Source: Pelagomonas calceolata (lineage: Eukaryota; Sar; Pelagophyceae; Pelagomonadales; Pelagomonadaceae). From it: 64,000 bases of DNA. A program made the translations under genes and the position numbers. Under the pieces are notes generated by a model, which searched no databases, was not told the origin of the DNA, and worked only from the letters and a program-made list of their open reading frames with translations. Where the stretch lies: positions 1,984,001-2,048,000 of the forward strand of contig CAKKNE010000003.1 of NCBI GenBank assembly GCA_918797485.1, written 5' to 3'. Shown here one piece after another: positions 1 to 64,000 of this stretch. Each line of letters starts with the position of its first letter. Position 1 is the stretch's first letter.

Positions 1-25
1 GACATTGACCACACAGTGGCTGGGC

Positions 26-113
26 CTCTCAGGCAATGGCTCACAAGCTCTCAGGCAATGGCTCACAAGCTCTCAGGCTATGGCTCACAAGCTCTCAGGC
101 TATGGCTCACAAG
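26..113. repeat. 22-bp tandem repeat, four units
   Basis: Four head-to-tail 22-base units (26-47, 48-69, 70-91, 92-113) built on CTCTCAGGC, A or T, ATGGCTCACAAG. Units 1-2 and 3-4 form identical pairs differing only at the A/T position. No coding role is evident. The array may extend in altered form to the left of the window. Confidence 0.95.
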
Positions 114-202
114 CTTTGCATACGTGCCAGAAAATGTTCTTGCGTACCAATTCAATCCCTTTGCAAGTCTGAACCAAAAAAGCACCGCGGGAAGCAGGCT
201 TA

Positions 203-224
203 GCTAGCGGTGAGACATACTAGG
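203..224 (+). promoter_or_regulatory. Hyphenated palindrome copy 1 (degenerate)
   Basis: Left arm GCTAGCGG, spacer, right arm ending ACTAGG, about 165 bases upstream of the ATG at 387. It matches the intergenic palindrome family but has several substitutions. Confidence 0.45.
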
Positions 225-386
225 CTTGCTTAAGCTTTTGCAAAAAGAAAGAGCATTATAAACCGAGGCAGCCAACCAGTAGCCTCGTGTAACTCTCTGG
301 GCCTCCCCGGGGCAGCCCCGGCCGAAGCCAGCATGCATGCGTGCGGTGCAGCCGAGAGCCACTCACGATGATGACAGAGCACAATA

Positions 387-1367
387 ATGCGTAGCATCGC
401 GGTCGCCGCAGCAATCCTCGCGCGATGTCTCGCCGACGACGCAGTCAACGTATCGCGTGTCGCGGCCTGGGCGCTGCAGCGCCGGGAAGAACGCATTAGG
501 CGCTGGCTGCCCTCTCAGCCGTTCAATCGCACCGGATTCCGCCTCGTGCCCGTCCCTCCGAAGCTCGAGCGCGGCTTTTTGCTGGTCGCGACGAAGTCGC
601 CCGTCGAACGCCTCCGCCGCAACGAGTCGACCAACGACAACCTCGGGGCTATACTGAGGGACGTGTGCGCCACGCCGTACCCCGCTCGCTTAGTCGTGAG
701 GACGCCGTCGGAGAAGGCGCGCGCCGAGCGATTTCGGCCCTGCCCCAAGATCGAGATCGTGGCCCTCGAGGCGACGGACGCGCCGATGGAAAGGCTGGCG
801 CGCGCGACGTCGCTGCGGCTGTTCAAGGTCGGCGCGCTGGCCGCGAATCTACCCTTGTACAAAGACGGCACCTTGTATCTCGACAACGACATAGCCATTC
901 GACGGGACCGCGCGGACGTGCTGATGGGTTTATTTGATGAAGTGCGGAAGCGGCACAAGGCGCTGGGCGTCACGAAGAGTCATCTCTGCATTCCGCGGGG
1001 CCACTGGACGTCCGAGGTGCCGCCGGGCTACTGCGAGCGGAACGGTGGCATACTCTTCTTCAGTGCGGCAAATCGGTCCGCGGCGCTGGCACGAGAATGG
1101 CTCGAGGAGATGCGGCAAGGCACGTCCAAGGACGGCCGAGACCAGATGCCGTTGCGCAAGGTGCTCTGGCGCCACCGCGACGACGAGGTGTTTGACCTAC
1201 CCGTAGGGATCCAGTGCGGCCCGTACTGCGACCCTTGCAGTACCGACGACCCCCCCTTACTCTGGCACACGAAGCGCATAGACCGAGTGAGATGGGCGCA
1301 GAAGATGCTTTTGAAATCAAGGCGCAAGGGCGTGAGCGCGCGATCCGTGTGCGGCTTCCAGCCATAG
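387..1367 (+). CDS. Secreted glycosyltransferase-like protein
   Basis: 326 residues. Residues 1-16 form a hydrophobic signal peptide, so the product should enter the secretory pathway. The segment LYLDNDIA (about 163-170) carries an aspartate-asparagine-aspartate triad like the DxD metal/nucleotide-sugar site of GT-A glycosyltransferases. About 50 residues later comes ERNGGILFF, the position where such enzymes have a conserved 'N-[GS]-G' strand. The same layout (LDADT, then SNGGVIFW) occurs in two proteins at 29841 and 31053, so three members of this family lie in the window. Donor and acceptor are unknown. The first in-frame ATG gives the signal peptide. It converges with the fibrillin gene with only 9 bases between stops. 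Confidence 0.75.
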   Translation: MRSIAVAAAILARCLADDAVNVSRVAAWALQRREERIRRWLPSQPFNRTGFRLVPVPPKLERGFLLVATKSPVERLRRNESTNDNLGAILRDVCATPYPARLVVRTPSEKARAERFRPCPKIEIVALEATDAPMERLARATSLRLFKVGALAANLPLYKDGTLYLDNDIAIRRDRADVLMGLFDEVRKRHKALGVTKSHLCIPRGHWTSEVPPGYCERNGGILFFSAANRSAALAREWLEEMRQGTSKDGRDQMPLRKVLWRHRDDEVFDLPVGIQCGPYCDPCSTDDPPLLWHTKRIDRVRWAQKMLLKSRRKGVSARSVCGFQP

Positions 1368-1376
1368 TTAAATGTT

Positions 1377-2060
1377 TTAAATCTTACTAGGACCCTCCTT
1401 GACGAGGATGAAAACGTTGCCGCGGTCGCCACGCGAGATCCGCATCTCGTCGTCGAGGTAGGTCGTCGTCAGCACGCCCCGCGCGCTCTTCGGCGCCGGC
1501 AATTTCAGCCAACCAATCCCGAACCGCTTGAAGATGACATCTACCGTCGCGCCGTCATCCCGCGGCTCGAGCTTCGCCCTCACAGAATTCCGCAGCAATC
1601 CGCCTAACACCCACTCCTCGTTCTTCGCCGTGAGCTTTCCCGCGTTAATGTCCTGCAGGATGCGTCGACGCGGCCGGAACGGCCTCATGCGGCGCGTGCC
1701 CAGGATCGATTCGGAGGTCGTGAAGACCAAGCGCCACCGCCCGGAGAGCAGCGGCGACTCGTTCGGTTTCGGCGTGGGGTTTTCTTTTTCGAGCGCCTCC
1801 ACGTGACTGAGCACCGCACCCCGACGCTTTTCGTCCCGGCCTTGCCTTGCCTCTCGCGCCTCTGCGATAAGGCGAATGCGCGGCCCGGCGCAGCCCAATT
1901 TTCGGAACTCCTCGTCGCTCGCATTCAATACCTCGCATAGGTCCACGTCGTCCTCGACGGTCGCGTGCAGGCGCGTCGCGCATCTCCTTGGTGTCGGTGC
2001 CGCCCGCAGGGACAGCGCCTTGCTGCTGACTGCAGCCAGGAGGAAGAGGGCTGCACGCAT
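1377..2060 (-). CDS. Plastid lipid-associated protein (PAP/fibrillin)
   Basis: 227 residues. Residues 1-20 look like a signal peptide, followed by a basic Ser/Ala-rich stretch, as in the bipartite plastid targeting of algae with secondary plastids. The mature part has the fibrillin signature: LLSGRWRLVFTTSESILGT, then QDINAGKLTAKNEEW, and the C-terminal RISRGDRGNVFILVK that closes the lipocalin-like barrel. Fibrillins bind lipophilic molecules in plastoglobules and thylakoids. Whether this one binds quinones or carotenoids cannot be told. A palindrome copy sits 73 bases upstream of the ATG. Confidence 0.88.
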   Translation of the reverse strand: MRAALFLLAAVSSKALSLRAAPTPRRCATRLHATVEDDVDLCEVLNASDEEFRKLGCAGPRIRLIAEAREARQGRDEKRRGAVLSHVEALEKENPTPKPNESPLLSGRWRLVFTTSESILGTRRMRPFRPRRRILQDINAGKLTAKNEEWVLGGLLRNSVRAKLEPRDDGATVDVIFKRFGIGWLKLPAPKSARGVLTTTYLDDEMRISRGDRGNVFILVKEGPSKI

Positions 2061-2132
2061 GTCTAACAGAACTCCTCAATTGGTGCCGTGCGATCTCACA
2101 GAGCCCAAAAAGTCGCGGCCTTGCTTGCGGAG

Positions 2133-2155
2133 TTAGCGGCATGTAAGACACTAGC
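2133..2155 (+). promoter_or_regulatory. Hyphenated palindrome copy 2
   Basis: Arms TTAGCGGC and GACACTAGC around ATGTAA, 73 bases upstream of the minus-strand fibrillin ATG. Confidence 0.75.
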
Positions 2156-2306
2156 ACGCGGATCTTCCGAGGTTTTTTCAGTCTGACGATGTCCAGGGGA
2201 CCTATTTCGACGCCGTAGCGGCGGGAAAGGCCGTCCCGAGACGTAAAGTGGGTACCGCGAGTGATAGAAACAACACGATTAAAAGACGAAACGAGGAGAC
2301 GGGCCA

Positions 2307-3779
2307 CTATCGCTTCTTGAGCGAGCCCGCCTCGGACCCTTCCACGTCGGATGCCCCAGGCGACTCCGCCACGGTCATCAAGGGGCGCGACCCCCACCGC
2401 AGGAGGTCCTGCGGCTTGAGCAGGGACGGCGCCGCGCGCGCGGCGCGCTGGTTCTCCTCGGCGCGCTGATTCGCGACGCGCATGATGCGCTCGACCTGCG
2501 TCGGCGACCGCGGCGACCGCGCCTGGGCCGGCTGGATGGACAGGATCGCCACGAAGGCCGCTACGCCTAGGATGAGAGCGCCGACAGCGACACCGAGGGC
2601 GGCCATCTCGACGTCGTGCTGCTTCGCGTGCGAGAAGCGCTTCCTGATGCAAGCTGGCCCCAGACAAGCCGTCGAGGCCGTCCTCAAGCGAGGAGCCACA
2701 ACAGCCCCGGTCCGTATGGAATATTTCAGCGAGCCCTGCTGGCCGCAGACGCCCCAGCGCAGCCCATCCGGCGCCGGCGCGCCGTCGTCGGCCTCATATA
2801 TATAAGCGACGACGTAGCCTTGATTGACGTTCTTCTGGAGCTCCGGGGCAGAAGCGCCTAATACACCTCTCCTTTTACCTAGACCGTGCGCGAACGACGC
2901 GGCCAACTCGAGAGTAGCACCAGCTCCGGGCGCGTCGGCCGCCGGCGGCGGGTTCACCGTATCCACTAAACCAGAGGGCCAGCCCACGCGCGTGATGACC
3001 ACATCTAGATCCCCAAAACCTTCTTTGGCGAGGGCCCACCGTACACTATCGAGCATGGCATCAATGAGCGCGTAGTACTGCGCGCCGCTCCCGTCGTCGA
3101 CGAATTGCGGCCGATCTCGCGATGGATCCAACGCAAACGTCGCGAAATCTAGAGAGACATCATAATACGAGCTCCGCCAGGCCCCGTAGGGGTCAAGCTG
3201 GATGGCGAAGGGCGCCTTCGTCTCTCGTAAATGGACCAGGACCTCGCGCAGCGGTCCCGGCGCCGCGAAGAGCGACGCGGACGGCGGGTAGGACGAGCGT
3301 AACACGTTGAGGTCAAAAGCCGTGGTCACGGGCACGGACGCATTTATGGTGGAGCAGGCCTTCGAGACGGATCGACTCGCGTTTGCGATCTGAGCTAAGC
3401 GTTTTAAATCAGCACCGGCACCACTCGGCGGCGTCACGCCCACGAGGACGCCGTCCACGTGTTCGTGGACGCTCTTGATTGCGGCGCAGACGCGGTCCGC
3501 CGCGGCGCCGCCCTTCGACACGTCTTCTACTTCCGCGTCGGGTATCGATACAGCTACTCTGGCGCCCGTCCCCAAATTCGCGACGGCTTCCCGTACTTCG
3601 CGCGCGCCGTACGTCTCGAGCTTGACGCGCGCCACGCCTTCGCCTCTTAAACGTCGTAGAGTGCTTGGTCGGCTCGTCACGCCCTCGCGCGGCCGTAGGA
3701 CCACGCCGAGGTTCGGGATGGGCTTCTGTTTCGTCATCCAGCCCGCGGCGGCGGCGGCGACGAGGAGGAGGCGTTTCAT
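2307..3779 (-). CDS. GH17-like protein lacking both catalytic glutamates, membrane-anchored
   Basis: 490 residues. An N-terminal signal peptide (about 1-15) is followed by a GH17 beta-1,3-glucanase-like barrel: NLGVVL at the first strand, VKLETYGA, ARVAVSIPDAEVED, then ITRVGWPSG near 262-270 and WGVCG. In active GH17 enzymes the last motif reads E-[ST]-G-W-P-S, with Glu as nucleophile; here the Glu position is Arg. The acid/base motif V-G-N-E is replaced by LVGVT near 112-116. Both catalytic residues therefore appear lost, which suggests a glucan-binding or structural role; that is inference. A hydrophobic segment (about residues 408-430) near the C-terminus looks membrane-spanning. The ATG is four codons downstream of a possible TTG; ATG is preferred. 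Confidence 0.78.
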   Translation of the reverse strand: MKRLLLVAAAAAGWMTKQKPIPNLGVVLRPREGVTSRPSTLRRLRGEGVARVKLETYGAREVREAVANLGTGARVAVSIPDAEVEDVSKGGAAADRVCAAIKSVHEHVDGVLVGVTPPSGAGADLKRLAQIANASRSVSKACSTINASVPVTTAFDLNVLRSSYPPSASLFAAPGPLREVLVHLRETKAPFAIQLDPYGAWRSSYYDVSLDFATFALDPSRDRPQFVDDGSGAQYYALIDAMLDSVRWALAKEGFGDLDVVITRVGWPSGLVDTVNPPPAADAPGAGATLELAASFAHGLGKRRGVLGASAPELQKNVNQGYVVAYIYEADDGAPAPDGLRWGVCGQQGSLKYSIRTGAVVAPRLRTASTACLGPACIRKRFSHAKQHDVEMAALGVAVGALILGVAAFVAILSIQPAQARSPRSPTQVERIMRVANQRAEENQRAARAAPSLLKPQDLLRWGSRPLMTVAESPGASDVEGSEAGSLKKR

Positions 3780-4290
3780 CGTCAGTAACAAGTTCTGCCG
3801 GTCCTCCCGGAGCCGCGCGCCCCGCCGCGGCGGTAGCGAAGGAGCAGCCTAGCTTTGGCGCCCGGCGGGAGTTGAGCCGCGCACGGCCTCAAGCGTCTTG
3901 CTGGAGCGGTCAGCGCTGTACAGCAGAGGCCCAGGACAGCCCGCCAAGCATGCTTATGTATGCGCGACGGCAAAAACTGTCAATCCCCGGCTCCCTGTTG
4001 TTGAGATGCTAGTGTCTTTACGTGCCGCTAGCTTGCGGCGGCTGCGAACTTGGCTGCGAGTCGACGCGTAGGGCGCTAATTGTGCATAATCGGCCTGGCA
4101 TTAAGCAGGCATTAAGCAGCATAGCAGTGGCATTCATTGCTACCAGCGCTGCTGCATTTGCAGGTCACCGGACAGTCGCTGTGGTGATTTCAGCCCTGCT
4201 CTTTTTGCTGCTTGTTGCAATTGCAGCGACCACTTCGGTGAATTAAGCCCACGCGTGCTCTAGTGTTGTGTAACAGCACCGCAAGCACAA
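3780..4290. other. Divergent promoter region
   Basis: 511 bases between two divergent genes. It holds one palindrome copy and a short direct repeat of GCATTAAGCAG near 4099-4120. No convincing gene: a 74-codon frame at 4022-4246 encodes a hydrophobic stretch but has no other support. Confidence 0.6.
4008..4032 (-). promoter_or_regulatory. Hyphenated palindrome copy 3
   Basis: Reverse orientation, arms GCTAGTGTC and GCCGCTAGC. It lies between divergent ATGs at 3779 (minus) and 4291 (plus). Confidence 0.8.
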
Positions 4291-5389
4291 ATGAAGCTGC
4301 CGCACCGCAGCCTCCGATTCCTGGCCGCGTGCGCACGCACGGCTGCAGCGCTGAGCAGCACGTTAGCCCGCTACGCGGCGCCGGCGACGGTGTGTGGCGC
4401 TCCGTCCCGCCGCGTGCTGTGCCTCGGCGACGGCGACCTGTCCTGCAGCGCGGCGCTCGCGGACGCTGGTATTGAAGTAACCGCGACAACTCTAGACACC
4501 CGGGACGACCTACACCGCAAGTACGGCGAGGAGGCGGCGGCGCGCTTCGACCGGCTCGGCGCCATCGGAGGCGTCGACGCGACGGCGCCCGGCGACCTCG
4601 GCGCAGCGTTCGACCGTGTCATCTTCAATTTCCCTCACGCACCCGGCAAGCAAAACATCCGCCGCAACCGCGAGCTGCTACACGCGGTCTGCGGCGCGGC
4701 ACCGCTCGCGCCGGGCGGCGAGCTCCTCGTCGCGCTCGACGGCGGCCAGGGTGGTTCTGTGCTGTGTGGAAATCAATCCGTGAGTCAGGTCCTCGCGTCG
4801 ATGGCGTGGGCGCCTGAAATTTGATTTCCACGCAGGTTGCGCGGGCGAGCTCCCGCAAGGCCAACAAGCGCGGCGGGAGGCCTGGAACCGCAGCTGGCAG
4901 CTGGACATCGCCGCGGCGGAAAATGGCCTGGTCGTGGCGGAGGCGACGCCCTTCGAGCCCTTCTACGGCACGCGGGGCCATCGAGGCGAGGGCAAAGCGC
5001 GCGCCTTCGAACCGCGGTCTGCCATCCTCCACGCGCTTGCGCGGACGGGGACCGCCGCGGCGGTGTCGGCGCCGTCGTACGTCTTCGAGGTGCAGTTTTT
5101 TAGTGATAATGCGGACGACGACGAGGCCGTCTGCGCGGCGCTGGCTCGCGCGGCCGGCGGGCTGGCCCACGCCGTGCGGCGCGCGGACCGCTACGAGCGC
5201 GCCGACGGGCGCGTCTCCCACGCGTTCGAGGTGACGCTGGCGACGCGCGACGCGTGCCTGCCGCGGTCGAAAGCTGATATAGTGCGCCAGACCGTAGAGA
5301 CGGAGATCGAGGCGCTGCTCAATGTGCGTCTGAGAACGGAAAAGACTGGGAGACTCGTCTCGAAGCCCCTGCCCTGGCCCGAGTCGTGA
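4291..5389 (+). CDS. BMT5-like rRNA uridine methyltransferase, split by an introner
   Basis: Exons 4291-4765 and 4836-5389 give 342 residues. Exon 1 carries the DUF2431/BMT5-like Rossmann signature: VLCLGDGDLSCSAAL (SAM-binding loop), ATTLDTRDDL, then FDRVIFNFPHAPGKQNIRRNRELL and LAPGGELLVAL. Exon 2 continues with REAWNRSWQLDIAAAENGLV and a C-terminal ferredoxin-like region. Yeast BMT5 methylates a uridine N3 in 25S rRNA in the nucleolus; that function is transferred by family. A donor at 4766 (GTGGAA) and acceptor at 4835 (CGCAG) join the two frames in phase; without splicing the protein stops at 4824. Residues 1-20 are basic and hydrophobic and could be an organelle presequence. A palindrome lies 259 bases upstream. 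Confidence 0.85.
4762..4835 (+). mobile_element. Introner element acting as an intron (intron 4766-4835)
   Basis: The 15-base inverted ends are CTGTGTGGAAATCAA and TTGATTTCCACGCAG, mismatched at one position. Between them is the family core GCGTCGATGGCGTGG. Splicing CTGT^GTGGAA...CGCAG^ removes 70 bases and restores the reading frame. The flanks GTTCTGTG and GTTGCGCG agree at 5 of 8 positions, consistent with a decayed 8-bp target duplication. Confidence 0.88.
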
Positions 5390-5644
5390 CCGTTGTACGC
5401 CTGGCCCTCAGTGTTGGACTTTCGTGAGTCTCCACGCCATCGAGCCGCCGCGACCACGGGGACAACGTCGCGTCGATGGCGTGGAATCGCCACGCCATCG
5501 CGCAGACGCAGCTACGGTCCTACGGAAGCACGTCGCGTCGATGGGGTTGGGCGCCCGAAACTCGGTGGCGACGGACGAGCAGTGTTGTAGTATGTGATTA
5601 ATTAGGTTTACCCGTGGGGCATCCACTACTCCTCAAAAATTTGA
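5390..5644. other. Convergent 3' spacer with clustered introner cores
   Basis: 255 bases between convergent genes. It holds four copies of the introner core in alternating orientation: CCACGCCATCGAG at 5432, CGCGTCGATGGCGTGG at 5469, CCACGCCATCGCG at 5490 and CGCGTCGATGGGG at 5534. The inner two could form a strong hairpin. They look like nested or rearranged introner relics, with no gene. Confidence 0.75.
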
Positions 5645-6673
5645 TCAGTCCTCCTCCTCGTCCGAGACCTCAACTTCATCAAAATCCTCATCATCGTCGT
5701 CGACGGCCTCGCCCGTGAACCATAATATGGCGTGCGGCACGACCTCGTTCCGCAGCGCGAAGGCCAGTTCCACGTCCGCGTCGATCTTGTCCCGCAAATC
5801 CTCCACATCCTCGTCATCATCATCATCACATCCTGGTAACGGTATAGATTCAAAAAACCGAAAGAACGACGGCTTGTCCTCGATCTTCGTCACTACTCGG
5901 GTAGCCCCCGCATTCCGACCCCGCTTCGCCTTCTGCTTCTTCTTGACCTCGCGTTTTGTGAGGTCTTTATTTTCTTTCCAGTTAATGGTACAGCCTTGTA
6001 TTTTCTCGAGCTCGGGCTGGCCGTTCGAATCGACCAAGTTCGGTACTTTGTAGGACTTCGTCAGCACGGTATCGAAGAAGAAGGGGTTCGGCGCGAATTC
6101 GAATTCGAGTTTAAATCCCGTGAGGTCGTCATCATCAATACACCTCACGTCCGTCAAACACCGGAGAGCGGCCACATCCGACTCCTCGATGGTCCCCCCG
6201 AAGGCGTCGTGCCGCCCGCACGCACTCAACCAAAAATCAGGCACACCCTTCTCATCATTACCTGATGTTCCGGCCTTCGCCACGGTCTGCTGGTCCTCGT
6301 GCGATAACGAGGGCTCCAGCTTCCCGTTGATGACCCGCGACCTGTCTTGGAGGATGGGATCAATTTTCTCTCTATACTTCGCTTCGAGGGCCGCCCTTTC
6401 CTTGACGTACTCTTGCATGACCTCCTCGCGCTTCTCATGTAAAGCTCGTAAACCAAGCACGCGACCCAAGACGGCGGCCGGCAGCTTCATCTCGTCGTCG
6501 TCGTCGTCGTCGTCCGCAGCGGGCGGCGCCGGCGGCATGTTAAACGAAAAACCTTCCTTCGGCGCGCCCGCGGGCGCGCTCGCAAAACTAAAACCGCCGC
6601 CGCCGGGCGGCGGCGGCGGGATGCCCGGGTCCGTGTCATTCAGATTGAGCTTCTCGAGGTCCTTCGCGGCCAT
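5645..6673 (-). CDS. Nucleosome assembly protein (NAP1 family)
   Basis: 342 residues starting at the ATG before AAKDLEKLNLND. A glycine/proline-rich N-terminus is followed by the long NAP dimerisation helix (VLGRVLGLRALHEKREE to DPILQDRSRVING), then the alpha/beta earmuff domain: GVPDFWLSACGRHDAFGGTI, FKLEFEFAPNPFFFDTVLTKSY, CTINWKENKDLT, PSFFRFFESIPLPG. The acidic tail (DDDDEDFDEVEV...) is typical. NAP proteins shuttle H2A-H2B and assist nucleosome assembly. A run of Asp encoded by a trinucleotide repeat lies near 6497-6520. It is divergent from the histidine phosphatase across a 512-base spacer. Confidence 0.93.
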   Translation of the reverse strand: MAAKDLEKLNLNDTDPGIPPPPPGGGGFSFASAPAGAPKEGFSFNMPPAPPAADDDDDDDEMKLPAAVLGRVLGLRALHEKREEVMQEYVKERAALEAKYREKIDPILQDRSRVINGKLEPSLSHEDQQTVAKAGTSGNDEKGVPDFWLSACGRHDAFGGTIEESDVAALRCLTDVRCIDDDDLTGFKLEFEFAPNPFFFDTVLTKSYKVPNLVDSNGQPELEKIQGCTINWKENKDLTKREVKKKQKAKRGRNAGATRVVTKIEDKPSFFRFFESIPLPGCDDDDDEDVEDLRDKIDADVELAFALRNEVVPHAILWFTGEAVDDDDEDFDEVEVSDEEED

Positions 6674-7185
6674 GGCTGTGTTTCTGGCGCGCCGAAAATC
6701 TCCCTGCTGTGGGAGTCTGGGAGCTAGCTGGTTTCTATCGCTGCGGAGGCCGGCGCGGCTGCGTCGACGGCTTCGGTGCGAATCAGGCGATGCGTGCAGC
6801 AACGATGTCAATCGCTCGGCACTGTTTTGCAGCCTCGGGCGACGCTTGGAGTCGATAGCCAAAACAGGCTGTGAGAGGCTGCGCCAAGTCGACTCTCGCC
6901 GCATCTAACTGTCCGGGGCGGCTCGGGACGGCGTGCTGACATCTCTGATCGTACGTTCGGGGTCCTCGGGCGTAACCGCCGCTCAGAGTCGTCACCATCT
7001 CATCGCTTAACAATAGCGGCTAAAACGAGACCCATCTAGCCTATCAGACAAGCAGACACTTTCATTTGCAGTATTTTCCTGCCACAGGACAGCCCACGAA
7101 GCACCATCTTGCACGACAGCGTCTAAGCACTGCTGACACTAAGTGCACCACAGCAAGGCACCGAGCAGAGCCTCGCGACAAGACG
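6674..7185. other. Divergent promoter region, no gene seen
   Basis: 512 bases between the NAP1 and histidine-phosphatase ATGs. No palindrome copy or introner core was found here. Confidence 0.5.
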
Positions 7186-8001
7186 ATGCCGATCTCCAAG
7201 CTGCTCCTGGCCGTCGTGCCCGCGCTCGCTCTGTTACCGGCGACGGTCCGCACGAACCGCGGCCCCGCGCCCCTCCGCACGGCAACCCTAGAAACGGTCG
7301 TCGAGCCGCCCGAGGAGCCCCGGAACACCTACTGGTGCGTGCGCCACGGCCAGTCGACCGCCAACGTCGAAAACATCATCTCGAGCAACCCCGCGATCGG
7401 CTCCACCAAACACGAGCTCACGGCACTAGGCAAGGAGCAGGCCCACGTCGCGGGTGCGGACTTGTGGGCAAATCTCTCCGAGCTCGAAGTCCCGCTGGAG
7501 GACGTCGTCGTCTACAGCTCGAACTTCACGCGCGCGCGCGAGACGGCCCAGATCGCCGCGTACGAGATGCAGCGGCGCGCCCAGATCGCGGCCGGCGACT
7601 GGGAGGCGCCGCCCCTGTTGCAGATCGGCCTCTTATCCGATCTGAGGGAGCGCGACTTCGGCTCCTTAGATGGGTTGAGTGCAGGAAACTACGACAACGT
7701 CTGGCCGCGCGACATGGCGTCCCCTTTCGACGGCACGGACGGCGTCGAGCCCGTCGCCGACGTCTGCCAGCGCCTCTCGAACATGGTCGACCTGCTGGAG
7801 AAGCGCCACTCCGGCAAGCAGGTCATATTAACCGCACACGCGGACGTGATCCAGATCTTCCAGACGTGGTTCGCGGGTTGTGATGTGCGGGCGTTCTCGT
7901 CCTACCGCTTCGCGAACGGCGAAGTCAGGCGCTGCGACCGCGCGGGCGAGTGCCTGCCCGTGCCGGCGCCGATGCAGTCCCAGGCCGCGGCCGCGCTATA
8001 G
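7186..8001 (+). CDS. Histidine phosphatase / phosphoglycerate-mutase-like protein
   Basis: 271 residues. A signal peptide (about 1-20) is followed by the branch-1 histidine phosphatase fold. RHGQST (residues 53-58) holds the phospho-accepting His. YSSNFTRARETAQ and LRERDFGSLDGL are the phosphate-pocket and following motifs, and LTAHADVIQIF supplies the second catalytic His. The substrate is unknown; cofactor-dependent mutase, fructose-bisphosphatase and broad phosphatase members share these motifs. The signal peptide argues against cytosolic glycolysis. Confidence 0.85.
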   Translation: MPISKLLLAVVPALALLPATVRTNRGPAPLRTATLETVVEPPEEPRNTYWCVRHGQSTANVENIISSNPAIGSTKHELTALGKEQAHVAGADLWANLSELEVPLEDVVVYSSNFTRARETAQIAAYEMQRRAQIAAGDWEAPPLLQIGLLSDLRERDFGSLDGLSAGNYDNVWPRDMASPFDGTDGVEPVADVCQRLSNMVDLLEKRHSGKQVILTAHADVIQIFQTWFAGCDVRAFSSYRFANGEVRRCDRAGECLPVPAPMQSQAAAAL

Positions 8002-8045
8002 ATGAGCGTGTCGACACGCTCCTTTCCCACTTTAAAGATTATGTA

Positions 8046-8500
8046 CTAAGTCGACCCCAGGGACGCCTTCGGGACGCGGACGGGCCGCCTCCTATACACG
8101 TCCTCGCGCGCCGCCATCTCCGCCAGGACCTCGGGCAAATTCGAGAACGCGTTCAGGAACCGGTCCCGGTGGATGAAGAAGAAATCGCTCTGAACAACGC
8201 ATGAGTTGAGTGGTCGCCTTTGCCAGGGATCAATCTCTCGACGCGCGATACTCGCGGAGGCCGATTAACAGACAGATATGACGCCGGCGTTCGAACGCTA
8301 CCGCTTGAGGTCGCGGACGACGCCGCGAATGGCCACAAACACCAAGGCCATCGTCGACTACTGGAGCGGGTTTTTGTACCCGTCGCGAAGACGTACAAAG
8401 ATCCCGTAGCACCATTCGATAGGCTCGTGGGAGGATTTCGGCGGCCCACTGGCCCGCTCAGCCTTCGTCGTGCAGCACGGTTCCTTTTGGCCTTCGCTGC
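8046..8500 (-). CDS. Possible small spliced gene, partial model
   Basis: Two stretches read like coding sequence on the minus strand. The 3' one (8046 to about 8188) encodes DFFFIHRDRFLNAFSNLP, then EVLAEMAARE, and ends in a stop 45 bases from the convergent phosphatase gene. The upstream one (about 8363-8500) encodes HEPIEWCYGIFVRLRDGYKN. A donor near 8362 (GTAGTC) and an acceptor near 8189 would join them in frame with an intron of about 174 bases. No start codon was found; a further exon would have to lie in or beyond the tandem repeat upstream. No family recognised. Confidence 0.3.
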
Positions 8501-8628
8501 GCGCGCGCCCCTAGGGGACACCGCCGCGCCACAAAAGGGCTGCGCGCGTGCCCCTCGTGCCTCGTACACCGCCGCGCCACAAAAGGGCTGCGCCGCGCGC
8601 CCCTCGTGCGCCGCCGGGCCACAAAAGC
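8498..8628. repeat. Imperfect tandem repeat upstream of 8648
   Basis: About three units of 45-55 bases, each with GCGCGCGCCCCT or a variant followed by CCGCCGCGCCACAAAAGG. It lies immediately 5' of the ATG at 8648 and probably within its promoter or 5' UTR. Confidence 0.75.
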
Positions 8629-8647
8629 AAGTTGACAAAAGGACACG

Positions 8648-9640
8648 ATGCCGCGCCGCCGCCAGAAGAAGGAGGGCAGCCCCGCGTCGCCGCCGCGCGG
8701 GCGGAGCCAGGCCCGCACCCCGGACTCGAGCCCGCGGCGCCGCGGCGCCGCCCCGAGCCCCAAGACGCGCGCGCTCGCGTTCCTCGCCACGCCGCCGCCG
8801 GTTTCAATGCCGCCTCGACCAGCTCTAGCATTGGCCTACGAGGACGCGGCGGCGCGCGAACTCGCCCTCGACGTGGCCTACGAGTCCGACGAAACGAGCG
8901 AGGACCCGCGTTTATTGCCAGCAATAGCCACAGAAATTGAAGCGTATGACGACCCAAAACAAATTTCGCCGGGCTACAGCACGTCGGAGGGCGAGGACGA
9001 AGCTTGTAGGCTGGGTTGCGGCGACCTGTCGCCTTATTCCACATCAGAGGACGAGGACCACGCGGCGCCCTTGCGGGGACGCGGCCCCCTGCCGTCCTAC
9101 CGGCCTTCCAAACTGACGCGGCGGTCGAAGGCGCTAGGCGCTCGAAGACGCGGCAAGACGGTCGCCTTCGCGTCCGAGCCCCTCTCCGTGGCGATCCTGA
9201 CGCCCGTGTCCGCGGTCAAGCCCCAGCGCGTCGCGTTCTCGCCCGTGGCGCCGGCCGAGGTCCTCGAGCTCTCTTCCGTAGAGGTGCTGCCGCCGCGGCG
9301 GTGGCGTCGCGGGCCTCTGTTTGTCTTGGCGGTCGTGCTCGGTGCGCTCTTCGCTAACGGCCTCAAGACGACGACGCCGGCCACGGTGAGCACAATGGTC
9401 CGGCCGCGACCGACACCACTTACGCGTTCACTTACGACGCCTCTCCGTCCCGCGGCAACGCGGCTCGCGCGGGTCCCGGTGGCGACGCCTTTTCCGGAGC
9501 CGGCGGCGGACGCTGTGCCCCTCGTCGTGCTGGCCGCGGCGACGGGCGCCGTCGCGGCGACGGGCGCGCCGCCCGCGGTCCGGCTCGTGGCCGCGGCGGC
9601 GCCGCGGGCTGCCCGCGTTTTGGTGACTGCGCTTCGTTGA
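8648..9640 (+). CDS. Hypothetical single-pass membrane protein
   Basis: 330 residues, no family recognised. The N-terminal half is hydrophilic: basic and proline-rich (residues 1-50), then a region with two related acidic motifs (GYSTSEGEDEA and PYSTSEDEDHA). A hydrophobic segment near 222-240 (PLFVLAVVLGALFANGL) is the only clear membrane span. The remainder is Ala/Pro/Thr-rich. With no signal peptide, the long N-terminus would be cytosolic. Third-position GC bias resembles the neighbours, which supports a real gene. Confidence 0.6.
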   Translation: MPRRRQKKEGSPASPPRGRSQARTPDSSPRRRGAAPSPKTRALAFLATPPPVSMPPRPALALAYEDAAARELALDVAYESDETSEDPRLLPAIATEIEAYDDPKQISPGYSTSEGEDEACRLGCGDLSPYSTSEDEDHAAPLRGRGPLPSYRPSKLTRRSKALGARRRGKTVAFASEPLSVAILTPVSAVKPQRVAFSPVAPAEVLELSSVEVLPPRRWRRGPLFVLAVVLGALFANGLKTTTPATVSTMVRPRPTPLTRSLTTPLRPAATRLARVPVATPFPEPAADAVPLVVLAAATGAVAATGAPPAVRLVAAAAPRAARVLVTALR

Positions 9641-9986
9641 TTATCCCCTGCGTACTTGGTAAGTCCTGATTGTCCACCTAGCACACGGGTTTCACCCAGC
9701 GGACAATGTACCAGTATGAGGGGGTATTGCCCCGGGGCGCGGCTTCCAAGGGCTCCCGCGTTAAGGAAATTCGGGCTAGCGGCCTGTAAGGCACTAGGGA
9801 TGCCAAGCAAATCGAAAGTGATCGATAAACGCAGCCCGTGAATCACGTTTGGGTGGATAGAGATCGGCGTGCATCCGTTCGCTGCGTGCACCGCTCAAAT
9901 CTAACAGCTCCCGCGTGCAGCAGTGCGTTGACCGCTCAAGGCTACGAGCTCGACACGCCGCGTGCAGCAATAAACAGCGCGAAGCA
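9641..9986. other. Spacer with palindrome copy, no gene
   Basis: 346 bases between two plus-strand genes. The only recognised element is the palindrome at 9775-9798. Confidence 0.55.
9775..9798 (+). promoter_or_regulatory. Hyphenated palindrome copy 4
   Basis: Arms GCTAGCGGC and GGCACTAGG around CTGTAA, 189 bases upstream of the ATG at 9987. Confidence 0.75.
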
Positions 9987-10712
9987 ATGGCAGCCCTCAC
10001 GGACGCCGCGGACGCCGCCTTCGAGGCCGCCGCCGAGGTGGCGCGCAGCCTCACGCCGTCGACGGACGACCGGTTAAGACTCTACGGCCTCTACAAGCAG
10101 GGCACCTGCGGCGCCGTGACGACGGGCCGGCCCTACGTCTGGGACGTCGCCGGCCGCGCGAAGTGGGACGCGTGGCACGGCCACGGCGACATGAAACGAG
10201 CGGACGCGCGGCGGCGCTACGTCTCGCTCGTGGCCGAGCTGGCCGATAACGGCAGCAATGACGGAGGCGACGCCGCCGAGGCGCAGGCGGCGCAGTCCAT
10301 CGCCGGCGCGCGCGTGTCGACGATGGCATGCGAGAGTAGTGGTGGTGGCGACGACGACGCGCCTCCGTTGGTCCGCCTCGCCGAACGCGGCGACGTCGCG
10401 GGCGTCCGCGCCGCCCTGAAAGGCGGCGCGGCCGTGGACGCCTGCGATGGAGATGGGCGGGCGGCGCTGCACTGGGCGGCGGATTGTGGTTCCGTCGAGT
10501 GCTGCCGCATTTTGTTAGAAGCGGGGGCGTGCGTCGATTTGAGGGATGGCGACGGCCTGACACCGCTGGCTTATGCTGTTATTTGTGACCGCGGCGATGT
10601 GGTTGATCTGTTGGTGGCCAATGGCGCGGACGCGGACATCGCCGACAACGACGGCGAGACGCCGCGGGCGAGCGCGTCTGATGAGGCGATGCGGCGGCGG
10701 CTCGAGAGGTAG
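9987..10712 (+). CDS. Acyl-CoA-binding protein with ankyrin repeats (ACBD6-like)
   Basis: 241 residues. Residues about 5-88 match the acyl-CoA-binding fold, with the diagnostic YGLYKQGTCG (Tyr and Lys contact the CoA) and the AGRAKWDAW helix. After a linker, three ankyrin repeats (about 125-240) follow, including GRAALHWAADCGSVECCRILLEAG and GLTPLAYAV. The order ACB then ANK is that of animal ACBD6 and plant ACBP1/2, which bind long-chain acyl-CoAs and partner proteins. The protein has no targeting signal, so a cytosolic location is likely. The start at 9987 places the ACB helix at the usual distance from the N-terminus. Confidence 0.92.
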   Translation: MAALTDAADAAFEAAAEVARSLTPSTDDRLRLYGLYKQGTCGAVTTGRPYVWDVAGRAKWDAWHGHGDMKRADARRRYVSLVAELADNGSNDGGDAAEAQAAQSIAGARVSTMACESSGGGDDDAPPLVRLAERGDVAGVRAALKGGAAVDACDGDGRAALHWAADCGSVECCRILLEAGACVDLRDGDGLTPLAYAVICDRGDVVDLLVANGADADIADNDGETPRASASDEAMRRRLER

Positions 10713-10829
10713 TGTAGTAGAGTAAAACTGTTGGTAATGAATGAATGGAAGTGCGAAAGATTACTCGGGAGGGCCCGGCTAATGAAATTGAAAGGTCGAA
10801 TGCCAGTGCGTAAAAAAAAGGGCGCGCAG

Positions 10830-12761
10830 CTAGCGCTCTATTTCCTCCTCCGAGGGAGCCTGAGGAACGGTCTGTTCCGTCGATGCAGGTCGCGCAATAA
10901 AACCGCAGCGCATGGTGGGATGACCGTGCCAAAGCGTCGGTTCCACGCGGATGTAACGCGCGACCACCGGCTCATCGAAGTACAAAACGTGGTGCGTGTC
11001 GTCGTTATTTTTGGATCCAACCACGTCCATGCGCGAGGGTTGCGCCTTTTCCCACTGGCTGTAGTTGGAGCGTTTGTAGCTCACCGAAAGCTGCGTCACT
11101 CGCTCCGCCCCGTAGGACCGAGAATTGCAGCCTTGGACGATGATCCCAGCGACGATCCAACAGTTGACACCCGAGCCATTCTTCAAATCGATTTGTATCC
11201 AATCGCAACCCGTGGGCCACGCCGAAGCCCAGGCATCGGGACTGTCGAGCATGCTCTTGTTCAGCGGACAGAGACAAAAAAGAAGACATGCCCACTCCGT
11301 GGCGCATGGACAGCAGGGGCAGAACGGCAAGCACCCGCCGCAATCTGACCACACCGAGGAGTAGCGACGGGCGCTCTCGGGGGGATTGAGACGCTCGTAT
11401 ACACCACCGATCCGTAGGTGCGGCGCGGCACGCGGTGCGATCGTACCATCTGCCTGCAGGACGAAGTCAAAACGGACAGAGTACGCGCGAGCCGGTCCCG
11501 CGTGGCATGCCGTGCGCTTCTCATCAATTGGCGGGCGGTCCTTGATGAGGATCGCCGCGTATGACTCTCTGTAGCCGAGGCTTGCGAGCTCCTGGGTCCC
11601 GAAGGCGTCGGCCATGGTCGTCTTCAGTGCCGTAGTCAGTCTCTGTGTACCTTCATCTTTCCCCGCGACGAGCACGAGAGTGCCTCGCGCTAGGCCCTTG
11701 ACGTAGGTTTTCATATCGTCGGGCGCCTCTTCGTCGTCCCACAAGTCGAAGTGTCGCGTCTCGACGATTTTGCCGTCCGCCTCGAGGACAAGGAAGTTGA
11801 AGCCACGGTGGGGCTTGTACTCGACCACCGTCGAATCGATCTTAAAGGAGCACGAGTTGCCATCGAACCGCCCTGCGCTCGTCACCGCGATGACGCACGA
11901 CGGTTGCGCGCGTTGTTCGAATTCGAGTTTCCAGTTCTCTCCCGCCCCGGTGAGCAGGAGCGGTGCACCTTCGCACAGCTTCCGATGAGGCGCGACGTGG
12001 AGGAGCAGCTCGCCAAGTTTTGGACTGTCCCACAAGACGCACGACCCGTGAAGACGAACGTCGATGGGTTGCACGCCAACGCCCACATTGATAAAGTCCA
12101 CGTCAGAATTTCCTAGCTGCTGGTCCGGAAATAAGAGACCGACGTTGAGGCCGCCGGCCGTCAGCGGCGCGCTGCCTCCGTCGCGCAGGGTCGCGGCGTG
12201 GGAAAAGCGGAGCGCGTGCTCGGGCCGGACCAGCGTGAGGAGTTTTATCCCGAAGGCACCTACTCCGGCACGGACAACCGCCGTGTCAGACGACGTGACA
12301 AGTGCGTTGGTTCCCTGCTCCAAATCCGGCTCCTCGGGCTCCGCCGGGACCTCGCAGCCAGTGGGCTGTTCCCCCTCGCCCTCGAATTCGGGCAGCACCT
12401 CGCCGGCCGCGACGGGCCGTGTCTCTCCCGTCGTAAAACTTAATCGTCTCCCGTCCGGGTCGTGCACGCGCGAGGTCAGGAGCTTGGTGACCTGCCGGCC
12501 GTTCATGCGGCTCACGTCCTCTCCATCGATGCTGACGAGCGTCCAGCCCACCTGCACCTTGTTCAGTAAAGGCGAAGTGTCCTTGATGCGTGAAAGCACA
12601 GTGCTCTCTCGCTCGAAACACAGTCCTAGCGAGCCCTCCGGCGCATGGACCTCCTTGGTCTCCGGCTCAGCCGGCGCCCGCCAGGAGGACAGTCTGGACA
12701 GCAGTGAGGGGCGCGCCGCAGCCGGCGTCTCGCCCTCCGGCATCAATTCGCCCTCGTACAT
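10830..12761 (-). CDS. PDZ - ILEI/FAM3-like - discoidin (F5/8 type C) fusion protein
   Basis: 643 residues from the ATG before YEGELMPEG. Domains in order: a PDZ-like domain (about 40-95; GSLGLCFERES, VGWTLVSIDGEDV); a long unclassified middle; an ILEI-like domain (roughly 318-415; GFNFLVLEADGKIVETRHFD, GTLVLVAGKDEGTQ, ELASLGYRESYAAI), the fold of FAM3/POMGNT1 stem domains; a Cys-rich strip of the PLAC8 type (CGGCLPFCPCCPC, about 480); and a C-terminal discoidin-like domain (about 505-625; DWIQIDLKNGSG, VTQLSVSYKRS, ARYIRVEPTLWHGHP). The last two modules usually bind glycans. No signal peptide is visible, which is odd for ILEI and discoidin modules. Confidence 0.8.
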   Translation of the reverse strand: MYEGELMPEGETPAAARPSLLSRLSSWRAPAEPETKEVHAPEGSLGLCFERESTVLSRIKDTSPLLNKVQVGWTLVSIDGEDVSRMNGRQVTKLLTSRVHDPDGRRLSFTTGETRPVAAGEVLPEFEGEGEQPTGCEVPAEPEEPDLEQGTNALVTSSDTAVVRAGVGAFGIKLLTLVRPEHALRFSHAATLRDGGSAPLTAGGLNVGLLFPDQQLGNSDVDFINVGVGVQPIDVRLHGSCVLWDSPKLGELLLHVAPHRKLCEGAPLLLTGAGENWKLEFEQRAQPSCVIAVTSAGRFDGNSCSFKIDSTVVEYKPHRGFNFLVLEADGKIVETRHFDLWDDEEAPDDMKTYVKGLARGTLVLVAGKDEGTQRLTTALKTTMADAFGTQELASLGYRESYAAILIKDRPPIDEKRTACHAGPARAYSVRFDFVLQADGTIAPRAAPHLRIGGVYERLNPPESARRYSSVWSDCGGCLPFCPCCPCATEWACLLFCLCPLNKSMLDSPDAWASAWPTGCDWIQIDLKNGSGVNCWIVAGIIVQGCNSRSYGAERVTQLSVSYKRSNYSQWEKAQPSRMDVVGSKNNDDTHHVLYFDEPVVARYIRVEPTLWHGHPTMRCGFIARPASTEQTVPQAPSEEEIER

Positions 12762-12910
12762 TATTTTAGTTGCTGCAAGAGAGTTGTGCAGCCCGCATGG
12801 GCAGCCCGATCTGCCGCGATGCTCTGGCAATCCGCAGAGCGGCGTACGGGTCGGCGTCGTGCGCGACGGACCGCACCGCTCGCGCCAGTGCAGATATTAA
12901 TACTTAGAAA

Positions 12911-14890
12911 CTAGTTCCGCCGCCGCGCAAGAAGAAGACCGACAACGACGAGCGCCGCGCCCGCGACCACGAGGCGCAAATCAACACCCGACGCGCCCAG
13001 GTCCACGCCCAAGTCCGACGCGACCATCTTGCGACAGATCGGGTGGTAGAAGTCCGCGTTCTCGACGAAGGTGGAAATAGCCGTCTCCTTCGCATTTGCA
13101 CACGGCGAGTCCCGGAGCGCGCGATACAAGGGTCGCACGAACTTCATGCGCCCCTGGCAGGTCACGAAGTCCAATGCTAGGGAGACGCCTCTCGCGGCCC
13201 CCGCGCTCAATAGCAGCTTGCACCATCTGCTCCTAATCTCAGCGTTCGCGTCCGTGGTGAACGAGTAGGCGTCGTCGATCGCATCTAACACTTGTAGGGA
13301 CACGGCCGACTGCGTGCGGCCGTCGTCGCCGCCCGCGCCTAGAGCATCTAGGAACGCGACCTTCTCGTCCGTCGTCCAGCCTTCCAGAGTCGTGAAGTCG
13401 CCACAACCATTTTTGAGCCACTGCCTCGCCAATGAAACGGCCTTCTCTCCTAAAGATTCGTTCAAAGCCAAAGCCTGGGGAAGATCACCGGGGGCGTGGA
13501 ACCACTGGCACCAGTCGATGGTCGAGACGGCTCCGAGTTCTCGCTGCACGAACGCGCGGAACTGCGCCGTCGTCACGGTCGTGAACCGGAACTCGCGGAT
13601 GTAGGCCTTGACGAAGGTCGAGAACTTCTCTTCTCCCACAGTACGTTCTAGGAGGTGGATCAGGGTACTTCCTTTCTCATATGGCACTAGCGAAAACGCG
13701 TCGTCCGGGTCAACACCCTCGATCGGTGGCACTAATGCAGTCAGCGCCCCTTGGCCGATCTCCGTGAAGTGCTTCACTGCACCACTTAGATTGCGTTGCG
13801 ACGTCGCCAGGTCGAAATCTTCCAAGAGCCTTCCTTTACCAGACGTGCGAGCTTTGATCTTGCGCTCCAACCACCTCGTCCAGCCCTCATTGAGCCAGAA
13901 ATGCTCCCACGTCGCGTTCGTCACCAAGTTGCCCGTCCAGGAGTGGGCGATCTCGTGCGCGACGACTCCCGCCAAAGAGCGATCACCCGCCAGTAGCGTA
14001 GGAGTGACAAAGGTCAAGCAGGGGTTCTCCATGCCGCCGTAGGGGAAGGACGGCGCCAGACACACCAGATCGTAGCGCTTCCAGACGTAGTCCTGGCCCG
14101 TGATGTCCTCTGCCGCTCGCAGGAACTGCTCGGTCTCGGAGAACTCGTGCAAGGCTTTATCCACAACAGAGGGCTCGGACCAGACTCTACAGCGCTCCGA
14201 GATGTCTCGCGCTTCCAAGTCGGCGACGACGATCGCGATGAGATAGGACGACGTCGGGACGGGCTGTTTCCAGAACCATCTCCTATATCCATCTTCGACG
14301 GGAGGGCACTTCTTGTGGATGAAGGGGAGCGACTCGGCTTGGAGACCGGACATGAGAGCCGTGGCCCATTGCGGCGCGTCGACGACCGCGTCCCAGGACA
14401 TCTTCGCGCCAGGCGCGTCCTGGCACGGGAGCAACGCGCGCGCATGAATCGCCTGGGACTGCGTGAAGAGGTAGGGTCGTTTTTTCCCGGCGGTCTGCGC
14501 TGGGCTTAACCACTGCGCGGCCGAGCACTCTGGAGCGGTCGAGTATTCGAACCGCACTTGGCACGTCTTTTTTGCCGGTGGGAGGGGCACGGCCGCGCTC
14601 ACACCAAAGATGGCGTGGGGCTTGCCTAGTAACACTTCCGCTTCCACATTATCTACATACGCCCGGTGGATGGTCAGGCCCGAATGCGTGTCCACCACGA
14701 ACGTCGACGCGTTGCTTTTATTTGTGACGTCGTACGTGACAGCGCCTGTTAGCACCTCATTGTCAAAGTCGACGCGCCACTCGATCGAGGCGTGCGTCGC
14801 CTGCGCGTCGCGCCAGTTGGACTGGGTGCTCTTCTCGTCCGTGCTCGCTTCTCGCGCGAGCTGGGCCGGCGTCGGCTGCTGGAAGGGCAT
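12911..14890 (-). CDS. M1 zinc aminopeptidase, leukotriene A4 hydrolase-like, with C-terminal membrane anchor
   Basis: 659 residues. The beta-saddle domain is followed by the M1 catalytic core. YGGMENPCLTF is the exopeptidase GxMEN loop. VVAHEIAHSWTGN is the HExxH zinc site, and the third ligand Glu lies in HFWLNEGWT eighteen residues on. The C-terminal helical domain (PGDLPQALALNESLG... CQGRMKFVRPLYRALRDSP) is the LTA4H/aminopeptidase B type. Unusually, the last 25 residues (LVVAGAALVVVGLLLARRRN) form a transmembrane helix with a basic tail, as in tail-anchored proteins. It probably trims N-terminal residues; epoxide hydrolase activity cannot be inferred. It diverges from the coiled-coil gene at 15243. 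Confidence 0.92.
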   Translation of the reverse strand: MPFQQPTPAQLAREASTDEKSTQSNWRDAQATHASIEWRVDFDNEVLTGAVTYDVTNKSNASTFVVDTHSGLTIHRAYVDNVEAEVLLGKPHAIFGVSAAVPLPPAKKTCQVRFEYSTAPECSAAQWLSPAQTAGKKRPYLFTQSQAIHARALLPCQDAPGAKMSWDAVVDAPQWATALMSGLQAESLPFIHKKCPPVEDGYRRWFWKQPVPTSSYLIAIVVADLEARDISERCRVWSEPSVVDKALHEFSETEQFLRAAEDITGQDYVWKRYDLVCLAPSFPYGGMENPCLTFVTPTLLAGDRSLAGVVAHEIAHSWTGNLVTNATWEHFWLNEGWTRWLERKIKARTSGKGRLLEDFDLATSQRNLSGAVKHFTEIGQGALTALVPPIEGVDPDDAFSLVPYEKGSTLIHLLERTVGEEKFSTFVKAYIREFRFTTVTTAQFRAFVQRELGAVSTIDWCQWFHAPGDLPQALALNESLGEKAVSLARQWLKNGCGDFTTLEGWTTDEKVAFLDALGAGGDDGRTQSAVSLQVLDAIDDAYSFTTDANAEIRSRWCKLLLSAGAARGVSLALDFVTCQGRMKFVRPLYRALRDSPCANAKETAISTFVENADFYHPICRKMVASDLGVDLGASGVDLRLVVAGAALVVVGLLLARRRN

Positions 14891-14978
14891 GGCTGGAAGC
14901 TGCGCGCAGTCGTGCGACGTGCTGCGCGACGTTGTGCACGCGTCTGACGTGCTACGCTTGCCTGCTGCGGCGGAAGGC

Positions 14979-15002
14979 GCTAGCGTCCTGTAAGGCACTA
15001 GC
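14979..15002 (+). promoter_or_regulatory. Hyphenated palindrome copy 5
   Basis: Arms GCTAGCGTC and GGCACTAGC around CTGTAA, followed by AAG. It lies 89 bases upstream of the minus-strand ATG at 14890, inside a divergent spacer. Confidence 0.82.
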
Positions 15003-15242
15003 AAGCCCCGCCCGGGCGCTTTTTGACGACGTGAGCGCTAAAAGGAGCCATCACTGTTCTAAATCAGCTCATTGGATAGTGGCAGCCGCTCACGCCTGCT
15101 GAAAATCGTATCTCTTCGCGTGCGGCAAGGCGTGCTCTCCGGTTGGAGCCACTTTCAAATCTAGCTCGTCCGAGAGCGGTCCCCTGACGCCGTCCACGCG
15201 TAATAACGCTGTCAAGACGTAGCCCACGGATCAAAGAAACGA

Positions 15243-15785
15243 ATGGCCGCCCTCGCCAAGGTCGTCGCGGCCTCGCGCGCCGAGCCGCCGCCGCCGCCGT
15301 CCCCCAAGGGCGGCACGCTCGCCGACCTGAGCGCGACGGAGAAGCGCCGCGTGGCGAAGCTCGTCCAGCAGCTCCTGGCCGTGGAAAAGGCCCACCAGGG
15401 CGCGCAGGCGCGGTGGCGCGCGACGCAGGCGGACCTCGAGCGCCGCGCCGCCGCGGCCGAGGCCGAGCTTTCGAGGGCGCGCGAGGCGCTCGAGCGCGCG
15501 GAGCCCATCCGCAGGGACCTCGAGGAGGCGCGCCGCAGCCGCCAGGCCGAGACGGCGCGCGCGGACGCCGCGGACGCGCGGAACGCGGTGCTCGCGGCGG
15601 ACAACGACGAGCTGCGGGCCGAGACGCGCAGCTGCCAGGAGAAGCTCCTCCAGGCGCTCTCGCTCCTCGAGGAGTACCAGGAGGAGATGACGGACATGAG
15701 CTCCCGGAAAAGGACCGGCCTGCCGTCGCGCGTCGACGCGCTCTCGAAGCCGCGGACGCCTCCAATCTCACCTTCTAGGCGGTAG
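15243..15785 (+). CDS. Coiled-coil protein of unknown function
   Basis: 180 residues. A short Pro-rich head is followed by LSATEKRRVAKLVQQLLAVE and a continuous coiled coil (about 30-155) rich in Ala, Glu and Arg heptads. It ends in a Ser/Pro-rich basic tail. There is no enzymatic motif and no targeting signal. No specific family is recognised; cytoskeletal or centrosomal coiled-coil proteins are one possibility. It converges with the gene at 15817. Confidence 0.6.
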   Translation: MAALAKVVAASRAEPPPPPSPKGGTLADLSATEKRRVAKLVQQLLAVEKAHQGAQARWRATQADLERRAAAAEAELSRAREALERAEPIRRDLEEARRSRQAETARADAADARNAVLAADNDELRAETRSCQEKLLQALSLLEEYQEEMTDMSSRKRTGLPSRVDALSKPRTPPISPSRR

Positions 15786-15816
15786 TAAAGACAGAACTCT
15801 ATGTACACGGAGGGGA

Positions 15817-16314
15817 CTAGACTACGTAGCCCGGCGCGCCGTACGTGGGATAGATCGGCTCCACGTACACGACTCTGCCGCGCCGCCGGCGGCCACCGCA
15901 GCAACAGCCGCCGTCGTCATCGTAGTATGAGTCATGGCGCTCGTGACGGTAATTGTGGCGCTCGCGCCGCGGCCGACAGCAGACGAGGCAGATCAGCGTC
16001 TCCCAGAGCGACGGCGCTCGCCCTTCGCAGGTGTTGCAGCACGTGAGGAGGAGGCAATAGTTCCACGCCGACCCCGAGCCCATGAGCAGGAGAATGCCGA
16101 GCAACACGAGCCACTGATTGTCTACTACCGTCTCGGCGAAATCATCCGTGTGAAGAACGCGGCGGTCGTCGACGACGGAGCCACCGCGCAGATGCCGCTT
16201 CGTTTGTGTGACCTCAGATCCTCGTTGGAGGGTTCGCCGCGGTCCCTTATCTTGGCTAAATGGCAACTCCGAAGCGATCACTGCTGATAAGCATAGCAAT
16301 GGCCTCACAACCAT
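15817..16314 (-). CDS. Small membrane protein with Cys- and Tyr-rich tail
   Basis: 165 residues. A signal peptide (about 1-15) precedes a hydrophilic lumenal/extracellular part. One transmembrane helix (about 68-90; WLVLLGILLLMGSGSAWNYC) is followed by clustered cysteines (LLLTCCNTC, LICLVCC, GGCCCGG) that could be palmitoylated. A basic stretch and a tail of YVEPIYPTYGAPGY complete the protein. The topology suggests a type I protein with an acylated cytosolic tail. Family not recognised. Confidence 0.6.
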   Translation of the reverse strand: MVVRPLLCLSAVIASELPFSQDKGPRRTLQRGSEVTQTKRHLRGGSVVDDRRVLHTDDFAETVVDNQWLVLLGILLLMGSGSAWNYCLLLTCCNTCEGRAPSLWETLICLVCCRPRRERHNYRHERHDSYYDDDGGCCCGGRRRRGRVVYVEPIYPTYGAPGYVV

Positions 16315-16546
16315 TGGTGTAAAATTGACCAGTCTGGCGTTCTAGTTCGTCTGCTGGCGGTGCGGCATTTATTTTTGTTTGACAAATATGTCCAAAACGC
16401 CACCGCTTAGAAGAAAAGCCGACAAAAGCTGCTGTGTCTGCGTGAAAAACCCGTGGCATAGAGGGGTGGACTAGCGCTAAGTAGCTATCGACGTAGTAGA
16501 ACAACGCGAGCCCAGGAGGCTCGGGGCTCAATCGCCAATCTAGTAA

Positions 16547-18025
16547 TCACAAAATATTATCGACGACCGGCTCGCCGCCGACAGGTAACGTCAGCTCCGG
16601 CTCGGGCAGACCGGGGTCGATCGGCGCCAGCACCTCGTCGACGATCCCAGACAGCTTCTGCTCCAGTATCGCGTCCGTGGCGTTCGTGTCCGTGGCGTTC
16701 TCCGACGGTGCCCCGTCGAGCCGTCGCGGGCGCCGGGGCTTGCCGAGGCGTTCCTCGAGCTTCCGAATTGTCGCGTCGTCGCGCCGCCCGCGCCGCGGCG
16801 GCGGCTTGGGCTCGCCCTTCGTCCGTCGAGGCGGAGGCGGCCGCGGGTTCGCGGGCGCCGCGCGCCCGTCGACGGCGTCCTCCTCCCAGTCGCCGAGGTC
16901 CGGTACGTACGGGTCCTCGTCGTCGTGATGGTCGTCCGCGTACCGCAACGTGGGGTCCAGCGGCGCGGCGATGGCGTCCTCGAGGGGGTCCTCGAAGGCC
17001 GCCATCGCGTCGTCGACGGCGTCCGCCACCGACGGCGCGACGAGCTCGTCCAAGGCTTCGTCGATGCTCTCGCCGAGAGCGATGGCGTCGTTCTTGGCCT
17101 GCGTCGCCTCGACGACGTCGTCCATGCCGTCGATGACTTTTGCCGCCTCCTCCGCGGCGCGCTCGGCGCTCCGTGCTAATAACCGCGCCTCGCGCTCGCC
17201 CGCCGCGTCCTGCCAGCCCAAAACCGCGTCCAGCAACGCCTCCTCCCTAACGCGCCGCTGCGCCGCCGCCGCCGCCTCCGCCTCGACGCGCTTCTCGATC
17301 GCCATAACGCGCTCCCGCTCCTGCTTCGTCGCCTCGGCGTCCGCCTTGGCCAATTCATTCCAGTACTCGCGCTCCTCCTGGGCTCTCAACGCAGCAGCAT
17401 GCATCTCCCGGATCTCATCTTCGCGCTTCAAAATAGAATCCCGCTCCGTCTCCGCCTCGACCTCTTCCAAGAGATCCAGCCCGTCCACGACGGGCTGCAG
17501 CATCTCAGGCTCGAGCACCGGCCGGTAGTCTTCGCCCTGGCCGATCTTGACTTTTGTTTCCTGCAACTCTGCATCCACGATGGAACCCCAGTCCGGCTCT
17601 TCAAAACAATCCATGCCCCGAAAACACGTTTCGTGGTTGCGGTCGCGCTCGTGGTAGTAGGCGTGCGTGCCCACGTTATTGAGCTCGCCCGACGCGTGCA
17701 TGGCCCTCAGGTCGTTCGTATAAACATGACCGAAGGGCATCTCCGGACAACCCCCCAAACACCCGTCCTCGCCCGAGCCCCGCTCGACGTCCCGGCCCCT
17801 TCTTTTAGATATCGTGTGGCAGTCCTCGCGCGTGAACGGTATAATATTCTCCTCGGGGTCGTAGGGGCACGCCTTCTGGCACTCGCGGATCGCGACCGTC
17901 TCCTCCCAGGTCCGCACGTCGCAGTCCGTGAGCATCTCGCAGCGCTCGCGGCACGACAACAGGTCGGGGTCGTAGTCCGGCGGCGCGACGATGGCTGCCG
18001 CTAGGGGGAGCAGCCAGGCGCGCAT
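16547..18025 (-). CDS. Secreted Cys-rich / coiled-coil protein, unknown
   Basis: 492 residues. After the signal peptide (1-14) comes a Cys-rich region (about 20-145; SCRERCEMLTDCD, CQKACPYD, CLGGCPEMPFGHVY, ETCFRGMDCF). A charged alpha-helical segment (about 180-330) is rich in Glu/Ala/Arg and likely coiled-coil. An acidic, then proline-rich basic region ends the protein, with NATDTNATD sites for N-glycosylation. Clade-specific secreted scaffold or wall proteins look like this, but no family is recognised. Confidence 0.6.
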   Translation of the reverse strand: MRAWLLPLAAAIVAPPDYDPDLLSCRERCEMLTDCDVRTWEETVAIRECQKACPYDPEENIIPFTREDCHTISKRRGRDVERGSGEDGCLGGCPEMPFGHVYTNDLRAMHASGELNNVGTHAYYHERDRNHETCFRGMDCFEEPDWGSIVDAELQETKVKIGQGEDYRPVLEPEMLQPVVDGLDLLEEVEAETERDSILKREDEIREMHAAALRAQEEREYWNELAKADAEATKQERERVMAIEKRVEAEAAAAAQRRVREEALLDAVLGWQDAAGEREARLLARSAERAAEEAAKVIDGMDDVVEATQAKNDAIALGESIDEALDELVAPSVADAVDDAMAAFEDPLEDAIAAPLDPTLRYADDHHDDEDPYVPDLGDWEEDAVDGRAAPANPRPPPPRRTKGEPKPPPRRGRRDDATIRKLEERLGKPRRPRRLDGAPSENATDTNATDAILEQKLSGIVDEVLAPIDPGLPEPELTLPVGGEPVVDNIL

Positions 18026-18333
18026 CGTCTTGGTCTAGGCCCCGGCCCTGGGCATGAAGCACAGCACCTTGGTTCCGTGGGACCGATGCCCCGCGCCCGC
18101 GGTCCGTTGTCGACGCCTGCGGTCCCGGGGCAGCGCGCAAGGACGCGGAGTGCCGGCTCTTTGGACAGCAGTAGCACGGCCCGAGGCCCGAGGCCTGCTG
18201 CGACGGGTCCCGCGAGCCGTCGGGGGACGCCTCTCTGCTGGCTTCCCGCGCCGCGGTGACGCGCGGGTTTCGACCCAAAAACCGGTTGCGAAGCCAGTCC
18301 GTGGAGGCTGCCCCCCGGCGCCCCCAGCCAAGC

Positions 18334-19065
18334 ATGGCCCAGAACAAGGCCTGGCAGGCCTTCGACACGTCGACGGAGGCCGGCCGCATGCTCAAGAAGT
18401 TGTATGGCAGTTCGGCGGGCCACCCTAACATAGCTTATCCCAAGCTGACGACCAAGCCAAGGAAACAAATGCCGAAATTCATCCCCGGCGGCGCGAAGCT
18501 CGACGCAACTGACGCGCGCTCGAATTCTCATAGACGAGAGAAGGCGTCCACCGTCGAGCCCTGGCGCAAGAAGTACGCGCGACCGACGTACAAGCCCATT
18601 GATTTCGTGGCCCGCAAGCGCAACACGGCGGCGATCGACGAGATTCTCGAGGACATGTCCATGCGCAACGCCGCTTATAGACCTCCCCGCGTCAACGGTT
18701 CTTCTACGGACGCCGAGAAAGCTCGTTTGCAAGAAATCGCACAATTTGGGGGCGGCAAGGCCCTGCCCGACGAGATGACGCTCGGCAAGACGACGCTGCC
18801 TTCCGAGAGAAGAGCGCAAGCCTTGGAGGAGGCGCGCGTCGAGCGCGAGTGGCGGAAGCGACGGGGCCTGACGGAGGAGCCCGCGGCCGCGGCCCCGGAG
18901 CCCAAGTCCCTCGAGACCCAGCAAATCGAGCAGATCTCGCGCGAGATCGAGGACCGGGCCGCCTTTTTGGAGGAGGCCAAAGCGATGGGCCTCAAGGGCG
19001 AGCCCATCAAACGCGTCGAGTTCGAGATCTCGACGCGGAAGCACGAGCTCGAGCGGCGCATGTGA
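18334..19065 (+). CDS. UPF0193 (EVG1/C22orf23-like) protein
   Basis: 243 residues from the ATG in AGCATGGCC. The family signature is spread over the length: MLKKLYGSSAGHPN near the start, a YKPIDFVARKRNTAAIDEIL segment, EKARLQEIAQFGGGK, and the C-terminal EIEDRAAFLEEAKAMG helix followed by EISTRKHELERRM. UPF0193 proteins occur in organisms with motile cilia or flagella; pelagophytes such as Pelagomonas swim with a flagellum, so an axonemal role is plausible but inferred. It converges with the methyltransferase at 19081 with 15 bases between stops. Confidence 0.7.
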   Translation: MAQNKAWQAFDTSTEAGRMLKKLYGSSAGHPNIAYPKLTTKPRKQMPKFIPGGAKLDATDARSNSHRREKASTVEPWRKKYARPTYKPIDFVARKRNTAAIDEILEDMSMRNAAYRPPRVNGSSTDAEKARLQEIAQFGGGKALPDEMTLGKTTLPSERRAQALEEARVEREWRKRRGLTEEPAAAAPEPKSLETQQIEQISREIEDRAAFLEEAKAMGLKGEPIKRVEFEISTRKHELERRM

Positions 19066-19080
19066 GTAAGAAACACAAGA

Positions 19081-19995
19081 TTAACAGCGCGCGCCCGCGG
19101 GGAGCTCACTTATGGACGCGCAGTAGTGGGGTCCGCCGTGACGCCGGAGCTCCGCGAGCGGCGCGTCGCCTCGCAACGGCGCCAGGGACACGTGCCAGTA
19201 GGACGCGAAGGGCGACGTGCGGTGGCCGAGGGCCGAGACGTGGCCCTGGGACTTGTCGCGGCCGCGGAAGGCCTTGGGCGTCCAGTAGTTGTAGCGCCTC
19301 CGCGGGCAGACGTAGTACTGCGGCGCGATCAGTCCGTATTCGGGCCGCTGGCAGACGTAGTTCGGCAGGAGCAGGCAGTAGGGCTTGGCGTTCGCCGCGC
19401 AGAACGCGAGCAGGCGCCGGACGTGGTCCGCCGAGTAGGGCGGGTTCGTGACCACAACGTCGTGCGGCGGCAGGCGCTCCGACCGGAGGACCTCATAAAA
19501 GTCCTCGCGCTCGTTGTGTATCTGCTCGAAGCCCAGGGCCCGCAGGTGCCGCGCGACGGCGCCCGAGCAGTAGTAGGGGTCGTAGATGCGGAGGTTCGAT
19601 CGACCGCGGCCGAGCGCGGCCGCGACGACGTCGAGCGTCGCCGCGAGGTCCGCGTAGGCCTCGGGCGGGCTCTCGCAGTGGTCGTCGGCCTCGGCCTCGA
19701 AGGGCAGCAGGGCGGCGTTCCGCGCGCCCGCGTCCCTCACGTCGCGGTTGCGCTTCGTGTCCGCCGCCACGATTTGTTGCCGCGTTTTTTTTCCAAGTCC
19801 CTTCCAGCGCGCTTTGAGTGCCGCGTCGAAGGCCGGGTGGCCCGGGTTCAGGCGGTCGCTGAGCGTGCCGCCGGCGCCGGCTTCGAGCTCTCGGACGAGC
19901 GCGGCCTCGGCCGGGGCGAGCGCAGGTGCCGTTGTTTGTTGCTGCGCTTTTTTGGCAGCTTTTTTGGCTTTGCTCTTTTTCTTGTTTTTGGCCAT
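19081..19995 (-). CDS. Class I SAM-dependent methyltransferase with NPPY motif
   Basis: 304 residues from the ATG of MAKNKKKSKAKK. A lysine-rich head (nuclear or nucleolar localisation likely) precedes a Rossmann methyltransferase: LRIYDPYYCSGAVARHL is the SAM-binding strand and loop, and DVVVTNPPYSADHVRRL carries the NPPY motif typical of enzymes that methylate planar amino nitrogens (adenine N6, glutamine). Downstream YCLLLPNYVCQRPEY and YYVCPRRRYNYWTPK are conserved-looking. The substrate (DNA, RNA or protein) is unresolved. A palindrome copy lies 178 bases upstream. Confidence 0.75.
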   Translation of the reverse strand: MAKNKKKSKAKKAAKKAQQQTTAPALAPAEAALVRELEAGAGGTLSDRLNPGHPAFDAALKARWKGLGKKTRQQIVAADTKRNRDVRDAGARNAALLPFEAEADDHCESPPEAYADLAATLDVVAAALGRGRSNLRIYDPYYCSGAVARHLRALGFEQIHNEREDFYEVLRSERLPPHDVVVTNPPYSADHVRRLLAFCAANAKPYCLLLPNYVCQRPEYGLIAPQYYVCPRRRYNYWTPKAFRGRDKSQGHVSALGHRTSPFASYWHVSLAPLRGDAPLAELRRHGGPHYCASISELPAGARC

Positions 19996-20426
19996 CCTGG
20001 CACGTATGCTCACTCTGCAAAGTGTGCTGCCTCACCCAGTGAGCAGTGCGCGGCAGTGGCTGACTGAACGTGACTTTTTTGATACGTTGCCTTAGTTATC
20101 GATCAGATCGTGTCCAGAAACGGGTTCCCTATCCTAAAACAAACACGTATGCGCGTAGTGCAAGCCACCCGCGCTAGCGGCGTGTAAGACACTAGCAAGC
20201 TGCAGCCTGTAGCAGCGCATCGCATGCCTCAGCCCAGTTTGGAACTTGCGGCAGGCTCATTTCGACATATAAGCGACTCGCGACAGTGATTTGAACGCGC
20301 TGCTAGCGCGACGGCATCTGTGCGATCTCAGCAGCCAAAAACGCTGCACTGCAGCGAGGGCGACGCGACGCTGTCGTCGCAGACGTCGCAGGGGTGGTAA
20401 CAGACGAGGCAGACACCGAGCAAAAA
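19996..20426. other. Divergent promoter region
   Basis: 431 bases between the methyltransferase and BUD22-like ATGs. It holds palindrome copy 6; nothing else is recognised. Confidence 0.6.
20173..20196 (+). promoter_or_regulatory. Hyphenated palindrome copy 6
   Basis: Arms GCTAGCGGC and GACACTAGC around GTGTAA, followed by AAG; the best-conserved type. It lies in a divergent spacer. Confidence 0.85.
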
Positions 20427-21320
20427 ATGGCCAAAAAACGCAAGCGCGAAGTCAGCGACGAGGAGAAGCTCGTCCACGAGTCGACGAAGACGCTGCGCCG
20501 CGCGGCGAAGAAGGCCAAGGCCTTCGAGGTGCAAAAGGCCGTCCGGCGCTTGAAGGACGCGCGGGGCGCCGGCCGCGACGACGCCGGCGCGGCGCGGCAG
20601 GTCGACGACTGCAAGGCCGTGGACCTGGACGCGGTCGTTGCGCTGTGTCTGAGGCGGTGCGGCGTCGCGAATGTTGGCAGCGCGCACGAGGGCGTCGTCG
20701 CGGCCGTCGAGGGCCACGCGGCGACGAAGCGCGTCGTGCTGCACGCGGCCGTCGTACAAGCGTCGCGCGACGTCGACGCGGCCGCCACGAAGCACCGGCG
20801 CGCGGCGCTCCTGAAGGCCGACCCGGTCCTGCGGCGCGAGGCCCGCGCCGAGGCCAAGGCGCGGGCGAAGCGCGAGAAGAAGGCGACGAATAAGCCGCGG
20901 CACGACGCCGTCGCGGCGATTTTTGTTGATGCGCTCGACGGCTCCGCGCCGGCCGAGGAGCTGGCCGAGGCGGAGGAGGAGGACGACGACCCGGAGGCCC
21001 TCGGCATCATCAAGCCGAAGAACCGCGTCGGCTCGCGGCGGCGGCGCGAGCTGCGGGAAGCCGCCGCGCAGGGCGACGCGAAGGCGGCGAACGCGATGCT
21101 CCGCGGCGGCCTCAAGCCCGTCCGGCGCGGCGAGGGCGTCACGAACGGGCCGCGCGCGCGGCCAAAGCCGCCGCCGGTCGCGAAGCGGCGGCCCGACCCG
21201 CAGCCGCGGCGCGAGGCCGCCGACGCGGCGGCGCACCACGGCTCCTGGGCCGCCGCGCGCGCGCGCAAGGAGGCCGAGGCCGCGACGAAGTTTTCGGGGA
21301 CGAAGACGACGTTCGACTAA
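20427..21320 (+). CDS. BUD22/SRFBP1-like ribosome biogenesis protein
   Basis: 297 residues, very basic. The N-terminal helical region (KLVHESTKTLRRAAKKAKAF, EVQKAVRRLK) and the C-terminal HHGSWAAARARKE...KFSGTKTTFD motif are hallmarks of BUD22 (yeast, 18S rRNA maturation) and animal SRFBP1. The middle holds KHRRAALLKADPVLRREARA and an acidic patch. A nucleolar location is expected. The start at 20427 follows a run of As and begins with a basic MAKKRKRE. It converges with the F-box gene at 21380. Confidence 0.82.
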   Translation: MAKKRKREVSDEEKLVHESTKTLRRAAKKAKAFEVQKAVRRLKDARGAGRDDAGAARQVDDCKAVDLDAVVALCLRRCGVANVGSAHEGVVAAVEGHAATKRVVLHAAVVQASRDVDAAATKHRRAALLKADPVLRREARAEAKARAKREKKATNKPRHDAVAAIFVDALDGSAPAEELAEAEEEDDDPEALGIIKPKNRVGSRRRRELREAAAQGDAKAANAMLRGGLKPVRRGEGVTNGPRARPKPPPVAKRRPDPQPRREAADAAAHHGSWAAARARKEAEAATKFSGTKTTFD

Positions 21321-21379
21321 TAACTACTTGTGTTTTACTAGTAGTACACGTCACGGTTCAAGAACAACAGGGATACACG

Positions 21380-22807
21380 TTACGCCACCCAGGCCACGGC
21401 GTAACCAAACACGAGCCGCGCGGAGCCGTACGCGACGCGCGCCGGCACGGACGCCAGCAGGAGGAGGTCGTCCCGCAGCGACACCGCCACGGCGCTTCCC
21501 ACGCGGCACGCCCCGTCGAAGATCGCGCTCTCGCGGCGCCACAATATGATGAGCGCCGCCGACGCCAACACCGACGCGGCGACCGCCAGCACGAGCAGCG
21601 GCGCGCGGTGCAACCGGAACACGTCGCCGAGCAGCGACCGGAAGCGGCTCCGCCGGCCCCGCTTCTTCTCCGTCCCCAGGACCTCGTGGAGGATCGCCGG
21701 CAGCGCGTCGTCGTCGTCATCTAAACCGCGGTGCGGGTTCTGGGGCAGCGCGTCGTCGGGCCCCGCGTGGAACGCCGCCGCGATGTGCAAGGACGTCGCG
21801 TGGAGCGTCACGTCGTCTCCCACAGTAATGTCCGGCGCCGTGAGGAGGCCGAGCGACTCGCGCCGCTCCGCCGCGACGGCGCGGAGCCAGGCGAACCTAG
21901 CTTCCGACGACTCCTCGAGCCGGAGCAACGCGACGCGGCACCGCGCCGCATCTAATGAAGCAAGGCCGAGGTGGTCGCTGCAGAACGCGCCCAAGGCGTA
22001 CCAGAGGAAGCGCCACCACGCTACTAATGCTGCACAATGCGCCACGCACAAAACGACGGCCGCGAAGAAGGCGTGGCGCCGCACCTCGAGGGCCTCCGGC
22101 GCCAAGATGGCGTGCATGAAGGGCATGGTCGACGCGTCCACTCGTAATGGATCGACGACGACGAACAAGGAAGCGGCGACGCGCCAGACGACGCGGCTCG
22201 GCCAGAGCAGCACGCGCGCCGCCTCGCCGGCGCCCAGCGTCGCGCGCAGCGCGAGTAATGCAATCAACGCCACAATTCTCAATCGCCGCGTCGCGCGCTG
22301 CAGCTCGCGCTCGGCCTGGCGCCGCTCCTCGGCCCAGCGCCTCGCTGCCGCGTCCGCCTCGCGCCGCCGCCGCCGCGCGCGCCGCCGGAGCTGGCACGCC
22401 GGCGTGAAGGCCATCGCGAGGAAACGGCCCCGCGCGCAGCAGTGGCGCCGGCCGCCCTCCTTCCGCACGGCGGCGGCGCAGGCCGCGTCGGCGCCGCCGC
22501 GCCGCTCAAAAGCCCTCACTGCCTCATCCCCCCGGGCGCGCCACGCCTTGTCGGCCCAGGCCGACCCGCAGGCGACGTCGTGCCACGCGCGGCAGGCGGT
22601 CATCGCGCGCGCCAGCGCGTCGTCGTCGAGGAACTCGAGGACTGATTGTATCGTGTTCTCGGGTAATTGGGCCGCGGTCGACAGGCGCGTCGCGCTCGGC
22701 CGGCGCCCGAAGATCAGCGTCGAGGCCGCCGCGCGCAGCGTGTTCGGCGTGAGCGGCTGCTCGTCGACGGGCGGCCGCGGCACGTAGTGCGTGTGCGTCG
22801 TCGGCAT
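21380..22807 (-). CDS. F-box protein with multiple transmembrane segments
   Basis: 475 residues. An F-box-like motif lies near residues 45-90 (LPENTIQSVLEFLDDDALAR, ACRAWHDVACGSAWADKAW). It is followed by a basic helical region and then hydrophobic segments at about 172-192, 213-225, 245-275 and 405-430, the first three flanking TMPFMHAILAP. F-box proteins normally recruit substrates to SCF ubiquitin ligases; membrane-embedded F-box proteins are rare. The rest matches no family I know. It diverges from the plastid-type gene at 23073. Confidence 0.68.
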   Translation of the reverse strand: MPTTHTHYVPRPPVDEQPLTPNTLRAAASTLIFGRRPSATRLSTAAQLPENTIQSVLEFLDDDALARAMTACRAWHDVACGSAWADKAWRARGDEAVRAFERRGGADAACAAAVRKEGGRRHCCARGRFLAMAFTPACQLRRRARRRRREADAAARRWAEERRQAERELQRATRRLRIVALIALLALRATLGAGEAARVLLWPSRVVWRVAASLFVVVDPLRVDASTMPFMHAILAPEALEVRRHAFFAAVVLCVAHCAALVAWWRFLWYALGAFCSDHLGLASLDAARCRVALLRLEESSEARFAWLRAVAAERRESLGLLTAPDITVGDDVTLHATSLHIAAAFHAGPDDALPQNPHRGLDDDDDALPAILHEVLGTEKKRGRRSRFRSLLGDVFRLHRAPLLVLAVAASVLASAALIILWRRESAIFDGACRVGSAVAVSLRDDLLLLASVPARVAYGSARLVFGYAVAWVA

Positions 22808-22905
22808 TCTTCAGTGCGCACGGTGCTTGCTGCGTTTACTGTCTCTTGCGAGTGCGCTCATTATGCCGCGACTGCTAAGTACGGTGCACCGGTGCAACCC
22901 AAAAA

Positions 22906-22928
22906 CACTAGCGGTGTAAGACACTAGC
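22906..22928 (+). promoter_or_regulatory. Hyphenated palindrome copy 7
   Basis: Arms CACTAGCGG and GACACTAGC around TGTAA, followed by AAT. It is 99 bases from the minus ATG (22807) and 145 from the plus ATG (23073). Confidence 0.8.
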
Positions 22929-23072
22929 AATATCTTTCGCTTTGCTTACGCGTGCCTTAAACTCCACTAACCGTAGCGTTTAGCGCTATCGGTGCTGCGG
23001 ATACAGAGCTTTTACAGCCCACGATCCACAGCCATCATCTCACTGCGATCACTCACAAGACAGCAGGCTAAA

Positions 23073-23546
23073 ATGATCGCAAAGCTGCTCGTGTTGGCAG
23101 CCGCCGTCTCAGCCTTCGTGCAGCCGTCGATGCCGCGCACGAAGCTGACCCAGCGATTCTTCTTCGACCAATTCATCCCTAATCCCGAAGCCGACGCGGA
23201 GCTCGACGGCTACGTGGGCTCGGCCAAGGCCGTCCTTTTGACGGACGGCGGCGCCGGCGGCGAGGCCGTCAAGACCGCGCTCGCCGGCGCGAAGCTCTCC
23301 ACGTACACGGAGGTCAACCTCGGCGCGAAGCCCAACAAAGGGAAGCTGCTCGGGTCGCTCAAGCGCCGCGTCGGCGTCGACGCGCCGGTATTGATCGTCG
23401 CGGGCCAGGTCTTCGACAAGAAGCGCATCGAGTACCTCTGCAAGCAGGACATGATGCTGCCAGTGTTCCGCGCCGCGGGCACGAGCGGCGAGGTGCGCCT
23501 GCCCTTCCAGGATTTGAGATTTTACTTGTCGAAGACGATCCGATGA
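23073..23546 (+). CDS. Small plastid-targeted protein, possibly thioredoxin-fold
   Basis: 157 residues. The signal peptide ends at VSA|FVQPS, which fits the 'ASAFAP' cleavage motif of proteins imported into red-derived secondary plastids. The mature part has an alternating strand/helix pattern (AKAVLLTDGG, KLSTYTEVNLG, APVLIVAGQVFDKKRIEYLC) that resembles a glutaredoxin/thioredoxin-like fold, but no CxxC is present. Function unknown. It converges with the carrier gene. Confidence 0.65.
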   Translation: MIAKLLVLAAAVSAFVQPSMPRTKLTQRFFFDQFIPNPEADAELDGYVGSAKAVLLTDGGAGGEAVKTALAGAKLSTYTEVNLGAKPNKGKLLGSLKRRVGVDAPVLIVAGQVFDKKRIEYLCKQDMMLPVFRAAGTSGEVRLPFQDLRFYLSKTIR

Positions 23547-23586
23547 ATCCCCGACCGACCCCCTTCAATAAGTTAAGTTGCCAAAA

Positions 23587-24516
23587 TTACCGGGGCAGGA
23601 GCGGCTCGACGTCCTCGCCGTCGTCGCGCTTCGGCGGGTTCGCCTTCTTGTAGCGCTCCATGAGGCCCTTCCAGGCCACGGAGAAGACGATGGACGAGAT
23701 CCCGTTGCAGAGCAGCTTCGCCGGCAGGCCCGACCAGAGCAGGCCCCCGAGGCCCCGCGCCGCGAGGACCTCGGAGACGGCCGCGGCGTAGCCGATCGGC
23801 ACCTTCGACGTCTGGACGTAGACCTTGACGACGCGGATGCTGTTCGACACCGTGTCCGACACGGCGGAGCAGACGAAGCCGATGAGCGCGCGCCGCGCGA
23901 GCTTGAGCCGGGGGCCGAAGTCCGGCACGGCGCCCTCGAGGACGTTGTTCGTCGCGAACCAGGGGTAGTGGCCCACGAGCGTCGCGAAGGACGCGCCGAG
24001 CGCGCCGCCGTACAAGGAAAAGAGGCCGCCCGCGGCGATCTTCGCGCGCAGCGCGGCGCCCCCGCTGACCTGGAGCGTCGTCTTGACCGTGTCGAAGGGG
24101 AAGATGAAGATGCGCCAGAGCGCGGCGCAGCACGACGCGACGATCGTCTTCGCCGCGACGGGCAGCGCCGACGCCTCGAGGAGCGCGAGCGCGCCCTCGT
24201 TCGCGGCCGTGTCGCCGAACCGCGCGAGCGGCGCGGAGAGCAGCGCGATCCAGAGGCCCTGGTAGAAGCGCGGCACGCCGCCCTCGCGGTAGAGGTGGCG
24301 CATCGTCGCGAAGAAGCCGGAGCCCGTGGCCAGCTGGATGTTGATCGTCGTGCGGAGCCACATGAGCAGCAGCACCTGGAGGACCATGGCCGCGGCGCCC
24401 GGCGCGCCGCCGCCGAGCGCGGCGCGGCACGCCTTCCGGAGGAGCGACGGGCCGGGCCGCCGCCGCGCGGGCGGGCCCTGGACCTCCAGGGCGTGCGGCG
24501 GCTTGCGCTGGGCCAT
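23587..24516 (-). CDS. Mitochondrial-carrier-family transporter, divergent
   Basis: 309 residues. Three tandem carrier-type modules are visible: one around RTTINIQLATGSGFFATMRHLYREGGVPRFYQG, one around FPFDTVKTTLQVSG...GLFSLYGGALG, and one around NSIRVVKVYVQTSK...RGLGGLLWSGLPAKL. PFDTVKT matches the Px[DE]xxK signature; the first and third modules are degenerate at that site. The GG..FY-G and GL..LW-G pieces are typical. The substrate is not predictable. Carriers sit in the mitochondrial inner membrane, more rarely in peroxisome or plastid membranes. Confidence 0.82.
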   Translation of the reverse strand: MAQRKPPHALEVQGPPARRRPGPSLLRKACRAALGGGAPGAAAMVLQVLLLMWLRTTINIQLATGSGFFATMRHLYREGGVPRFYQGLWIALLSAPLARFGDTAANEGALALLEASALPVAAKTIVASCCAALWRIFIFPFDTVKTTLQVSGGAALRAKIAAGGLFSLYGGALGASFATLVGHYPWFATNNVLEGAVPDFGPRLKLARRALIGFVCSAVSDTVSNSIRVVKVYVQTSKVPIGYAAAVSEVLAARGLGGLLWSGLPAKLLCNGISSIVFSVAWKGLMERYKKANPPKRDDGEDVEPLLPR

Positions 24517-24873
24517 GACGTTGCGCGTGCGGAGGCGTCCGAGCGCGATGGTTGTGTTTTTCTTTTTGGGGTCTCCTGCTCGATCTGTCGGCTGCGGCTC
24601 TATCTATCTTTTGGCTGCGGCAGGTCGGCAGCTACCGAGGGCACAGCCAAATCTCGATATTTGTGGTTGAATTGCAGCGCTTCAAATGTGCGCTGGGAGC
24701 GTCCTTTTGCTAAGCCAACGCGTGAATCCAGGTTGCTGAAACGGGGCGCCTCGAGCACGTTTTTTTGGGCTCACTTTTGGATGCCTAGTGTCTTACAGAC
24801 GCTAGCGGGAAACGGGGGGCCCACACATTTCAGCGCCCGCGACGACGCGACGAACCGAAGGCGAGTGGGCGAA
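24517..24873. other. Spacer with palindrome copy, no gene
   Basis: 357 bases between two minus-strand genes. It contains palindrome copy 8 only. Confidence 0.55.
24784..24806 (-). promoter_or_regulatory. Hyphenated palindrome copy 8
   Basis: Reverse orientation, arms CTAGTGTC and GACGCTAGC around TTACA. It is about 268 bases upstream of the minus-strand ATG at 24516. Confidence 0.8.
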
Positions 24874-25647
24874 CTATTCCTTTACGCCCTCTGTTTTCTT
24901 CTCGCCGTCGCCGCCCTCGCCGCCGCGCCGGAACGACACGACGGCGAGGATCATCTTCCGGAAGGCCGGGTCGACCTTCACGGCCGCGACGCCCGCCAGC
25001 GTCTCCTCCAGGAAGGCGACGTCGTAGTTCGGCGGCAGCTTGAGGAGCACGTGCCTCGCGCGGAAGCCCGGGCCCGCGACGCGCCGGCAGAGCTCGCCCA
25101 CGTCGACGCCGCCGAGGTGCAGGCGCACGGACCCCGCGGGCTTGCGCGCCACGTCGGGCCCGCCCCACGGCGGATCGAGAAACAACAGGTCCGCGCGGCG
25201 GACCGCGCTCCGGCAGGCCCAGCCGTCGCCGTCGTCCGTGGCCTCCTCCGCCGTCGCCCGCGCGACGTCGCCGCGCAGGATCTCCGCGGGCACGCCCGCC
25301 GTGGCCACGTTGTGCCTCAGGAACTCGCACCGCGTCGCGTCATACTCTATCCCCGTGACGCGGCCGCCCTTGCGCAGGGCCCGCGCGAAGCTGATGACGT
25401 TGCCGCCGACGCAGGCGCAGCCGTCGCAGACCTCGCGGTGCGGGCCGCCGGGCAGCGCCAGAGCGGTTTTGGTGATCCGGTCCGCGGTTCGCGCGTCGGT
25501 GACGCTGTAGATCGCGACATCATCTAAAAGCATGTTCTTGCGCGCGTCGTCCGAGCACTTGCCGCCGAAGAGCTGGAAGCGCTTGCCCGCCGAGACGTCG
25601 GCGGCCTTGTGCTTGGCGGCGGCGCTCACGGGTGGCTGCTCGGCCAT
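24874..25647 (-). CDS. TGS1-like RNA cap guanosine methyltransferase
   Basis: 257 residues. The Rossmann core shows VCDGCACVGGNVISFARAL (SAM motif I, like DxFCGxGGNTIQFA of TGS1), VTGIEYDATRCEFLRHN, and LLFLDPPWGGPDV, the catalytic D/S-PPWGGP loop in which Trp stacks on m7G. TGS1 converts m7G caps of snRNA and snoRNA to trimethylguanosine. Only the catalytic domain is present. About 15 residues before motif I, DVAIYSVTDARTADRI fits the family's 'FSVTPE' region. Cytosol/nucleus expected. Confidence 0.82.
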   Translation of the reverse strand: MAEQPPVSAAAKHKAADVSAGKRFQLFGGKCSDDARKNMLLDDVAIYSVTDARTADRITKTALALPGGPHREVCDGCACVGGNVISFARALRKGGRVTGIEYDATRCEFLRHNVATAGVPAEILRGDVARATAEEATDDGDGWACRSAVRRADLLFLDPPWGGPDVARKPAGSVRLHLGGVDVGELCRRVAGPGFRARHVLLKLPPNYDVAFLEETLAGVAAVKVDPAFRKMILAVVSFRRGGEGGDGEKKTEGVKE

Positions 25648-25828
25648 CTTTTTTGTTGCGCAGCGCTGCGAGGGCTTGGGCGTTATTGTAGGCTCGCGCC
25701 AGTCCTTCTATCGATCGCTGTATAGGCAATGCTACAATCGAAGCTACAATCGATGGGCTGAAAAACCCGTTTTTTCTCACAGAGACGGCTGGTTGAATGA
25801 GAATGCCGTACGAAATACACAAAGTTAT

Positions 25829-25869
25829 ATTGATTTCCCCCTCGTCGTCGACGCCATCGACGCGGCTCT
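25829..25869. mobile_element. Introner relic in 3' flank of the kinase gene
   Basis: TTGATTTCCCCC, like the 3' terminal repeat, is followed by CGACGCCATCGACGCGGC, the core. It is intergenic, just beyond the stop at 25878 (minus). Confidence 0.6.
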
Positions 25870-25877
25870 GAAGATGG

Positions 25878-28800
25878 TCACTTCCGATGCGCCTCGAGGA
25901 GCGCGACGATGGAGGAGTGGCGTTTGTTTTTTGCGACGGACAGCGGCGTATCGCCGTCCTCGTCCGCCCGATCGACCTCCGCGCCGTTGTCCAGCAGCAG
26001 CCGCGCCGCGTCGACGTGGCCTTCTTCGCAAGCGACGAACAGCGGCGTCTGGCCCCACTTATCCGCCGGATCGACCTCCGCGCCTTTCTCCAGCAGCAGC
26101 CGCGCCGCGTCGACGCGGCCGTTCTCGCAGGCGGCGAACAGCGGAGTCCATCCGAGGTCATTCGCCTGATTAACGTCCGAGCCTTTCTCCAGCAGCAGCC
26201 GCGCCGCGTCGACGTGGCCGTTCTGGCAGGCGATGTACAGCGGCGTCCGACCGTCTTTTGTCGCCCGATCGACCTCCGCGCCTTTCTCCAGCAGCAGCCG
26301 CGCCGCGTCGACGTGGCCCTTCAAGCAGGAAACGAGCAATGGCGTCCAGCCGTCCTCTTCCGCTTTGTCGACCTCCGCGCCTTTGTCCAGCAGCAGCCGC
26401 GCCGCGTCGACGTGGCCTCCCCAGCACGCTGCGTATAATGGCGTCCGGCCGTCCTCCGTCGCCCGGTCGACCTCCGCGCCGTTGTCCAGCAGCACCCGCG
26501 CCGCGTCGACGTGGCCCTTCTCGCAGGCGATGTACAGCGGCGTCCGGCCGTCCTCCGTCGCCCGGTCGACCTCCGCGCCGTTGTCCAGCAGCACCCGCGC
26601 CGCGTCGACGTGGCCCTTCTCGCAGGCGATGTACAGCGGCGTCGCGCCCTGCTTCTCCGCCCGATCGACCTCCGCGCCGTTCTCCAGCAGCAGCCGCGCC
26701 GCGTCGACGTGGCCCTCCTGGCAAGCGACGTACAGCGGCGTCGCGCCGTCCTCGTCCGCCCGGTCGACCTTCGCGCCTTTATCTAGTAGCAGCCGCGCCG
26801 CGTCGACGTTGCCGTGCTGGCAGGCGATGTACAGCAGCGTCTCGCCGCGCCAGTTCGCCCAATCGACCTCCGCGCCAGCGGCCTTCGCCTCTGCTTCGGC
26901 GTGCTTCAACGCGTCCGTCGTCTTTGAGGTTAGAAATTCCTCGCAGTCCGTATGGCCCGCGGACCGCGCCCAGCCCGCCGCGTCGTAGCCCTGGAAGTCG
27001 GTTTGAGCGGCGTCGGCGCCGTGCTTCACGAGCTGCTCGCACAGTCTTAAGTGACCGGCGTCCGCCGCGTGCATCAAAGGCGTCGCGCCCGTGTGCATGT
27101 CCGCGACCGACGGATCTGCCCCGACAGCCAATAAAGCAATCACGGCGTCCGGACATAATGTGGATGAATTCGTCATGTAGTGTAAAGCTGTCGCGCCGGA
27201 CGGTAACGTCACGTCGACGTCCGCGCCTCGCTCCACCAACATCTCGACGAGGTCGCCCGCGCCGTACTGCGCGCTCAATAGTAACGGAGTGTCGCCCGTC
27301 TCCGGATCCACTCGATTGACCTCCTCATCACTTGCATTCTGGACGTCGCCCTTCGCGTTGCTCTCGACGTCCTCGGCGCCCTGGCCCCAGTACGGTAACG
27401 CGCCTCTTAACGCTACGAGGAGGTTGGGAGGCGGCGTGTAGTCGTAGGGCTGCGTCGTGCGCGGCCGCCCGAAGACGGGCTCGATCTCGTCTGGCAAAGG
27501 AGGCTGCTTTTTCTCCTCGGGGGCCTTGGCTGCTGCCGCGGCAAGGCGTTTCTCGGCCTCCGCCGTGGCCGCGTCAGCGCGCTCCTTTTCTTCTTCAGCG
27601 GCCCTAGCGTCGGCGGCGCGGACCTCGTCGCCATTGGCAGTGCGCGCCGCCGGCTCCACGCTTCGCTCGAGCGACCGCACGAGGTCGTAAATTCGATGCG
27701 AGCGCCCGTTGATCGCCTTAATTTTGTCGAACGTCACCTGAAGCTCGCCGACGAGGCCCGACGACACATGTCCGAGGGAAAAGTAGATGCAGCGCCACCC
27801 CGACGGCTTCGGCTCGCCGAAGCTATCTTTCACGCGCACGACTTCGAGGTCACCGCCGCCGTTGAGGAGCGAGAGCTGGCGGATCCCTTCGTGCAGCGAG
27901 GACACGGTCGTAAACAAGGCCGTGGCGCGCTCGACGTCGACGACGCGGCGGACGTCGCCTTCATAATCGCGGGTCGCCTTCTCGACGCAGCGCTCCCGAA
28001 GTTTCGTGGGGCCCCTCCGATATTCCCCGCCAGCGATCCGGATGATACCACGGATGACGTCGTGGAAGTCGTCGCGGCCGCGCTCCGCGAGGCCCAGTAG
28101 ATCTTCGACGGCTTTGCACGATTTGGGCTGCAGCGGCGTCTCAGCGTGCCGTTTTGCGAGCAGCGCGCACAAGTCGAGCATTTCGCCGCAGTGCGGGTCG
28201 CGCGCGTAGATATCCCAGGCCTCCTCGTACGCCTCGACGTCGCCGCGCAGCGCCTTGGCGAGCCCCGCCCGGAGCGTGTCAAGGTCCTTCTCGTCGGCGC
28301 AAAGGAGGTCGTCGAGCTTCGCTTCGAGCGGTCCCATCTTCGGGCGCGCCGCCGCGACGCCAAAACATTCGACAGCCCAGTCCGCCAGCTCCGGGACGAC
28401 GGGCGCTTCAGGCCTCGGGAGCCGCTCGTCGCGGACCAGCGCGGCCACGATCTGAGGGTGAGACTTCCCCTCCCACGGCTTTTTGCGCGTGAGAAGTTCC
28501 CAGATGAGCACGCCGTACGCATACGCGTCGGCGCTCGTGCCGACGCGCGCGCCGTCCTCGAAGGCCTCGGGGGCCATGTACGCGTAGGTTCCCATGACCG
28601 CCGTCATGGTCGACAGCGTGTGATTCAGCTCCTTGCTGATCCCAAAGTCCGCGAGCTTGCAGCGCAGGCCGTGCTCTGCGACGAGCACGTTCTGCGGCTT
28701 CAGGTCGCGGTGGACGATGCCGTGCGCGTGGAGGTGCGCGAGTCCCGCGGCGACGTCGCGCGAAATGTGGAGGACGTCCTGGTGGTTGAGGGGTCCGCGC

Positions 28801-29405
28801 GCGTCGCGGTGAATAACAGCCTCGAGGTCGCAGGCCATCAACTCGGTGACGACGTGGAACCCGAGGTCCGGGATCTCGCACACGCCGTGGACGATCAGCA
28901 GGTTCTGGTGGGGCAGGTCCGACATGACCATCAGATCCTTTATCAGGTCGGCCTTGAGCTCGACGGCGAGGCCGGCGACCTTGGACCGCTTCGCGGCGAT
29001 CTTCCGCGTCCGCCCGCGGCGGCGGCCGGAGCTTGGCTTCTGATTCCACGTGCCGCTGAAGACGACCGCAAAGCCGCCGTAGCCGATTGGCTCGGCGTCG
29101 AGCGTGACGTCCGCGAGCTGCCGCACGGACGCCGGGAGCTGCGGCGCCCCGGACGTGACCTCCTTGAGCTTCCCCAGCTTCTGCAGCAGCACTTTCTGTT
29201 TTAGCTTCGGGATCGCGAATTCGTCGAAGATCTCGGCGAGGTCCTCCGTCGGCGCCGAGGCCAGATACTCGCCGTCGACGTCGTTGTCGTGCAGATGCTT
29301 CGCGAGGTCTGAGAACTTCGGACCGATGCCCTCGACGAGGTCGCGGACGCCGTCCGCGCTTAGTGCATGGAGCGGTTGCCGCCCCGTCGACGCGCCGCCG
29401 CCCAT
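25878..29405 (-). CDS. SAM - protein kinase - RelA/SpoT-like - ankyrin repeat protein
   Basis: 1175 residues. MGGGAST at the N-terminus fits an N-myristoylation site (Gly2, Ser6). A SAM domain (about 12-82) is followed by a protein kinase (about 103-370) with IGYGGFAVV (glycine loop), KIAAKR (Lys139), HRDLKPQN (232-239), DFG (253-255) and APE (278-280), so it should be active. Residues about 460-580 (DYEGDVRRVVDVERATALF, RVKDSFGEPKPSGWR, ELQVTFDKIKAI) resemble a RelA/SpoT-type nucleotidyltransferase fold without clear catalytic residues; this assignment is tentative. From about 665 to the end come ankyrin repeats, nine of them nearly identical 33-residue units (HVDAARLLLEKGAEVDRA type). Likely a membrane-associated signalling kinase. 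The start was chosen for the myristoyl motif and SAM distance. Confidence 0.85.
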   Translation of the reverse strand: MGGGASTGRQPLHALSADGVRDLVEGIGPKFSDLAKHLHDNDVDGEYLASAPTEDLAEIFDEFAIPKLKQKVLLQKLGKLKEVTSGAPQLPASVRQLADVTLDAEPIGYGGFAVVFSGTWNQKPSSGRRRGRTRKIAAKRSKVAGLAVELKADLIKDLMVMSDLPHQNLLIVHGVCEIPDLGFHVVTELMACDLEAVIHRDARGPLNHQDVLHISRDVAAGLAHLHAHGIVHRDLKPQNVLVAEHGLRCKLADFGISKELNHTLSTMTAVMGTYAYMAPEAFEDGARVGTSADAYAYGVLIWELLTRKKPWEGKSHPQIVAALVRDERLPRPEAPVVPELADWAVECFGVAAARPKMGPLEAKLDDLLCADEKDLDTLRAGLAKALRGDVEAYEEAWDIYARDPHCGEMLDLCALLAKRHAETPLQPKSCKAVEDLLGLAERGRDDFHDVIRGIIRIAGGEYRRGPTKLRERCVEKATRDYEGDVRRVVDVERATALFTTVSSLHEGIRQLSLLNGGGDLEVVRVKDSFGEPKPSGWRCIYFSLGHVSSGLVGELQVTFDKIKAINGRSHRIYDLVRSLERSVEPAARTANGDEVRAADARAAEEEKERADAATAEAEKRLAAAAAKAPEEKKQPPLPDEIEPVFGRPRTTQPYDYTPPPNLLVALRGALPYWGQGAEDVESNAKGDVQNASDEEVNRVDPETGDTPLLLSAQYGAGDLVEMLVERGADVDVTLPSGATALHYMTNSSTLCPDAVIALLAVGADPSVADMHTGATPLMHAADAGHLRLCEQLVKHGADAAQTDFQGYDAAGWARSAGHTDCEEFLTSKTTDALKHAEAEAKAAGAEVDWANWRGETLLYIACQHGNVDAARLLLDKGAKVDRADEDGATPLYVACQEGHVDAARLLLENGAEVDRAEKQGATPLYIACEKGHVDAARVLLDNGAEVDRATEDGRTPLYIACEKGHVDAARVLLDNGAEVDRATEDGRTPLYAACWGGHVDAARLLLDKGAEVDKAEEDGWTPLLVSCLKGHVDAARLLLEKGAEVDRATKDGRTPLYIACQNGHVDAARLLLEKGSDVNQANDLGWTPLFAACENGRVDAARLLLEKGAEVDPADKWGQTPLFVACEEGHVDAARLLLDNGAEVDRADEDGDTPLSVAKNKRHSSIVALLEAHRK
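25960..26860 (-). repeat. 99-bp ankyrin minisatellite, about nine units
   Basis: In-frame 99-base units, each with an invariant CAGCAGC, CGCGCCGCGTCGACG block. The units near 26440-26640 are almost base-for-base identical, indicating recent unequal exchange or gene conversion within the kinase gene. Confidence 0.9.
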
Positions 29406-29840
29406 TTTACGGTCAAACCTCTGCTGCCAGAGGCTGTGGTAGGCTGTGGTGCAAAGCTTGTAATACCAAAGGTTTCGCTGACGCGTGGGGGGCGAGAGGC
29501 TACAGTTCCACCTACCACCGTCCGGAAAACCAGGAAGGCTGCCCGCGCGTGATTGGTGGGCATGCAACGCGGCATCTCCCACACCACTAGTCCGCCCGCC
29601 GTCTTGCGCCTGGCTTAGCTGAGGCCGTTTAGGGGTGCGGGGGAGTACAGAGAGCGATAGATCGGGAGATATATCGCGTTAGGTAAAACCCGCGAGCAGT
29701 CAATTTTCGCATGCTGCCAGTGCCACTACTGCCTCGCACGCCCGTACCGATGGCAGCACACACTCTCTGAGCCTCGCCTGGGTACCCGCGCACCGCCAGC
29801 GGCAAGGAGCGGCAGCCCGAGTGGCAGCCACTGCAACACG
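29406..29840. other. Divergent promoter region, no gene seen
   Basis: 435 bases between the kinase and glycosyltransferase ATGs. No palindrome copy, introner core or convincing frame. Confidence 0.5.
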
Positions 29841-30767
29841 ATGGGGCGGCGCGCGCGGCTAGTCCTCGGCCTCCTCGCCGCCGTCGACGCGATCCCCGAC
29901 CTCGGCGTCATTTATGCCGCGAGTGGCCGCCTCCACGTCCTGATGGCGACGGAGTCCGCGCGGCCCCTGAAGTCGCACCTCGTGCACATCCACACGCAAA
30001 CGGAGGACGACCACGCGACGTGCGAGAGGCTGCGCGACGGCCAGAAGTGGTGGTCCTGCGTCGACGTCACGCGGGGCGAGCACCGCGCGGCGCAGCTCTG
30101 GCGGCACCTCGCGAAGTACACCTCCGCGGAGTCGGAGTGCCGGAGGCTGCACGGCGACGCGCCGAACCGCATCCTGAAGATCGTGGCCATCGCCGCGGCG
30201 CCCTTCAAGCGCAACGTCTTCCTCGACGCGGACACGGTGCCGTGCTTCGACCTCGCGACGCTCTACACGCAGCTCCGGGCGACGGAGGAGCGCGGTTTGC
30301 TGGACCTCTACGACGTCCTCTTCGTCCCGGCGCGCGAGTCGGTCCCCCGGGCGCCGGCGCGCCTCGCGTCTTGGGCGCGCGCGCCGGCCTGGGTCGAGTC
30401 GAACGGGGGTGTGATTTTTTGGCGGCGGACGCCCGAGACGGCGCGCCTCTTCCACCGCTGGCTCGCGTCGTATTGCCGGGGCGGCGACGACCTCGCGCAC
30501 TTCAACGGGGGCGACCAGCACATCCTCTCGCGCGAGGTCCTGTCCGCGGTGCAGCGCGACCGCCTGCTGGTCTACCACTTGCTACCCATCTGGAACTATC
30601 GGTCGTGGCGGCGCCACTTTTCGAACAAGCAGGAGTGCTGCTCGTCGGCGTCGGTCACCGAGGAGCTCAGGCCCCTGCCCATCTACATCGACCACGGCTG
30701 CCGGAAGCCGCGGGACTACGTCAAGCGGACCGGGAACGCGTCCTGGTTCCTGGGGGAGGGGGGGTAA
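29841..30767 (+). CDS. Secreted glycosyltransferase-like protein, intronless paralogue
   Basis: 308 residues with an N-terminal signal peptide (about 1-16). GVIYAASGRLHVLMATESARPLK, then NVFLDADTVPCFDLATLYTQLR: LDADT is a DxD-type nucleotide-sugar/metal site as in GT8/GT77-like enzymes. ESNGGVIFWRR and FNGGDQHILSREVL match the acceptor-side strand and a 'DQ' motif of such folds. IWNYRSWRRHFSNKQECCSS and YIDHGCRKPRDYVKR follow. Highly similar to the next gene, so the two are a tandem duplication. Probably a Golgi or ER enzyme; specificity unknown. Confidence 0.78.
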   Translation: MGRRARLVLGLLAAVDAIPDLGVIYAASGRLHVLMATESARPLKSHLVHIHTQTEDDHATCERLRDGQKWWSCVDVTRGEHRAAQLWRHLAKYTSAESECRRLHGDAPNRILKIVAIAAAPFKRNVFLDADTVPCFDLATLYTQLRATEERGLLDLYDVLFVPARESVPRAPARLASWARAPAWVESNGGVIFWRRTPETARLFHRWLASYCRGGDDLAHFNGGDQHILSREVLSAVQRDRLLVYHLLPIWNYRSWRRHFSNKQECCSSASVTEELRPLPIYIDHGCRKPRDYVKRTGNASWFLGEGG

Positions 30768-31052
30768 TTGTGTCTTGTGAAGTTACTCTCGTTATTATTT
30801 CGCGGCGTTTCGCGAGCCAGGCTTGGGCTCGCCCGTCCGGCTGGACTATATATACTTAATTATACGTGTAGAAGCTGAAAAAACGGGTTTTTCACTGCAG
30901 CCGTAACTTTACCTTAAATATTGCCGGGCGCGAGCCTGAAACGTACTCGACAATTGCGTGTGACCAGTGCGCATCGATACGGCGCATCGATTCGACTCAG
31001 GAAGGTGAAACACAACCAGGCAATTTTAATTTTTAAGTGCTGACTTGTGATC

Positions 31053-32101
31053 ATGAGGCTACTCTCACTCGTTTGCCTGGCGCGGTGCGCCGTCGACGCG
31101 TTGCCCGACATCGGCGTCACCTACGCCGCGACCGGACGGCTCAACGTCCTCATGGCCGCGGAGTCCGTGCGCCAGTTGTCGACGCGTTATGCCCACATTC
31201 ACACGCTGAGCGCCGACGACCACGCGACGTGCGAGCGCCTGCGCGGCGGCGCGCCCTGGAAGTGCGTCGACGTGACGTCCGGCAGCTCGCACGCCGCGCA
31301 GCTCTGGCGCCACTTGGCCAAGTACACGGCGCCGGACGCGCCGTGCCGCAATTCACATAGTATCGCGCCGACGCGGCTCCTGAAGATGGTCGCCATCATG
31401 GCGGCGCCGTTCCGGCACAATATTTTTCTGGACGCGGACACGGTGCCGTGCTTCGACCTCGCGACGCTGTACACGCAGCTGCGGGCGGGCGGCGGCATGG
31501 GCCTCCTCGACGTCTACGACCTGCTGCTCGTGCCGGCGCGCGAGAGCGTGCCGAGCGGCCCCGCGGCGGCGAAGGGGACCTGGCGCGCGCCGGCCTACGA
31601 CAAGTCCAACTCGGGCGTCATTCTCTGGCGCAAAAGCCGCGCGACAATGAAGCTCTACCATGCCTGGATCCACGCGTACTGCTCGGAGCTGTGTGGAAAT
31701 CAAATTTACGGCGCGTTCGTCCTGAATCGCCGCGTCGTCCTCCACGCCATCGACGCGACGCCTGCTCACTGGTTGATTTGCACACAGGCTCGGAGAAGAA
31801 GCTGGGCACGCGGGGGAGCGCGGAGAGCAACGGCGCGGACCAGAATGTTCTCTCCTACGAGATCTTGCACGCGGTAAAGCGCGACGGGCTCCTCGTCTAC
31901 AGCCTGGGGCCGTGGTGGAACTATCGATCGTGGCGACGCCACTTCGCCAACAAGCCGGGGTGCTGCTCGTCGGCGTCGCGAGTAGTTGAGGCGGTATCTG
32001 GAGACCTGCAGCCGCCGCCGGTGTACATCGACCACGCGTGCCGCAAGCCGCGTGAGTACGCCGAGCGGTCTGGGAACGCGTCGTTCTTTTTGGGGCGTTG
32101 A
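31053..32101 (+). CDS. Secreted glycosyltransferase-like protein, paralogue with a young introner
   Basis: Exons 31053-31692 and 31788-32101 give 317 residues. Signal peptide 1-16; GVTYAATGRLNVLMAAESVRQL; HNIFLDADTVPCFDLATLYTQLR (DxD site); KSNSGVILWRKS; exon 2 carries SNGADQNVLSYEILHAVKRDG, WWNYRSWRRHFANKPGCCSS and YIDHACRKPREYAERSGN. Every block has a counterpart in the gene at 29841. Without splicing the frame runs into unrelated sequence after AYCSEL. With the 95-base intron removed, the protein resumes collinearly with its paralogue, plus four extra residues contributed by the insertion. Start at the ATG preceded by TGATC. Confidence 0.83.
31689..31787 (+). mobile_element. Introner element with perfect 8-bp target duplication (intron 31693-31787)
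   Basis: 99-base element. Ends are CTGTGTGGAAATCAA and TTGATTTGCACACAG (one mismatch over 15). GCTCGGAG occurs directly before (31681-31688) and directly after (31788-31795). The internal core CCACGCCATCGACGCG is at about 31742-31757. Donor CTGT^GTGG and acceptor CACAG^ keep the reading frame. The intronless paralogue at 29841 shows the insertion is younger than the duplication. Confidence 0.95.
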
Positions 32102-32159
32102 TAAATATGTGCGTTAGGCAACCTCCCGGAGCTCCCCCACCACAACCCCGCGAAGGAGC

Positions 32160-32184
32160 CCTAGCGGCCTGTAAAGACACTAGC
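32160..32184 (+). promoter_or_regulatory. Hyphenated palindrome copy 9
   Basis: Arms CCTAGCGGC and GACACTAGC around CTGTAAA (one base longer spacer), followed by AAA. It is 286 bases upstream of the ATG at 32470. Confidence 0.82.
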
Positions 32185-32469
32185 AAAAAGCAAAAGCGCA
32201 CTGGCATGCAAGGCGGATATTTCGATATATACGCCAGCAAGGACCATAGCTGTTCCTTGTTTATTATCGGCCCGGTCCAGTGGTGACTTGACCAGTGGCC
32301 GACCAGCGTGGCTCTATCGGTCTGAGCCGCTGGCCTCTCCGAACAAAAAACTTTTACCATCCAAGCTCTCCGTCCTCACGACAGACACGAACCATTGAGA
32401 CCGCAAAGATTGATAATTGGCCAGCTTCCGGCAGCTGCTACCGCAGCGCTCACGCCACCCGACGCCGTC

Positions 32470-33156
32470 ATGCCGCCGTCCGTCGCGGCTGAGGCGGCGG
32501 CGGCGGCGGCGGTGGCGGCTGACGCGCGTCACGCGGCCGCAGCCGCACACGACGAGCTCGACACGGTGGCCGAGGAGCCGGCCGCGGTCACGACGGTCGC
32601 GGAGCCGGCTACGGAGCCGCCCGTCGCCGCGCTGGCGTCCGTGACGCTCGACGCCGCGCCGACGGACCTCGCGGCGCCGCCCGAGCCCCCGGCGACCACG
32701 GCCCCGACGCCCTTCGCGGCCCTCGCGACGCCGCCGCCGCCTCCAGTAGACGACGACGCGCCGGCGATCCCGCGCTGGGCCTTTCTGCGCGTCGGCCGGG
32801 CCATGGAGCGGTCCGCCGTCGCCGACGCGGACGACGAGGTCTCCTACCTCGACGTGGACCTCGACCCGGGCGCGGCGCCGCGGGCGCGGGGCTTCTTCGC
32901 GGCGGCGCCGCCGCCGCCCCTCGCGGACCCGGCGCCGCCGGCGCCCGACGGGACCCCGCCCGGCCAGGGCCAGGGCCAGGGCCAGGGCCAGCTCGTCGTG
33001 CCGGGCCTGCCGCGAGGCGCGTCCGCGGGCAGCCTGGCCTACTCGCAGACGACGACGGAGGGCTCCTACGTCGACGTGCACGTGTCGTCGCCGTCGTCGT
33101 CGTCCCACGGCGTCTCGCCGCGGTCGCAGTCCTCGGGCCGCTCCGAGGACATCTGA
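32470..33156 (+). CDS. Low-complexity Ala/Pro-rich hypothetical protein
   Basis: 228 residues. The N-terminal half is Ala/Pro/Thr-rich. A more ordered stretch, IPRWAFLRVGRAMERSAVADAD then EVSYLDVDLD (about 99-135), is followed by a GQ repeat encoded by five GGCCAG hexamers (32960-32990) and a Ser-rich tail. No family, no targeting signal. Coding bias suggests a real gene, but the function is unknown. Confidence 0.5.
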   Translation: MPPSVAAEAAAAAAVAADARHAAAAAHDELDTVAEEPAAVTTVAEPATEPPVAALASVTLDAAPTDLAAPPEPPATTAPTPFAALATPPPPPVDDDAPAIPRWAFLRVGRAMERSAVADADDEVSYLDVDLDPGAAPRARGFFAAAPPPPLADPAPPAPDGTPPGQGQGQGQGQLVVPGLPRGASAGSLAYSQTTTEGSYVDVHVSSPSSSSHGVSPRSQSSGRSEDI

Positions 33157-33286
33157 CCCCTTTTGTATGTTTCTCCCTTACGCGCTGTACTAATAATGCA
33201 CATTATCACAATGTTCTGTTTTCCACGACCGCCGTGACGCGACTTCAAAACCGCACGGATTGCGCCGCCTCGACGGCGTCGACGCG

Positions 33287-34285
33287 TCACGCGAGGAACC
33301 GGTTCGGGAAGAACGCGAGGCCCGCGGGCCCGGCGTCGCGGCAGAGCCGGCCCGCGGCCTCGGCGTCGAGGCAGTGCTCCAGGCCGAGCGCCGCGGGCCC
33401 GCGGAGCGCGCGCGCGACGGCCGGCGCCGACGCGCCCGCCGCCGGCACGGCGGCGGCGACGCGGCCCGGCACGTCGTCGCCCGCATTGTAAATGATACGC
33501 ACGCCCGACCGCAGCGTGCGCATCGCGACGGGCGCGTCGGCGAGGCGCCGCGGCGCGTCGACGGCGAGGTACCGCGCGCACGCGTCCGCGAGGTCGTCGG
33601 GCGACACGAGCGCGACGCCCCTAGCGCGGTTGTAGGCGCACCACAGGTCCGCCAGGGAGCACGTCGGCCGCCTTTCCAGCAGGCGCTCCGCGACCCTCGC
33701 CGCCGACGCCGCGAGCTGCCGCGCGTCGCTCGTGTCCACGGTCGCGGCCTCGGCGTCGGCGACGCAGAAGGCCGACGCCGCCGAGGCGTCGCCGTAGCGC
33801 TTGAGCACGGAGACGACCTCGCCGGCCCGCGCCGCCAATGCTTTGAGGTCCGCGCGCGTGTCCTCCGCCAGGCCCTCGTGGCGCCGCCTTCTACGCCGCC
33901 GCCGCCGCGCGAGGCCGCCGATACCCGCGTCCGAGGGCTTGAAGCCCGTCGCGTGGTCGGCGACGGCCTTCTCGGCGGCGCTCGCGAAGGCCCGGCGCCG
34001 GCGGTCGTCCCGACAGTCGAAGGTCGCCTTCGTGCCGTTCGCCGCCCAGAGCTCGACGCAGGGCCGCGCCTTCTTCCAGCGGCGCCGCCGGTCGTGCGTG
34101 ACGACGCGGAGCAGCGTGCCGATCGGGATCTGCCGCTGCTGCCCGCCTTCGAGCGGCACGAAGCTCACGCCGGACGCCGTCAGTCGCAACGTCCCGCGCA
34201 CCCAGTCGTCGTCGACCTCGAGCTTGCCGGGCGTCTCGGCTAGGGTGGCTTCGGCGGCCCAGCTTTGGGTTGTGATGGGTTGCAT
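33287..34285 (-). CDS. VPS36: ESCRT-II subunit VPS36
   Basis: 332 residues. An N-terminal GLUE/PH-like domain (GTLRLTASGVSFVPLEG, IPIGTLLRVVTHD, CVELWAANGTKATFDCRD) is followed by the conserved GIGGLARRR junction and the EAP30 winged-helix region (DLKALAARAGEVVSVLKRYG, SLADLWCAYNRARGVALVSPDDLADACARY, VAMRTLRSGVRIIY). VPS36 binds ubiquitin and lipids through GLUE and, with VPS22 and VPS25, builds ESCRT-II on endosomes. The end (AGLAFFPNRFLA) is as expected for the second winged helix. Divergent from V-ATPase subunit E. Confidence 0.87.
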   Translation of the reverse strand: MQPITTQSWAAEATLAETPGKLEVDDDWVRGTLRLTASGVSFVPLEGGQQRQIPIGTLLRVVTHDRRRRWKKARPCVELWAANGTKATFDCRDDRRRRAFASAAEKAVADHATGFKPSDAGIGGLARRRRRRRRRHEGLAEDTRADLKALAARAGEVVSVLKRYGDASAASAFCVADAEAATVDTSDARQLAASAARVAERLLERRPTCSLADLWCAYNRARGVALVSPDDLADACARYLAVDAPRRLADAPVAMRTLRSGVRIIYNAGDDVPGRVAAAVPAAGASAPAVARALRGPAALGLEHCLDAEAAGRLCRDAGPAGLAFFPNRFLA

Positions 34286-34703
34286 GGCACTGCTCACGAA
34301 TGCCGCAAAAAGCTGCGCCAGGCGCGAGAGGCACTCAGCTCGAAGCCGGCGAGCGTTCCGGGCCGGGGCTCGCCTGCTGTGTCGATTAACAAGCTTTTTG
34401 AGCGCGCGAAACCCGTGAGATAAAATATCGAATTACAATGGAGCACTTCTATTTCTTTTCGACGCAGTACAGGAATCTAGAATCCTCTGCGAGGGCTACT
34501 CATAGCAAGCCTTAGCCTCCGTCTCCCCAGCCTCCTCCACCAGCCAAAATAGCAATCGCGGCGCGCGCATTGCCTACCACTGCAGCTGCATACGGCAATT
34601 TGCGTCTGAAAGATATTCGCCGCACGCGCGCTCGTTGAGCGACGCCGACGGCCGAGAGCTGCTTTATTGGCTTGACCAAAGCAGCAGCCACCCCTACAGC
34701 ACC
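34286..34703. other. Divergent promoter region, no gene seen
   Basis: 418 bases between the VPS36 and V-ATPase E ATGs. No palindrome or introner core found. Confidence 0.5.
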
Positions 34704-35393
34704 ATGGCCGGCGGCCCGCAGCAGATCCGGCAGATGGTCAACTTCATCCTCCAGGAGGCCCACGAGAAGGCGAACGAGATCCGGGTCAAAACAGAGCACG
34801 ATTTCAATGTGGAGAAGCAGACCTTAATTCACGCCGCGCGCCAGCGGCTCAACGAGGAGTACGCGCAAAAAGAGAGAGAAAGGGAGGTCCAGCAGCGCAT
34901 CGCCAAGTCGACGGCCGTCGGGGACGCGCGCGTGAAGAAGATGAGACTGAGAGACGAATTGCTCAAGCAGCTGGTGGATGAGGCTCGAAACGAGGTGGCG
35001 AAGGTCGCCAAGTCGCCCCAGTACCCGGAGCTCGTCAAGAAGTTGATCGTGCAGTCGCTCATAAAAATCGAGGAGCCGGACGTCGTGGTGCTGTGTCGGG
35101 CGTGCGACGTGCAGCTCTGCGAACAGCAGGTGCCGGGCGCGGTGCAAATGTACGCGGACATCATCAAGAAGGAGACGGGCGAGATCGCGAAGGTGACCTG
35201 TCGGGTCAACAAGGACGCGGCCAAGCACCTCCCGGATCACGCGTGCTGCGGCGGTATCACGGTAACGGCGTGCCACGGGCGCATCGTCTGCGACAACACG
35301 CTCGACGCGCGCATCCAGCTCTGCTACGAGGAGCTGCTGCCCCAGATCCGCCACGAGCTGTGGGACAAGCACGGCGACCCCGCGGCGAAGTAG
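34704..35393 (+). CDS. V-type H+-ATPase subunit E
   Basis: 229 residues, the family's usual length. The N-terminal helix that pairs with subunit G in the peripheral stalk reads QIRQMVNFILQEAHEKANEI and VKTEHDFNVEKQTLIHAAR. The globular C-terminal half has LVKKLIVQSLIKIEEPDVVVLCR, GGITVTACHGRIVCDNTLDARI and CYEELLPQIRHELW, all strongly conserved in subunit E. It forms part of the V1 stator on vacuolar and endosomal membranes. The ATG at 34704 (ACCATGGCC) fits the conserved N-terminus. Confidence 0.96.
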   Translation: MAGGPQQIRQMVNFILQEAHEKANEIRVKTEHDFNVEKQTLIHAARQRLNEEYAQKEREREVQQRIAKSTAVGDARVKKMRLRDELLKQLVDEARNEVAKVAKSPQYPELVKKLIVQSLIKIEEPDVVVLCRACDVQLCEQQVPGAVQMYADIIKKETGEIAKVTCRVNKDAAKHLPDHACCGGITVTACHGRIVCDNTLDARIQLCYEELLPQIRHELWDKHGDPAAK

Positions 35394-35789
35394 GTCTCTG
35401 TGAGTATAAGTGAGTACATAACGGTGTTGCCGGCTTTTTCGGCGGCGGCGGTCCTGTGCACAATTCTTGTGTTCTGGCCCTCTGGGTTCGTCCCGGGCCT
35501 CGTCGAACTCGCGGCCGTCGGGACTAGTGGCATCCGGGCCCGGGCTCACTCCTAGGCGCGGCCTGGTGCGAGCGAGAGACCGAGGGGCCGCTTGGGTCAT
35601 TCGTCGACGGCGTCGGGGTGGTCGCGGGACTTGCTCCGGCGGCGCGCACCCCTCGACGCCATCGCCGCGAGGCACCAAGAGTGATGTACATCATATGTTA
35701 CAGACAGGGTGATGGGGTAGTTCACAGGGCACTAGTCGACAGACAGTTGACGCGGCCGCGGGCGCCGGAGGTGGTAGTTTGGTGGTGCT
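35394..35789. other. Convergent 3' spacer with an introner core
   Basis: 396 bases between convergent genes, no gene seen. CTCGACGCCATCGCCGCGAG at about 35652-35671 is an introner-core relic. Confidence 0.55.
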
Positions 35790-37033
35790 CTACTCGAGCG
35801 TGACGAGGGACCCGTCGCGGAGCATCGTGTCCGTGCCGTCCTTGAGGGGCTTGCGCGTCAATTGGACCTGCGCGGAAATCAAAGTTCGCGGTGCTGAATC
35901 GTCGCGTCGATCTCCACGCCATCGACGCGACTATGCGATGGTGTACCCGACTCGCCGGTTGATTTCCACGCCGAGCCGACGATGACGCAGCGCGAGCAGG
36001 GCCGGTCGCCGTCGAAGGCCTCGACCTCGTGTTTGAGGGCCCGGTCGTTGAAGAGGACGGTTTCCCACGGGTCCTTGAGCGTGAGCGTGCCCAGCGAGAG
36101 CGACGCGTCGGGCCTTTCGGGCAGGTGCGGGTGCATGGCGCGGCACTCGTCGTCCTCGCCTGCGCGGGAATTAAGGAGTGTCGGGTCGCGTCGATGGCGT
36201 GGACGCGGGGTTCGCACAGTAGTTGCCCGTCGTCGCGTCGAGGGACCAGAGCCGCGTCTCGCCGCCCGACGTCACGCGGTCGCGTTTGATCATCGTCACG
36301 GCGCTCACCTCGGAGCCGTCCTGGTGGATGCCCTCGGGCGTCGGGCACTGGTCGCCGTCGCCCGTCTTCGTCACCTTGATGAGCACCTGGTCCGTGACGA
36401 CGTGCGGCGACGCCGCGTTGACGCCGTGCTGCGGCGTGTGCGCGTCGGGCAGGAAGAGGCGCTGGACCTCGGCGAGGGCGACGGGGACCGTCGACGCCGC
36501 GTAGGCCGGCGGCGTGAGCGGCCAGACGCGGTTCCCAGACCGCTTGGACCGGACCTTGGCCGCGGCGGCGGACGCGACCTGCGCGCGACGGAACCGTGAA
36601 GGCGGCGTTGCCTCGCCGGACGCCGCGCCAGTACCTCCTTCGCCGGGATCTTCGTCACGGCCGGGCGATGGGCGGGCACGAACGTCGCGGTGCCCGTTGC
36701 GACGAGGCGGTGGGCCGCCGACTGGCGGAAGGCCATGGCGCCCTCGTCCGTCGCGACGTCGGCGTGGACCGCGCCGGACTCGATGAGTTGGAGGTCCTCT
36801 TCCTTCGCGCCTTTCCATCGCAGCAGCGCGCGGAACCTGCGTGTACATCGTCTGCTCGCTGGAGCTGGCGAGATTTGAATTCCACGCCGCGGAAACGTGG
36901 CGCCCGGCACGCGGACGAAGCCCTTTTTGTTCAGCGTCTCTTTCAAGTGGAGAGCCGCTACCTCGGGCGGCGCGGGGACGAAGCCCGCGGCGGGCGCCGC
37001 GATTAGCGCCGCGACTACCCACACGACGCGCAT
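35790..37033 (-). CDS. 2OG-Fe(II) dioxygenase (PF10014-like) with introner-derived introns
   Basis: Four exons on the minus strand (37033-36635, 36578-36218, 36159-35972, 35867-35790) give 341 residues. Signal peptide 1-17, with AGFVPAP afterwards resembling a plastid cleavage site. GIHQDGSEVSAVTMIKRD then GGETRLWS is the core of the 2OG-Fe_2 family, with His and Asp of the metal triad in HQD. FNDRALKHEVEAFDGDRPC supplies the third histidine (KHEV). Relatives include L-isoleucine hydroxylases; the substrate here is unknown. Exon joins were fixed by frame: donor 36634 (GTACTG), 36217 (GTGCGA), and 35971 (GCGTGG, a GC donor; a GT two bases on breaks frame). The last intron boundary is the least certain. 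Confidence 0.75.
35868..35971 (-). mobile_element. Introner intron in the 2OG dioxygenase gene
   Basis: Read on the minus strand the 5' end contains GCGTGGAAATCAA and the 3' end TTGATTTCCGCGCAG; the core, in the orientation CGCGTCGATGGCGTGG, lies inside. Frame favours a GC donor at 35971. Confidence 0.75.
36160..36217 (-). mobile_element. Short introner intron, 58 bases
   Basis: Starts GTGCGAACCCCG, ends TTAATTCCCGCGCAG, and is nearly all core (CCACGCCATCGACGCG). A phase-1 join gives NYC|EDDEC. The shortest family member seen here. Confidence 0.75.
36579..36634 (-). other. Short spliceosomal intron, 56 bases
   Basis: GTACTGGCG...CGCGCAG on the minus strand, phase 0, joining KIPAKE to VASAAAAK. 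No introner core, so it may be an old intron or a decayed element. Confidence 0.6.
36837..36887 (-). mobile_element. Introner-like segment read through in frame
   Basis: Minus strand GCGTGGAATTCAAAT at one end and TACACGCAG at the other, 51 bases. The frame is open across it (encoding GIQISPAPASRRCT) and would also be kept if it were spliced with a GC donor. Either an exonised relic or an optional intron. Confidence 0.45.
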
Positions 37034-37454
37034 TTCAAATCAGAAGAATTTTGTCTGCTCTTTTTGGGCTGGAATTCGCTGCGTACGGCCCGGAATCGGT
37101 TTTTTTCTGGCTGACGAGCTGTGCCTATGTCCTGGAGCACTGGTAGGCCACTTTGTTTGACTTATAAAGTCCGGACGTGCTGAAAGTTTAAATTCTACGT
37201 TGGAGCGCCTCGACTCGGCATCAGGGGCACCTTCCGACATTCTGCAAGCAAACCGCGAGCATTCAATACCCGTATCGCCATCATCGACACGTCCAAGGAG
37301 CCGTAGGCCGGCCGGAGCACGCATAGTACCGCCTCGTCAAACCCGACACCAAATTGCTGCCCAAGCCGCCGCGTTGCGACAAAACGGCACCGCCCGACGC
37401 CGTCGCCGCGGCGCAGCAAAGGACGCAGCAGGAAAGGCAGCCCGACGAGCAACC
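37034..37454. other. Divergent promoter region, no gene seen
   Basis: 421 bases between the dioxygenase and LRR ATGs. No palindrome or introner core identified. Confidence 0.5.
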
Positions 37455-39421
37455 ATGTTCGGCAGCACGATCAAGTCCGAAGGGGACCATGACCGCTTCC
37501 GGTCGAAGGCGGATAGAGTGAATGTCATGACGCGCATGACGCGCGAGGAGCGCATGGCCAAGGTCGACGAGAAGCACGGCGTTGATCGCGACAAGGATTC
37601 GGACGACGACTTGGACAGCGACTGGTCCGACTCGTCAGATGACGACTCGAGCGACGAGTACTCGGACTCGGACCCGGACGCCTCGCGGAGCGGCACCGAC
37701 GATGATTCTTCTTCAGCTTCTGCTAAAGGGTCCATCAAAGAAGAAACGCCGGCCCAGAAGAAGAAGCGGCTCAAAAAAGAAGCGAGGAAGCGGCGCCTGG
37801 CCAATAGGCCTACCTATAGGGATCGCTTCGACGCCTGGCGCGAGAAGCGGGCTAAAGAAAGAAGGCATCCCACTCTTGTGTATTATGAGAAGCTCATGAG
37901 GAAGGAGCAGCGAAAAGCTGATAGATTAGCCCAAGAGGCCGAGGATGACAGAATAGAAAAAGAAGCTTTGCAGAGAGAGGAGTGGGCCAAGCGCAAGGAG
38001 GACGAGGAGTTTCTGCAATACGTCCGCGACGAGGACGAACGAAGATATCGCCGCGTGAAAGCGCAACGGCAGAAGGAGATGGAGAATACGATGTGCCGCA
38101 TGACGTCAATCTCGGCGTCCCGCGGTGCTGCGGCGCCTTCACGCCGTCGACGCGCGTCGTCTCCAGGAGACGAGGTCGTGGGTGGTCTCTTTTTTGATTT
38201 TGAGGCCATTCGGACCGTTTCCAGTGAATACGATGCTCCGCGCAGGTTGTTCGAGAAGTGGGACTTGGAGAACGGCGTCATTAATCGGCGGTTGCAGGCG
38301 GAGAAGGATGCGAAGGATAAGTCTGGGGCGGCGTCCGTCCTTCTTCGATCGTCGCGGCGATGGCGTCCACCGGACCCGGGACGCCGTCGCCGCGCTCGCT
38401 CGATGCCGTTGCTTCGAACTCGCTCGCACCGCGCGTCCTGCGATGTCGCCATCGCCGCGAGGGCGTCACGGGGGTACCGCACGCGGAATGCCGTCGACGA
38501 AACGCACGCAGGCGCGACCGCGAGGCCGACGCCAAATTGGCCGACGACACGTTCCGGGCCGCCAAGGCCCACAATGCGGAACTGCTACGACTCGAGCAGG
38601 AGCACGACACGCAGACGGCCCTGACGACGATGCGCCGCGCGGGCATGATCGCCGGCGTCAATCCCCCGAGGCCCGACCCTCGCGAACCGCCCAATGAAAC
38701 CGATGTGGAGATTTTACTAAGGGTCAAGGAGAAGCGACCCGAAGAAGAGGAAGAGGAGGTGAGAGAGCCGGAGCAGACCGGAAGCAGGGGCGCGCGGCGC
38801 GCGGCTATCCAAAAACATAGGACCAAAAAAAAGAAGCAGGAGGAGTCGCACTTCGAGATTGAACTGAAGCGGTTCCGGACGGTCGAGAAGATCCAGGGCT
38901 TCAAGCTCGGGCCCATCGGTGTCCGATACTTGGTCAGAGATCTGGTGCTCGGAGCGTGTCCTAGGTTGGACACGTTGGACCTAGGATGGAATCATATAGG
39001 AAGGCAGGGCGTCAAGTTTTTAAGTGATGGCTTCAAGCGAAAGTGCGCTCCGAACCTCACGCGTTTGGATTTACGGGCCAACCTGCTGATGCCGAACAGC
39101 ATCGAGTTGTTATTGGAGGGACTCGTGAAGGGCCAAGTGAAGCTGAAAGTGCTCGATCTAAGAGCCAACGCCTTTAAGGATGATGGAGGGTGCTTGATCG
39201 CGTCCCTGGCTCTGGAAGGGTGTTTTGATACGCTAGAAGAGCTCCACTTGGAGTCGTGCGAGATAAGATCAAGGGGCATGTGGGCCCTCTTCCAGGCCTT
39301 CCAGGCCGAGGCGCGCGGGAAATTGTTTCCGTCACTCCAACACGTCGGCCTGCGCCACAACCGGGCGGCGCCCGAGACGTTAAGGCGCATGAAGAACTGC
39401 CCGCCGTGGATCGCGTTCTGA
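37455..39421 (+). CDS. Coiled-coil and leucine-rich-repeat (RNI-like) protein
   Basis: Exons 37455-38320 and 38512-39421 give 591 residues. The N-terminal half is highly charged: an Asp/Ser-rich acidic block, then long Lys/Arg/Glu helices (EKLMRKEQRKADRLAQEAED, YRRVKAQRQKEMEN). Donor AA^GTCTGG at 38321 and acceptor CGCAG^ at 38511 join QAEKDAKDK to RDREADAKLADD without breaking the helix. The C-terminal part has ribonuclease-inhibitor-type LRRs (LDTLDLGWNHIGRQGVKFL, LTRLDLRANLLMPNSIELLL, LKVLDLRANAFKDDGG, LEELHLESCEIRSRGM, LQHVGLRHNRAAPETL). A second introner-like stretch near 38095-38166 stays in frame and is treated as exon. Function unknown; flagellar LRR proteins look similar. Confidence 0.72.
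38321..38511 (+). mobile_element. 191-base intron carrying several introner cores
   Basis: GTCTGG...CACGCAG. Inside are GTCGCGGCGATGGCGTCC near 38352 and TGTCGCCATCGCCGCGAG near 38443, the core in opposite orientations, as if one introner inserted next to or into another. Confidence 0.65.
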
Positions 39422-39567
39422 GTAATCTTTGTTGTGTGAGTTGTCGCGGCGATGGCGTTTGTCTATTGGTTTACTGGCGCGTCGACGAGGCGTATTGGGA
39501 TGTAGAATGCTTAGGCCTAGCCGAGCCCGCCCGCGCGTCGATGGCGTGACGGTCATATACTTGCTAC
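39422..39567. other. Convergent spacer with introner relics
   Basis: Contains GTCGCGGCGATGGCGTTT (39443) and GCGCGTCGATGGCGTGAC (39533). No gene. Confidence 0.6.
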
Positions 39568-41154
39568 TTAGTACTCGTGCGCGCGCGCGCCGCACGTCGT
39601 CCAGCCGCCCGCCTTGCCCGCGCTGATGCGCTTGCAGATGCAGTAGTGGTCCGTCGAGTGGCACCGGCTCCAGGTCGTCGTCGTGCCGCAGATGCACTTA
39701 TGTCGCGACGCGAAGCACCGGGGGAAGCCAGAGCCGCAGATGCACTTGTGCGTCTTCGCGATGCACGTGAACGACGAGCCCGTGCCGCAGAAGCAGAGGT
39801 GGCGCTTCGAGTAGCACCGCGAGAACTGGCCGCAGACGCACAGGTGGGACCGCGCGTAGCAATTCTGCCCGAGGCGGCAGACGCAGCCGCCGCGCGAGAC
39901 CCGCGTGGCGGGGATGCCGCGTTGCTCGAGGCGCGTCTTCGGCGCGGGCGGCGGCCGCGCGCGCCGCGGCGCCGCCGCCGGCGCGCGCCGCCGCGCGGGC
40001 GCCTCGTCGCTCTCCTCGTCGCTCTCCTCCTCCTCATCGTCGTCGTCGTCCGAGCCGCCGATGACGTCCTCGTCGTCCTCGGACTCCTCTTCCTCCGATT
40101 CCGAGTCCGAATCAGAGTCCGCCTCGCTCTCTTCTTCCTCCTCCTCGTCGTCCGAGTCCGCGATGAAGGAGTCGTCATCGTCGTCGTCGCTCGACGGGGC
40201 CTTGCGCTTCTTTTTCGCGCTCTTCTTCTTCTTGCGCTTGGCAGCCTTGCGCTTTGGCCGCTTGCGACGTTCCGGCTCGGGCGCCGGGGCCGGCGGCGCT
40301 GCGGCCCGCGCCTGCTCCGCATCGTAGATCGAGCGGCGCGCGGCATCCGACAGAACTGAATTCGCCTCGTTGATTTTTTTGAACGCCTCCGAGGCATTCT
40401 CTTCGGAGCACTTGTCGGGGTGGATCAAAGCAGCAATGTCCCGATACGCTACCGTGACGTCGCGAGCCGTGGCCGAGCTCTCGATGCCGAGCACGTCGTA
40501 CAACGAGGCGCCGTCCTTGAGCGCGCTCGAGATAATGCGGCGCGTGAGGCGCTTGACCGCGCCCGATTGCGGTGGCGGCGCGGGTGGCGCTGCGGCCGGC
40601 GGCGGCGGTGCGGCCGCCGGCGCGCCGTTCGCAGCGGGAGCGCGCAGGGCCGCGACGATCTCGGACTTTTCTCTACACGTCGAAACGTCGACGCCGCGCG
40701 CCGCCGCTATCGCCTTGAGCGCCTTGACGGACTGGCTCGAGAGATCGTCATCACCCTCATCATCCACATCGACGACGTCGTTCCTGCGTTCCGCCTCCTC
40801 GCGCGCGGCGGCCGTCCGCTCGGCCTCGGTCTGCGAGCCCGTGAGTTCGAAGCCGTCGCTGTCGCTATCAGGCTCGGGCTCGGGCTCGGGCTTGGCCTTA
40901 GCCGCCGTCGGTGGCGTCGCCGGCGGCGCGGCCGCGGGCGCGGCTGCGGGTGCGGGCACGACTGCGGCGGGCGCCGGCGCCGCCTCCGCCGGCGCGCCTA
41001 GAACTTCGGCCTCGAGGGCGGTGAGCGTCGCGGGAAGAGACGTGAAACCGAGGCCCACGGCCTCGGCGAGCGCACGGACATCACCATTGAGCGTCGCGGT
41101 CCGTTCTATGCCAACTTCTTCTAGTAATCGATCAGTGCGCGTGCGGAGCGACAT
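39568..41154 (-). CDS. SAP-like - DnaJ - Cys/His-repeat protein
   Basis: 528 residues. An Ala/Pro-rich N-terminus leads to a SAP/ARMET-like helix pair (LSSQSVKALKAIAAARGVDV, about 125-155) and a J domain (about 203-270; LYDVLGIESSATARDVTVAYRD, IHPDK carrying the HPD triad). A bipartite basic region (RKRPKRKAAKRKKKKSAKKK) and long acidic runs follow. The C-terminus has five tandem units of the form C-x(6-8)-C-x(4)-H-x-C-x-C-G (for example CYSKRHLCFCG, CFASRHKCICG), probably metal-binding. The basic/acidic middle suggests a nuclear location. A J domain next to these Cys repeats is an arrangement I do not recognise. Confidence 0.75.
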   Translation of the reverse strand: MSLRTRTDRLLEEVGIERTATLNGDVRALAEAVGLGFTSLPATLTALEAEVLGAPAEAAPAPAAVVPAPAAAPAAAPPATPPTAAKAKPEPEPEPDSDSDGFELTGSQTEAERTAAAREEAERRNDVVDVDDEGDDDLSSQSVKALKAIAAARGVDVSTCREKSEIVAALRAPAANGAPAAAPPPPAAAPPAPPPQSGAVKRLTRRIISSALKDGASLYDVLGIESSATARDVTVAYRDIAALIHPDKCSEENASEAFKKINEANSVLSDAARRSIYDAEQARAAAPPAPAPEPERRKRPKRKAAKRKKKKSAKKKRKAPSSDDDDDDSFIADSDDEEEEEESEADSDSDSESEEEESEDDEDVIGGSDDDDDEEEESDEESDEAPARRRAPAAAPRRARPPPAPKTRLEQRGIPATRVSRGGCVCRLGQNCYARSHLCVCGQFSRCYSKRHLCFCGTGSSFTCIAKTHKCICGSGFPRCFASRHKCICGTTTTWSRCHSTDHYCICKRISAGKAGGWTTCGARAHEY

Positions 41155-41317
41155 AGTGACTGTGATGTAGCCTCCTGGTTTCACAGGCTGCACGGCCCCA
41201 ATGGAGCTCTCGGCCGAGAAGCAAACGGTAGGCGCTGTGAGGGTTGTCCACCGAAGCTACGGCGGGCTACTGGGCCGCGGAAGGCCGTCTATCCGACGAG
41301 CCTTGACAGTGTTGCTA

Positions 41318-41340
41318 GCTAGCGCCATATAGACACTAGC
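41318..41340 (+). promoter_or_regulatory. Hyphenated palindrome copy 10
   Basis: Arms GCTAGCGCC and GACACTAGC around ATATA, followed by AAT. It lies in the divergent spacer, 164 bases from the ATG at 41154 and 146 from that at 41486. Confidence 0.8.
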
Positions 41341-41485
41341 AATCCAGCTCGGTGGTGCGAGCAGAGGAGTGCCGCCGTGCTGCATAGTTCTGCACCGGCA
41401 GTGAAAGCCATTGCATCTAGATACGCCGCCGCAGCGACCTGAACCAATAGCACAACTGGTGGTTGCACAACAGGCTCGGTGCAGA

Positions 41486-42145
41486 ATGGTCAGACTAGCT
41501 CTCTGCAGCATAGCGGTGCTCGTCGCAGACGCATTCGTCGCCCCGCGGATACGACAGCATCACTGCTACTACCGCGCAGTCAACAGTGAAACTGAAACGC
41601 CAGGGTGGAAACGCGCGACACCAAACGCCTTGACGGCGTTGCGCCTCGGCTGCGTACCAATCGTTTTCGGCGCGTTGCGCTGCGACGCGTCGCGCCTCGC
41701 GTGCGGCTGCTTCGCGGGCGCATCCATAACGGACGCGTTTGACGGATACCTGGCACGCCGGTGGCGCGTCGAGTCACGTCTCGGAGCGTTCTTGGACCCC
41801 GTCGCGGACAAGCTGCTGGTCGTCACGACGCTGGTCGCGCTGACGGCGTCGACGCCGGGCGTCGCGCTCCCCGCGGCCGTAATCGTCGCGCGCGAGGTGG
41901 CAGTGTCCGCGTTACGGGAGTACTGCGCGGACCGCGGCCAGCGCGACGCCGTCGCCGTTGGCGGCGCGGGAAAGCTGAAGACGGCCACGCAGATGGCCGC
42001 TTTACTTGTCCTGACGGGGCGCCTCGCGCCGCGCGCCGGACTTGGGCTCTTACGGGCGTCCGCCGCGCTGGCGCTCTACTCGGGAGCATTGCTCTTCGCG
42101 CAAGCGAGGCCAGTATTTGCGGCGAGCGACGGGGCGCCGGGGTAA
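41486..42145 (+). CDS. pgsA: CDP-diacylglycerol-glycerol-3-phosphate phosphatidyltransferase, plastid-targeted
   Basis: 219 residues. The signal peptide ends ADA|FVAPR, a classic 'ASAFAP'-type plastid import motif. The CDP-alcohol phosphotransferase signature D-G-x2-A-R-x8-G-x3-D-x3-D reads DGYLARRWRVESRLGAFLDPVAD, complete. TPNALTALRLGCVPIVF is the conserved N-terminal membrane helix of PgsA, and VIVAREVAVSALREY fits the fourth helix. It makes phosphatidylglycerophosphate, the first committed step to phosphatidylglycerol, the only phospholipid of thylakoids. Other CDP-alcohol transferases share the motif, but TLRxxxxPxxF-like and REV-xxxLRE features favour PgsA. Confidence 0.9.
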   Translation: MVRLALCSIAVLVADAFVAPRIRQHHCYYRAVNSETETPGWKRATPNALTALRLGCVPIVFGALRCDASRLACGCFAGASITDAFDGYLARRWRVESRLGAFLDPVADKLLVVTTLVALTASTPGVALPAAVIVAREVAVSALREYCADRGQRDAVAVGGAGKLKTATQMAALLVLTGRLAPRAGLGLLRASAALALYSGALLFAQARPVFAASDGAPG

Positions 42146-42217
42146 GTTTTGCGAAAAGAAAATACGAAAGAAGAGGAGTTAGTACACCAAACTACCACAC
42201 AAGGGGAGGAAAGGAGA

Positions 42218-44656
42218 TCAGCGCGGCTCGTCGTCCTGGTTCTCGGGCCGCGGCGCCGGCGAGAAGCGCGTCAATAGATCGATGCACGGGTCGTCCTCCA
42301 CCGACAAGTGGGGGAACGACCCCGCCACGAACGTCGCCCGCAAGGGGCGGCTCAGCGTCTTGATGCGGCCCATCAGCGCCTGGAAGCCCGCCTCGTCCGG
42401 CGGCGCGAGCACCAGACCGTTCAGCGCGAGGAGCTGGTCGCCCGGCTCGAGCAAACCTCTCGCTTGCGAGGAGTCGGACACGGAGGAGACCAACAAGGTC
42501 CGGGCCGGAGGTGCTCTGGGACCGCAGAAGTCGTCGGCCGCCTCGCCGTTGGACTTGCGCCGGAGCTCGGGGATGGGCGGCGGCACGGGGGCGCCGCGCT
42601 CCCGCGCCAACGAGCGGAGCCGCCGCGCGTGGCGCGCCGCTCTGCGAGAAGCGTCGTCCTGCCACGGGGCGGCGCCGTCCGACGCCGTCCGACGGTGGCG
42701 CCGCGGCGGCTTGTCCATGGCGACGAGCGGCCGCTCGCCGTCCTCCGACGACGGGCGGCGCCGCCGCGAAGAGAGGGGCGGCGGCGGCGGCGGCGGCGGC
42801 GGTCGGGTGGACGGCGGCGCCGGCGCAAATAGGCCACCAGCAGGCGCCGAGCGAGGTATCGTGTGCCTGACTAACGCCAGCTTGATGCCGAGGGGGCCAT
42901 CGGTAAAGTCGACGTCAAACGCTCTAGCGCGACACAACAGGGAAGCGAAGAGCTCGCGCGCGTCGCGGCGCCGCGTCAGCGACACCTCGAGAGGAGTGAG
43001 CCCGGCGTGGCACCGGCGCGCCGCGGCCTGCTCGGCCGCGCCGTCGCCGTCGTCATTATCACATGTCGCGGAGCGTAACAAAGCAGCCAGCGCCGAGGCG
43101 TTGCCGCAGGCCGCCGCCACATGTAAAGGTGTGGCCCCGATGGCGTCCGGCGCGCAGGCGTCGGCTCCTAGAGACACGAGCAGCTCCACCACGCCGGCGC
43201 GCGGCGCGCCGAAGGCCCCGTCCCTAGCGGCCGCGACATGCAAAGCTCGCGCCATGGTAGCAAAGGCCCCGACGGGGCCGCCTCTCGCACCTTCCACGGC
43301 CGCGGCGCGCACGGCCCGCGCGTCGCCCCGCGCGATCGCCGCGTGCAGCCTCAACACGGCCTCCGTCTCGGGCCACAATTCGACGCGCGCCTTCCTCGGC
43401 GCCTCGGCGCCTAACCTAGGCACCTCCTGCGACGGCTGCCGCCGGTGGGCGCGCTTCGGGGCCTCGTCGTCGGATAACTCGAGACCAATGCTCTGCGGCG
43501 CGAGCTCCTCCTGGAAGGGGCTCCAGGGCGGTGCCCTGGGCTCTTTCCGGCCGCCGCCTCGCGCGGCGAAGGCCGCCGCGGCTCTTTGAGCTGCACCGGA
43601 CAGTCGCGGCTGGGCTTTGCTATTCCCGAGCACCGTCTTCAGGTCCTGCTGCTCCTTGTGGCTGCCCGCGGCCGCGTCTAGTGCTCGTCGGAATTTGAAC
43701 GTCGCCAGATGCGACGCCAGGGCGCCGCCGGCCCCGTCGTCGTCGGACGAGTCCGCATCGCGCGGCGCCTTCTGGGCGCTCCGCGTGAACAGGGGGTGCG
43801 CCTGGCGATCGGAGTAGCTGTTCGACGCGAAGGACTCGCCGTAGGAGTCGGCGTCGCTGATGGTCGAACCCGCGGACGACCCTCTGCGATGATGCCGCGA
43901 CCGCCGCCGATCTTCCGACGAGATCTCGTCGGACGCGCCGATTTCCCGCAAAGCGTCTATGCTTAAGCGGGAGCCCATCTGGGCCTCGCCGCCGCCGGCC
44001 GCGAGGTAATCCAACATTCTAGTGGTAGCCTCGAGGGCCAGAGCTCTTTCTCTTTTAGCCTTCTCGCCGAGCTGCTGCTTGCGAGTAGCTTTAATGCGCA
44101 TCAGCTCCAGCGACGTCTCGGACGCCTCCTTCTCCATCTTTTTTATGGATTGCACTGGCGAGGCCGGATCGAAGCCGAGGTTGACGCCCGCGCCCCGCCC
44201 TTCGGCGCTCAATCGAGCGGCGGTGGCCCAGGCGTAGAGCTTGGCGCCTCGAGACCGCAACGAGCGCCACTTGACGGGTTTCGTGGGGTCCTCGTCTTCC
44301 ATATGTATGGAGCGCGGCGGGCCCAGATTGGAAATCATCTTGCGCATGGAGCGCTCGGCTATCGAGGGGGTGCTGACACTGACGCTGTTGACGGAGTCGC
44401 TTATGGACGACGCGGTCGTGGATCCCGTCGAACCGGGCCGCACGCGCGGCACGCGCGGCGGACTCGGCGTCGCCTCCTGGAGCGACTTGCGCACTTGCGG
44501 CGGCGTCGTCGGCGGCGACCGGCGCATCATGCTTAGCGCGGGGTGCTCTCCTCGCGCAGGAGGCGGCGGCGGGGCGTCCTCGTTGGACAGCTTGAGTAAG
44601 GCATGAAGATGGCCCTGGTCGTCGGCCGCGGCGGGCGCGCCGTACGAGGAGTCCAT
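42218..44656 (-). CDS. Ankyrin-repeat protein with C-terminal PDZ-like domain
   Basis: 812 residues. The Ser/Pro-rich N-terminal 400 residues contain a helical segment (KKMEKEASETSLELMRIKATRKQQ) and are otherwise disordered. Ankyrin repeats follow at about 440-590 (VLRLHAAIARGDARAVRAA, ALHVAAARDGAFG, ATPLHVAAACGNASALAALL, LTPLEVSLTRRRD). Then comes DGPLGIKLALVR, which starts a PDZ-like domain interrupted by a long proline/basic insertion and finished by LLVSSVSDSSQARGLLEPGD then LLALNGLVLAPPDE. It may be a scaffold protein. The split PDZ is my interpretation. Confidence 0.68.
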   Translation of the reverse strand: MDSSYGAPAAADDQGHLHALLKLSNEDAPPPPPARGEHPALSMMRRSPPTTPPQVRKSLQEATPSPPRVPRVRPGSTGSTTASSISDSVNSVSVSTPSIAERSMRKMISNLGPPRSIHMEDEDPTKPVKWRSLRSRGAKLYAWATAARLSAEGRGAGVNLGFDPASPVQSIKKMEKEASETSLELMRIKATRKQQLGEKAKRERALALEATTRMLDYLAAGGGEAQMGSRLSIDALREIGASDEISSEDRRRSRHHRRGSSAGSTISDADSYGESFASNSYSDRQAHPLFTRSAQKAPRDADSSDDDGAGGALASHLATFKFRRALDAAAGSHKEQQDLKTVLGNSKAQPRLSGAAQRAAAAFAARGGGRKEPRAPPWSPFQEELAPQSIGLELSDDEAPKRAHRRQPSQEVPRLGAEAPRKARVELWPETEAVLRLHAAIARGDARAVRAAAVEGARGGPVGAFATMARALHVAAARDGAFGAPRAGVVELLVSLGADACAPDAIGATPLHVAAACGNASALAALLRSATCDNDDGDGAAEQAAARRCHAGLTPLEVSLTRRRDARELFASLLCRARAFDVDFTDGPLGIKLALVRHTIPRSAPAGGLFAPAPPSTRPPPPPPPPPLSSRRRRPSSEDGERPLVAMDKPPRRHRRTASDGAAPWQDDASRRAARHARRLRSLARERGAPVPPPIPELRRKSNGEAADDFCGPRAPPARTLLVSSVSDSSQARGLLEPGDQLLALNGLVLAPPDEAGFQALMGRIKTLSRPLRATFVAGSFPHLSVEDDPCIDLLTRFSPAPRPENQDDEPR

Positions 44657-45815
44657 GGCGGCCCTTCAATTCGACCGCGGGCGCCCGTTTCCCTGCCAGC
44701 TGCCGGTGTTTTTCAAGGAGGGCTCTCGACGTCACAGCCGTCTAGCGAGACGCCGCGAAACTCGGCCAGTCGTGCGCCGCAGTCCTGGCGGGGCCCAGCA
44801 AAGATTCCTTGCCGCTGCGAGGCCGTAGGAACGCCACTTAGGGCCAATTCATCCGCGGAGCTAAATTTTGCAGGGCACGCGGGTTTTTTTCGCATCTTTT
44901 GGGAGCACTCCCGCCGCGCCCCGGGGAAGCGGACCTGCACGCTGGCGACAACTCCCGATTTCCGGCCGTTTTGCGCTAGAGGTTTAGGTTGGAGGTGCCG
45001 TCTTCGTCATGATGTTCCGCGGCCTCCCCCGGCGCGGAGCCCAAGAGCGACGCTGCCCTTGTTCAGGGCGCCACCGGCGGGCAGCACGGACGCTGCCGCG
45101 CCAAAGGCTGCCCCCAAATCGGCAGCCAACATATGCGAAGAGGATACACTCACCCGCTGCAGGGCCTGCTGCGCCGCCTGTGGCCAGAGCGCGCCACGCA
45201 ACACTTCGTTAGCGCGCGCGCGTACTCCGCCGCGTCCGGCGCCGATACATCAGATAGCCTCCGCTGCGATGCTCGTTCGACGCGGCGCGCGGCCGGGACG
45301 CGAGCACAACCACAGAACACACGACGTGCGCACCGCATGCGCATTTTGGATGCGCGGCGGCGACGCCTCGTGTCGCGGAACGGCGCCGGCGTTGTGGGTG
45401 TTGCAAGCAGCCACTCGGAGTCGTGGCGTCCGCGTCAGCGTCCGGACTCGGAGCCAGGGACCATCCCTCCCGTACGCGTTCGGTGTAGTATGGCGGGGGA
45501 GACCGGGGCGCCTCGAGGGCGCGCGTCCCACGGATTGACTGGGGGTCGCCGGTCCTTGCGGCCGCGAGTCCGCCGGTCGTGCGGAGGCGCACCAGTTGCG
45601 CCTTGGAACCGCAGAGAGGCGTCTTTCTGGGACCCTCTAGCGGAAGAGAAGTCAAATTGGCGCGTCAAAAATGTGGGCTAGCGGCGCAAGACACTAGCAA
45701 AACTTGCTGAGCTGGGTGGGATGACAGCGAGTTACACGTGCCTCCTACTGCACCGTCGACGCTCGTCTCACTGTAAAAATACAAGCCTCCTCAACTGAAC
45801 GCAACCCTCTAAACA
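44657..45815. other. 1.16-kb spacer without a supported gene
   Basis: Divergent spacer between genes starting at 44656 (minus) and 45816 (plus). Several long frames exist on both strands, as expected at this GC content, but none has a recognisable domain, a convincing ATG context or a targeting signal. It contains palindrome copy 11. It could host a non-coding transcript. Confidence 0.5.
45677..45698 (+). promoter_or_regulatory. Hyphenated palindrome copy 11
   Basis: Arms GCTAGCGGC and GACACTAGC around GCAA (spacer one base short), followed by AAA. It is 118 bases upstream of the ATG at 45816. Confidence 0.8.
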
Positions 45816-47619
45816 ATGAGCCGCAGCGTTGTCCTCGTGGCAACCTGTGCCAGCTTGGCGCATGCTCTCCTCCACGCGGCGCCGCGGCGCGCACCGAAAC
45901 TCCAAGCGACGGCCACGAAGGAGCTCGACCTCAAGGAGCGCAAGGCCCAGAGCCCCGTCGAGGAGCTGGGCGAGGACATGTGTTTGATTCCGGGCGAGGT
46001 CGTCGTGAGGGTGGACGCGGCGCCGGGCAACGCTCGCAGAATCTATACGGGCGTCGACATCAATGCGGACGTCGACACGGTTTGGGGGTTGCTGACGGAC
46101 TATGAAGGGTTAGCTGAAGTGGTACCTAACTTAGTGAGCAACGAAGTCGTGCAGCTCACCGCGAACGGGGCCAAGATCAAGCAGATTGGGGCAGCGCAAG
46201 TCTTGCCGGGCTTGACCTTTAAGGCCTCCATGGTCGTGGACGTGACGGAGGTCATAGGCGGTTTAGATCCATCCAAAATTAGAAGAGGAGAATTACTAGA
46301 TGAGCCCCACGACGAGGACGCCCTGCGGCAGGCGGAACGGCGCGAACGACTGGAACGAGGCGTCTTCCCGCGACCCTGGGCCACGGCGACGTCGGACCCC
46401 GCGCTCACGCGGGACATCACGATGGTCTCGGCGGTTGGAGAGGCCGGGGATTTCACTTTGTATCAGGGCCTCTGGCGGGCCCAGCCGTTGCCGAACTGCG
46501 GCATTGATGGAGGGGATGCCACTCGCTTGACTTATGCGGTCGAGATCCAGCCGCGGCCGTGGCTGCCGGTCGCGCTTGTGGAAAATAGGATCGCGCGCGA
46601 CCTCGTGACGAATCTCGAGGCTGTGGCGGTGGAGGCGGCCGTGCGCTACCGGGATCAATCAAGGCGGAACGCCACGTCCATCGAAGTCGCGGTCGACTCC
46701 ATGGCGGCGAGCGGTGCGTGAATCAAATCGTCGCGCGTCTCACGCCATCGTCGCGACGTCAGCACGATGGCGTGGCTGCGAGCACCTGACTCACTGGTTG
46801 ATTTGCGCACAGGCGGCGATCCAGAAGCGCCCCGAGGACGCCGTAAAAAGAGCAAGGGACCGCCTCATGCAGACGGTGCGGCGGTGCTCGGACGCGGGTC
46901 TCGGTGCGGCTTCGGTGGATGTCCGGGCCATCCGCGAGGAGGCCGAGGCGCTGTCGGCGCGAGCTCGGGAGGCCGACCGCGCGGACCGGCCGCGGCCGGG
47001 GCGAGGATATGCCCCCTCAATCTTCGACGCGCGGCGCTTCGCCGGCGCCTGGGACGTCCTCTACTCGTCGGCCGTCGCCGGCGCGACGGCCTCGACCAAA
47101 AACGAGCGCGCCCCCAGCTCCGTGGTGAAGTACACGCGCGCCGGCGCCGTGCCGCGGCGGCGCGACCGGCTGAGAAGGTCGCTGCCGGGGCCCGGCGCCG
47201 TCGTCGGCCTCTTCCCGCGGACGACGGAGGCCCTCGGGAAGTTCGCTCTGAAATCGTTAGAGTATAGAGTGAAGCCGAGCGCGGCCGGCGACGGCGTCGA
47301 CACGGTCGTCGCCTTCCGCGCGCGGGCCACGCCGCTCCTGCCGCCGCCGGCCATACGGGTCGAGCACGCGCTCGCGGCGCCCAAGGCGCCCTACGCCGCG
47401 ACGCTTCTGACCAAAAGCGTCTCCGTCGAGCCCGCCGACGGCACGGGCCGCGTCGCGCGGGCCCTGCCCCGGCCCGCCGTCCCAGCCGGCTGGCTGCCGG
47501 CCTGGCTGCCGGGCGTGAACCGGCGGACGAGCTTCTCCGTGCTCTACGCCGACGACGACCTCCTCGTGACGCTGTCCGACGACGACGACCTCCGCGTCGC
47601 GCGGCGGAAGGCGCTCTAA
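45816..47619 (+). CDS. SRPBCC (START-like) - fibrillin fusion, plastid-type
   Basis: Exons 45816-46715 and 46813-47619 give 568 residues. An N-terminal signal peptide plus Arg/Ala-rich stretch suggests bipartite plastid targeting. Residues about 65-300 form a polyketide-cyclase/COQ10-like SRPBCC domain (YTGVDINADVDTVWGLLTDYEGLAEVVPNL, VENRIARDLVTNLEAVAVEA). Exon 2 encodes a PAP/fibrillin-like barrel (DARRFAGAWDVLYSS, KFALKSLEYRVK, RTSFSVLYADDDLLVTLSDD). Both modules bind hydrophobic ligands, so a lipid, quinone or pigment handling protein is likely. Frame demands a GC donor at 46716 with acceptor at 46812; no GT nearby keeps frame. Confidence 0.78.
46712..46812 (+). mobile_element. Introner element spliced as a GC-AG intron (46716-46812)
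   Basis: Ends CGGTGCGTGAATCAA and TTGATTTGCGCACAG (12 of 15 complementary). Flanks GCGGCGAG (46704-46711) and GCGGCGAT (46813-46820) match at 7 of 8, a target duplication. The core occurs twice in opposite orientation (CACGCCATCGTCGCGAC at 46741, GATGGCGTGG at 46766), forming a hairpin. The join CGGT^GCGTGA is the only in-frame one. Confidence 0.88.
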
Positions 47620-47652
47620 GAAGTGTTCATTCGTCAAGGGCCTATTTACACG

Positions 47653-47745
47653 GGGTGGGGCCGAACGGGGTAGGGAGGGAGGTCGGGTGAGGGTTGGGCG
47701 GGTAAGGGAGGGAGAGAGGGAGGGGTAGGGAGGGGATCTCAGGTA
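47653..47745 (+). repeat. G-rich polypurine tract
   Basis: About 90 bases composed mainly of GGG(A/T) runs with almost no C, lying just 3' of the SRPBCC-fibrillin stop. Many closely spaced G-runs could fold into G-quadruplexes. Confidence 0.85.
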
Positions 47746-47795
47746 AGTTGTGTGCAAGGCGCTCACGGGCAGCCACCCCGCGTGTCATGCGTCTA

Positions 47796-47796
<1 letters not shown>

Positions 47797-47826
<30 letters not shown>

Positions 47827-47844
47827 TCGAAGTCGTCGTCGTAG
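47797..47844. repeat. GTC trinucleotide microsatellite
   Basis: At least nine consecutive GTC units, then a slightly interrupted continuation. It adjoins palindrome copy 12. Confidence 0.9.
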
Positions 47845-47859
47845 CGTAACGACACTAGC
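47841..47859 (+). promoter_or_regulatory. Hyphenated palindrome copy 12 (degenerate)
   Basis: GTAGCG, then GTAAC, then GACACTAGC followed by AAA. The right arm is intact and the left arm decayed. The only copy not clearly upstream of an annotated gene. Confidence 0.5.
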
Positions 47860-47879
47860 AAATTCAGAGATACGCGTCG

Positions 47880-49320
47880 ATAGCGTCAAAAGAATGACCA
47901 AAATTCAGAATACACCCTGGTCGTTCGCCGCGACCAATTATTTCAGAGTAGCGGCCCGGGAACATACCCTCGCGCCTCCCGGAAGGCACCGCCCGCGACA
48001 TTCACGGATGAGCCTTACGGCTCGCCAAATTACACCAGCGATTAACACCGCCATCTACCGTCCAAATAGTACATTATATCAACTCCAGCCCAGTTTTCAT
48101 CCACAATCGACGGAACCGGAGCCGACGGCCCGCGCCCGGAGGGCGGGAAAAGAATTCTACTAGACAACTCTCGCGTTTATGTTCGTTTTTATTTGTTTGT
48201 TAGTGGTAGAGGCCATCTAACCCGCATCAGCGCCCACTGAGCTATTTTAGATATTCCGTTAGAGCCTCGCGATTCGTCATCTTCGCGACACCACCTTTTA
48301 TGTTAAACGGGTAAATAAGTAAGACCTGCGAGTATCAGCGACGCCACCATCCAGATGGACCATAACGCCGTTGTTCTATTCACGATCGACCGACTTGCCC
48401 GTTCTCCGCGGACGACGGTGCGTAGACGGAGCACCGGAAAGGCCCCAGACCCGTGAGTTGTGAAATAAATTTGCGTTTCAGGCGATTCGGGTGTGGGACG
48501 GGCCAGATAATTGGCCTGGGCGCTTACTACATAGGATTTATTGACCGTAATCTCCACGGCGGCTCGGCCACCCCGAGAGAGTATAATCTGGCCATTTCGG
48601 GCTCGAGGCCTAGACCTGCGACCATCAGCCCGTGTACCATCACCATGGACCATAATGCGATCATTTGTTTCATGACCGACCAACTTGTGCGAGGTCCAGA
48701 TCAAGATGTTCACGTCCCGAGCGTGGGCGGCCCAAAGTACCCTTCTCGGCGTGTAGATGTCATATACTCGTAGTTGACTATCGGTGGGGTAGTATATGGT
48801 CCAAAGAGGCCGCTAAGGCGATTCCTGGGGGCCCTCAGGTAATTGACGTTTTTTACGAGAACGGGGTGCCATCGGGTCCAAATTGTACACTTTTTTCGTA
48901 TGCAGATCGGCTCCAGAACTCCCTCTGAGGTAGGTCTGATAGTGGGTAATCGCCTGTCCCGCATACGCCGCCGACGCGGCAGTCTAGTGCTCCCCGAGAG
49001 CCCTGGAAGCAAACAATGGCCAAAAGCTGCTATTCCTCTGCGGGCTGCTGAGAGAAATCGACCAAAAATGATTGAAGCGGCGGCGTATGCGGTGTAGGCG
49101 CGTGCACGTGTCTAGTACCGACCCTAGGCGACCCCAGGGAGACCTCTTTGGCAGGGATTGACAGGATTCCACCGGCGCGGCTGGCCTGTGGCCTCGTCCG
49201 CCTCCGCTCCGCGCATTAAAAAATTTATTTTTTCGGCCCCCAGGAAGTGTCCCATTGATCTCTTTGGACCATTAGAGAACTGAAGGATACTCAAACAGCT
49301 GCATGCGCGTTCGATTTTTG
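47880..49320. other. AT-richer, gene-poor stretch with a diverged direct duplication
   Basis: Base composition is visibly less GC-rich than elsewhere. On the minus strand 48303-48713 stays open and ends in a hydrophobic helix (ALWSIWMVASLILAGLTYLPV). A second, diverged copy of the last about 90 bases (48612-48702 versus 48322-48414) encodes a similar helix (ALWSMVMVHGLMVAGL) in another frame. 48710-49012 (minus) is also open. This may be a decayed tandem gene encoding C-terminally anchored proteins, possibly with introns; no start or family recognised. Confidence 0.45.
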
Positions 49321-49323
49321 CTG

Positions 49324-49347
49324 GCTAGTGTCTTACAGGCCGCTAGC
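49324..49347 (-). promoter_or_regulatory. Hyphenated palindrome copy 13
   Basis: Reverse orientation, arms GCTAGTGTC and GCCGCTAGC around TTACAG. It is 306 bases upstream of the ATG at 49653. Confidence 0.83.
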
Positions 49348-49652
49348 TAGCCAGAGAGGCAAAGCGCAACGCTGCGCAGTGCTGAGCCTCTCGCGAGCTA
49401 GCATAGCATCGTAGCGATACGGCAAGACCTGCTATCCGCACGCCTGGCAACCGTCCGCACCAATCAGCCCCGCTCAAAAGAGCAGCACCTCGTCGCCGCC
49501 CGCGTCCAACAACAAAAGCTGACGAAGGTCGATGACGAGCGGACGCAACACCAATCACGACGGTCTCCTGAGCGCGCCCGTGATCTTTCATACCACGTCC
49601 CCGCCGCGCTGCAAAACGCGCGCGGCCCGAGGCCTCTCGACGGAGCCCACGA

Positions 49653-50132
49653 ATGAAGTTTGGGATGAAACAGTCCATCACAATCGCACACACAGGCAAG
49701 CAAATGCTGCGCACGGTAACACGACAGGCGCGACGGCGGTTCGCGGCCCCGGCCACGAAAAAGAAGAAGAAAAAGGGTAAAAATGATGATGACAACCCGC
49801 AGGACGGCGCGACGGCCTTCTACCGGGCTATCTTGGATGCGCCGCGCAAGACGCGGCCGAAGTTCTCGGAAGAGGAAGCAAAACGGAATTTTGAAATCGG
49901 CGCGCGATACAACAAACTGTCGCGGATCAAGCACTGCGAGTTCGAGGCCGGGCTCCAGCTGAAGCTCGATCTGCAGCAGTACGCCCTCGCGAGCCTGCCT
50001 CCCGACTTACGGAAGCAGGCGATGAGCTTAGATGATGTGCCCCTCCCACCTTTAGATAGGCGCTTCTGGGCGCTGACGCCGCCGATCCCGGGCTTCAAGC
50101 CCGAGGCGTACCCGGATGACGACGAGGACTGA
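49653..50132 (+). CDS. Small basic protein, possibly mitochondrial-ribosome associated
   Basis: 159 residues. The N-terminal 50 residues are basic, hydroxylated and free of acid until a poly-Lys run, fitting a mitochondrial presequence. The mature part has FSEEEAKRNFEIGARYNKLSR, then a helix (LQLKLDLQQYALASLPPDLRK) and a C-terminal WALTPPIPGFKP. Small mitoribosomal large-subunit proteins of fungi and plants share this helix-then-P-rich layout, but I cannot name one with confidence. An upstream palindrome and a downstream introner core flank the gene. Confidence 0.55.
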   Translation: MKFGMKQSITIAHTGKQMLRTVTRQARRRFAAPATKKKKKKGKNDDDNPQDGATAFYRAILDAPRKTRPKFSEEEAKRNFEIGARYNKLSRIKHCEFEAGLQLKLDLQQYALASLPPDLRKQAMSLDDVPLPPLDRRFWALTPPIPGFKPEAYPDDDED

Positions 50133-50237
50133 CCACGACGCCGTCGCCGCGATGCGCGCCGATATTGACTTAACCTTGTGTGAACATTACTAAAACTTAA
50201 AAACTAGGCGACAGTCATCGCGTCGATGGCGTGCAGG
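50133..50237. mobile_element. Introner core relics in convergent spacer
   Basis: CACGACGCCGTCGCCGCGATG at about 50134 and CGCGTCGATGGCGTGCAGG at about 50218, in opposite orientations, lie between convergent stops. Confidence 0.55.
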
Positions 50238-51356
50238 TCACTGGTAGACGCCCCGCGCCGACCCCCAGTCCAGCATGGGGTGGCCCTTCATCGCCTCGCA
50301 GGGCGTGAAGTCCTGGCGCGGGCATTTTGTTTTCAGGAACGCCTCGACCGGAAAAACGACTGGTGTTGTCAACATCTCAAAGCACCCGGGCATGCGCTTC
50401 GTCCGCGACCCTAACGTCGACTTCGTCCCCAGATGCGAAAAGATGTTCCAGCGGAAGCCCAGGTGCGGTCGGTTATTTTTGTAGGTTTTTGACTGGTCGC
50501 GCTCCCCGGCGAACCACTCCACGACCAAATGGTCCGGCGGCCGCCGGGCCTGATGCTCTTCCAGGTAATCCGCAAACGGCAACAAGTCCGCATCTTTGAG
50601 AAAAATGCCGTTCATCCCAAACGAGGCCCGGATGGCGAGCCAGTCGGGATAGAAGCGCGAGGCCCTTTCAATAATGTACGCCATGGCCCGGAACCCATGG
50701 TCGCAGAGCGCCATGTCGTCCTCCCCGAACACAAAGTACCTCGCTTGATCATGCACTATCCTCAACACCGACGCCACGTCGCGCGTCTGCTTCCGCACGC
50801 GCCAGCCCGGTCTATTTGCATTTCCCGCGACGTGGGGCGGGTCGACGCGGTTCGCCGTGAGGGCCGGGTCCTCGGCTTTTTCTGAGAAGCGGAAAGCTGG
50901 ATTCGTGGAGAAGCGCTCCTTGGCCTCGTCGAAGCGCTTGTGCCCGGCGCCGTGCACGTTCACGACAAAGACGCCGACGGCGCCCGCTAACATACTTTCG
51001 GCCGGAAACAATTCGCGCGCGAAGGCGTTGAGCGTGGTCCCGAGGTAGTCCTCGTCATTCAAGCGCGGGACCGTGGGCAGTCCTACTGCCAGCCAGAGTT
51101 TTTTTGTTGTCGTCGCCGGCGGAGTTGTCGCGCGGTTGACAAAGGCCGCCGCCGCGGCGGGCGCCGGGGGCCGCGTCGTCGCGTGCGTCGTGACCTGCGT
51201 TCCTGCGAGCGCCCGCAGCCTCTGCAATTCCTCTTTGTAGTGCGCGTCGCGGTCGGTCAGCTGTGATGTTGATTGATGCAGCACAATTAACGCAATGCAA
51301 CTCAGGCCGACGAAGAGCCAGGGCAGCGTGGCTTTGCGCACTTTGAGCTTGGCCAT
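50238..51356 (-). CDS. GT54/MGAT4-like type II membrane glycosyltransferase
   Basis: 372 residues. A short cytosolic head (MAKLKVRKA) and one signal-anchor helix (about 9-30; LPWLFVGLSCIALIVLH) give type II Golgi topology. A stem of Thr/Pro/Ala leads to LWLAVGLPTVPRLNDEDYLGTTLNAF, the opening strand of GT54-like domains. YFVFGEDDMALCDHGFRAMAYII carries an EDD metal-binding triad. AIRASFGMNGIFLKDADLLPF and FRWNIFSHLGTKSTLGSR follow. MGAT4 adds beta-1,4-GlcNAc branches to N-glycans; the substrate here is unproven. Palindrome copy 14 lies 221 bases upstream. Confidence 0.75.
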   Translation of the reverse strand: MAKLKVRKATLPWLFVGLSCIALIVLHQSTSQLTDRDAHYKEELQRLRALAGTQVTTHATTRPPAPAAAAAFVNRATTPPATTTKKLWLAVGLPTVPRLNDEDYLGTTLNAFARELFPAESMLAGAVGVFVVNVHGAGHKRFDEAKERFSTNPAFRFSEKAEDPALTANRVDPPHVAGNANRPGWRVRKQTRDVASVLRIVHDQARYFVFGEDDMALCDHGFRAMAYIIERASRFYPDWLAIRASFGMNGIFLKDADLLPFADYLEEHQARRPPDHLVVEWFAGERDQSKTYKNNRPHLGFRWNIFSHLGTKSTLGSRTKRMPGCFEMLTTPVVFPVEAFLKTKCPRQDFTPCEAMKGHPMLDWGSARGVYQ

Positions 51357-51576
51357 CGACCGCTGCGGCGTCGGCGCTTGACCTCGACGCCGCTTGACCG
51401 CTGCGGCGTCGGCGCTTGCCAAAGCAGTTTTGGCAGCTAGCTGTGAGCGCCGATACGGCTGCCAACGTATGCAGCAGAAGTGACCAAGCGATACGTGTGC
51501 TACAGTCTGGTCAACTGGAGTGCGCCAAGGCAGCCGGACGGCCGGACGCCGCCGCTTTTGCCTTGCGCAAAATAGT

Positions 51577-51600
51577 GCTAGCGGTATGTAAGACACTAGC
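51577..51600 (+). promoter_or_regulatory. Hyphenated palindrome copy 14
   Basis: Arms GCTAGCGGT and GACACTAGC around ATGTAA, followed by AAG. It is 221 bases upstream of the minus-strand ATG at 51356. Confidence 0.84.
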
Positions 51601-51697
51601 AAGCTGTTTTCAGGGGTACGGGGGCCCCGCGACGTAATTAAGCTGAGCCTGAGCCTAGTGAACTTTTCTCTCTACGCGATCCGGCAAATAAACCTAC

Positions 51698-52141
51698 CTA
51701 GTATTTAAACGTGTCCCCATCCTCGGCCGCGGGCGGGAACGTGCCCTGATCCTCGGCGGCGGGCGGCGCACCCGGCGGAGTGGTCGCCTCAAACAACTCG
51801 TCGACCTCGTTGGACGTGACGCGGTTAACGCGTGGGACGGGCTCGATGACGACGTTTCGCGGCGACGCGATGATGGCCGCCGACGGGCCGCGGCCGAAGC
51901 CCTGGCGTTGAGGTGGCGGAGTCGGGGCTCGAGATGCCCGCGGTCTGAGCTCCGGCGGATCGATGACGCTGAGGATTGCGTCCTCGAGTGGTGGAGAATG
52001 TGGCGACTCCGGCAAGGGCGCCGCGCCCGCCATGTCGGCCGGCGAGGACGGCTCCTCGGTGGAGCTCGGCGGAGACATCCGTGACCACGACGGCCGCGGC
52101 TCGGCGGCCGCCTCCTCCTCCTCGGCGGCGCCTCCGAACAA
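51698..52141 (-). CDS. Pro/Ser-rich hypothetical protein, start uncertain
   Basis: At least 147 codons open, no family. An acidic and Ser/Pro-rich first half is followed by PRASRAPTPPPQRQGFGRGPS and VIEPVPRVNRVTSNEVDELFEATTPP. The frame begins with TTG; the first ATGs lie at codons 22 and 37, and upstream sequence stays open (encoding FWKRLFGG) until a stop, so an upstream exon is possible. Low-complexity but codon use resembles the neighbours. Confidence 0.45.
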   Translation of the reverse strand: MFGGAAEEEEAAAEPRPSWSRMSPPSSTEEPSSPADMAGAAPLPESPHSPPLEDAILSVIDPPELRPRASRAPTPPPQRQGFGRGPSAAIIASPRNVVIEPVPRVNRVTSNEVDELFEATTPPGAPPAAEDQGTFPPAAEDGDTFKY

Positions 52142-52600
52142 ACGTTTCCAGAAGGGCGACGGAGGCGGCGGCGCCGGGGATGGCGATGCGAAATTTCGAT
52201 TGTGGCAGCTTTATCGGCCCTTAGCGTCCGTTTGCGTCGTCGGCGTATCTGTGGCTTCAGGTGGGGCCTCGACGCGCGAGCGGAGCACTCAGCCCTCTAT
52301 GTTTAGCAGGTCCGTCTCGAGCCCAAGAGCAAGCTTGTAAGGGCGTGTAAGTATACCTACTTAAGGTACTGTATGGTACCCCTTGCAGAGAGCCCCACAC
52401 ATGATTGCTCTTAATTAACCGGCGCAAGGATATATATATATATCTTTATATGCGTATATATACGCGCTGCGCATGCGCGTGTGACATCCATACGTGAGAC
52501 GCTAGTACGCAGCGACAGCCGACCGACTTCGATATCAAATCCGTTACACCGGGGGGGAGCGCGCCGGGGCCACGCGCTGGGAATGGGAAGGGCAAGCGCG
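52142..52600. other. Spacer with AT microsatellite, no gene
   Basis: 459 bases. A TA/ATATA-rich stretch at about 52429-52466 includes two short ATATATA runs around CTTTATATGCG. No gene or palindrome. Confidence 0.55.
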
Positions 52601-55414
52601 TCAGCCCTTGCCCGTGTAGGCGACGTCCGGCGTGATCGGCACGTTCGCCTTGCCGCCCGACAGCATGGCGGCCTCTTCCGCCGCGGACGGAGGAGCTAAT
52701 AGTTCGAACGGCAATTTCTCGCCCTTGTAGAACTTGTGCGCGAACCACGAGCCGATCGCGCACATGAGCGCGCCGACGCCAACGACGATGCCCTCCAGAA
52801 GCATCATGAAGACTCCGCCGACGCCCTTGACGTCGTCGAGGTTGGCTCGCGATTTCGGGTTAGGGGTCGACTTGATGAACGCGACGTGGGGAGCGTCGTC
52901 GTCCGCGGAGTCGTAGTTCTCCCCTGTGTGGAATTGACCAGTGAGTCGGGTCGCATCGATGGCGTGAAGGAAGGCGCCGTCAAACGTGATTCCGCACGGG
53001 CAAAAACAGTCATAATCGTCGTCCCAGTAGTTCTCATCGTCGTCCCACCAGCCGTCGTCGTCGAACGTCGTGAAGTTGCCCTTAGAAGCAGGGCCGCAAT
53101 CATGACAATCTGTGCCCAAATCGCACAGCCCGGACGTTCGTGTGTCGTCGCAGTAGTCATCGTTCGCCCACTGGCACGTGTTCGTGCACTCCACGGTCGG
53201 CGCGTCCGGATCAGCTCCCCCGCAATCCGTACAATCCGTGCCCTTCTCGCACACGGGAGCCAAAAAGTCGTCGTCGTCGTCACCGTACCCGTAATAGTCG
53301 TACCCATACCCGCCGTAGTAATCATCATCATACCCGTAGAACCCGCCATAATCGTCATCGAAGACCTCCCTATCTTCACCGGCGGACCCGTCGTCACAAA
53401 CGCCATCCAGCGCCCACTCACAACTATCGTCGCAGACGGCGCCCGACGGGTCCGGGAAGACCCTCGCGACGATCGCGCCGTCGTCCTCCATGACGACCTC
53501 GCCGGCACCGGTATCGATCTTGGTCACGTAGATGGACACGGGCTTGCCGTCGTCTTTCGTCTTGGCCGGCGCCCAGGACTTGCCCTCCTTGAGGATGAGG
53601 ACCATCTCGGCCATTTCCACGCTTTCGACTTCATATGAACTGCGCGACGTCGGTCGCAACGTCAACTCGGTGCCGTCCAATGAGAAACCAGAACCTTGGA
53701 CAATGAGTCGCTTCGTGTGCGTCGCGTAGATCTTGCGCTCGGAAGCTTCGATCGTCGGGTCCGCGAGCACCGTCGCCACCACAATACCTTGGCCGTAGGC
53801 CAATTCGACGGGCGCGTCGGAGCCGCACTGGATCGAGGTTAAGTAGAGCGGCCCGGCCTCGTAGCGCCACTTCTTGTGCGACTTGAGGGTTAATGACAAC
53901 TTCTCCGAGGTCGCTCGCGTGATGGAGTAGTCCACGCCGTCGGTCAAAGGAGGCTGGAACGTTAATGAGGGCCCCTGGCAGAAGCTCGAGCCCTGGATTT
54001 CCAGCTTTCTAATAGCAGCGGTCTGGTAGAGGATCTGCGAGGCCGTACGAGCCACCGTCAACCCCGAAGGATGATCATCGGCGTCGGACGCGACGTGGGC
54101 CACAGCAACAGGCTGGAAGCGCTTGAACGCGCCGGCGCCCGTGTCCACGCCCACGACGCGCAGGATGCCCGTGTTCGGCGCCCACTTCCTGCCATCAAGT
54201 AACGAGATGAGCAAGTGCGTCCGGTTGAAGACCATCATGACGTAGTCGATGCCCACTTGCAGCGGGGGGTCGAAATCTAATTTGGTACCATAAGCCCCGC
54301 GCGTGAAGCCGCGCCCGGTCACCCACAATTCATGAGTGTGCGTCTGGTAGACGGTCTGCTGGGGGTTCGCCGTGATGGCCGGGTCCTCGAAGATCGTGGC
54401 CACCGTGCGGCCCTTCTTGGCTTCCGTCGGGCCGACCGGCACGAGGCCGACGCCGGCGTTGACCGCTAGTAGCTTGAGAGGTCCCGGCAGGTTCGCCGGG
54501 TTCGACCGCCACACGGAACCGGGCTTCAGGGACAACGTCAAGGCACTGCCCGACGCCTTGGTGATCGTGTAGTTCACGCCTTTGCCTCTCAGACTGTTGC
54601 CCCACTTCAGGGTGTTCAGGGAAATCGTGTTGTTGAAGCCCGAGCCGCGCACGGTCAGCTCGGGGTCTCCTTGATAGAGCTTGTGGTCCGCGGCACTTTC
54701 GACCGTGACGCCATGGGCACCTAAGTCGACCTGGACCTCGGCCACCGTCACGCCGCCGTACTTGGCGTCGATGCGCAGATCACCCGCACCGGTATCAATC
54801 CTCCTCAACTTAAGAGGACCGGGCTCGCCGTCGCTCCGCCACTTCCGGCCCGAGCGCAGCATGAGCTGCATGTGCGTCGACGAGCGCGTATTAAGCATGT
54901 AGTCTACGTCTTTCTCCAGGGGCGGGTCGAAGATGAGCTCCATGGTCTTGGCTCGGAAGCCCGTGCCGTTGATGTTGAAGCGCGTCGTGCCGGTCATGTA
55001 GATGACCTTTTCGCCGCCGTGCATGACGGTCGGCGTCGGGATCACCCGCGCGATGACCGTAGGGCTCTCGAGCTGGTTCATATTTCCTTTCCGGTCATCT
55101 ATCAACGACGAAAGATACAAATCGGTACCCTCATCCGAAGCGAGGGGCCAGGACTTGCCCGCTACTAAGTTAATTGCGAGTGCGTCATCCGACAGCACCT
55201 GCACCTTGTAGTCCGTCTTGGGCATCGTCGGCACGAACTGGAGGTTCAGGTGTTCGCCCGTGCCCGCGGCGCCGAAGCCGTTGCCCTTTAAGCGCAGCTT
55301 TTGCGTTACGGTACTGTAGATGGGGCTCGGCCGCGCCTCGACGTGCACGGCGGCCGCGGCGTCGGCGGCGCGGAGCTGCGCCAGCGCCGCCACGAGGGCC
55401 AGCGCGCGCGCCAT
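52601..55414 (-). CDS. Large repeat-bearing type I membrane protein with CDDG-type Cys modules
   Basis: 937 residues as an open frame, 913 if the 72-base introner is spliced. After a signal peptide (1-19), about six related 90-100-residue units follow, each with KLxIxGxGF, then L..DPPL..GVDY, LSLxxGxKW, P(L)xLxxIDTGAG, and V.VA.V. They resemble immunoglobulin-like IPT folds but are not assigned to a family. Next come two Cys modules of the form C-x3-C-x2-A-x2-D-x-CDD...GTDCxDCG, separated by a Tyr/Asp/Gly-rich loop (DDYYGGYGYD). A C-terminal helix (about 865-890; LLEGIVVGVGALMCAIGSWF) is the membrane anchor. A cell-surface role is likely. Confidence 0.72.
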   Translation of the reverse strand: MARALALVAALAQLRAADAAAAVHVEARPSPIYSTVTQKLRLKGNGFGAAGTGEHLNLQFVPTMPKTDYKVQVLSDDALAINLVAGKSWPLASDEGTDLYLSSLIDDRKGNMNQLESPTVIARVIPTPTVMHGGEKVIYMTGTTRFNINGTGFRAKTMELIFDPPLEKDVDYMLNTRSSTHMQLMLRSGRKWRSDGEPGPLKLRRIDTGAGDLRIDAKYGGVTVAEVQVDLGAHGVTVESAADHKLYQGDPELTVRGSGFNNTISLNTLKWGNSLRGKGVNYTITKASGSALTLSLKPGSVWRSNPANLPGPLKLLAVNAGVGLVPVGPTEAKKGRTVATIFEDPAITANPQQTVYQTHTHELWVTGRGFTRGAYGTKLDFDPPLQVGIDYVMMVFNRTHLLISLLDGRKWAPNTGILRVVGVDTGAGAFKRFQPVAVAHVASDADDHPSGLTVARTASQILYQTAAIRKLEIQGSSFCQGPSLTFQPPLTDGVDYSITRATSEKLSLTLKSHKKWRYEAGPLYLTSIQCGSDAPVELAYGQGIVVATVLADPTIEASERKIYATHTKRLIVQGSGFSLDGTELTLRPTSRSSYEVESVEMAEMVLILKEGKSWAPAKTKDDGKPVSIYVTKIDTGAGEVVMEDDGAIVARVFPDPSGAVCDDSCEWALDGVCDDGSAGEDREVFDDDYGGFYGYDDDYYGGYGYDYYGYGDDDDDFLAPVCEKGTDCTDCGGADPDAPTVECTNTCQWANDDYCDDTRTSGLCDLGTDCHDCGPASKGNFTTFDDDGWWDDDENYWDDDYDCFCPCGITFDGAFLHAIDATRLTGQFHTGENYDSADDDAPHVAFIKSTPNPKSRANLDDVKGVGGVFMMLLEGIVVGVGALMCAIGSWFAHKFYKGEKLPFELLAPPSAAEEAAMLSGGKANVPITPDVAYTGKG
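52924..52999 (-). mobile_element. In-frame introner, likely GC-AG intron (52924-52995)
   Basis: Minus strand: 5' end CCGTGCGGAATCACG, 3' end GGTCAATTCCACACAG, core TTCACGCCATCGATGCGAC inside. With a GC donor at 52995 exactly 72 bases (24 codons) are removed and the frame is unchanged; with the nearby GT (52997) the frame breaks. It has no stop, so unspliced mRNA also encodes protein. Confidence 0.75.
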
Positions 55415-56001
55415 CGCGTCGTCTAGGGCTCGCGGCCCTGTTTTCCCCTGCTTTTTAGCTGGCTGCCCCGGTCTTCACCACGGGACGGCCGCTGCCGGGC
55501 TGCGGCGCTGCCTTCGGGCGCTGGTCTCGCAGCTTCCTGCGAGGTGCCCTTTGGCGGCGCGGGCCCCCTTTCCCCTTGCAAATAAAAGGCGTCGCGGGCT
55601 TGGCAAGCAGCAAATAATTATTTCGTGCGGGGCGTCGTTTTTCCGTGGTTGATCCGTCTTTCCTTGTCCTTTGTGATGGGAGGGGTCGCGGGGGGCTGCG
55701 GTCCCGGTTTTTTGTGCAGGGGGGCGTTTTGGGTGTTGCTGCCTTGCTGCGCTCCTCCCAGCCCTCGTGCTGCGCTTGGAGATGACGCCTGCGCACGGAT
55801 CGGCCTACAAGAAGAGGGGTCGTTCGACGAAGAGTTTGGGCCAACACAGTCAGTGCCATCAAGTTTGTTGCGCTGCTGCTCACGCGGCCACAACATAATT
55901 CCAATTGACATAAGTTCGGCAACACTGTGCAATCAACCGCTCCTCAACGTGTCCAAGAGCACAAGTCGTTTGCGCATCGTCAGCGCGAGCACTCAAGCAC
56001 C
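55415..56001. other. Divergent promoter region, no gene seen
   Basis: 587 bases between ATGs at 55414 (minus) and 56002 (plus). Frames on the minus strand (Lys/Arg/Pro-rich) lack a plausible start or family. No palindrome or introner core. Confidence 0.5.
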
Positions 56002-57381
56002 ATGGCCAGCAGTGCTCTCATCCTCGCGCTCTGCGCATTGACCGCGTCCTCACTGGCGCCCGTCAAAGCGCCGGCGTCGACGCAACCACGCAACAACATC
56101 TTGAGCGTTCCCGAGCGCATCGCGCAAAAGCGCCAGGAGCTCGGCGACCGCCTCCCCTTCACGACGGAGCAGATTGACATCGAAGAAGACACTACAACAA
56201 TTGGCTCGTTAGAGGTGCCGTCCGTCGCGCTAGGCACGATCTCCTGGACGCCCGAGAAGGAGCGAACGGGCTTCCGGCCCGGAGATAGATTAGACGGCAA
56301 GGTCGGCACGGAGGAGGCGAGGGCCGCCGTCGCGACCGCTGCCTTAGAGGAGGGCCTCACGTTCTTCGACACGGCAGAACGCTACTCTGTCGGCGTGGGC
56401 GAGACCTTACTCGCGGACGCGCTGGCGGACGGCGCCGAGTACATCACAAGAGAAATGGAGACCGACGTCAGTGTAGGCGAGGCCTACCTCGCGGACACGC
56501 TGGCCGCCGGCGAAGAGTGGTTCATGAGCGCGAAGCAGGACACCGTGGTGGCCACGAAGTTCACGCCGACGCCATGGCGGCGGGGCGCGCAATCTGTGGT
56601 GGATGCTTGTGAGGCCTCTCGGAAAAGGTTAGGCGTGGAGCAGATCGATTTATATCAAATCCACATGCCCGACGTCGTCCAGCCCGGTAGGTTCTTCGGC
56701 TTTGTTGAGTGCAAAGATGAAGAGTACTGGGAAGGGTTGGCGCGGTGCGTCGAACTAGGCCTCGTGAAGGAGATCGGCGTGTCGAACTACGGTCCTTCAC
56801 TACTTAGGAAATGTAGTGCGTTCATGGCCAAGCGTGGCCTGAAGCTAGCTTCGAACCAGATCCACTATTCATTACTCGCTAGAAACAAGGGCAACAACCA
56901 GGCCACCGTCGATGCGGCCAATGAATTGGGGATTAAAACATTGGCGTACTACCCGCTGGCCATGGGTCTGTTGACGGATAAAGGCGATCAGAGGACGGGC
57001 GCTCTCGAGCACTACGCGACGGGCGGCACGGGCTTTATCGGGTTTCCGTTCCTCGCGAAGAATCAGGTCAGAGTGCCTGAAGGCGGCGTCAAGCCGTTGC
57101 TGGATGAATTAAGGGCCGTCGGCGCCGAGCGCGGCAAGACGGTGACGCAAGTCGCCCTCAACTGGATCATGGGGTCGGGAGTGATACCGATAGCCGGCGC
57201 GACGACGGAGAAATATGTACGCGACGCCGCCGGCGCGCGCGGCTGGCGCCTCACGGCTGACGAGCGGCGGCGGCTCGAGGACGCGGCGGACGCGCTGGGC
57301 TTTGAATTTCAAGGCACGTTCGCGAAGCGCGTCGACGGCAAGTTCGTCGGCTACGGCGTCGAGGAGTGGCGCCTCGACTGA
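56002..57381 (+). CDS. Aldo-keto reductase, signal-peptide-bearing (probably plastid)
   Basis: 459 residues. The signal peptide ends near ASSLAPVKAP, plastid-type. The AKR barrel has all four catalytic residues: Asp and Tyr in TFFDTAERYSVG, Lys in VVATKFTPTP, His in LYQIHMPD. SNYGPSLLRKC, ASNQIHYSLLAR and PIAGATTEKYVRDAAGA complete the NADPH site. Between the Asp-Tyr and Lys motifs there is a roughly 30-residue repeat: SVGVGETLLADALADGAE is followed by SVGEAYLADTLAAGEEW, an apparent internal duplication in a loop. Similar plant and algal AKRs reduce reactive carbonyls; the substrate is not determinable. Confidence 0.87.
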   Translation: MASSALILALCALTASSLAPVKAPASTQPRNNILSVPERIAQKRQELGDRLPFTTEQIDIEEDTTTIGSLEVPSVALGTISWTPEKERTGFRPGDRLDGKVGTEEARAAVATAALEEGLTFFDTAERYSVGVGETLLADALADGAEYITREMETDVSVGEAYLADTLAAGEEWFMSAKQDTVVATKFTPTPWRRGAQSVVDACEASRKRLGVEQIDLYQIHMPDVVQPGRFFGFVECKDEEYWEGLARCVELGLVKEIGVSNYGPSLLRKCSAFMAKRGLKLASNQIHYSLLARNKGNNQATVDAANELGIKTLAYYPLAMGLLTDKGDQRTGALEHYATGGTGFIGFPFLAKNQVRVPEGGVKPLLDELRAVGAERGKTVTQVALNWIMGSGVIPIAGATTEKYVRDAAGARGWRLTADERRRLEDAADALGFEFQGTFAKRVDGKFVGYGVEEWRLD

Positions 57382-57485
57382 ATTCGATCGGTAATGTATA
57401 TCTTGTTCACTTAATCACATCTCGCCCGCCCCCGCGCCATCGAAACTGCGCCTGCTCGATGGCGTGGAGGGTGGCGCGCACGATC
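57382..57485. mobile_element. Introner core hairpin in convergent spacer
   Basis: CGCGCCATCGA (57433) and TCGATGGCGTGG (57456) form an inverted repeat with a short loop between convergent genes. Confidence 0.6.
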
Positions 57486-58214
57486 CTAGACGAACTCTGC
57501 CTCCGAGTCCTCGTCCACGCCGTCCACGTTGTTCTCCTCGAGCGGCGCCGGCGCCGCCGCGTACGTCACGTCCGCGCGGCGGCGCTTGCCCGTGATGATG
57601 TTCGACAGGTCCATGCCGTTGTCGTCCTCCTCCATTTGGTCGCGCTGGCGCTTCGCTGCTTTTATTTCCTTAGCCTGCGTGGAACGGAGCGTCGCCAGGC
57701 CTGCCGCGGCTCTCGTGCGGCCGCATCGACGGCGTCGAGGCGGCGCGGCATCGCATCGACGCCGTCGCGGCGACCACGCCATCCTGAAGTTCGTTTCCCA
57801 CGCTGAGTCACTGACGGTCGGCGCCTCCCCCGAAATCTCGTAGCCCTTGGCCACGAGGCGCTCCTTGAGCTCGGCGGCCTTCGCGTCGGCGTCGAGGTCC
57901 TTGAGGCCTTTGAACAGCGTCGGCCCCGCGCGCACCGCCTGCCCCATCTTCTTCAGCTGCACAATGCGCGCGTCCTCGGTCGATTCCGGCTTAGCTTTTT
58001 TGGCCGGCGGCTTCTTTTCCTTGGCCGGCGTCGGCGGGTCGATCAGTAAAGTGACGTAGGCCGTGAGCTCCTCCTTGAGCGGCTTGAGGGCGTCCTTCTC
58101 GAGCCCCAGCGACTTCTCGAGCGTCCGGCGCACGGTCTTGACGGTCATCGTCTGCTTGTCCGCCTTCGCGACGATCTTTTTGATCTTTTTCTTGTGCTCG
58201 GCGGTGAGTTCCAT
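57486..58214 (-). CDS. DEK-C domain protein with an embedded introner
   Basis: 242 residues as an open frame, 199 if a 129-base in-frame introner is removed. Residues about 1-58 (KKIKKIVAKADKQTMTVKTV, LEKSLGLEKDALKPLKEELT) form a DEK C-terminal-type helical domain that binds DNA. A Lys/Pro linker and a second helical segment (IVQLKKMGQAVRAGPTLFKGL, AAELKERLVAKGYEI) follow, then a nuclear basic/acidic tail (KEIKAAKRQRDQMEE, GKRRRADVTY). A chromatin protein is likely. The segment between TVSDS and AKEIKAAKRQ is Arg-rich and of introner origin, so the spliced 199-residue form is probably the real one. Confidence 0.72.
   Translation of the reverse strand: MELTAEHKKKIKKIVAKADKQTMTVKTVRRTLEKSLGLEKDALKPLKEELTAYVTLLIDPPTPAKEKKPPAKKAKPESTEDARIVQLKKMGQAVRAGPTLFKGLKDLDADAKAAELKERLVAKGYEISGEAPTVSDSAWETNFRMAWSPRRRRCDAAPPRRRRCGRTRAAAGLATLRSTQAKEIKAAKRQRDQMEEDDNGMDLSNIITGKRRRADVTYAAAPAPLEENNVDGVDEDSEAEFV
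57675..57803 (-). mobile_element. In-frame introner in the DEK-C gene, likely GC-AG intron
   Basis: Minus strand GCGTGGGAAACGAAC at the 5' end and GTTCCACGCAG at the 3' end; three core copies inside (GATGGCGTGG, CGACGGCGTCGATGCG, CGACGCCGTCGATGCGG). The 129 bases equal 43 codons without a stop. A GC donor at 57803 keeps frame; the GT at 57801 does not. Confidence 0.72.
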
Positions 58215-58574
58215 CGTCGCGCGTCAATTTGTTTGTAGTGCGGAGCGAGGTGACGCGTTTTTGAAGTTGCCGCTAGTAACTACCAGTGCGTGGTTACGTA
58301 AATTGCTATTCGCGTGACAAATGGCGCCGCGCGTTTTGAAATACAGGTTTGAAAGCAGCTACAGTGCGAGGCTGCGCACTCAGTGGTGCCGGGCGCAGTG
58401 CTCTCGCTTCTGGCGTGAGGCGTAGGAGATATTGAGCGCAGTCTGTGCGCGCTGTGCTATAGCCCAGGAAGCAGCCGGTGCTGATCTACAGCCGCGGGAC
58501 GCTGCGCTTGGCGCGCTTGCTAGTGCCTTTACAGGCCGCTAGTACGCCATCGCCGCACCGTTCACAAACTAATT
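58215..58574. other. Spacer with palindrome copy, no gene
   Basis: 360 bases between minus-strand genes; only palindrome copy 15 is recognised. Confidence 0.55.
58519..58543 (-). promoter_or_regulatory. Hyphenated palindrome copy 15
   Basis: Reverse orientation, arms GCTAGTGCC and GCCGCTAGT around TTTACAG. It is about 305 bases upstream of the minus ATG at 58214. Confidence 0.8.
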
Positions 58575-59957
58575 TTACGACACCTCCGACGCCTCGTCCT
58601 GAAAGAACCGCGGCGACACCGCGCCGCCGAGGTGCGAGATGGGCACGTAGCCGCACCGCGGCTCGCCCTCGCCGTCGTCGACGGCGACCGCGAAGACCCA
58701 GCCCGACGCGTCCGCGAGGTGCGCCGTCCGCACGAGCAGCGCCTGGTCCCGCTCGATGCTCAACTCCTGGTCGCCGTCGCCAGTGAACGCGTGCGCGGCT
58801 CTCACGAACGTCTCGGCGTTGCCGGCGAAGGGGTCAAATGGCAGCGGCGCCGGGGCCGGCGCTTCCACAGGTTGAGGCCTTGCCATCGAGGGCAGCGCCG
58901 CCCGCGCGTCCTCCAATCGTCGCTGGGCCTCCCGCACCTCCGCTTCCAGGCGCTCCTGGGCGGCGCGGACCTCGGCCTCGAGCGTGGCCACGGCACTCGT
59001 CCGTCGTCTCGTAAGATTGCCGCGGGCCACGCGTTGGAGAGCCGTCGCCGCGTCGCGGGCCGTCGTCGGCGGCGGCGGCGCGCGGCGCGGCCGGTCGGCC
59101 GGCCGCTCCAGCGACTTTCGCAGCTGCTGGACGGCCTTGGACGGCGATTGGGGAGCCGGCGCCTCCTGGACCGCATCGCGCGTCGCCAGCTCCCGTTCCA
59201 ACTCTTCCACACGCCGCTGCAGCGCCGCCGTCACGTCGCGCCGCACCGCCGCCTCCTCGCGCTCCACTTCAGCCGCTAATCGAGCGCGCTCCGCCTCAGC
59301 AGCGCGCCGATCCGCCGCGCGCCGCGCCCGTCGCAACGCAGCGACGTCCTCGGCGACTCGCCTCGCTTCCTCATCAAGTTCCCGTTCCCGCCGCTCCTCG
59401 ACGGCCTTCAGCCGCGCCGCCAGCGCGTTCGTGGCGCCCAAGAGGACGCCCTCATCCTCATCCTCGACAAAGACCTCCTGCTCCTCCTCCTCGGACGGTG
59501 ACACCTTTGCTGGAAGCTCGGTGTAGTCCGTCGAGGCGCGCCACCAGGGCCCCCTCGGCGCGTCGCGCTGTGCGCGCCAAGTTAACGCACACCGCTCGAC
59601 GTAGTCGACGGCGACCGCACCGGGGCCCAGTTCCCTCATCACATGGTTTCCTAGCTCGCCATAGCTCGTTAAGTGAGACGTGTCGACGGCGCCATCCACA
59701 GTATTGGCATCGGCGACCCTCAACACCTCGGCCACCAACGCGTCGTCGTCGTCGGGCTCGTCCAGCGCCGCGACGGCCTCCCTCCAAGCGTCCGCCGCGG
59801 CCTCGGCATCCCCAAAACCCTTATTATCGGGGCGGTGCACGTCGACCACCACATTCGTTGAATCACCGGTGCCGTAGGGGTCCTCGTCGAGCCACTTCGT
59901 GAATAGTTCGCGGGCGAGAGGAACCCCATTGAGATAAACTGGGCCTGTCGGCCGCAT
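58575..59957 (-). CDS. Coiled-coil, IQ-motif and SH3-domain protein
   Basis: 460 residues from the ATG before RPTGPVYLNGVPL. A head region (about 1-150) without a known fold includes DPYGTGDSTNVVVDVHRPDN. A charged coiled coil (about 185-300) follows. ATALQRVARGNLTRRR (about 325-345) is an IQ-type calmodulin-binding motif, then more coiled coil. The last 70 residues form an SH3 domain (VRAAHAFTGDGDQELSIERD, ALLVRT, WVFAVAV, CGYVPISHL) with ALYDY-like and SxxY-like elements. A cytoskeletal or endocytic adaptor is the best guess. Divergent from the AlkB gene. Confidence 0.75.
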   Translation of the reverse strand: MRPTGPVYLNGVPLARELFTKWLDEDPYGTGDSTNVVVDVHRPDNKGFGDAEAAADAWREAVAALDEPDDDDALVAEVLRVADANTVDGAVDTSHLTSYGELGNHVMRELGPGAVAVDYVERCALTWRAQRDAPRGPWWRASTDYTELPAKVSPSEEEEQEVFVEDEDEGVLLGATNALAARLKAVEERRERELDEEARRVAEDVAALRRARRAADRRAAEAERARLAAEVEREEAAVRRDVTAALQRRVEELERELATRDAVQEAPAPQSPSKAVQQLRKSLERPADRPRRAPPPPTTARDAATALQRVARGNLTRRRTSAVATLEAEVRAAQERLEAEVREAQRRLEDARAALPSMARPQPVEAPAPAPLPFDPFAGNAETFVRAAHAFTGDGDQELSIERDQALLVRTAHLADASGWVFAVAVDDGEGEPRCGYVPISHLGGAVSPRFFQDEASEVS

Positions 59958-60192
59958 GGTGCTGCCAAAACGCTGCCCGCGTCGAGGCTGGGCGCCGGCG
60001 TGGCACGGACTCCCGCTGCCTGGCGCTTGCGAGGACGGCGTAGGCTTTACCAGCCTTCCGAGCCACTTTTTTAGCACCTCGAGGACGCAAACCGGCGCTC
60101 GCGGGCAGCCCACTAGGATCATCATTCGAGGGTCCGAAGTAATGGTCTTCGGTGGGGACGGAAAGGCATGCCGTCGACGGCATCTGTTCACA

Positions 60193-60215
60193 GCTAGCGG
60201 CCTTAAGACACTAGC
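60193..60215 (+). promoter_or_regulatory. Hyphenated palindrome copy 16
   Basis: Arms GCTAGCGGC and GACACTAGC around CTTAA, followed by AAG. It is 236 bases from the minus ATG (59957) and 77 from the plus ATG (60292). Confidence 0.84.
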
Positions 60216-60291
60216 AAGCCAGGGTCACGAGCAGCTAGGGCATTTAGCGCTGCGAATTTGGGTGTTCAGCTGGCTTAAATCTACTCTACAA

Positions 60292-61587
60292 ATGTCTGGC
60301 AACGCCCTCCTCAAAGAACTCGCGGCCGCTCGCGCGGCAAGACGCGGTGAGCCTACATTGGCTGAGCCTGCCGCAGCTCCTGGCCCCGCGGCGGCGGCGC
60401 CCGCAGCGCGTCCGGCGGCACCAGCCACGCCTTCGTCTCCTGCACCCGCGCGGACACGCGATATTATTTCCATAGATAGCGACGACGACGCGGCGCCAGC
60501 CCCGGCCGCGCAGCCCGCGCGCGAGGGCGTGATAGAGATTCACTCGGACTCGGATGACGACGCAGCTGCTACGAGTCGGCGGGTCACCAGAGACGCAATC
60601 GACCTGACACGGGACAGCGACGACGAGGGTCCGCGCAAGCGCCAGCGGACCGCCGCGCCACAGCGCCAGCGGGCCTTGCCGGCACCGAGGCCGCCGCCGC
60701 CGCAGCGCCCGCGGATCCAAGTGATCCGCAATTACGGCGGCGTCCAGGGCCTCGCCGTCGCGCCGCGCTTCCTCTCGGAGGCCGCGGAGAGAAGATTGTT
60801 CGAGTCCATGGGCACGAGATGTCCTCTGCCGGACGGTCGCGTTGAGACGAAGTATGGGAGGTGCGATTTAACGGGCGCGCCGCGCGCTCGCTACGACCGC
60901 TTCTCGCCGGACCTCTGGCGCGTGATCAACGGCATCCGCGACCACGTGTTTCCGGAACTACTATTGCCCGACTTTGCGTTGTTCTGGAGCTATGCGTTGA
61001 AGCGCAATCGCGGCGGCGGCGTGGCCTTCAATGGAGAGGCCTTCGCGCGGCACTACGACTCGAAGATAACTTATGGCGAGACGGTCGCTGGCCTGAGTGT
61101 CGGGCGGGCGTCTCTATTAGTGATGGAGCGGTGCCCCTGCGACAAGGTGGAACGCCAGTGCAAGTGCTTCTTTCGCAACTCGGGCGTCGCGACGGAGCGC
61201 GTCGAAGTGCCCTTGCCGCGAGGAAGCGTCTACGTCATGTCGGGCGACGCGCGAGATCAGCGCGACCGCTCGCACGCCTGGAAGCACTCGATCGTCTGGC
61301 CGAGTCGCCCGGAGGCGGCGCCGGCCTGGAACACGTCCGGCGAGCGCCGCTCCGTGACGCTCCGGGCGACGAAGCCCTGGAGCGAGTACTGCCTCGCGAA
61401 CCGCGTCGCCGAGGGCCTCGGGCCGAATCCGGGCGACGTCGCCGCGCGCCTCCGCCAGCAGCGGTCGCTCCGGATAAGCTCCGACGGGCGCGAGAAACGC
61501 CCGAACCCGGCGGCGTTGGCCGCGGCGTTACGCGCCGGCTCAATCCCGTACCAGCTACGCTTCGGCGCCGCGGACTTCGCGGCGTGA
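60292..61587 (+). CDS. AlkB-like 2OG-Fe(II) oxygenase with three SUMO-interaction-like motifs
   Basis: 431 residues. The disordered N-terminal 140 residues hold three hydrophobic-acidic motifs typical of SUMO-interacting motifs: IISIDSDDD (58-66), VIEIHSDSDDD (80-90), AIDLTRDSDDE (102-112), then a basic RKRQR. The AlkB core follows: RFLSEAAERRLF, a substrate lid with TKYGRCDLTGAP, FARHYDSKITYGE (metal His254 and Asp256), SLLVMER, RGSVYVMSGDARDQ, WKHSI (metal His332) and RRSVTLRAT (Arg for 2-oxoglutarate). A Cys-rich insert, CPCDKVERQCKC (281-292), may bind zinc. Probably a nuclear nucleic-acid demethylase. Confidence 0.85.
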   Translation: MSGNALLKELAAARAARRGEPTLAEPAAAPGPAAAAPAARPAAPATPSSPAPARTRDIISIDSDDDAAPAPAAQPAREGVIEIHSDSDDDAAATSRRVTRDAIDLTRDSDDEGPRKRQRTAAPQRQRALPAPRPPPPQRPRIQVIRNYGGVQGLAVAPRFLSEAAERRLFESMGTRCPLPDGRVETKYGRCDLTGAPRARYDRFSPDLWRVINGIRDHVFPELLLPDFALFWSYALKRNRGGGVAFNGEAFARHYDSKITYGETVAGLSVGRASLLVMERCPCDKVERQCKCFFRNSGVATERVEVPLPRGSVYVMSGDARDQRDRSHAWKHSIVWPSRPEAAPAWNTSGERRSVTLRATKPWSEYCLANRVAEGLGPNPGDVAARLRQQRSLRISSDGREKRPNPAALAAALRAGSIPYQLRFGAADFAA

Positions 61588-61706
61588 GTAAGTGCGTAAG
61601 TCCACAAGCACGCCAGTCGACGAAAAGACTTGAATCACTAATCTTTATAAAGGGTGGGGCCCGCCCGCCGGCCCCTATACACACACGATCGATGTGCAGT
61701 GCGAAT

Positions 61707-63309
61707 CTACGCGAGGATCGCGTCGTCCTCGGCCGCGAGCGCCTCGTCGAGGATGACCTGGAAGTCGTCCGCCGTGATGGCCTTGAGGTCGTCGGCGCCG
61801 ACGTCGCCGCCGTTCGCGCCGGCGATGGCCTGGTCGAAGACGCGGATCGCGGCGTTCATGCGCGCGCGGTCCATGGCGTTTCTGACCGTACGGGCGTTCG
61901 AGAAGAAGGGCATGGCCATGCGGCGCTCGATGTACTTCTTGAAGACGTCGCCGGCCTCGTCCGTCATCTCGTAATCCAGGTCGCGCGACATCACTTTGCT
62001 AATCTCGAAGAGCTCGTCGACCTCGTAGTTCGGGAAGTCGATGTGGTTGCCGATGCGCGACGACATGCCGGGGATGAAGGAGAAGAACTTGTCCATGCGG
62101 TCCTTGTAGCCCGCCAAGACGACGACGAGGTCCTCGCGGTTGTTCTCCATGAAGGTCAGGAGGATCTCGATGGACTCCTGGCCGTAGTCGCGGTCGTTCG
62201 CCGCGTTGTAGAGGTAGTAGGCCTCATCCACCAAGAGCACACCGCCGAGGGCCTGCTTGATGACCTCCTTCGTCTTGGGCGCTGTGTGGCCGACGTACTG
62301 GCCGACGAGGTCGTCGCGCGTGGCCACCACGACGTGGCCGGACCGGCAGTAGCCCATCTTCGCGAGGATCTGGCCCATGCGGACGGCGACCGTCGTCTTG
62401 CCCGTGCCGGGCGCGCCCGTGAAGCACATGTGGAGCGAGGGGACGGCCGTGTCGAAGCCCAGCTTGCGGCGCATCTTGTCCAGCACCAGTAAAGCGGCGA
62501 TCTCGCGGACGCGCTGCTTCACCGGCAATAAACCAACTAAGTCATAATCCAACTTGTCGAGCTGGTCCTTGACGCCCTCCTTGTACATGTAGTCGCTCAC
62601 CGAGCCGGCGGGCGTGTCGTCGGGCATCTCCTTCATGAAGGCGACCTTGCGGAGCTTCTCCTCGCGCTCCTGCTCCTGCCACTTCGCGCGGCGCTCGGCC
62701 TCCTCGACGGCCTTCTTGCGCTCGATGTCGGCCTCCTCGAGGGCCTCGGACAGTTTTTTGGCGCCGCCCGTCGTCGTGTCCGAGCCGCCCCATTCCAACG
62801 AGGGGCCCTGGCCCGTGCCGATGCCGGGGTTCGCCTGGACGACGGTCGCGGGCCTGTGTGCGTGATCGGTGATCTTCTTGTTTTTGTGCGTTTCGGCGTC
62901 ATCGTGACGTGGGGTGTGTGGGCCAGGAGTCGTCGCGTGGCCGCTTTGATTGCGTCTCCTGACGACCATGTTGCTATGGTAGCGTCGTGGCGAGCGCTGG
63001 CGGGCCATACGTGCCGCTTTTGGGAAGTGCAATTTGCGTTGCCCGCGGGCGGCGCCCACCATTGCTTCCGTGAGCGACGCGCGGCGAGTTTCGCCGCGTC
63101 GCTGGCCGCAGGGGTGTGTGCGCGTACCGCTGCAGCGGGCGCACCACGGCGGCGCGCTAATAGGCGCGCGCAAGGGCCCGAGGATTCATCATTTGCGCTG
63201 CGTCGCTGTCTGACCGATTTAGACGCTGCAAAACGGACGCGCGCGGCACGGAGGGCGCGACAAGGGCCGCGGCGGGCGCCAGCGCAAGCGCGATGAGGAG
63301 CTTGTTCAT
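61707..63309 (-). CDS. cbbX: CbbX-type red Rubisco activase, nuclear-encoded precursor
   Basis: Exon 2 (62853-61707) encodes the AAA+ protein: KDQLDKLDYDLVGLLPVKQRV, Walker A GAPGTGKTT, GHVVVATRDDLVGQYVGHTA (Rubisco-engaging pore-loop region of CbbX), Walker B GGVLLVDEAYYLY, AGYKDRMDKFF, PGMSSRI. Exon 1 begins at 63309 and encodes MNKLLIALALAPAAALVAPS, a signal peptide with an ALVAPS-type plastid site. Acceptor CACAG at 62854 is clear; a donor at 63214 (GTCAGA) joins in phase for 413 residues, but other donors are possible. CbbX uses ATP to remodel inhibited red-type Rubisco. A helical extension (DIERKKAVEEAERRAKWQEQ) precedes the core. Confidence 0.85.
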
Positions 63310-63580
63310 CTTGCTGTCGTTTATACGAGCTGAGATGCCGTCTACGTTTTGCAGAGTCAGCACCATCAAGCCAGACCTCCCTTCGGAAGGCCCACGATAC
63401 CCCTCGGGAGAGCGACGCCAGGCCTCCGGCAGTACCCCTCTGGCCAAACTGCCTTCGAAACCGGGAGGAGCGCCGGCCGCGCCGCGCTCGCGATCACAAT
63501 CGCCTCGCCTCACGCCATCGCCGCGCGACCTCCACCATACGAGGCAAGGAATCCCTCAAGAAGAAAAAACCAGAGATACC
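63310..63580. other. Spacer with an introner-core relic
   Basis: 271 bases upstream of cbbX and downstream of the lactonase gene. CTCACGCCATCGCCGCGCG near 63511 is an introner-core relic. No gene seen. Confidence 0.5.
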
Positions 63581-64000
63581 TTAGAGCCCCCCGCCCGCCG
63601 CCGAGTCCAAAAACCACTGCGCGCCCCCGTCCGCCGACCGCACCCAGGCGGCCGGATATGGAGGAACAGGGTAGGCGTAGTCCAGCTTGCCCTCCTTCCT
63701 TGCCAAAATCTCTTTCAACACAGGAGTCTTCGAGTCTCCTGTCGCCACGAAGCAGACCCGGACCGAATTCTGCAGCGTCGACAGCGTGAACGTCACCCGT
63801 TCCGAAGGCGGCTTCGGCGAGTCGAGGATGCAGCGCGCGACACTACCGTCGGGCTTCCGGAACAAATCATGCTCCGGAAATAAGGACGCGGTGTGCCCGT
63901 CCGGCCCCATACCCAGCAGACAGAGGTCGAAGCGCCTTCCTACACTATTAAGTTCGTCGCCGTACTTTTCTGCCGCTTGCGCTGGTGAGAGGGACGTGTC
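63581..64000 (-). CDS. 6-phosphogluconolactonase, C-terminal part (runs off the window)
   Basis: The frame is open from 63581 to the window edge, so the N-terminus lies beyond 64000. FDLCLLGMGPDGHTASLFPEH is the diagnostic active-site strand and loop of 6-phosphogluconolactonases (His as general base). Upstream SLSPAQAAEKYGDEL and downstream RVTFTLSTLQNSVRVCFVATG and LDYAYPVPPYPAAWVRS fit the family. The enzyme hydrolyses 6-phosphogluconolactone in the oxidative pentose phosphate pathway. Confidence 0.93.
   Translation of the reverse strand, partial: DTSLSPAQAAEKYGDELNSVGRRFDLCLLGMGPDGHTASLFPEHDLFRKPDGSVARCILDSPKPPSERVTFTLSTLQNSVRVCFVATGDSKTPVLKEILARKEGKLDYAYPVPPYPAAWVRSADGGAQWFLDSAAGGGL

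Follow-up and report, generated by a model that had tools for sequence, protein, structure and literature searches.

The window, by which we mean the whole 64 kb stretch of DNA analysed here, has a GC content of 65%. An ab initio codon model placed 44 coding segments on it, covering 68% of its length, and most of the genes appear to be single-exon. All placement counts given below refer to these predicted gene models and their ATGs. A Pfam scan that took in 40 of the 44 segments returned eukaryotic families on both strands (NAP, V-ATPase E, EAP30, mitochondrial carrier, PAP-fibrillin and ankyrin-kinase), and the host is therefore a compact, probably photosynthetic eukaryote. The window probably derives from the nuclear genome of a small alga. 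Its GC content, gene density and introner-like introns plausibly fit a pelagophyte; excerpts of the Pelagomonas calceolata genome paper give 32.4 Mb, 63.6% GC and 0.45 introns per gene (PMC9481584).

Dispersed over the window is an imperfect palindrome of 22–25 bp, composed of CTAGCGGC, a slack of 1–4 bases and TAAGRCACTAGC(AA) (Table 1). A first-pass annotation had listed it at 16 coordinates. Fourteen of these are strong copies, with at most two mismatches over the 18 arm positions of GCTAGCGGC-N(4-7)-GACACTAGC, compared to a mean of 0.05 such sites in 40 order-3 Markov shuffles. The repeat is thus real. Chance or an assembly artefact would be an exceedingly improbable source of so many copies: spacers and flanks differ from copy to copy, and an exact copy occurs in an independent marine metagenome assembly. 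An unbiased k-mer count recovered the same element, its words GACACTAG, AGACACTA and CACTAGCA heading the list of intergenic 8-mers in excess; next in rank came a word from the introner-like unit. Words of the element were also among the most over-represented intergenic 7-mers.

When the 14 strong copies were used to make a weight matrix, they themselves scored 34–43 bits on it. The next score was 13.4 bits, for the copy at 203, and all others were at most 9.3 bits, including the 47840 region (9.1 bits). Thirty shuffles contained on average 0.27 matches of at least 12 bits and reached a top score of 23.0, so neither 203 nor 47840 is significant by score. At the four-mismatch level to which both belong, the window holds 14 sites and the shuffles a mean of 8.25. 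The copy at 203 is at best degenerate, and 47840, next to a GTC repeat, probably represents the right half-site and not a full element. Two start positions of the annotation, 2133 and 22906, were each one base off and are corrected to 2132 and 22907.

Table 1. Copies of the palindrome in the window and their gene context.
Copy	Position	Strand	Context
Weak, degenerate at best, 13.4 bits	203..224	+	174 bp upstream of ATG at 387
Strong, spacer 6	2132..2155	+	Upstream of PAP-fibrillin gene 1377-2060(-)
Strong, spacer 7	4008..4032	-	Divergent spacer, 2307-3779(-) (GH17) / 4291(+)
Strong, spacer 6	9775..9798	+	Upstream of ACBP/ankyrin gene 9987(+)
Strong, spacer 6	14979..15002	+	Divergent spacer, M1 peptidase gene (-) / 15243(+)
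Strong, spacer 6, consensus arms	20173..20196	+	Divergent spacer
Strong, spacer 4	22907..22928	+	Divergent spacer
Strong, spacer 5	24784..24806	-	Upstream of mitochondrial carrier gene 23587-24516(-)
Strong, spacer 7	32160..32184	+	Upstream of 32470(+)
Strong, spacer 5 (ATATA)	41318..41340	+	Divergent spacer, DnaJ gene (-) / CDP-alcohol phosphatidyltransferase gene (+)
Strong, spacer 4	45677..45698	+	128 bp upstream of 45816(+); opposite gene 1,030 bp away
Probably right half-site only (GACACTAGCAA)	47840..47859	+	GTC repeat alongside
Strong, spacer 6, consensus arms	49324..49347	-	317 bp upstream of 49653(+)
Strong, spacer 6	51577..51600	+	Upstream of 50238-51356(-)
Strong, spacer 7	58519..58543	-	Upstream of 57486-58214(-)
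Strong, spacer 5, consensus arms	60193..60215	+	Divergent spacer

The commonest form consists of a left module CTAGCGG(C/T), 1–4 slack bases and a right module TAAG(A/G)CACTAGC(AA), and carries about 31 bits of information in 23 columns. The AA 3' of the right arm is also favoured. In an alignment of the 14 copies with one copy from outside the window, the invariant letters are TAGCG (left arm) and AG.CACTAG (right). Insertions and deletions are confined to the interval between the left arm and TAA. Spacer length, described by the annotation as 5–7 bases, actually ranges from 4 to 7 (two copies of 4, three of 5, six of 6 and three of 7; n=14). The TGTAA said to be usual within it is complete in 9 of the 14. 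Departures from the consensus, 14 in all, occupy just 6 of the 18 arm positions (P=0.003 for six or fewer under random placement); copies had been chosen on total mismatches, not on their position.

The palindrome is consistently imperfect. Its sixth pair is C.A in 14/14 distinct rows, the eighth is unpaired in 12/14 copies and the outermost is broken in 5/14. None of the nine pairs has a two-sided, compensatory change among the 14 copies, and while 75% of pair cells are paired, shuffles do no worse. Because the imperfections are consistent and two-sided changes are absent, we read the element as two similar but unequal half-sites that would be contacted as duplex DNA. An RNA hairpin in 5' leaders, controlling translation or stability, would suit the inverted arms and their distance from ATGs. 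The pair counts across copies led us to reject it, and with orientation relative to the genes also variable its probability is negligible. Rfam (at gathering score) and ARAGORN gave no structured RNA or tRNA.

As the annotation had stated, none of the strong copies falls in coding sequence (0/14, on ab initio models; P about 1e-7). Seven lie in divergent spacers, as had been claimed, seven in tandem spacers and none in a convergent spacer, and both orientations do occur. The window contains 13 divergent and 14 convergent spacers. The divergent share is not significantly enriched (P=0.26). Absence from convergent spacers, another of the annotation's claims, holds as a count, but the depletion is insignificant (P=0.12); with about two copies expected there by base count, it is weak evidence by itself.

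Distance to the start codon was more informative. The annotation had put most copies other than the divergent ones 70–310 bases 5' of an ATG. With 203 included and 47840 left out, all 15 copies precede a predicted ATG by 84–317 bp. All 15 fall within 1–330 bp upstream, an interval that holds 58% of intergenic bases (P=3e-4); an interval of 75–325 bp gives P=1e-6, having been picked post hoc. The same 15 occupy 15 different intergenic regions (P=0.006). If 47840 were a copy, its next ATG would be 1.8 kb off and it would have its spacer in common with 49324. Within tandem spacers, three of the seven copies (9775, 24784 and 58519) are closer to the neighbour's 3' end than to the ATG, and 32160 is about equidistant. 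DNA within 100 bp of the copies is slightly AT-richer (42–45%) than all intergenic DNA (40%) and coding DNA (33%), a small enrichment. Counted by gene, the element is found at 20 of the 40 entries that have 100 bp or more of upstream sequence, the remaining 4 of 44 entries having less than that. Pfam families beside the copies look mixed by inspection (fibrillin, peptidase, carrier, DnaJ, phosphatidyltransferase). The gene at 57486-58214(-) has a weak DEK_C match, slightly below the Pfam cut-off.

Inverted arms, both orientations and 14 copies in 64 kb could also describe a very short dispersed repeat, or what is left of a transposon, with inverted ends and almost no interior, settling in open promoter DNA. 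The missing continuum of weak sites and the introner-like elements in the same window fit such an origin. However, direct repeats of 2–8 bp at the exact borders were found for 0/14 copies, and 60-bp flanks are 27–28% identical between copies, compared to 27% from base composition. Identity over the nearest 20 left bases is 30%, with one pair at 65%. Six exact left arms occur in the window, every one within a 22–25 bp copy, and no longer element with these arms was seen. Substitutions limited to 6 of 18 positions, together with flanks near background, indicate constraint on contacts rather than on a larger unit. With at most one decayed-looking copy (203) besides, the promoter-targeting repeat raised by the annotation is disfavoured, and we consider it very unlikely.

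The introner-like introns begin and finish with sequences of the type TGTGGAAATCAA...TTGATTT.CACACAG and contain CCACGCCATCGACGCG internally; in some the ends are inverted. The palindrome was considered as introner ends and rejected, the CCACGCCATCGACGCG unit belonging to introner-like introns with other ends. None of the listed CCACGCCATCGACGCG places in the window coincides with a palindrome copy, and the two appear to have no sequence in common as far as seen. Introner elements are dispersed like the palindrome but form introns in the accounts excerpted from two papers (PMC9860276, PMC9481584); the palindrome is promoter-proximal, 22–25 bp long and outside coding segments. No copy lies within a coding segment as a spliced intron would.

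A scan of genome_contigs found one exact copy outside the window, on contig CAJWEZ010000013.1 of a marine 'Spirochaeta' MAG; it is the sole convincing outside copy. The pattern was strict (by inspection, 2 of the 14 strong copies in the window fit it), so the absence of further matches says little. No second copy with exact arms, or with up to three mismatches to the 24-base form, was found in this MAG. The outside copy ends 125 bp before the ATG of an ORF (2295-3041), which has a targeting-like N-terminus by inspection and no Pfam match. GC content is 71–78% over positions 2401-4000 and 55–63% to the left of them. This stretch also bears a match to NicO that is partial, spanning 148-282 of the 287 profile positions. 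The genes flanking it look bacterial by inspection, the left one having no Pfam match. The contig is probably a chimera containing an algal fragment. Under the window codon model the ORF scored 0.12 bits per codon, with 0.13 for the lowest window gene, and NicO scored 0.38. The bacterial-looking neighbour scored 0.36; since it and NicO both score high, the codon model does not help with the origin of the fragment. Two pattern scans of viral contigs gave no match at all, and the single viral-contig match obtained was judged to be chance (different spacer, 45% GC). A further seven viral matches to the right half all came without the left arm, and searching the viral contigs at the protein level revealed no relatives either.

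These observations support well the reading of the palindrome as a cis-acting promoter element. The annotation's bidirectional promoter element is right about the promoter and only half right about direction (7 divergent, 7 tandem, both orientations). We go further and regard it as likely that the element is bound as duplex DNA by an abundant factor with sequence specificity. The putative factor would mark about half of the promoters here, irrespective of strand and, so far as seen, of gene function. The reading draws on the 14 near-exact copies against 0.05 expected, their exclusion from coding sequence, and the finding that all 15 (47840 out) precede an ATG by at most 330 bp, each in a region of its own. 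It draws also on the over-represented intergenic words, the constrained arm positions, the slight AT rise, and the outside copy that likewise precedes an ATG by 125 bp. Several points weigh against it. Convergent absence reaches only P=0.12, and 3/7 tandem copies are nearer a neighbour's 3' end. The spacer variation of 3 bases is unusual for a rigid dimer. The AT rise is small, and the gene models and ATGs are ab initio predictions. Lastly, the bimodal scores (14 copies at 34 bits and above, the next at 13.4 and the rest at 9.3 or below) are the oddest feature and suggest either that a site must be complete to count or that the sites spread recently. Most transcription factors would be expected to have weaker sites trailing off below the strong ones, so all-or-none scores count against a promoter factor.

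We infer binding, chromatin opening and help to both flanking genes. Two DNA-binding modules, supplied either by a dimer or by one long protein of zinc-finger-like type, would grip both CTAG-containing halves. The bound factor could then keep a common promoter region open, or position the flanking nucleosomes, and transcription would start on one or both sides, as with yeast general regulatory factors. The element may work like the sites of these factors, which are shorter and not known to be related to it in sequence. Like them it is promoter-proximal and rarely coding (0/14 coding, 15/15 within 330 bp upstream with 47840 out). Vertebrate ZNF143-type sites are similarly long, information-rich and promoter-proximal, with a different sequence and in a different lineage. 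The yeast literature likewise describes promoter sites for Reb1, Abf1, Rap1 and Tbf1; these factors organise promoters, contribute to keeping regions depleted of nucleosomes and influence transcription in the divergent direction (PMC9481977, PMC11069190).

One of these sources describes Tbf1 and Mcm1 as insulating divergent promoter pairs (PMC9481977), a precedent for a different function. As an insulator or architectural site, the palindrome would bind a protein that separates transcription units or anchors chromatin loops, its proximity to promoters being incidental. A long site of about 31 bits with 14 strong copies in 64 kb, one copy per spacer and in either orientation, would suit that role. 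However, the element is found upstream of single genes just as often, and all 15 copies (47840 out) keep within 330 bp of an ATG even in roomy spacers of 1–2 kb, which makes an insulator unlikely. A regulator of one specific regulon, instead of a general factor, would account for the element being at only about half of promoters (20/40 gene entries); the adjoining genes, however, look functionally mixed by inspection, and we regard this as improbable.

Promoter motifs have been described in other stramenopiles. The iron-response palindrome ACACGTGC of a diatom, also a photosynthetic stramenopile, sits about 200 bp before the translation start but is 8 bp long and of different sequence; in the excerpted account it is complete in 45 gene models at 150–250 bp, whereas the present palindrome is at about half of promoters (PMC3491386). 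The oomycete core promoter INR+FPR, of 16–19 nt, lies near the TSS and comprises an initiator-like and a flanking sequence; the paper, as far as seen, does not present it as a palindrome (PMC3599244). Searches of the openly available literature, judged mostly from listings, turned up no account of the palindrome sequence or of any promoter element in the nuclear genes of pelagophytes. The words promoter and motif have 0 occurrences in the main text of two Pelagomonas papers and one Chrysophaeum paper, and the motif in excerpts of an Aureococcus virus paper is viral and different. Judged by their listing, 17 papers matching oligos of the element included none on algae. In a separate search, CACTAGC appears once, among the 20 papers listed of 1,016 matches, in a paper on green-algal triglyceride synthesis (PMC5343412).

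At the density seen here, 14 copies in 64 kb, a genome of 32.4 Mb would contain about 7,000 copies; if so, few promoter sites of such high copy number in a protist would be as long. A long, near-invariant site shared by about half the promoters would offer a handle for isolating the factor, and would allow promoters to be mapped from sequence only and expression constructs to be designed. It would also show how the common promoters of divergent genes are organised in a compact, gene-dense genome. Pelagophytes include some of the most numerous algae of the ocean.

A second word, AAACCCG, marks many of the element-less promoters in the window. Its mutual exclusivity with the palindrome is significant by gene (Fisher 4e-4), a test in which divergent genes share regions, and is not significant by region-level permutation over all 7-mers (0.81); it is a lead only. 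It is a tentative and rather doubtful idea that pelagophytes have two main promoter classes covering most genes, one with the palindrome and a lineage-specific general factor and the other with AAACCCG. In the window, one or the other motif is found at 32 of the 40 gene entries.

AAACCCG possibly marks a second promoter class, alongside that of the quasi-palindromic candidate element. In the window, 10 of its 12 copies are intergenic; one of these, at 16447, lies in a convergent spacer. Motifs were tallied for gene entries with at least 100 bp upstream (n=40): 19 carried the palindrome only, 12 AAACCCG only, one both and eight neither. Spacer 44657–45815 contains both motifs, each near a different gene. 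A region-level permutation test was not significant.

Introner-like elements in the window have ends of the type TGTGGAAATCAA...TTGATTT.CACACAG, with CCACGCCATCGACGCG inside. Inner units of these elements are also found in convergent 3' spacers, partly in inverted pairs.

The outside palindrome copy lies in L001, a stretch of the marine 'Spirochaeta' MAG contig CAJWEZ010000013.1. Its region of about 1845–3640, which includes a partial NicO nickel-transporter gene, is probably an algal fragment within the bacterial MAG contig, and the contig itself is likely a chimeric assembly.

The adjacent genes 29841–30767 and 31053–31877 share 74–84% DNA identity over common stretches and probably represent a tandem duplication. 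Repeats of 99-bp period were observed in the DNA of the kinase–ankyrin gene, with 67–83% identity to the reference copy.

Window positions of motif copies, dispersed elements and repeat-bearing features
Feature	Position	Strand
AAACCCG, listed copies	8367, 9686, 16447, 18264, 25763, 29686, 30884, 34409, 37339, 44880	
Introner-like elements, in or between coding segments	4808, 31742, 35914, 46740, 52966	
Introner-like elements, 3' spacers	5432–5490, 39548, 50233, 57466	
Tandem repeat, 22-bp unit (CTCTCAGGCAATGGCTCACAAG), start of window	4–135	
Large gene encoding numerous ankyrin repeats plus a protein kinase domain	25878–29405	-
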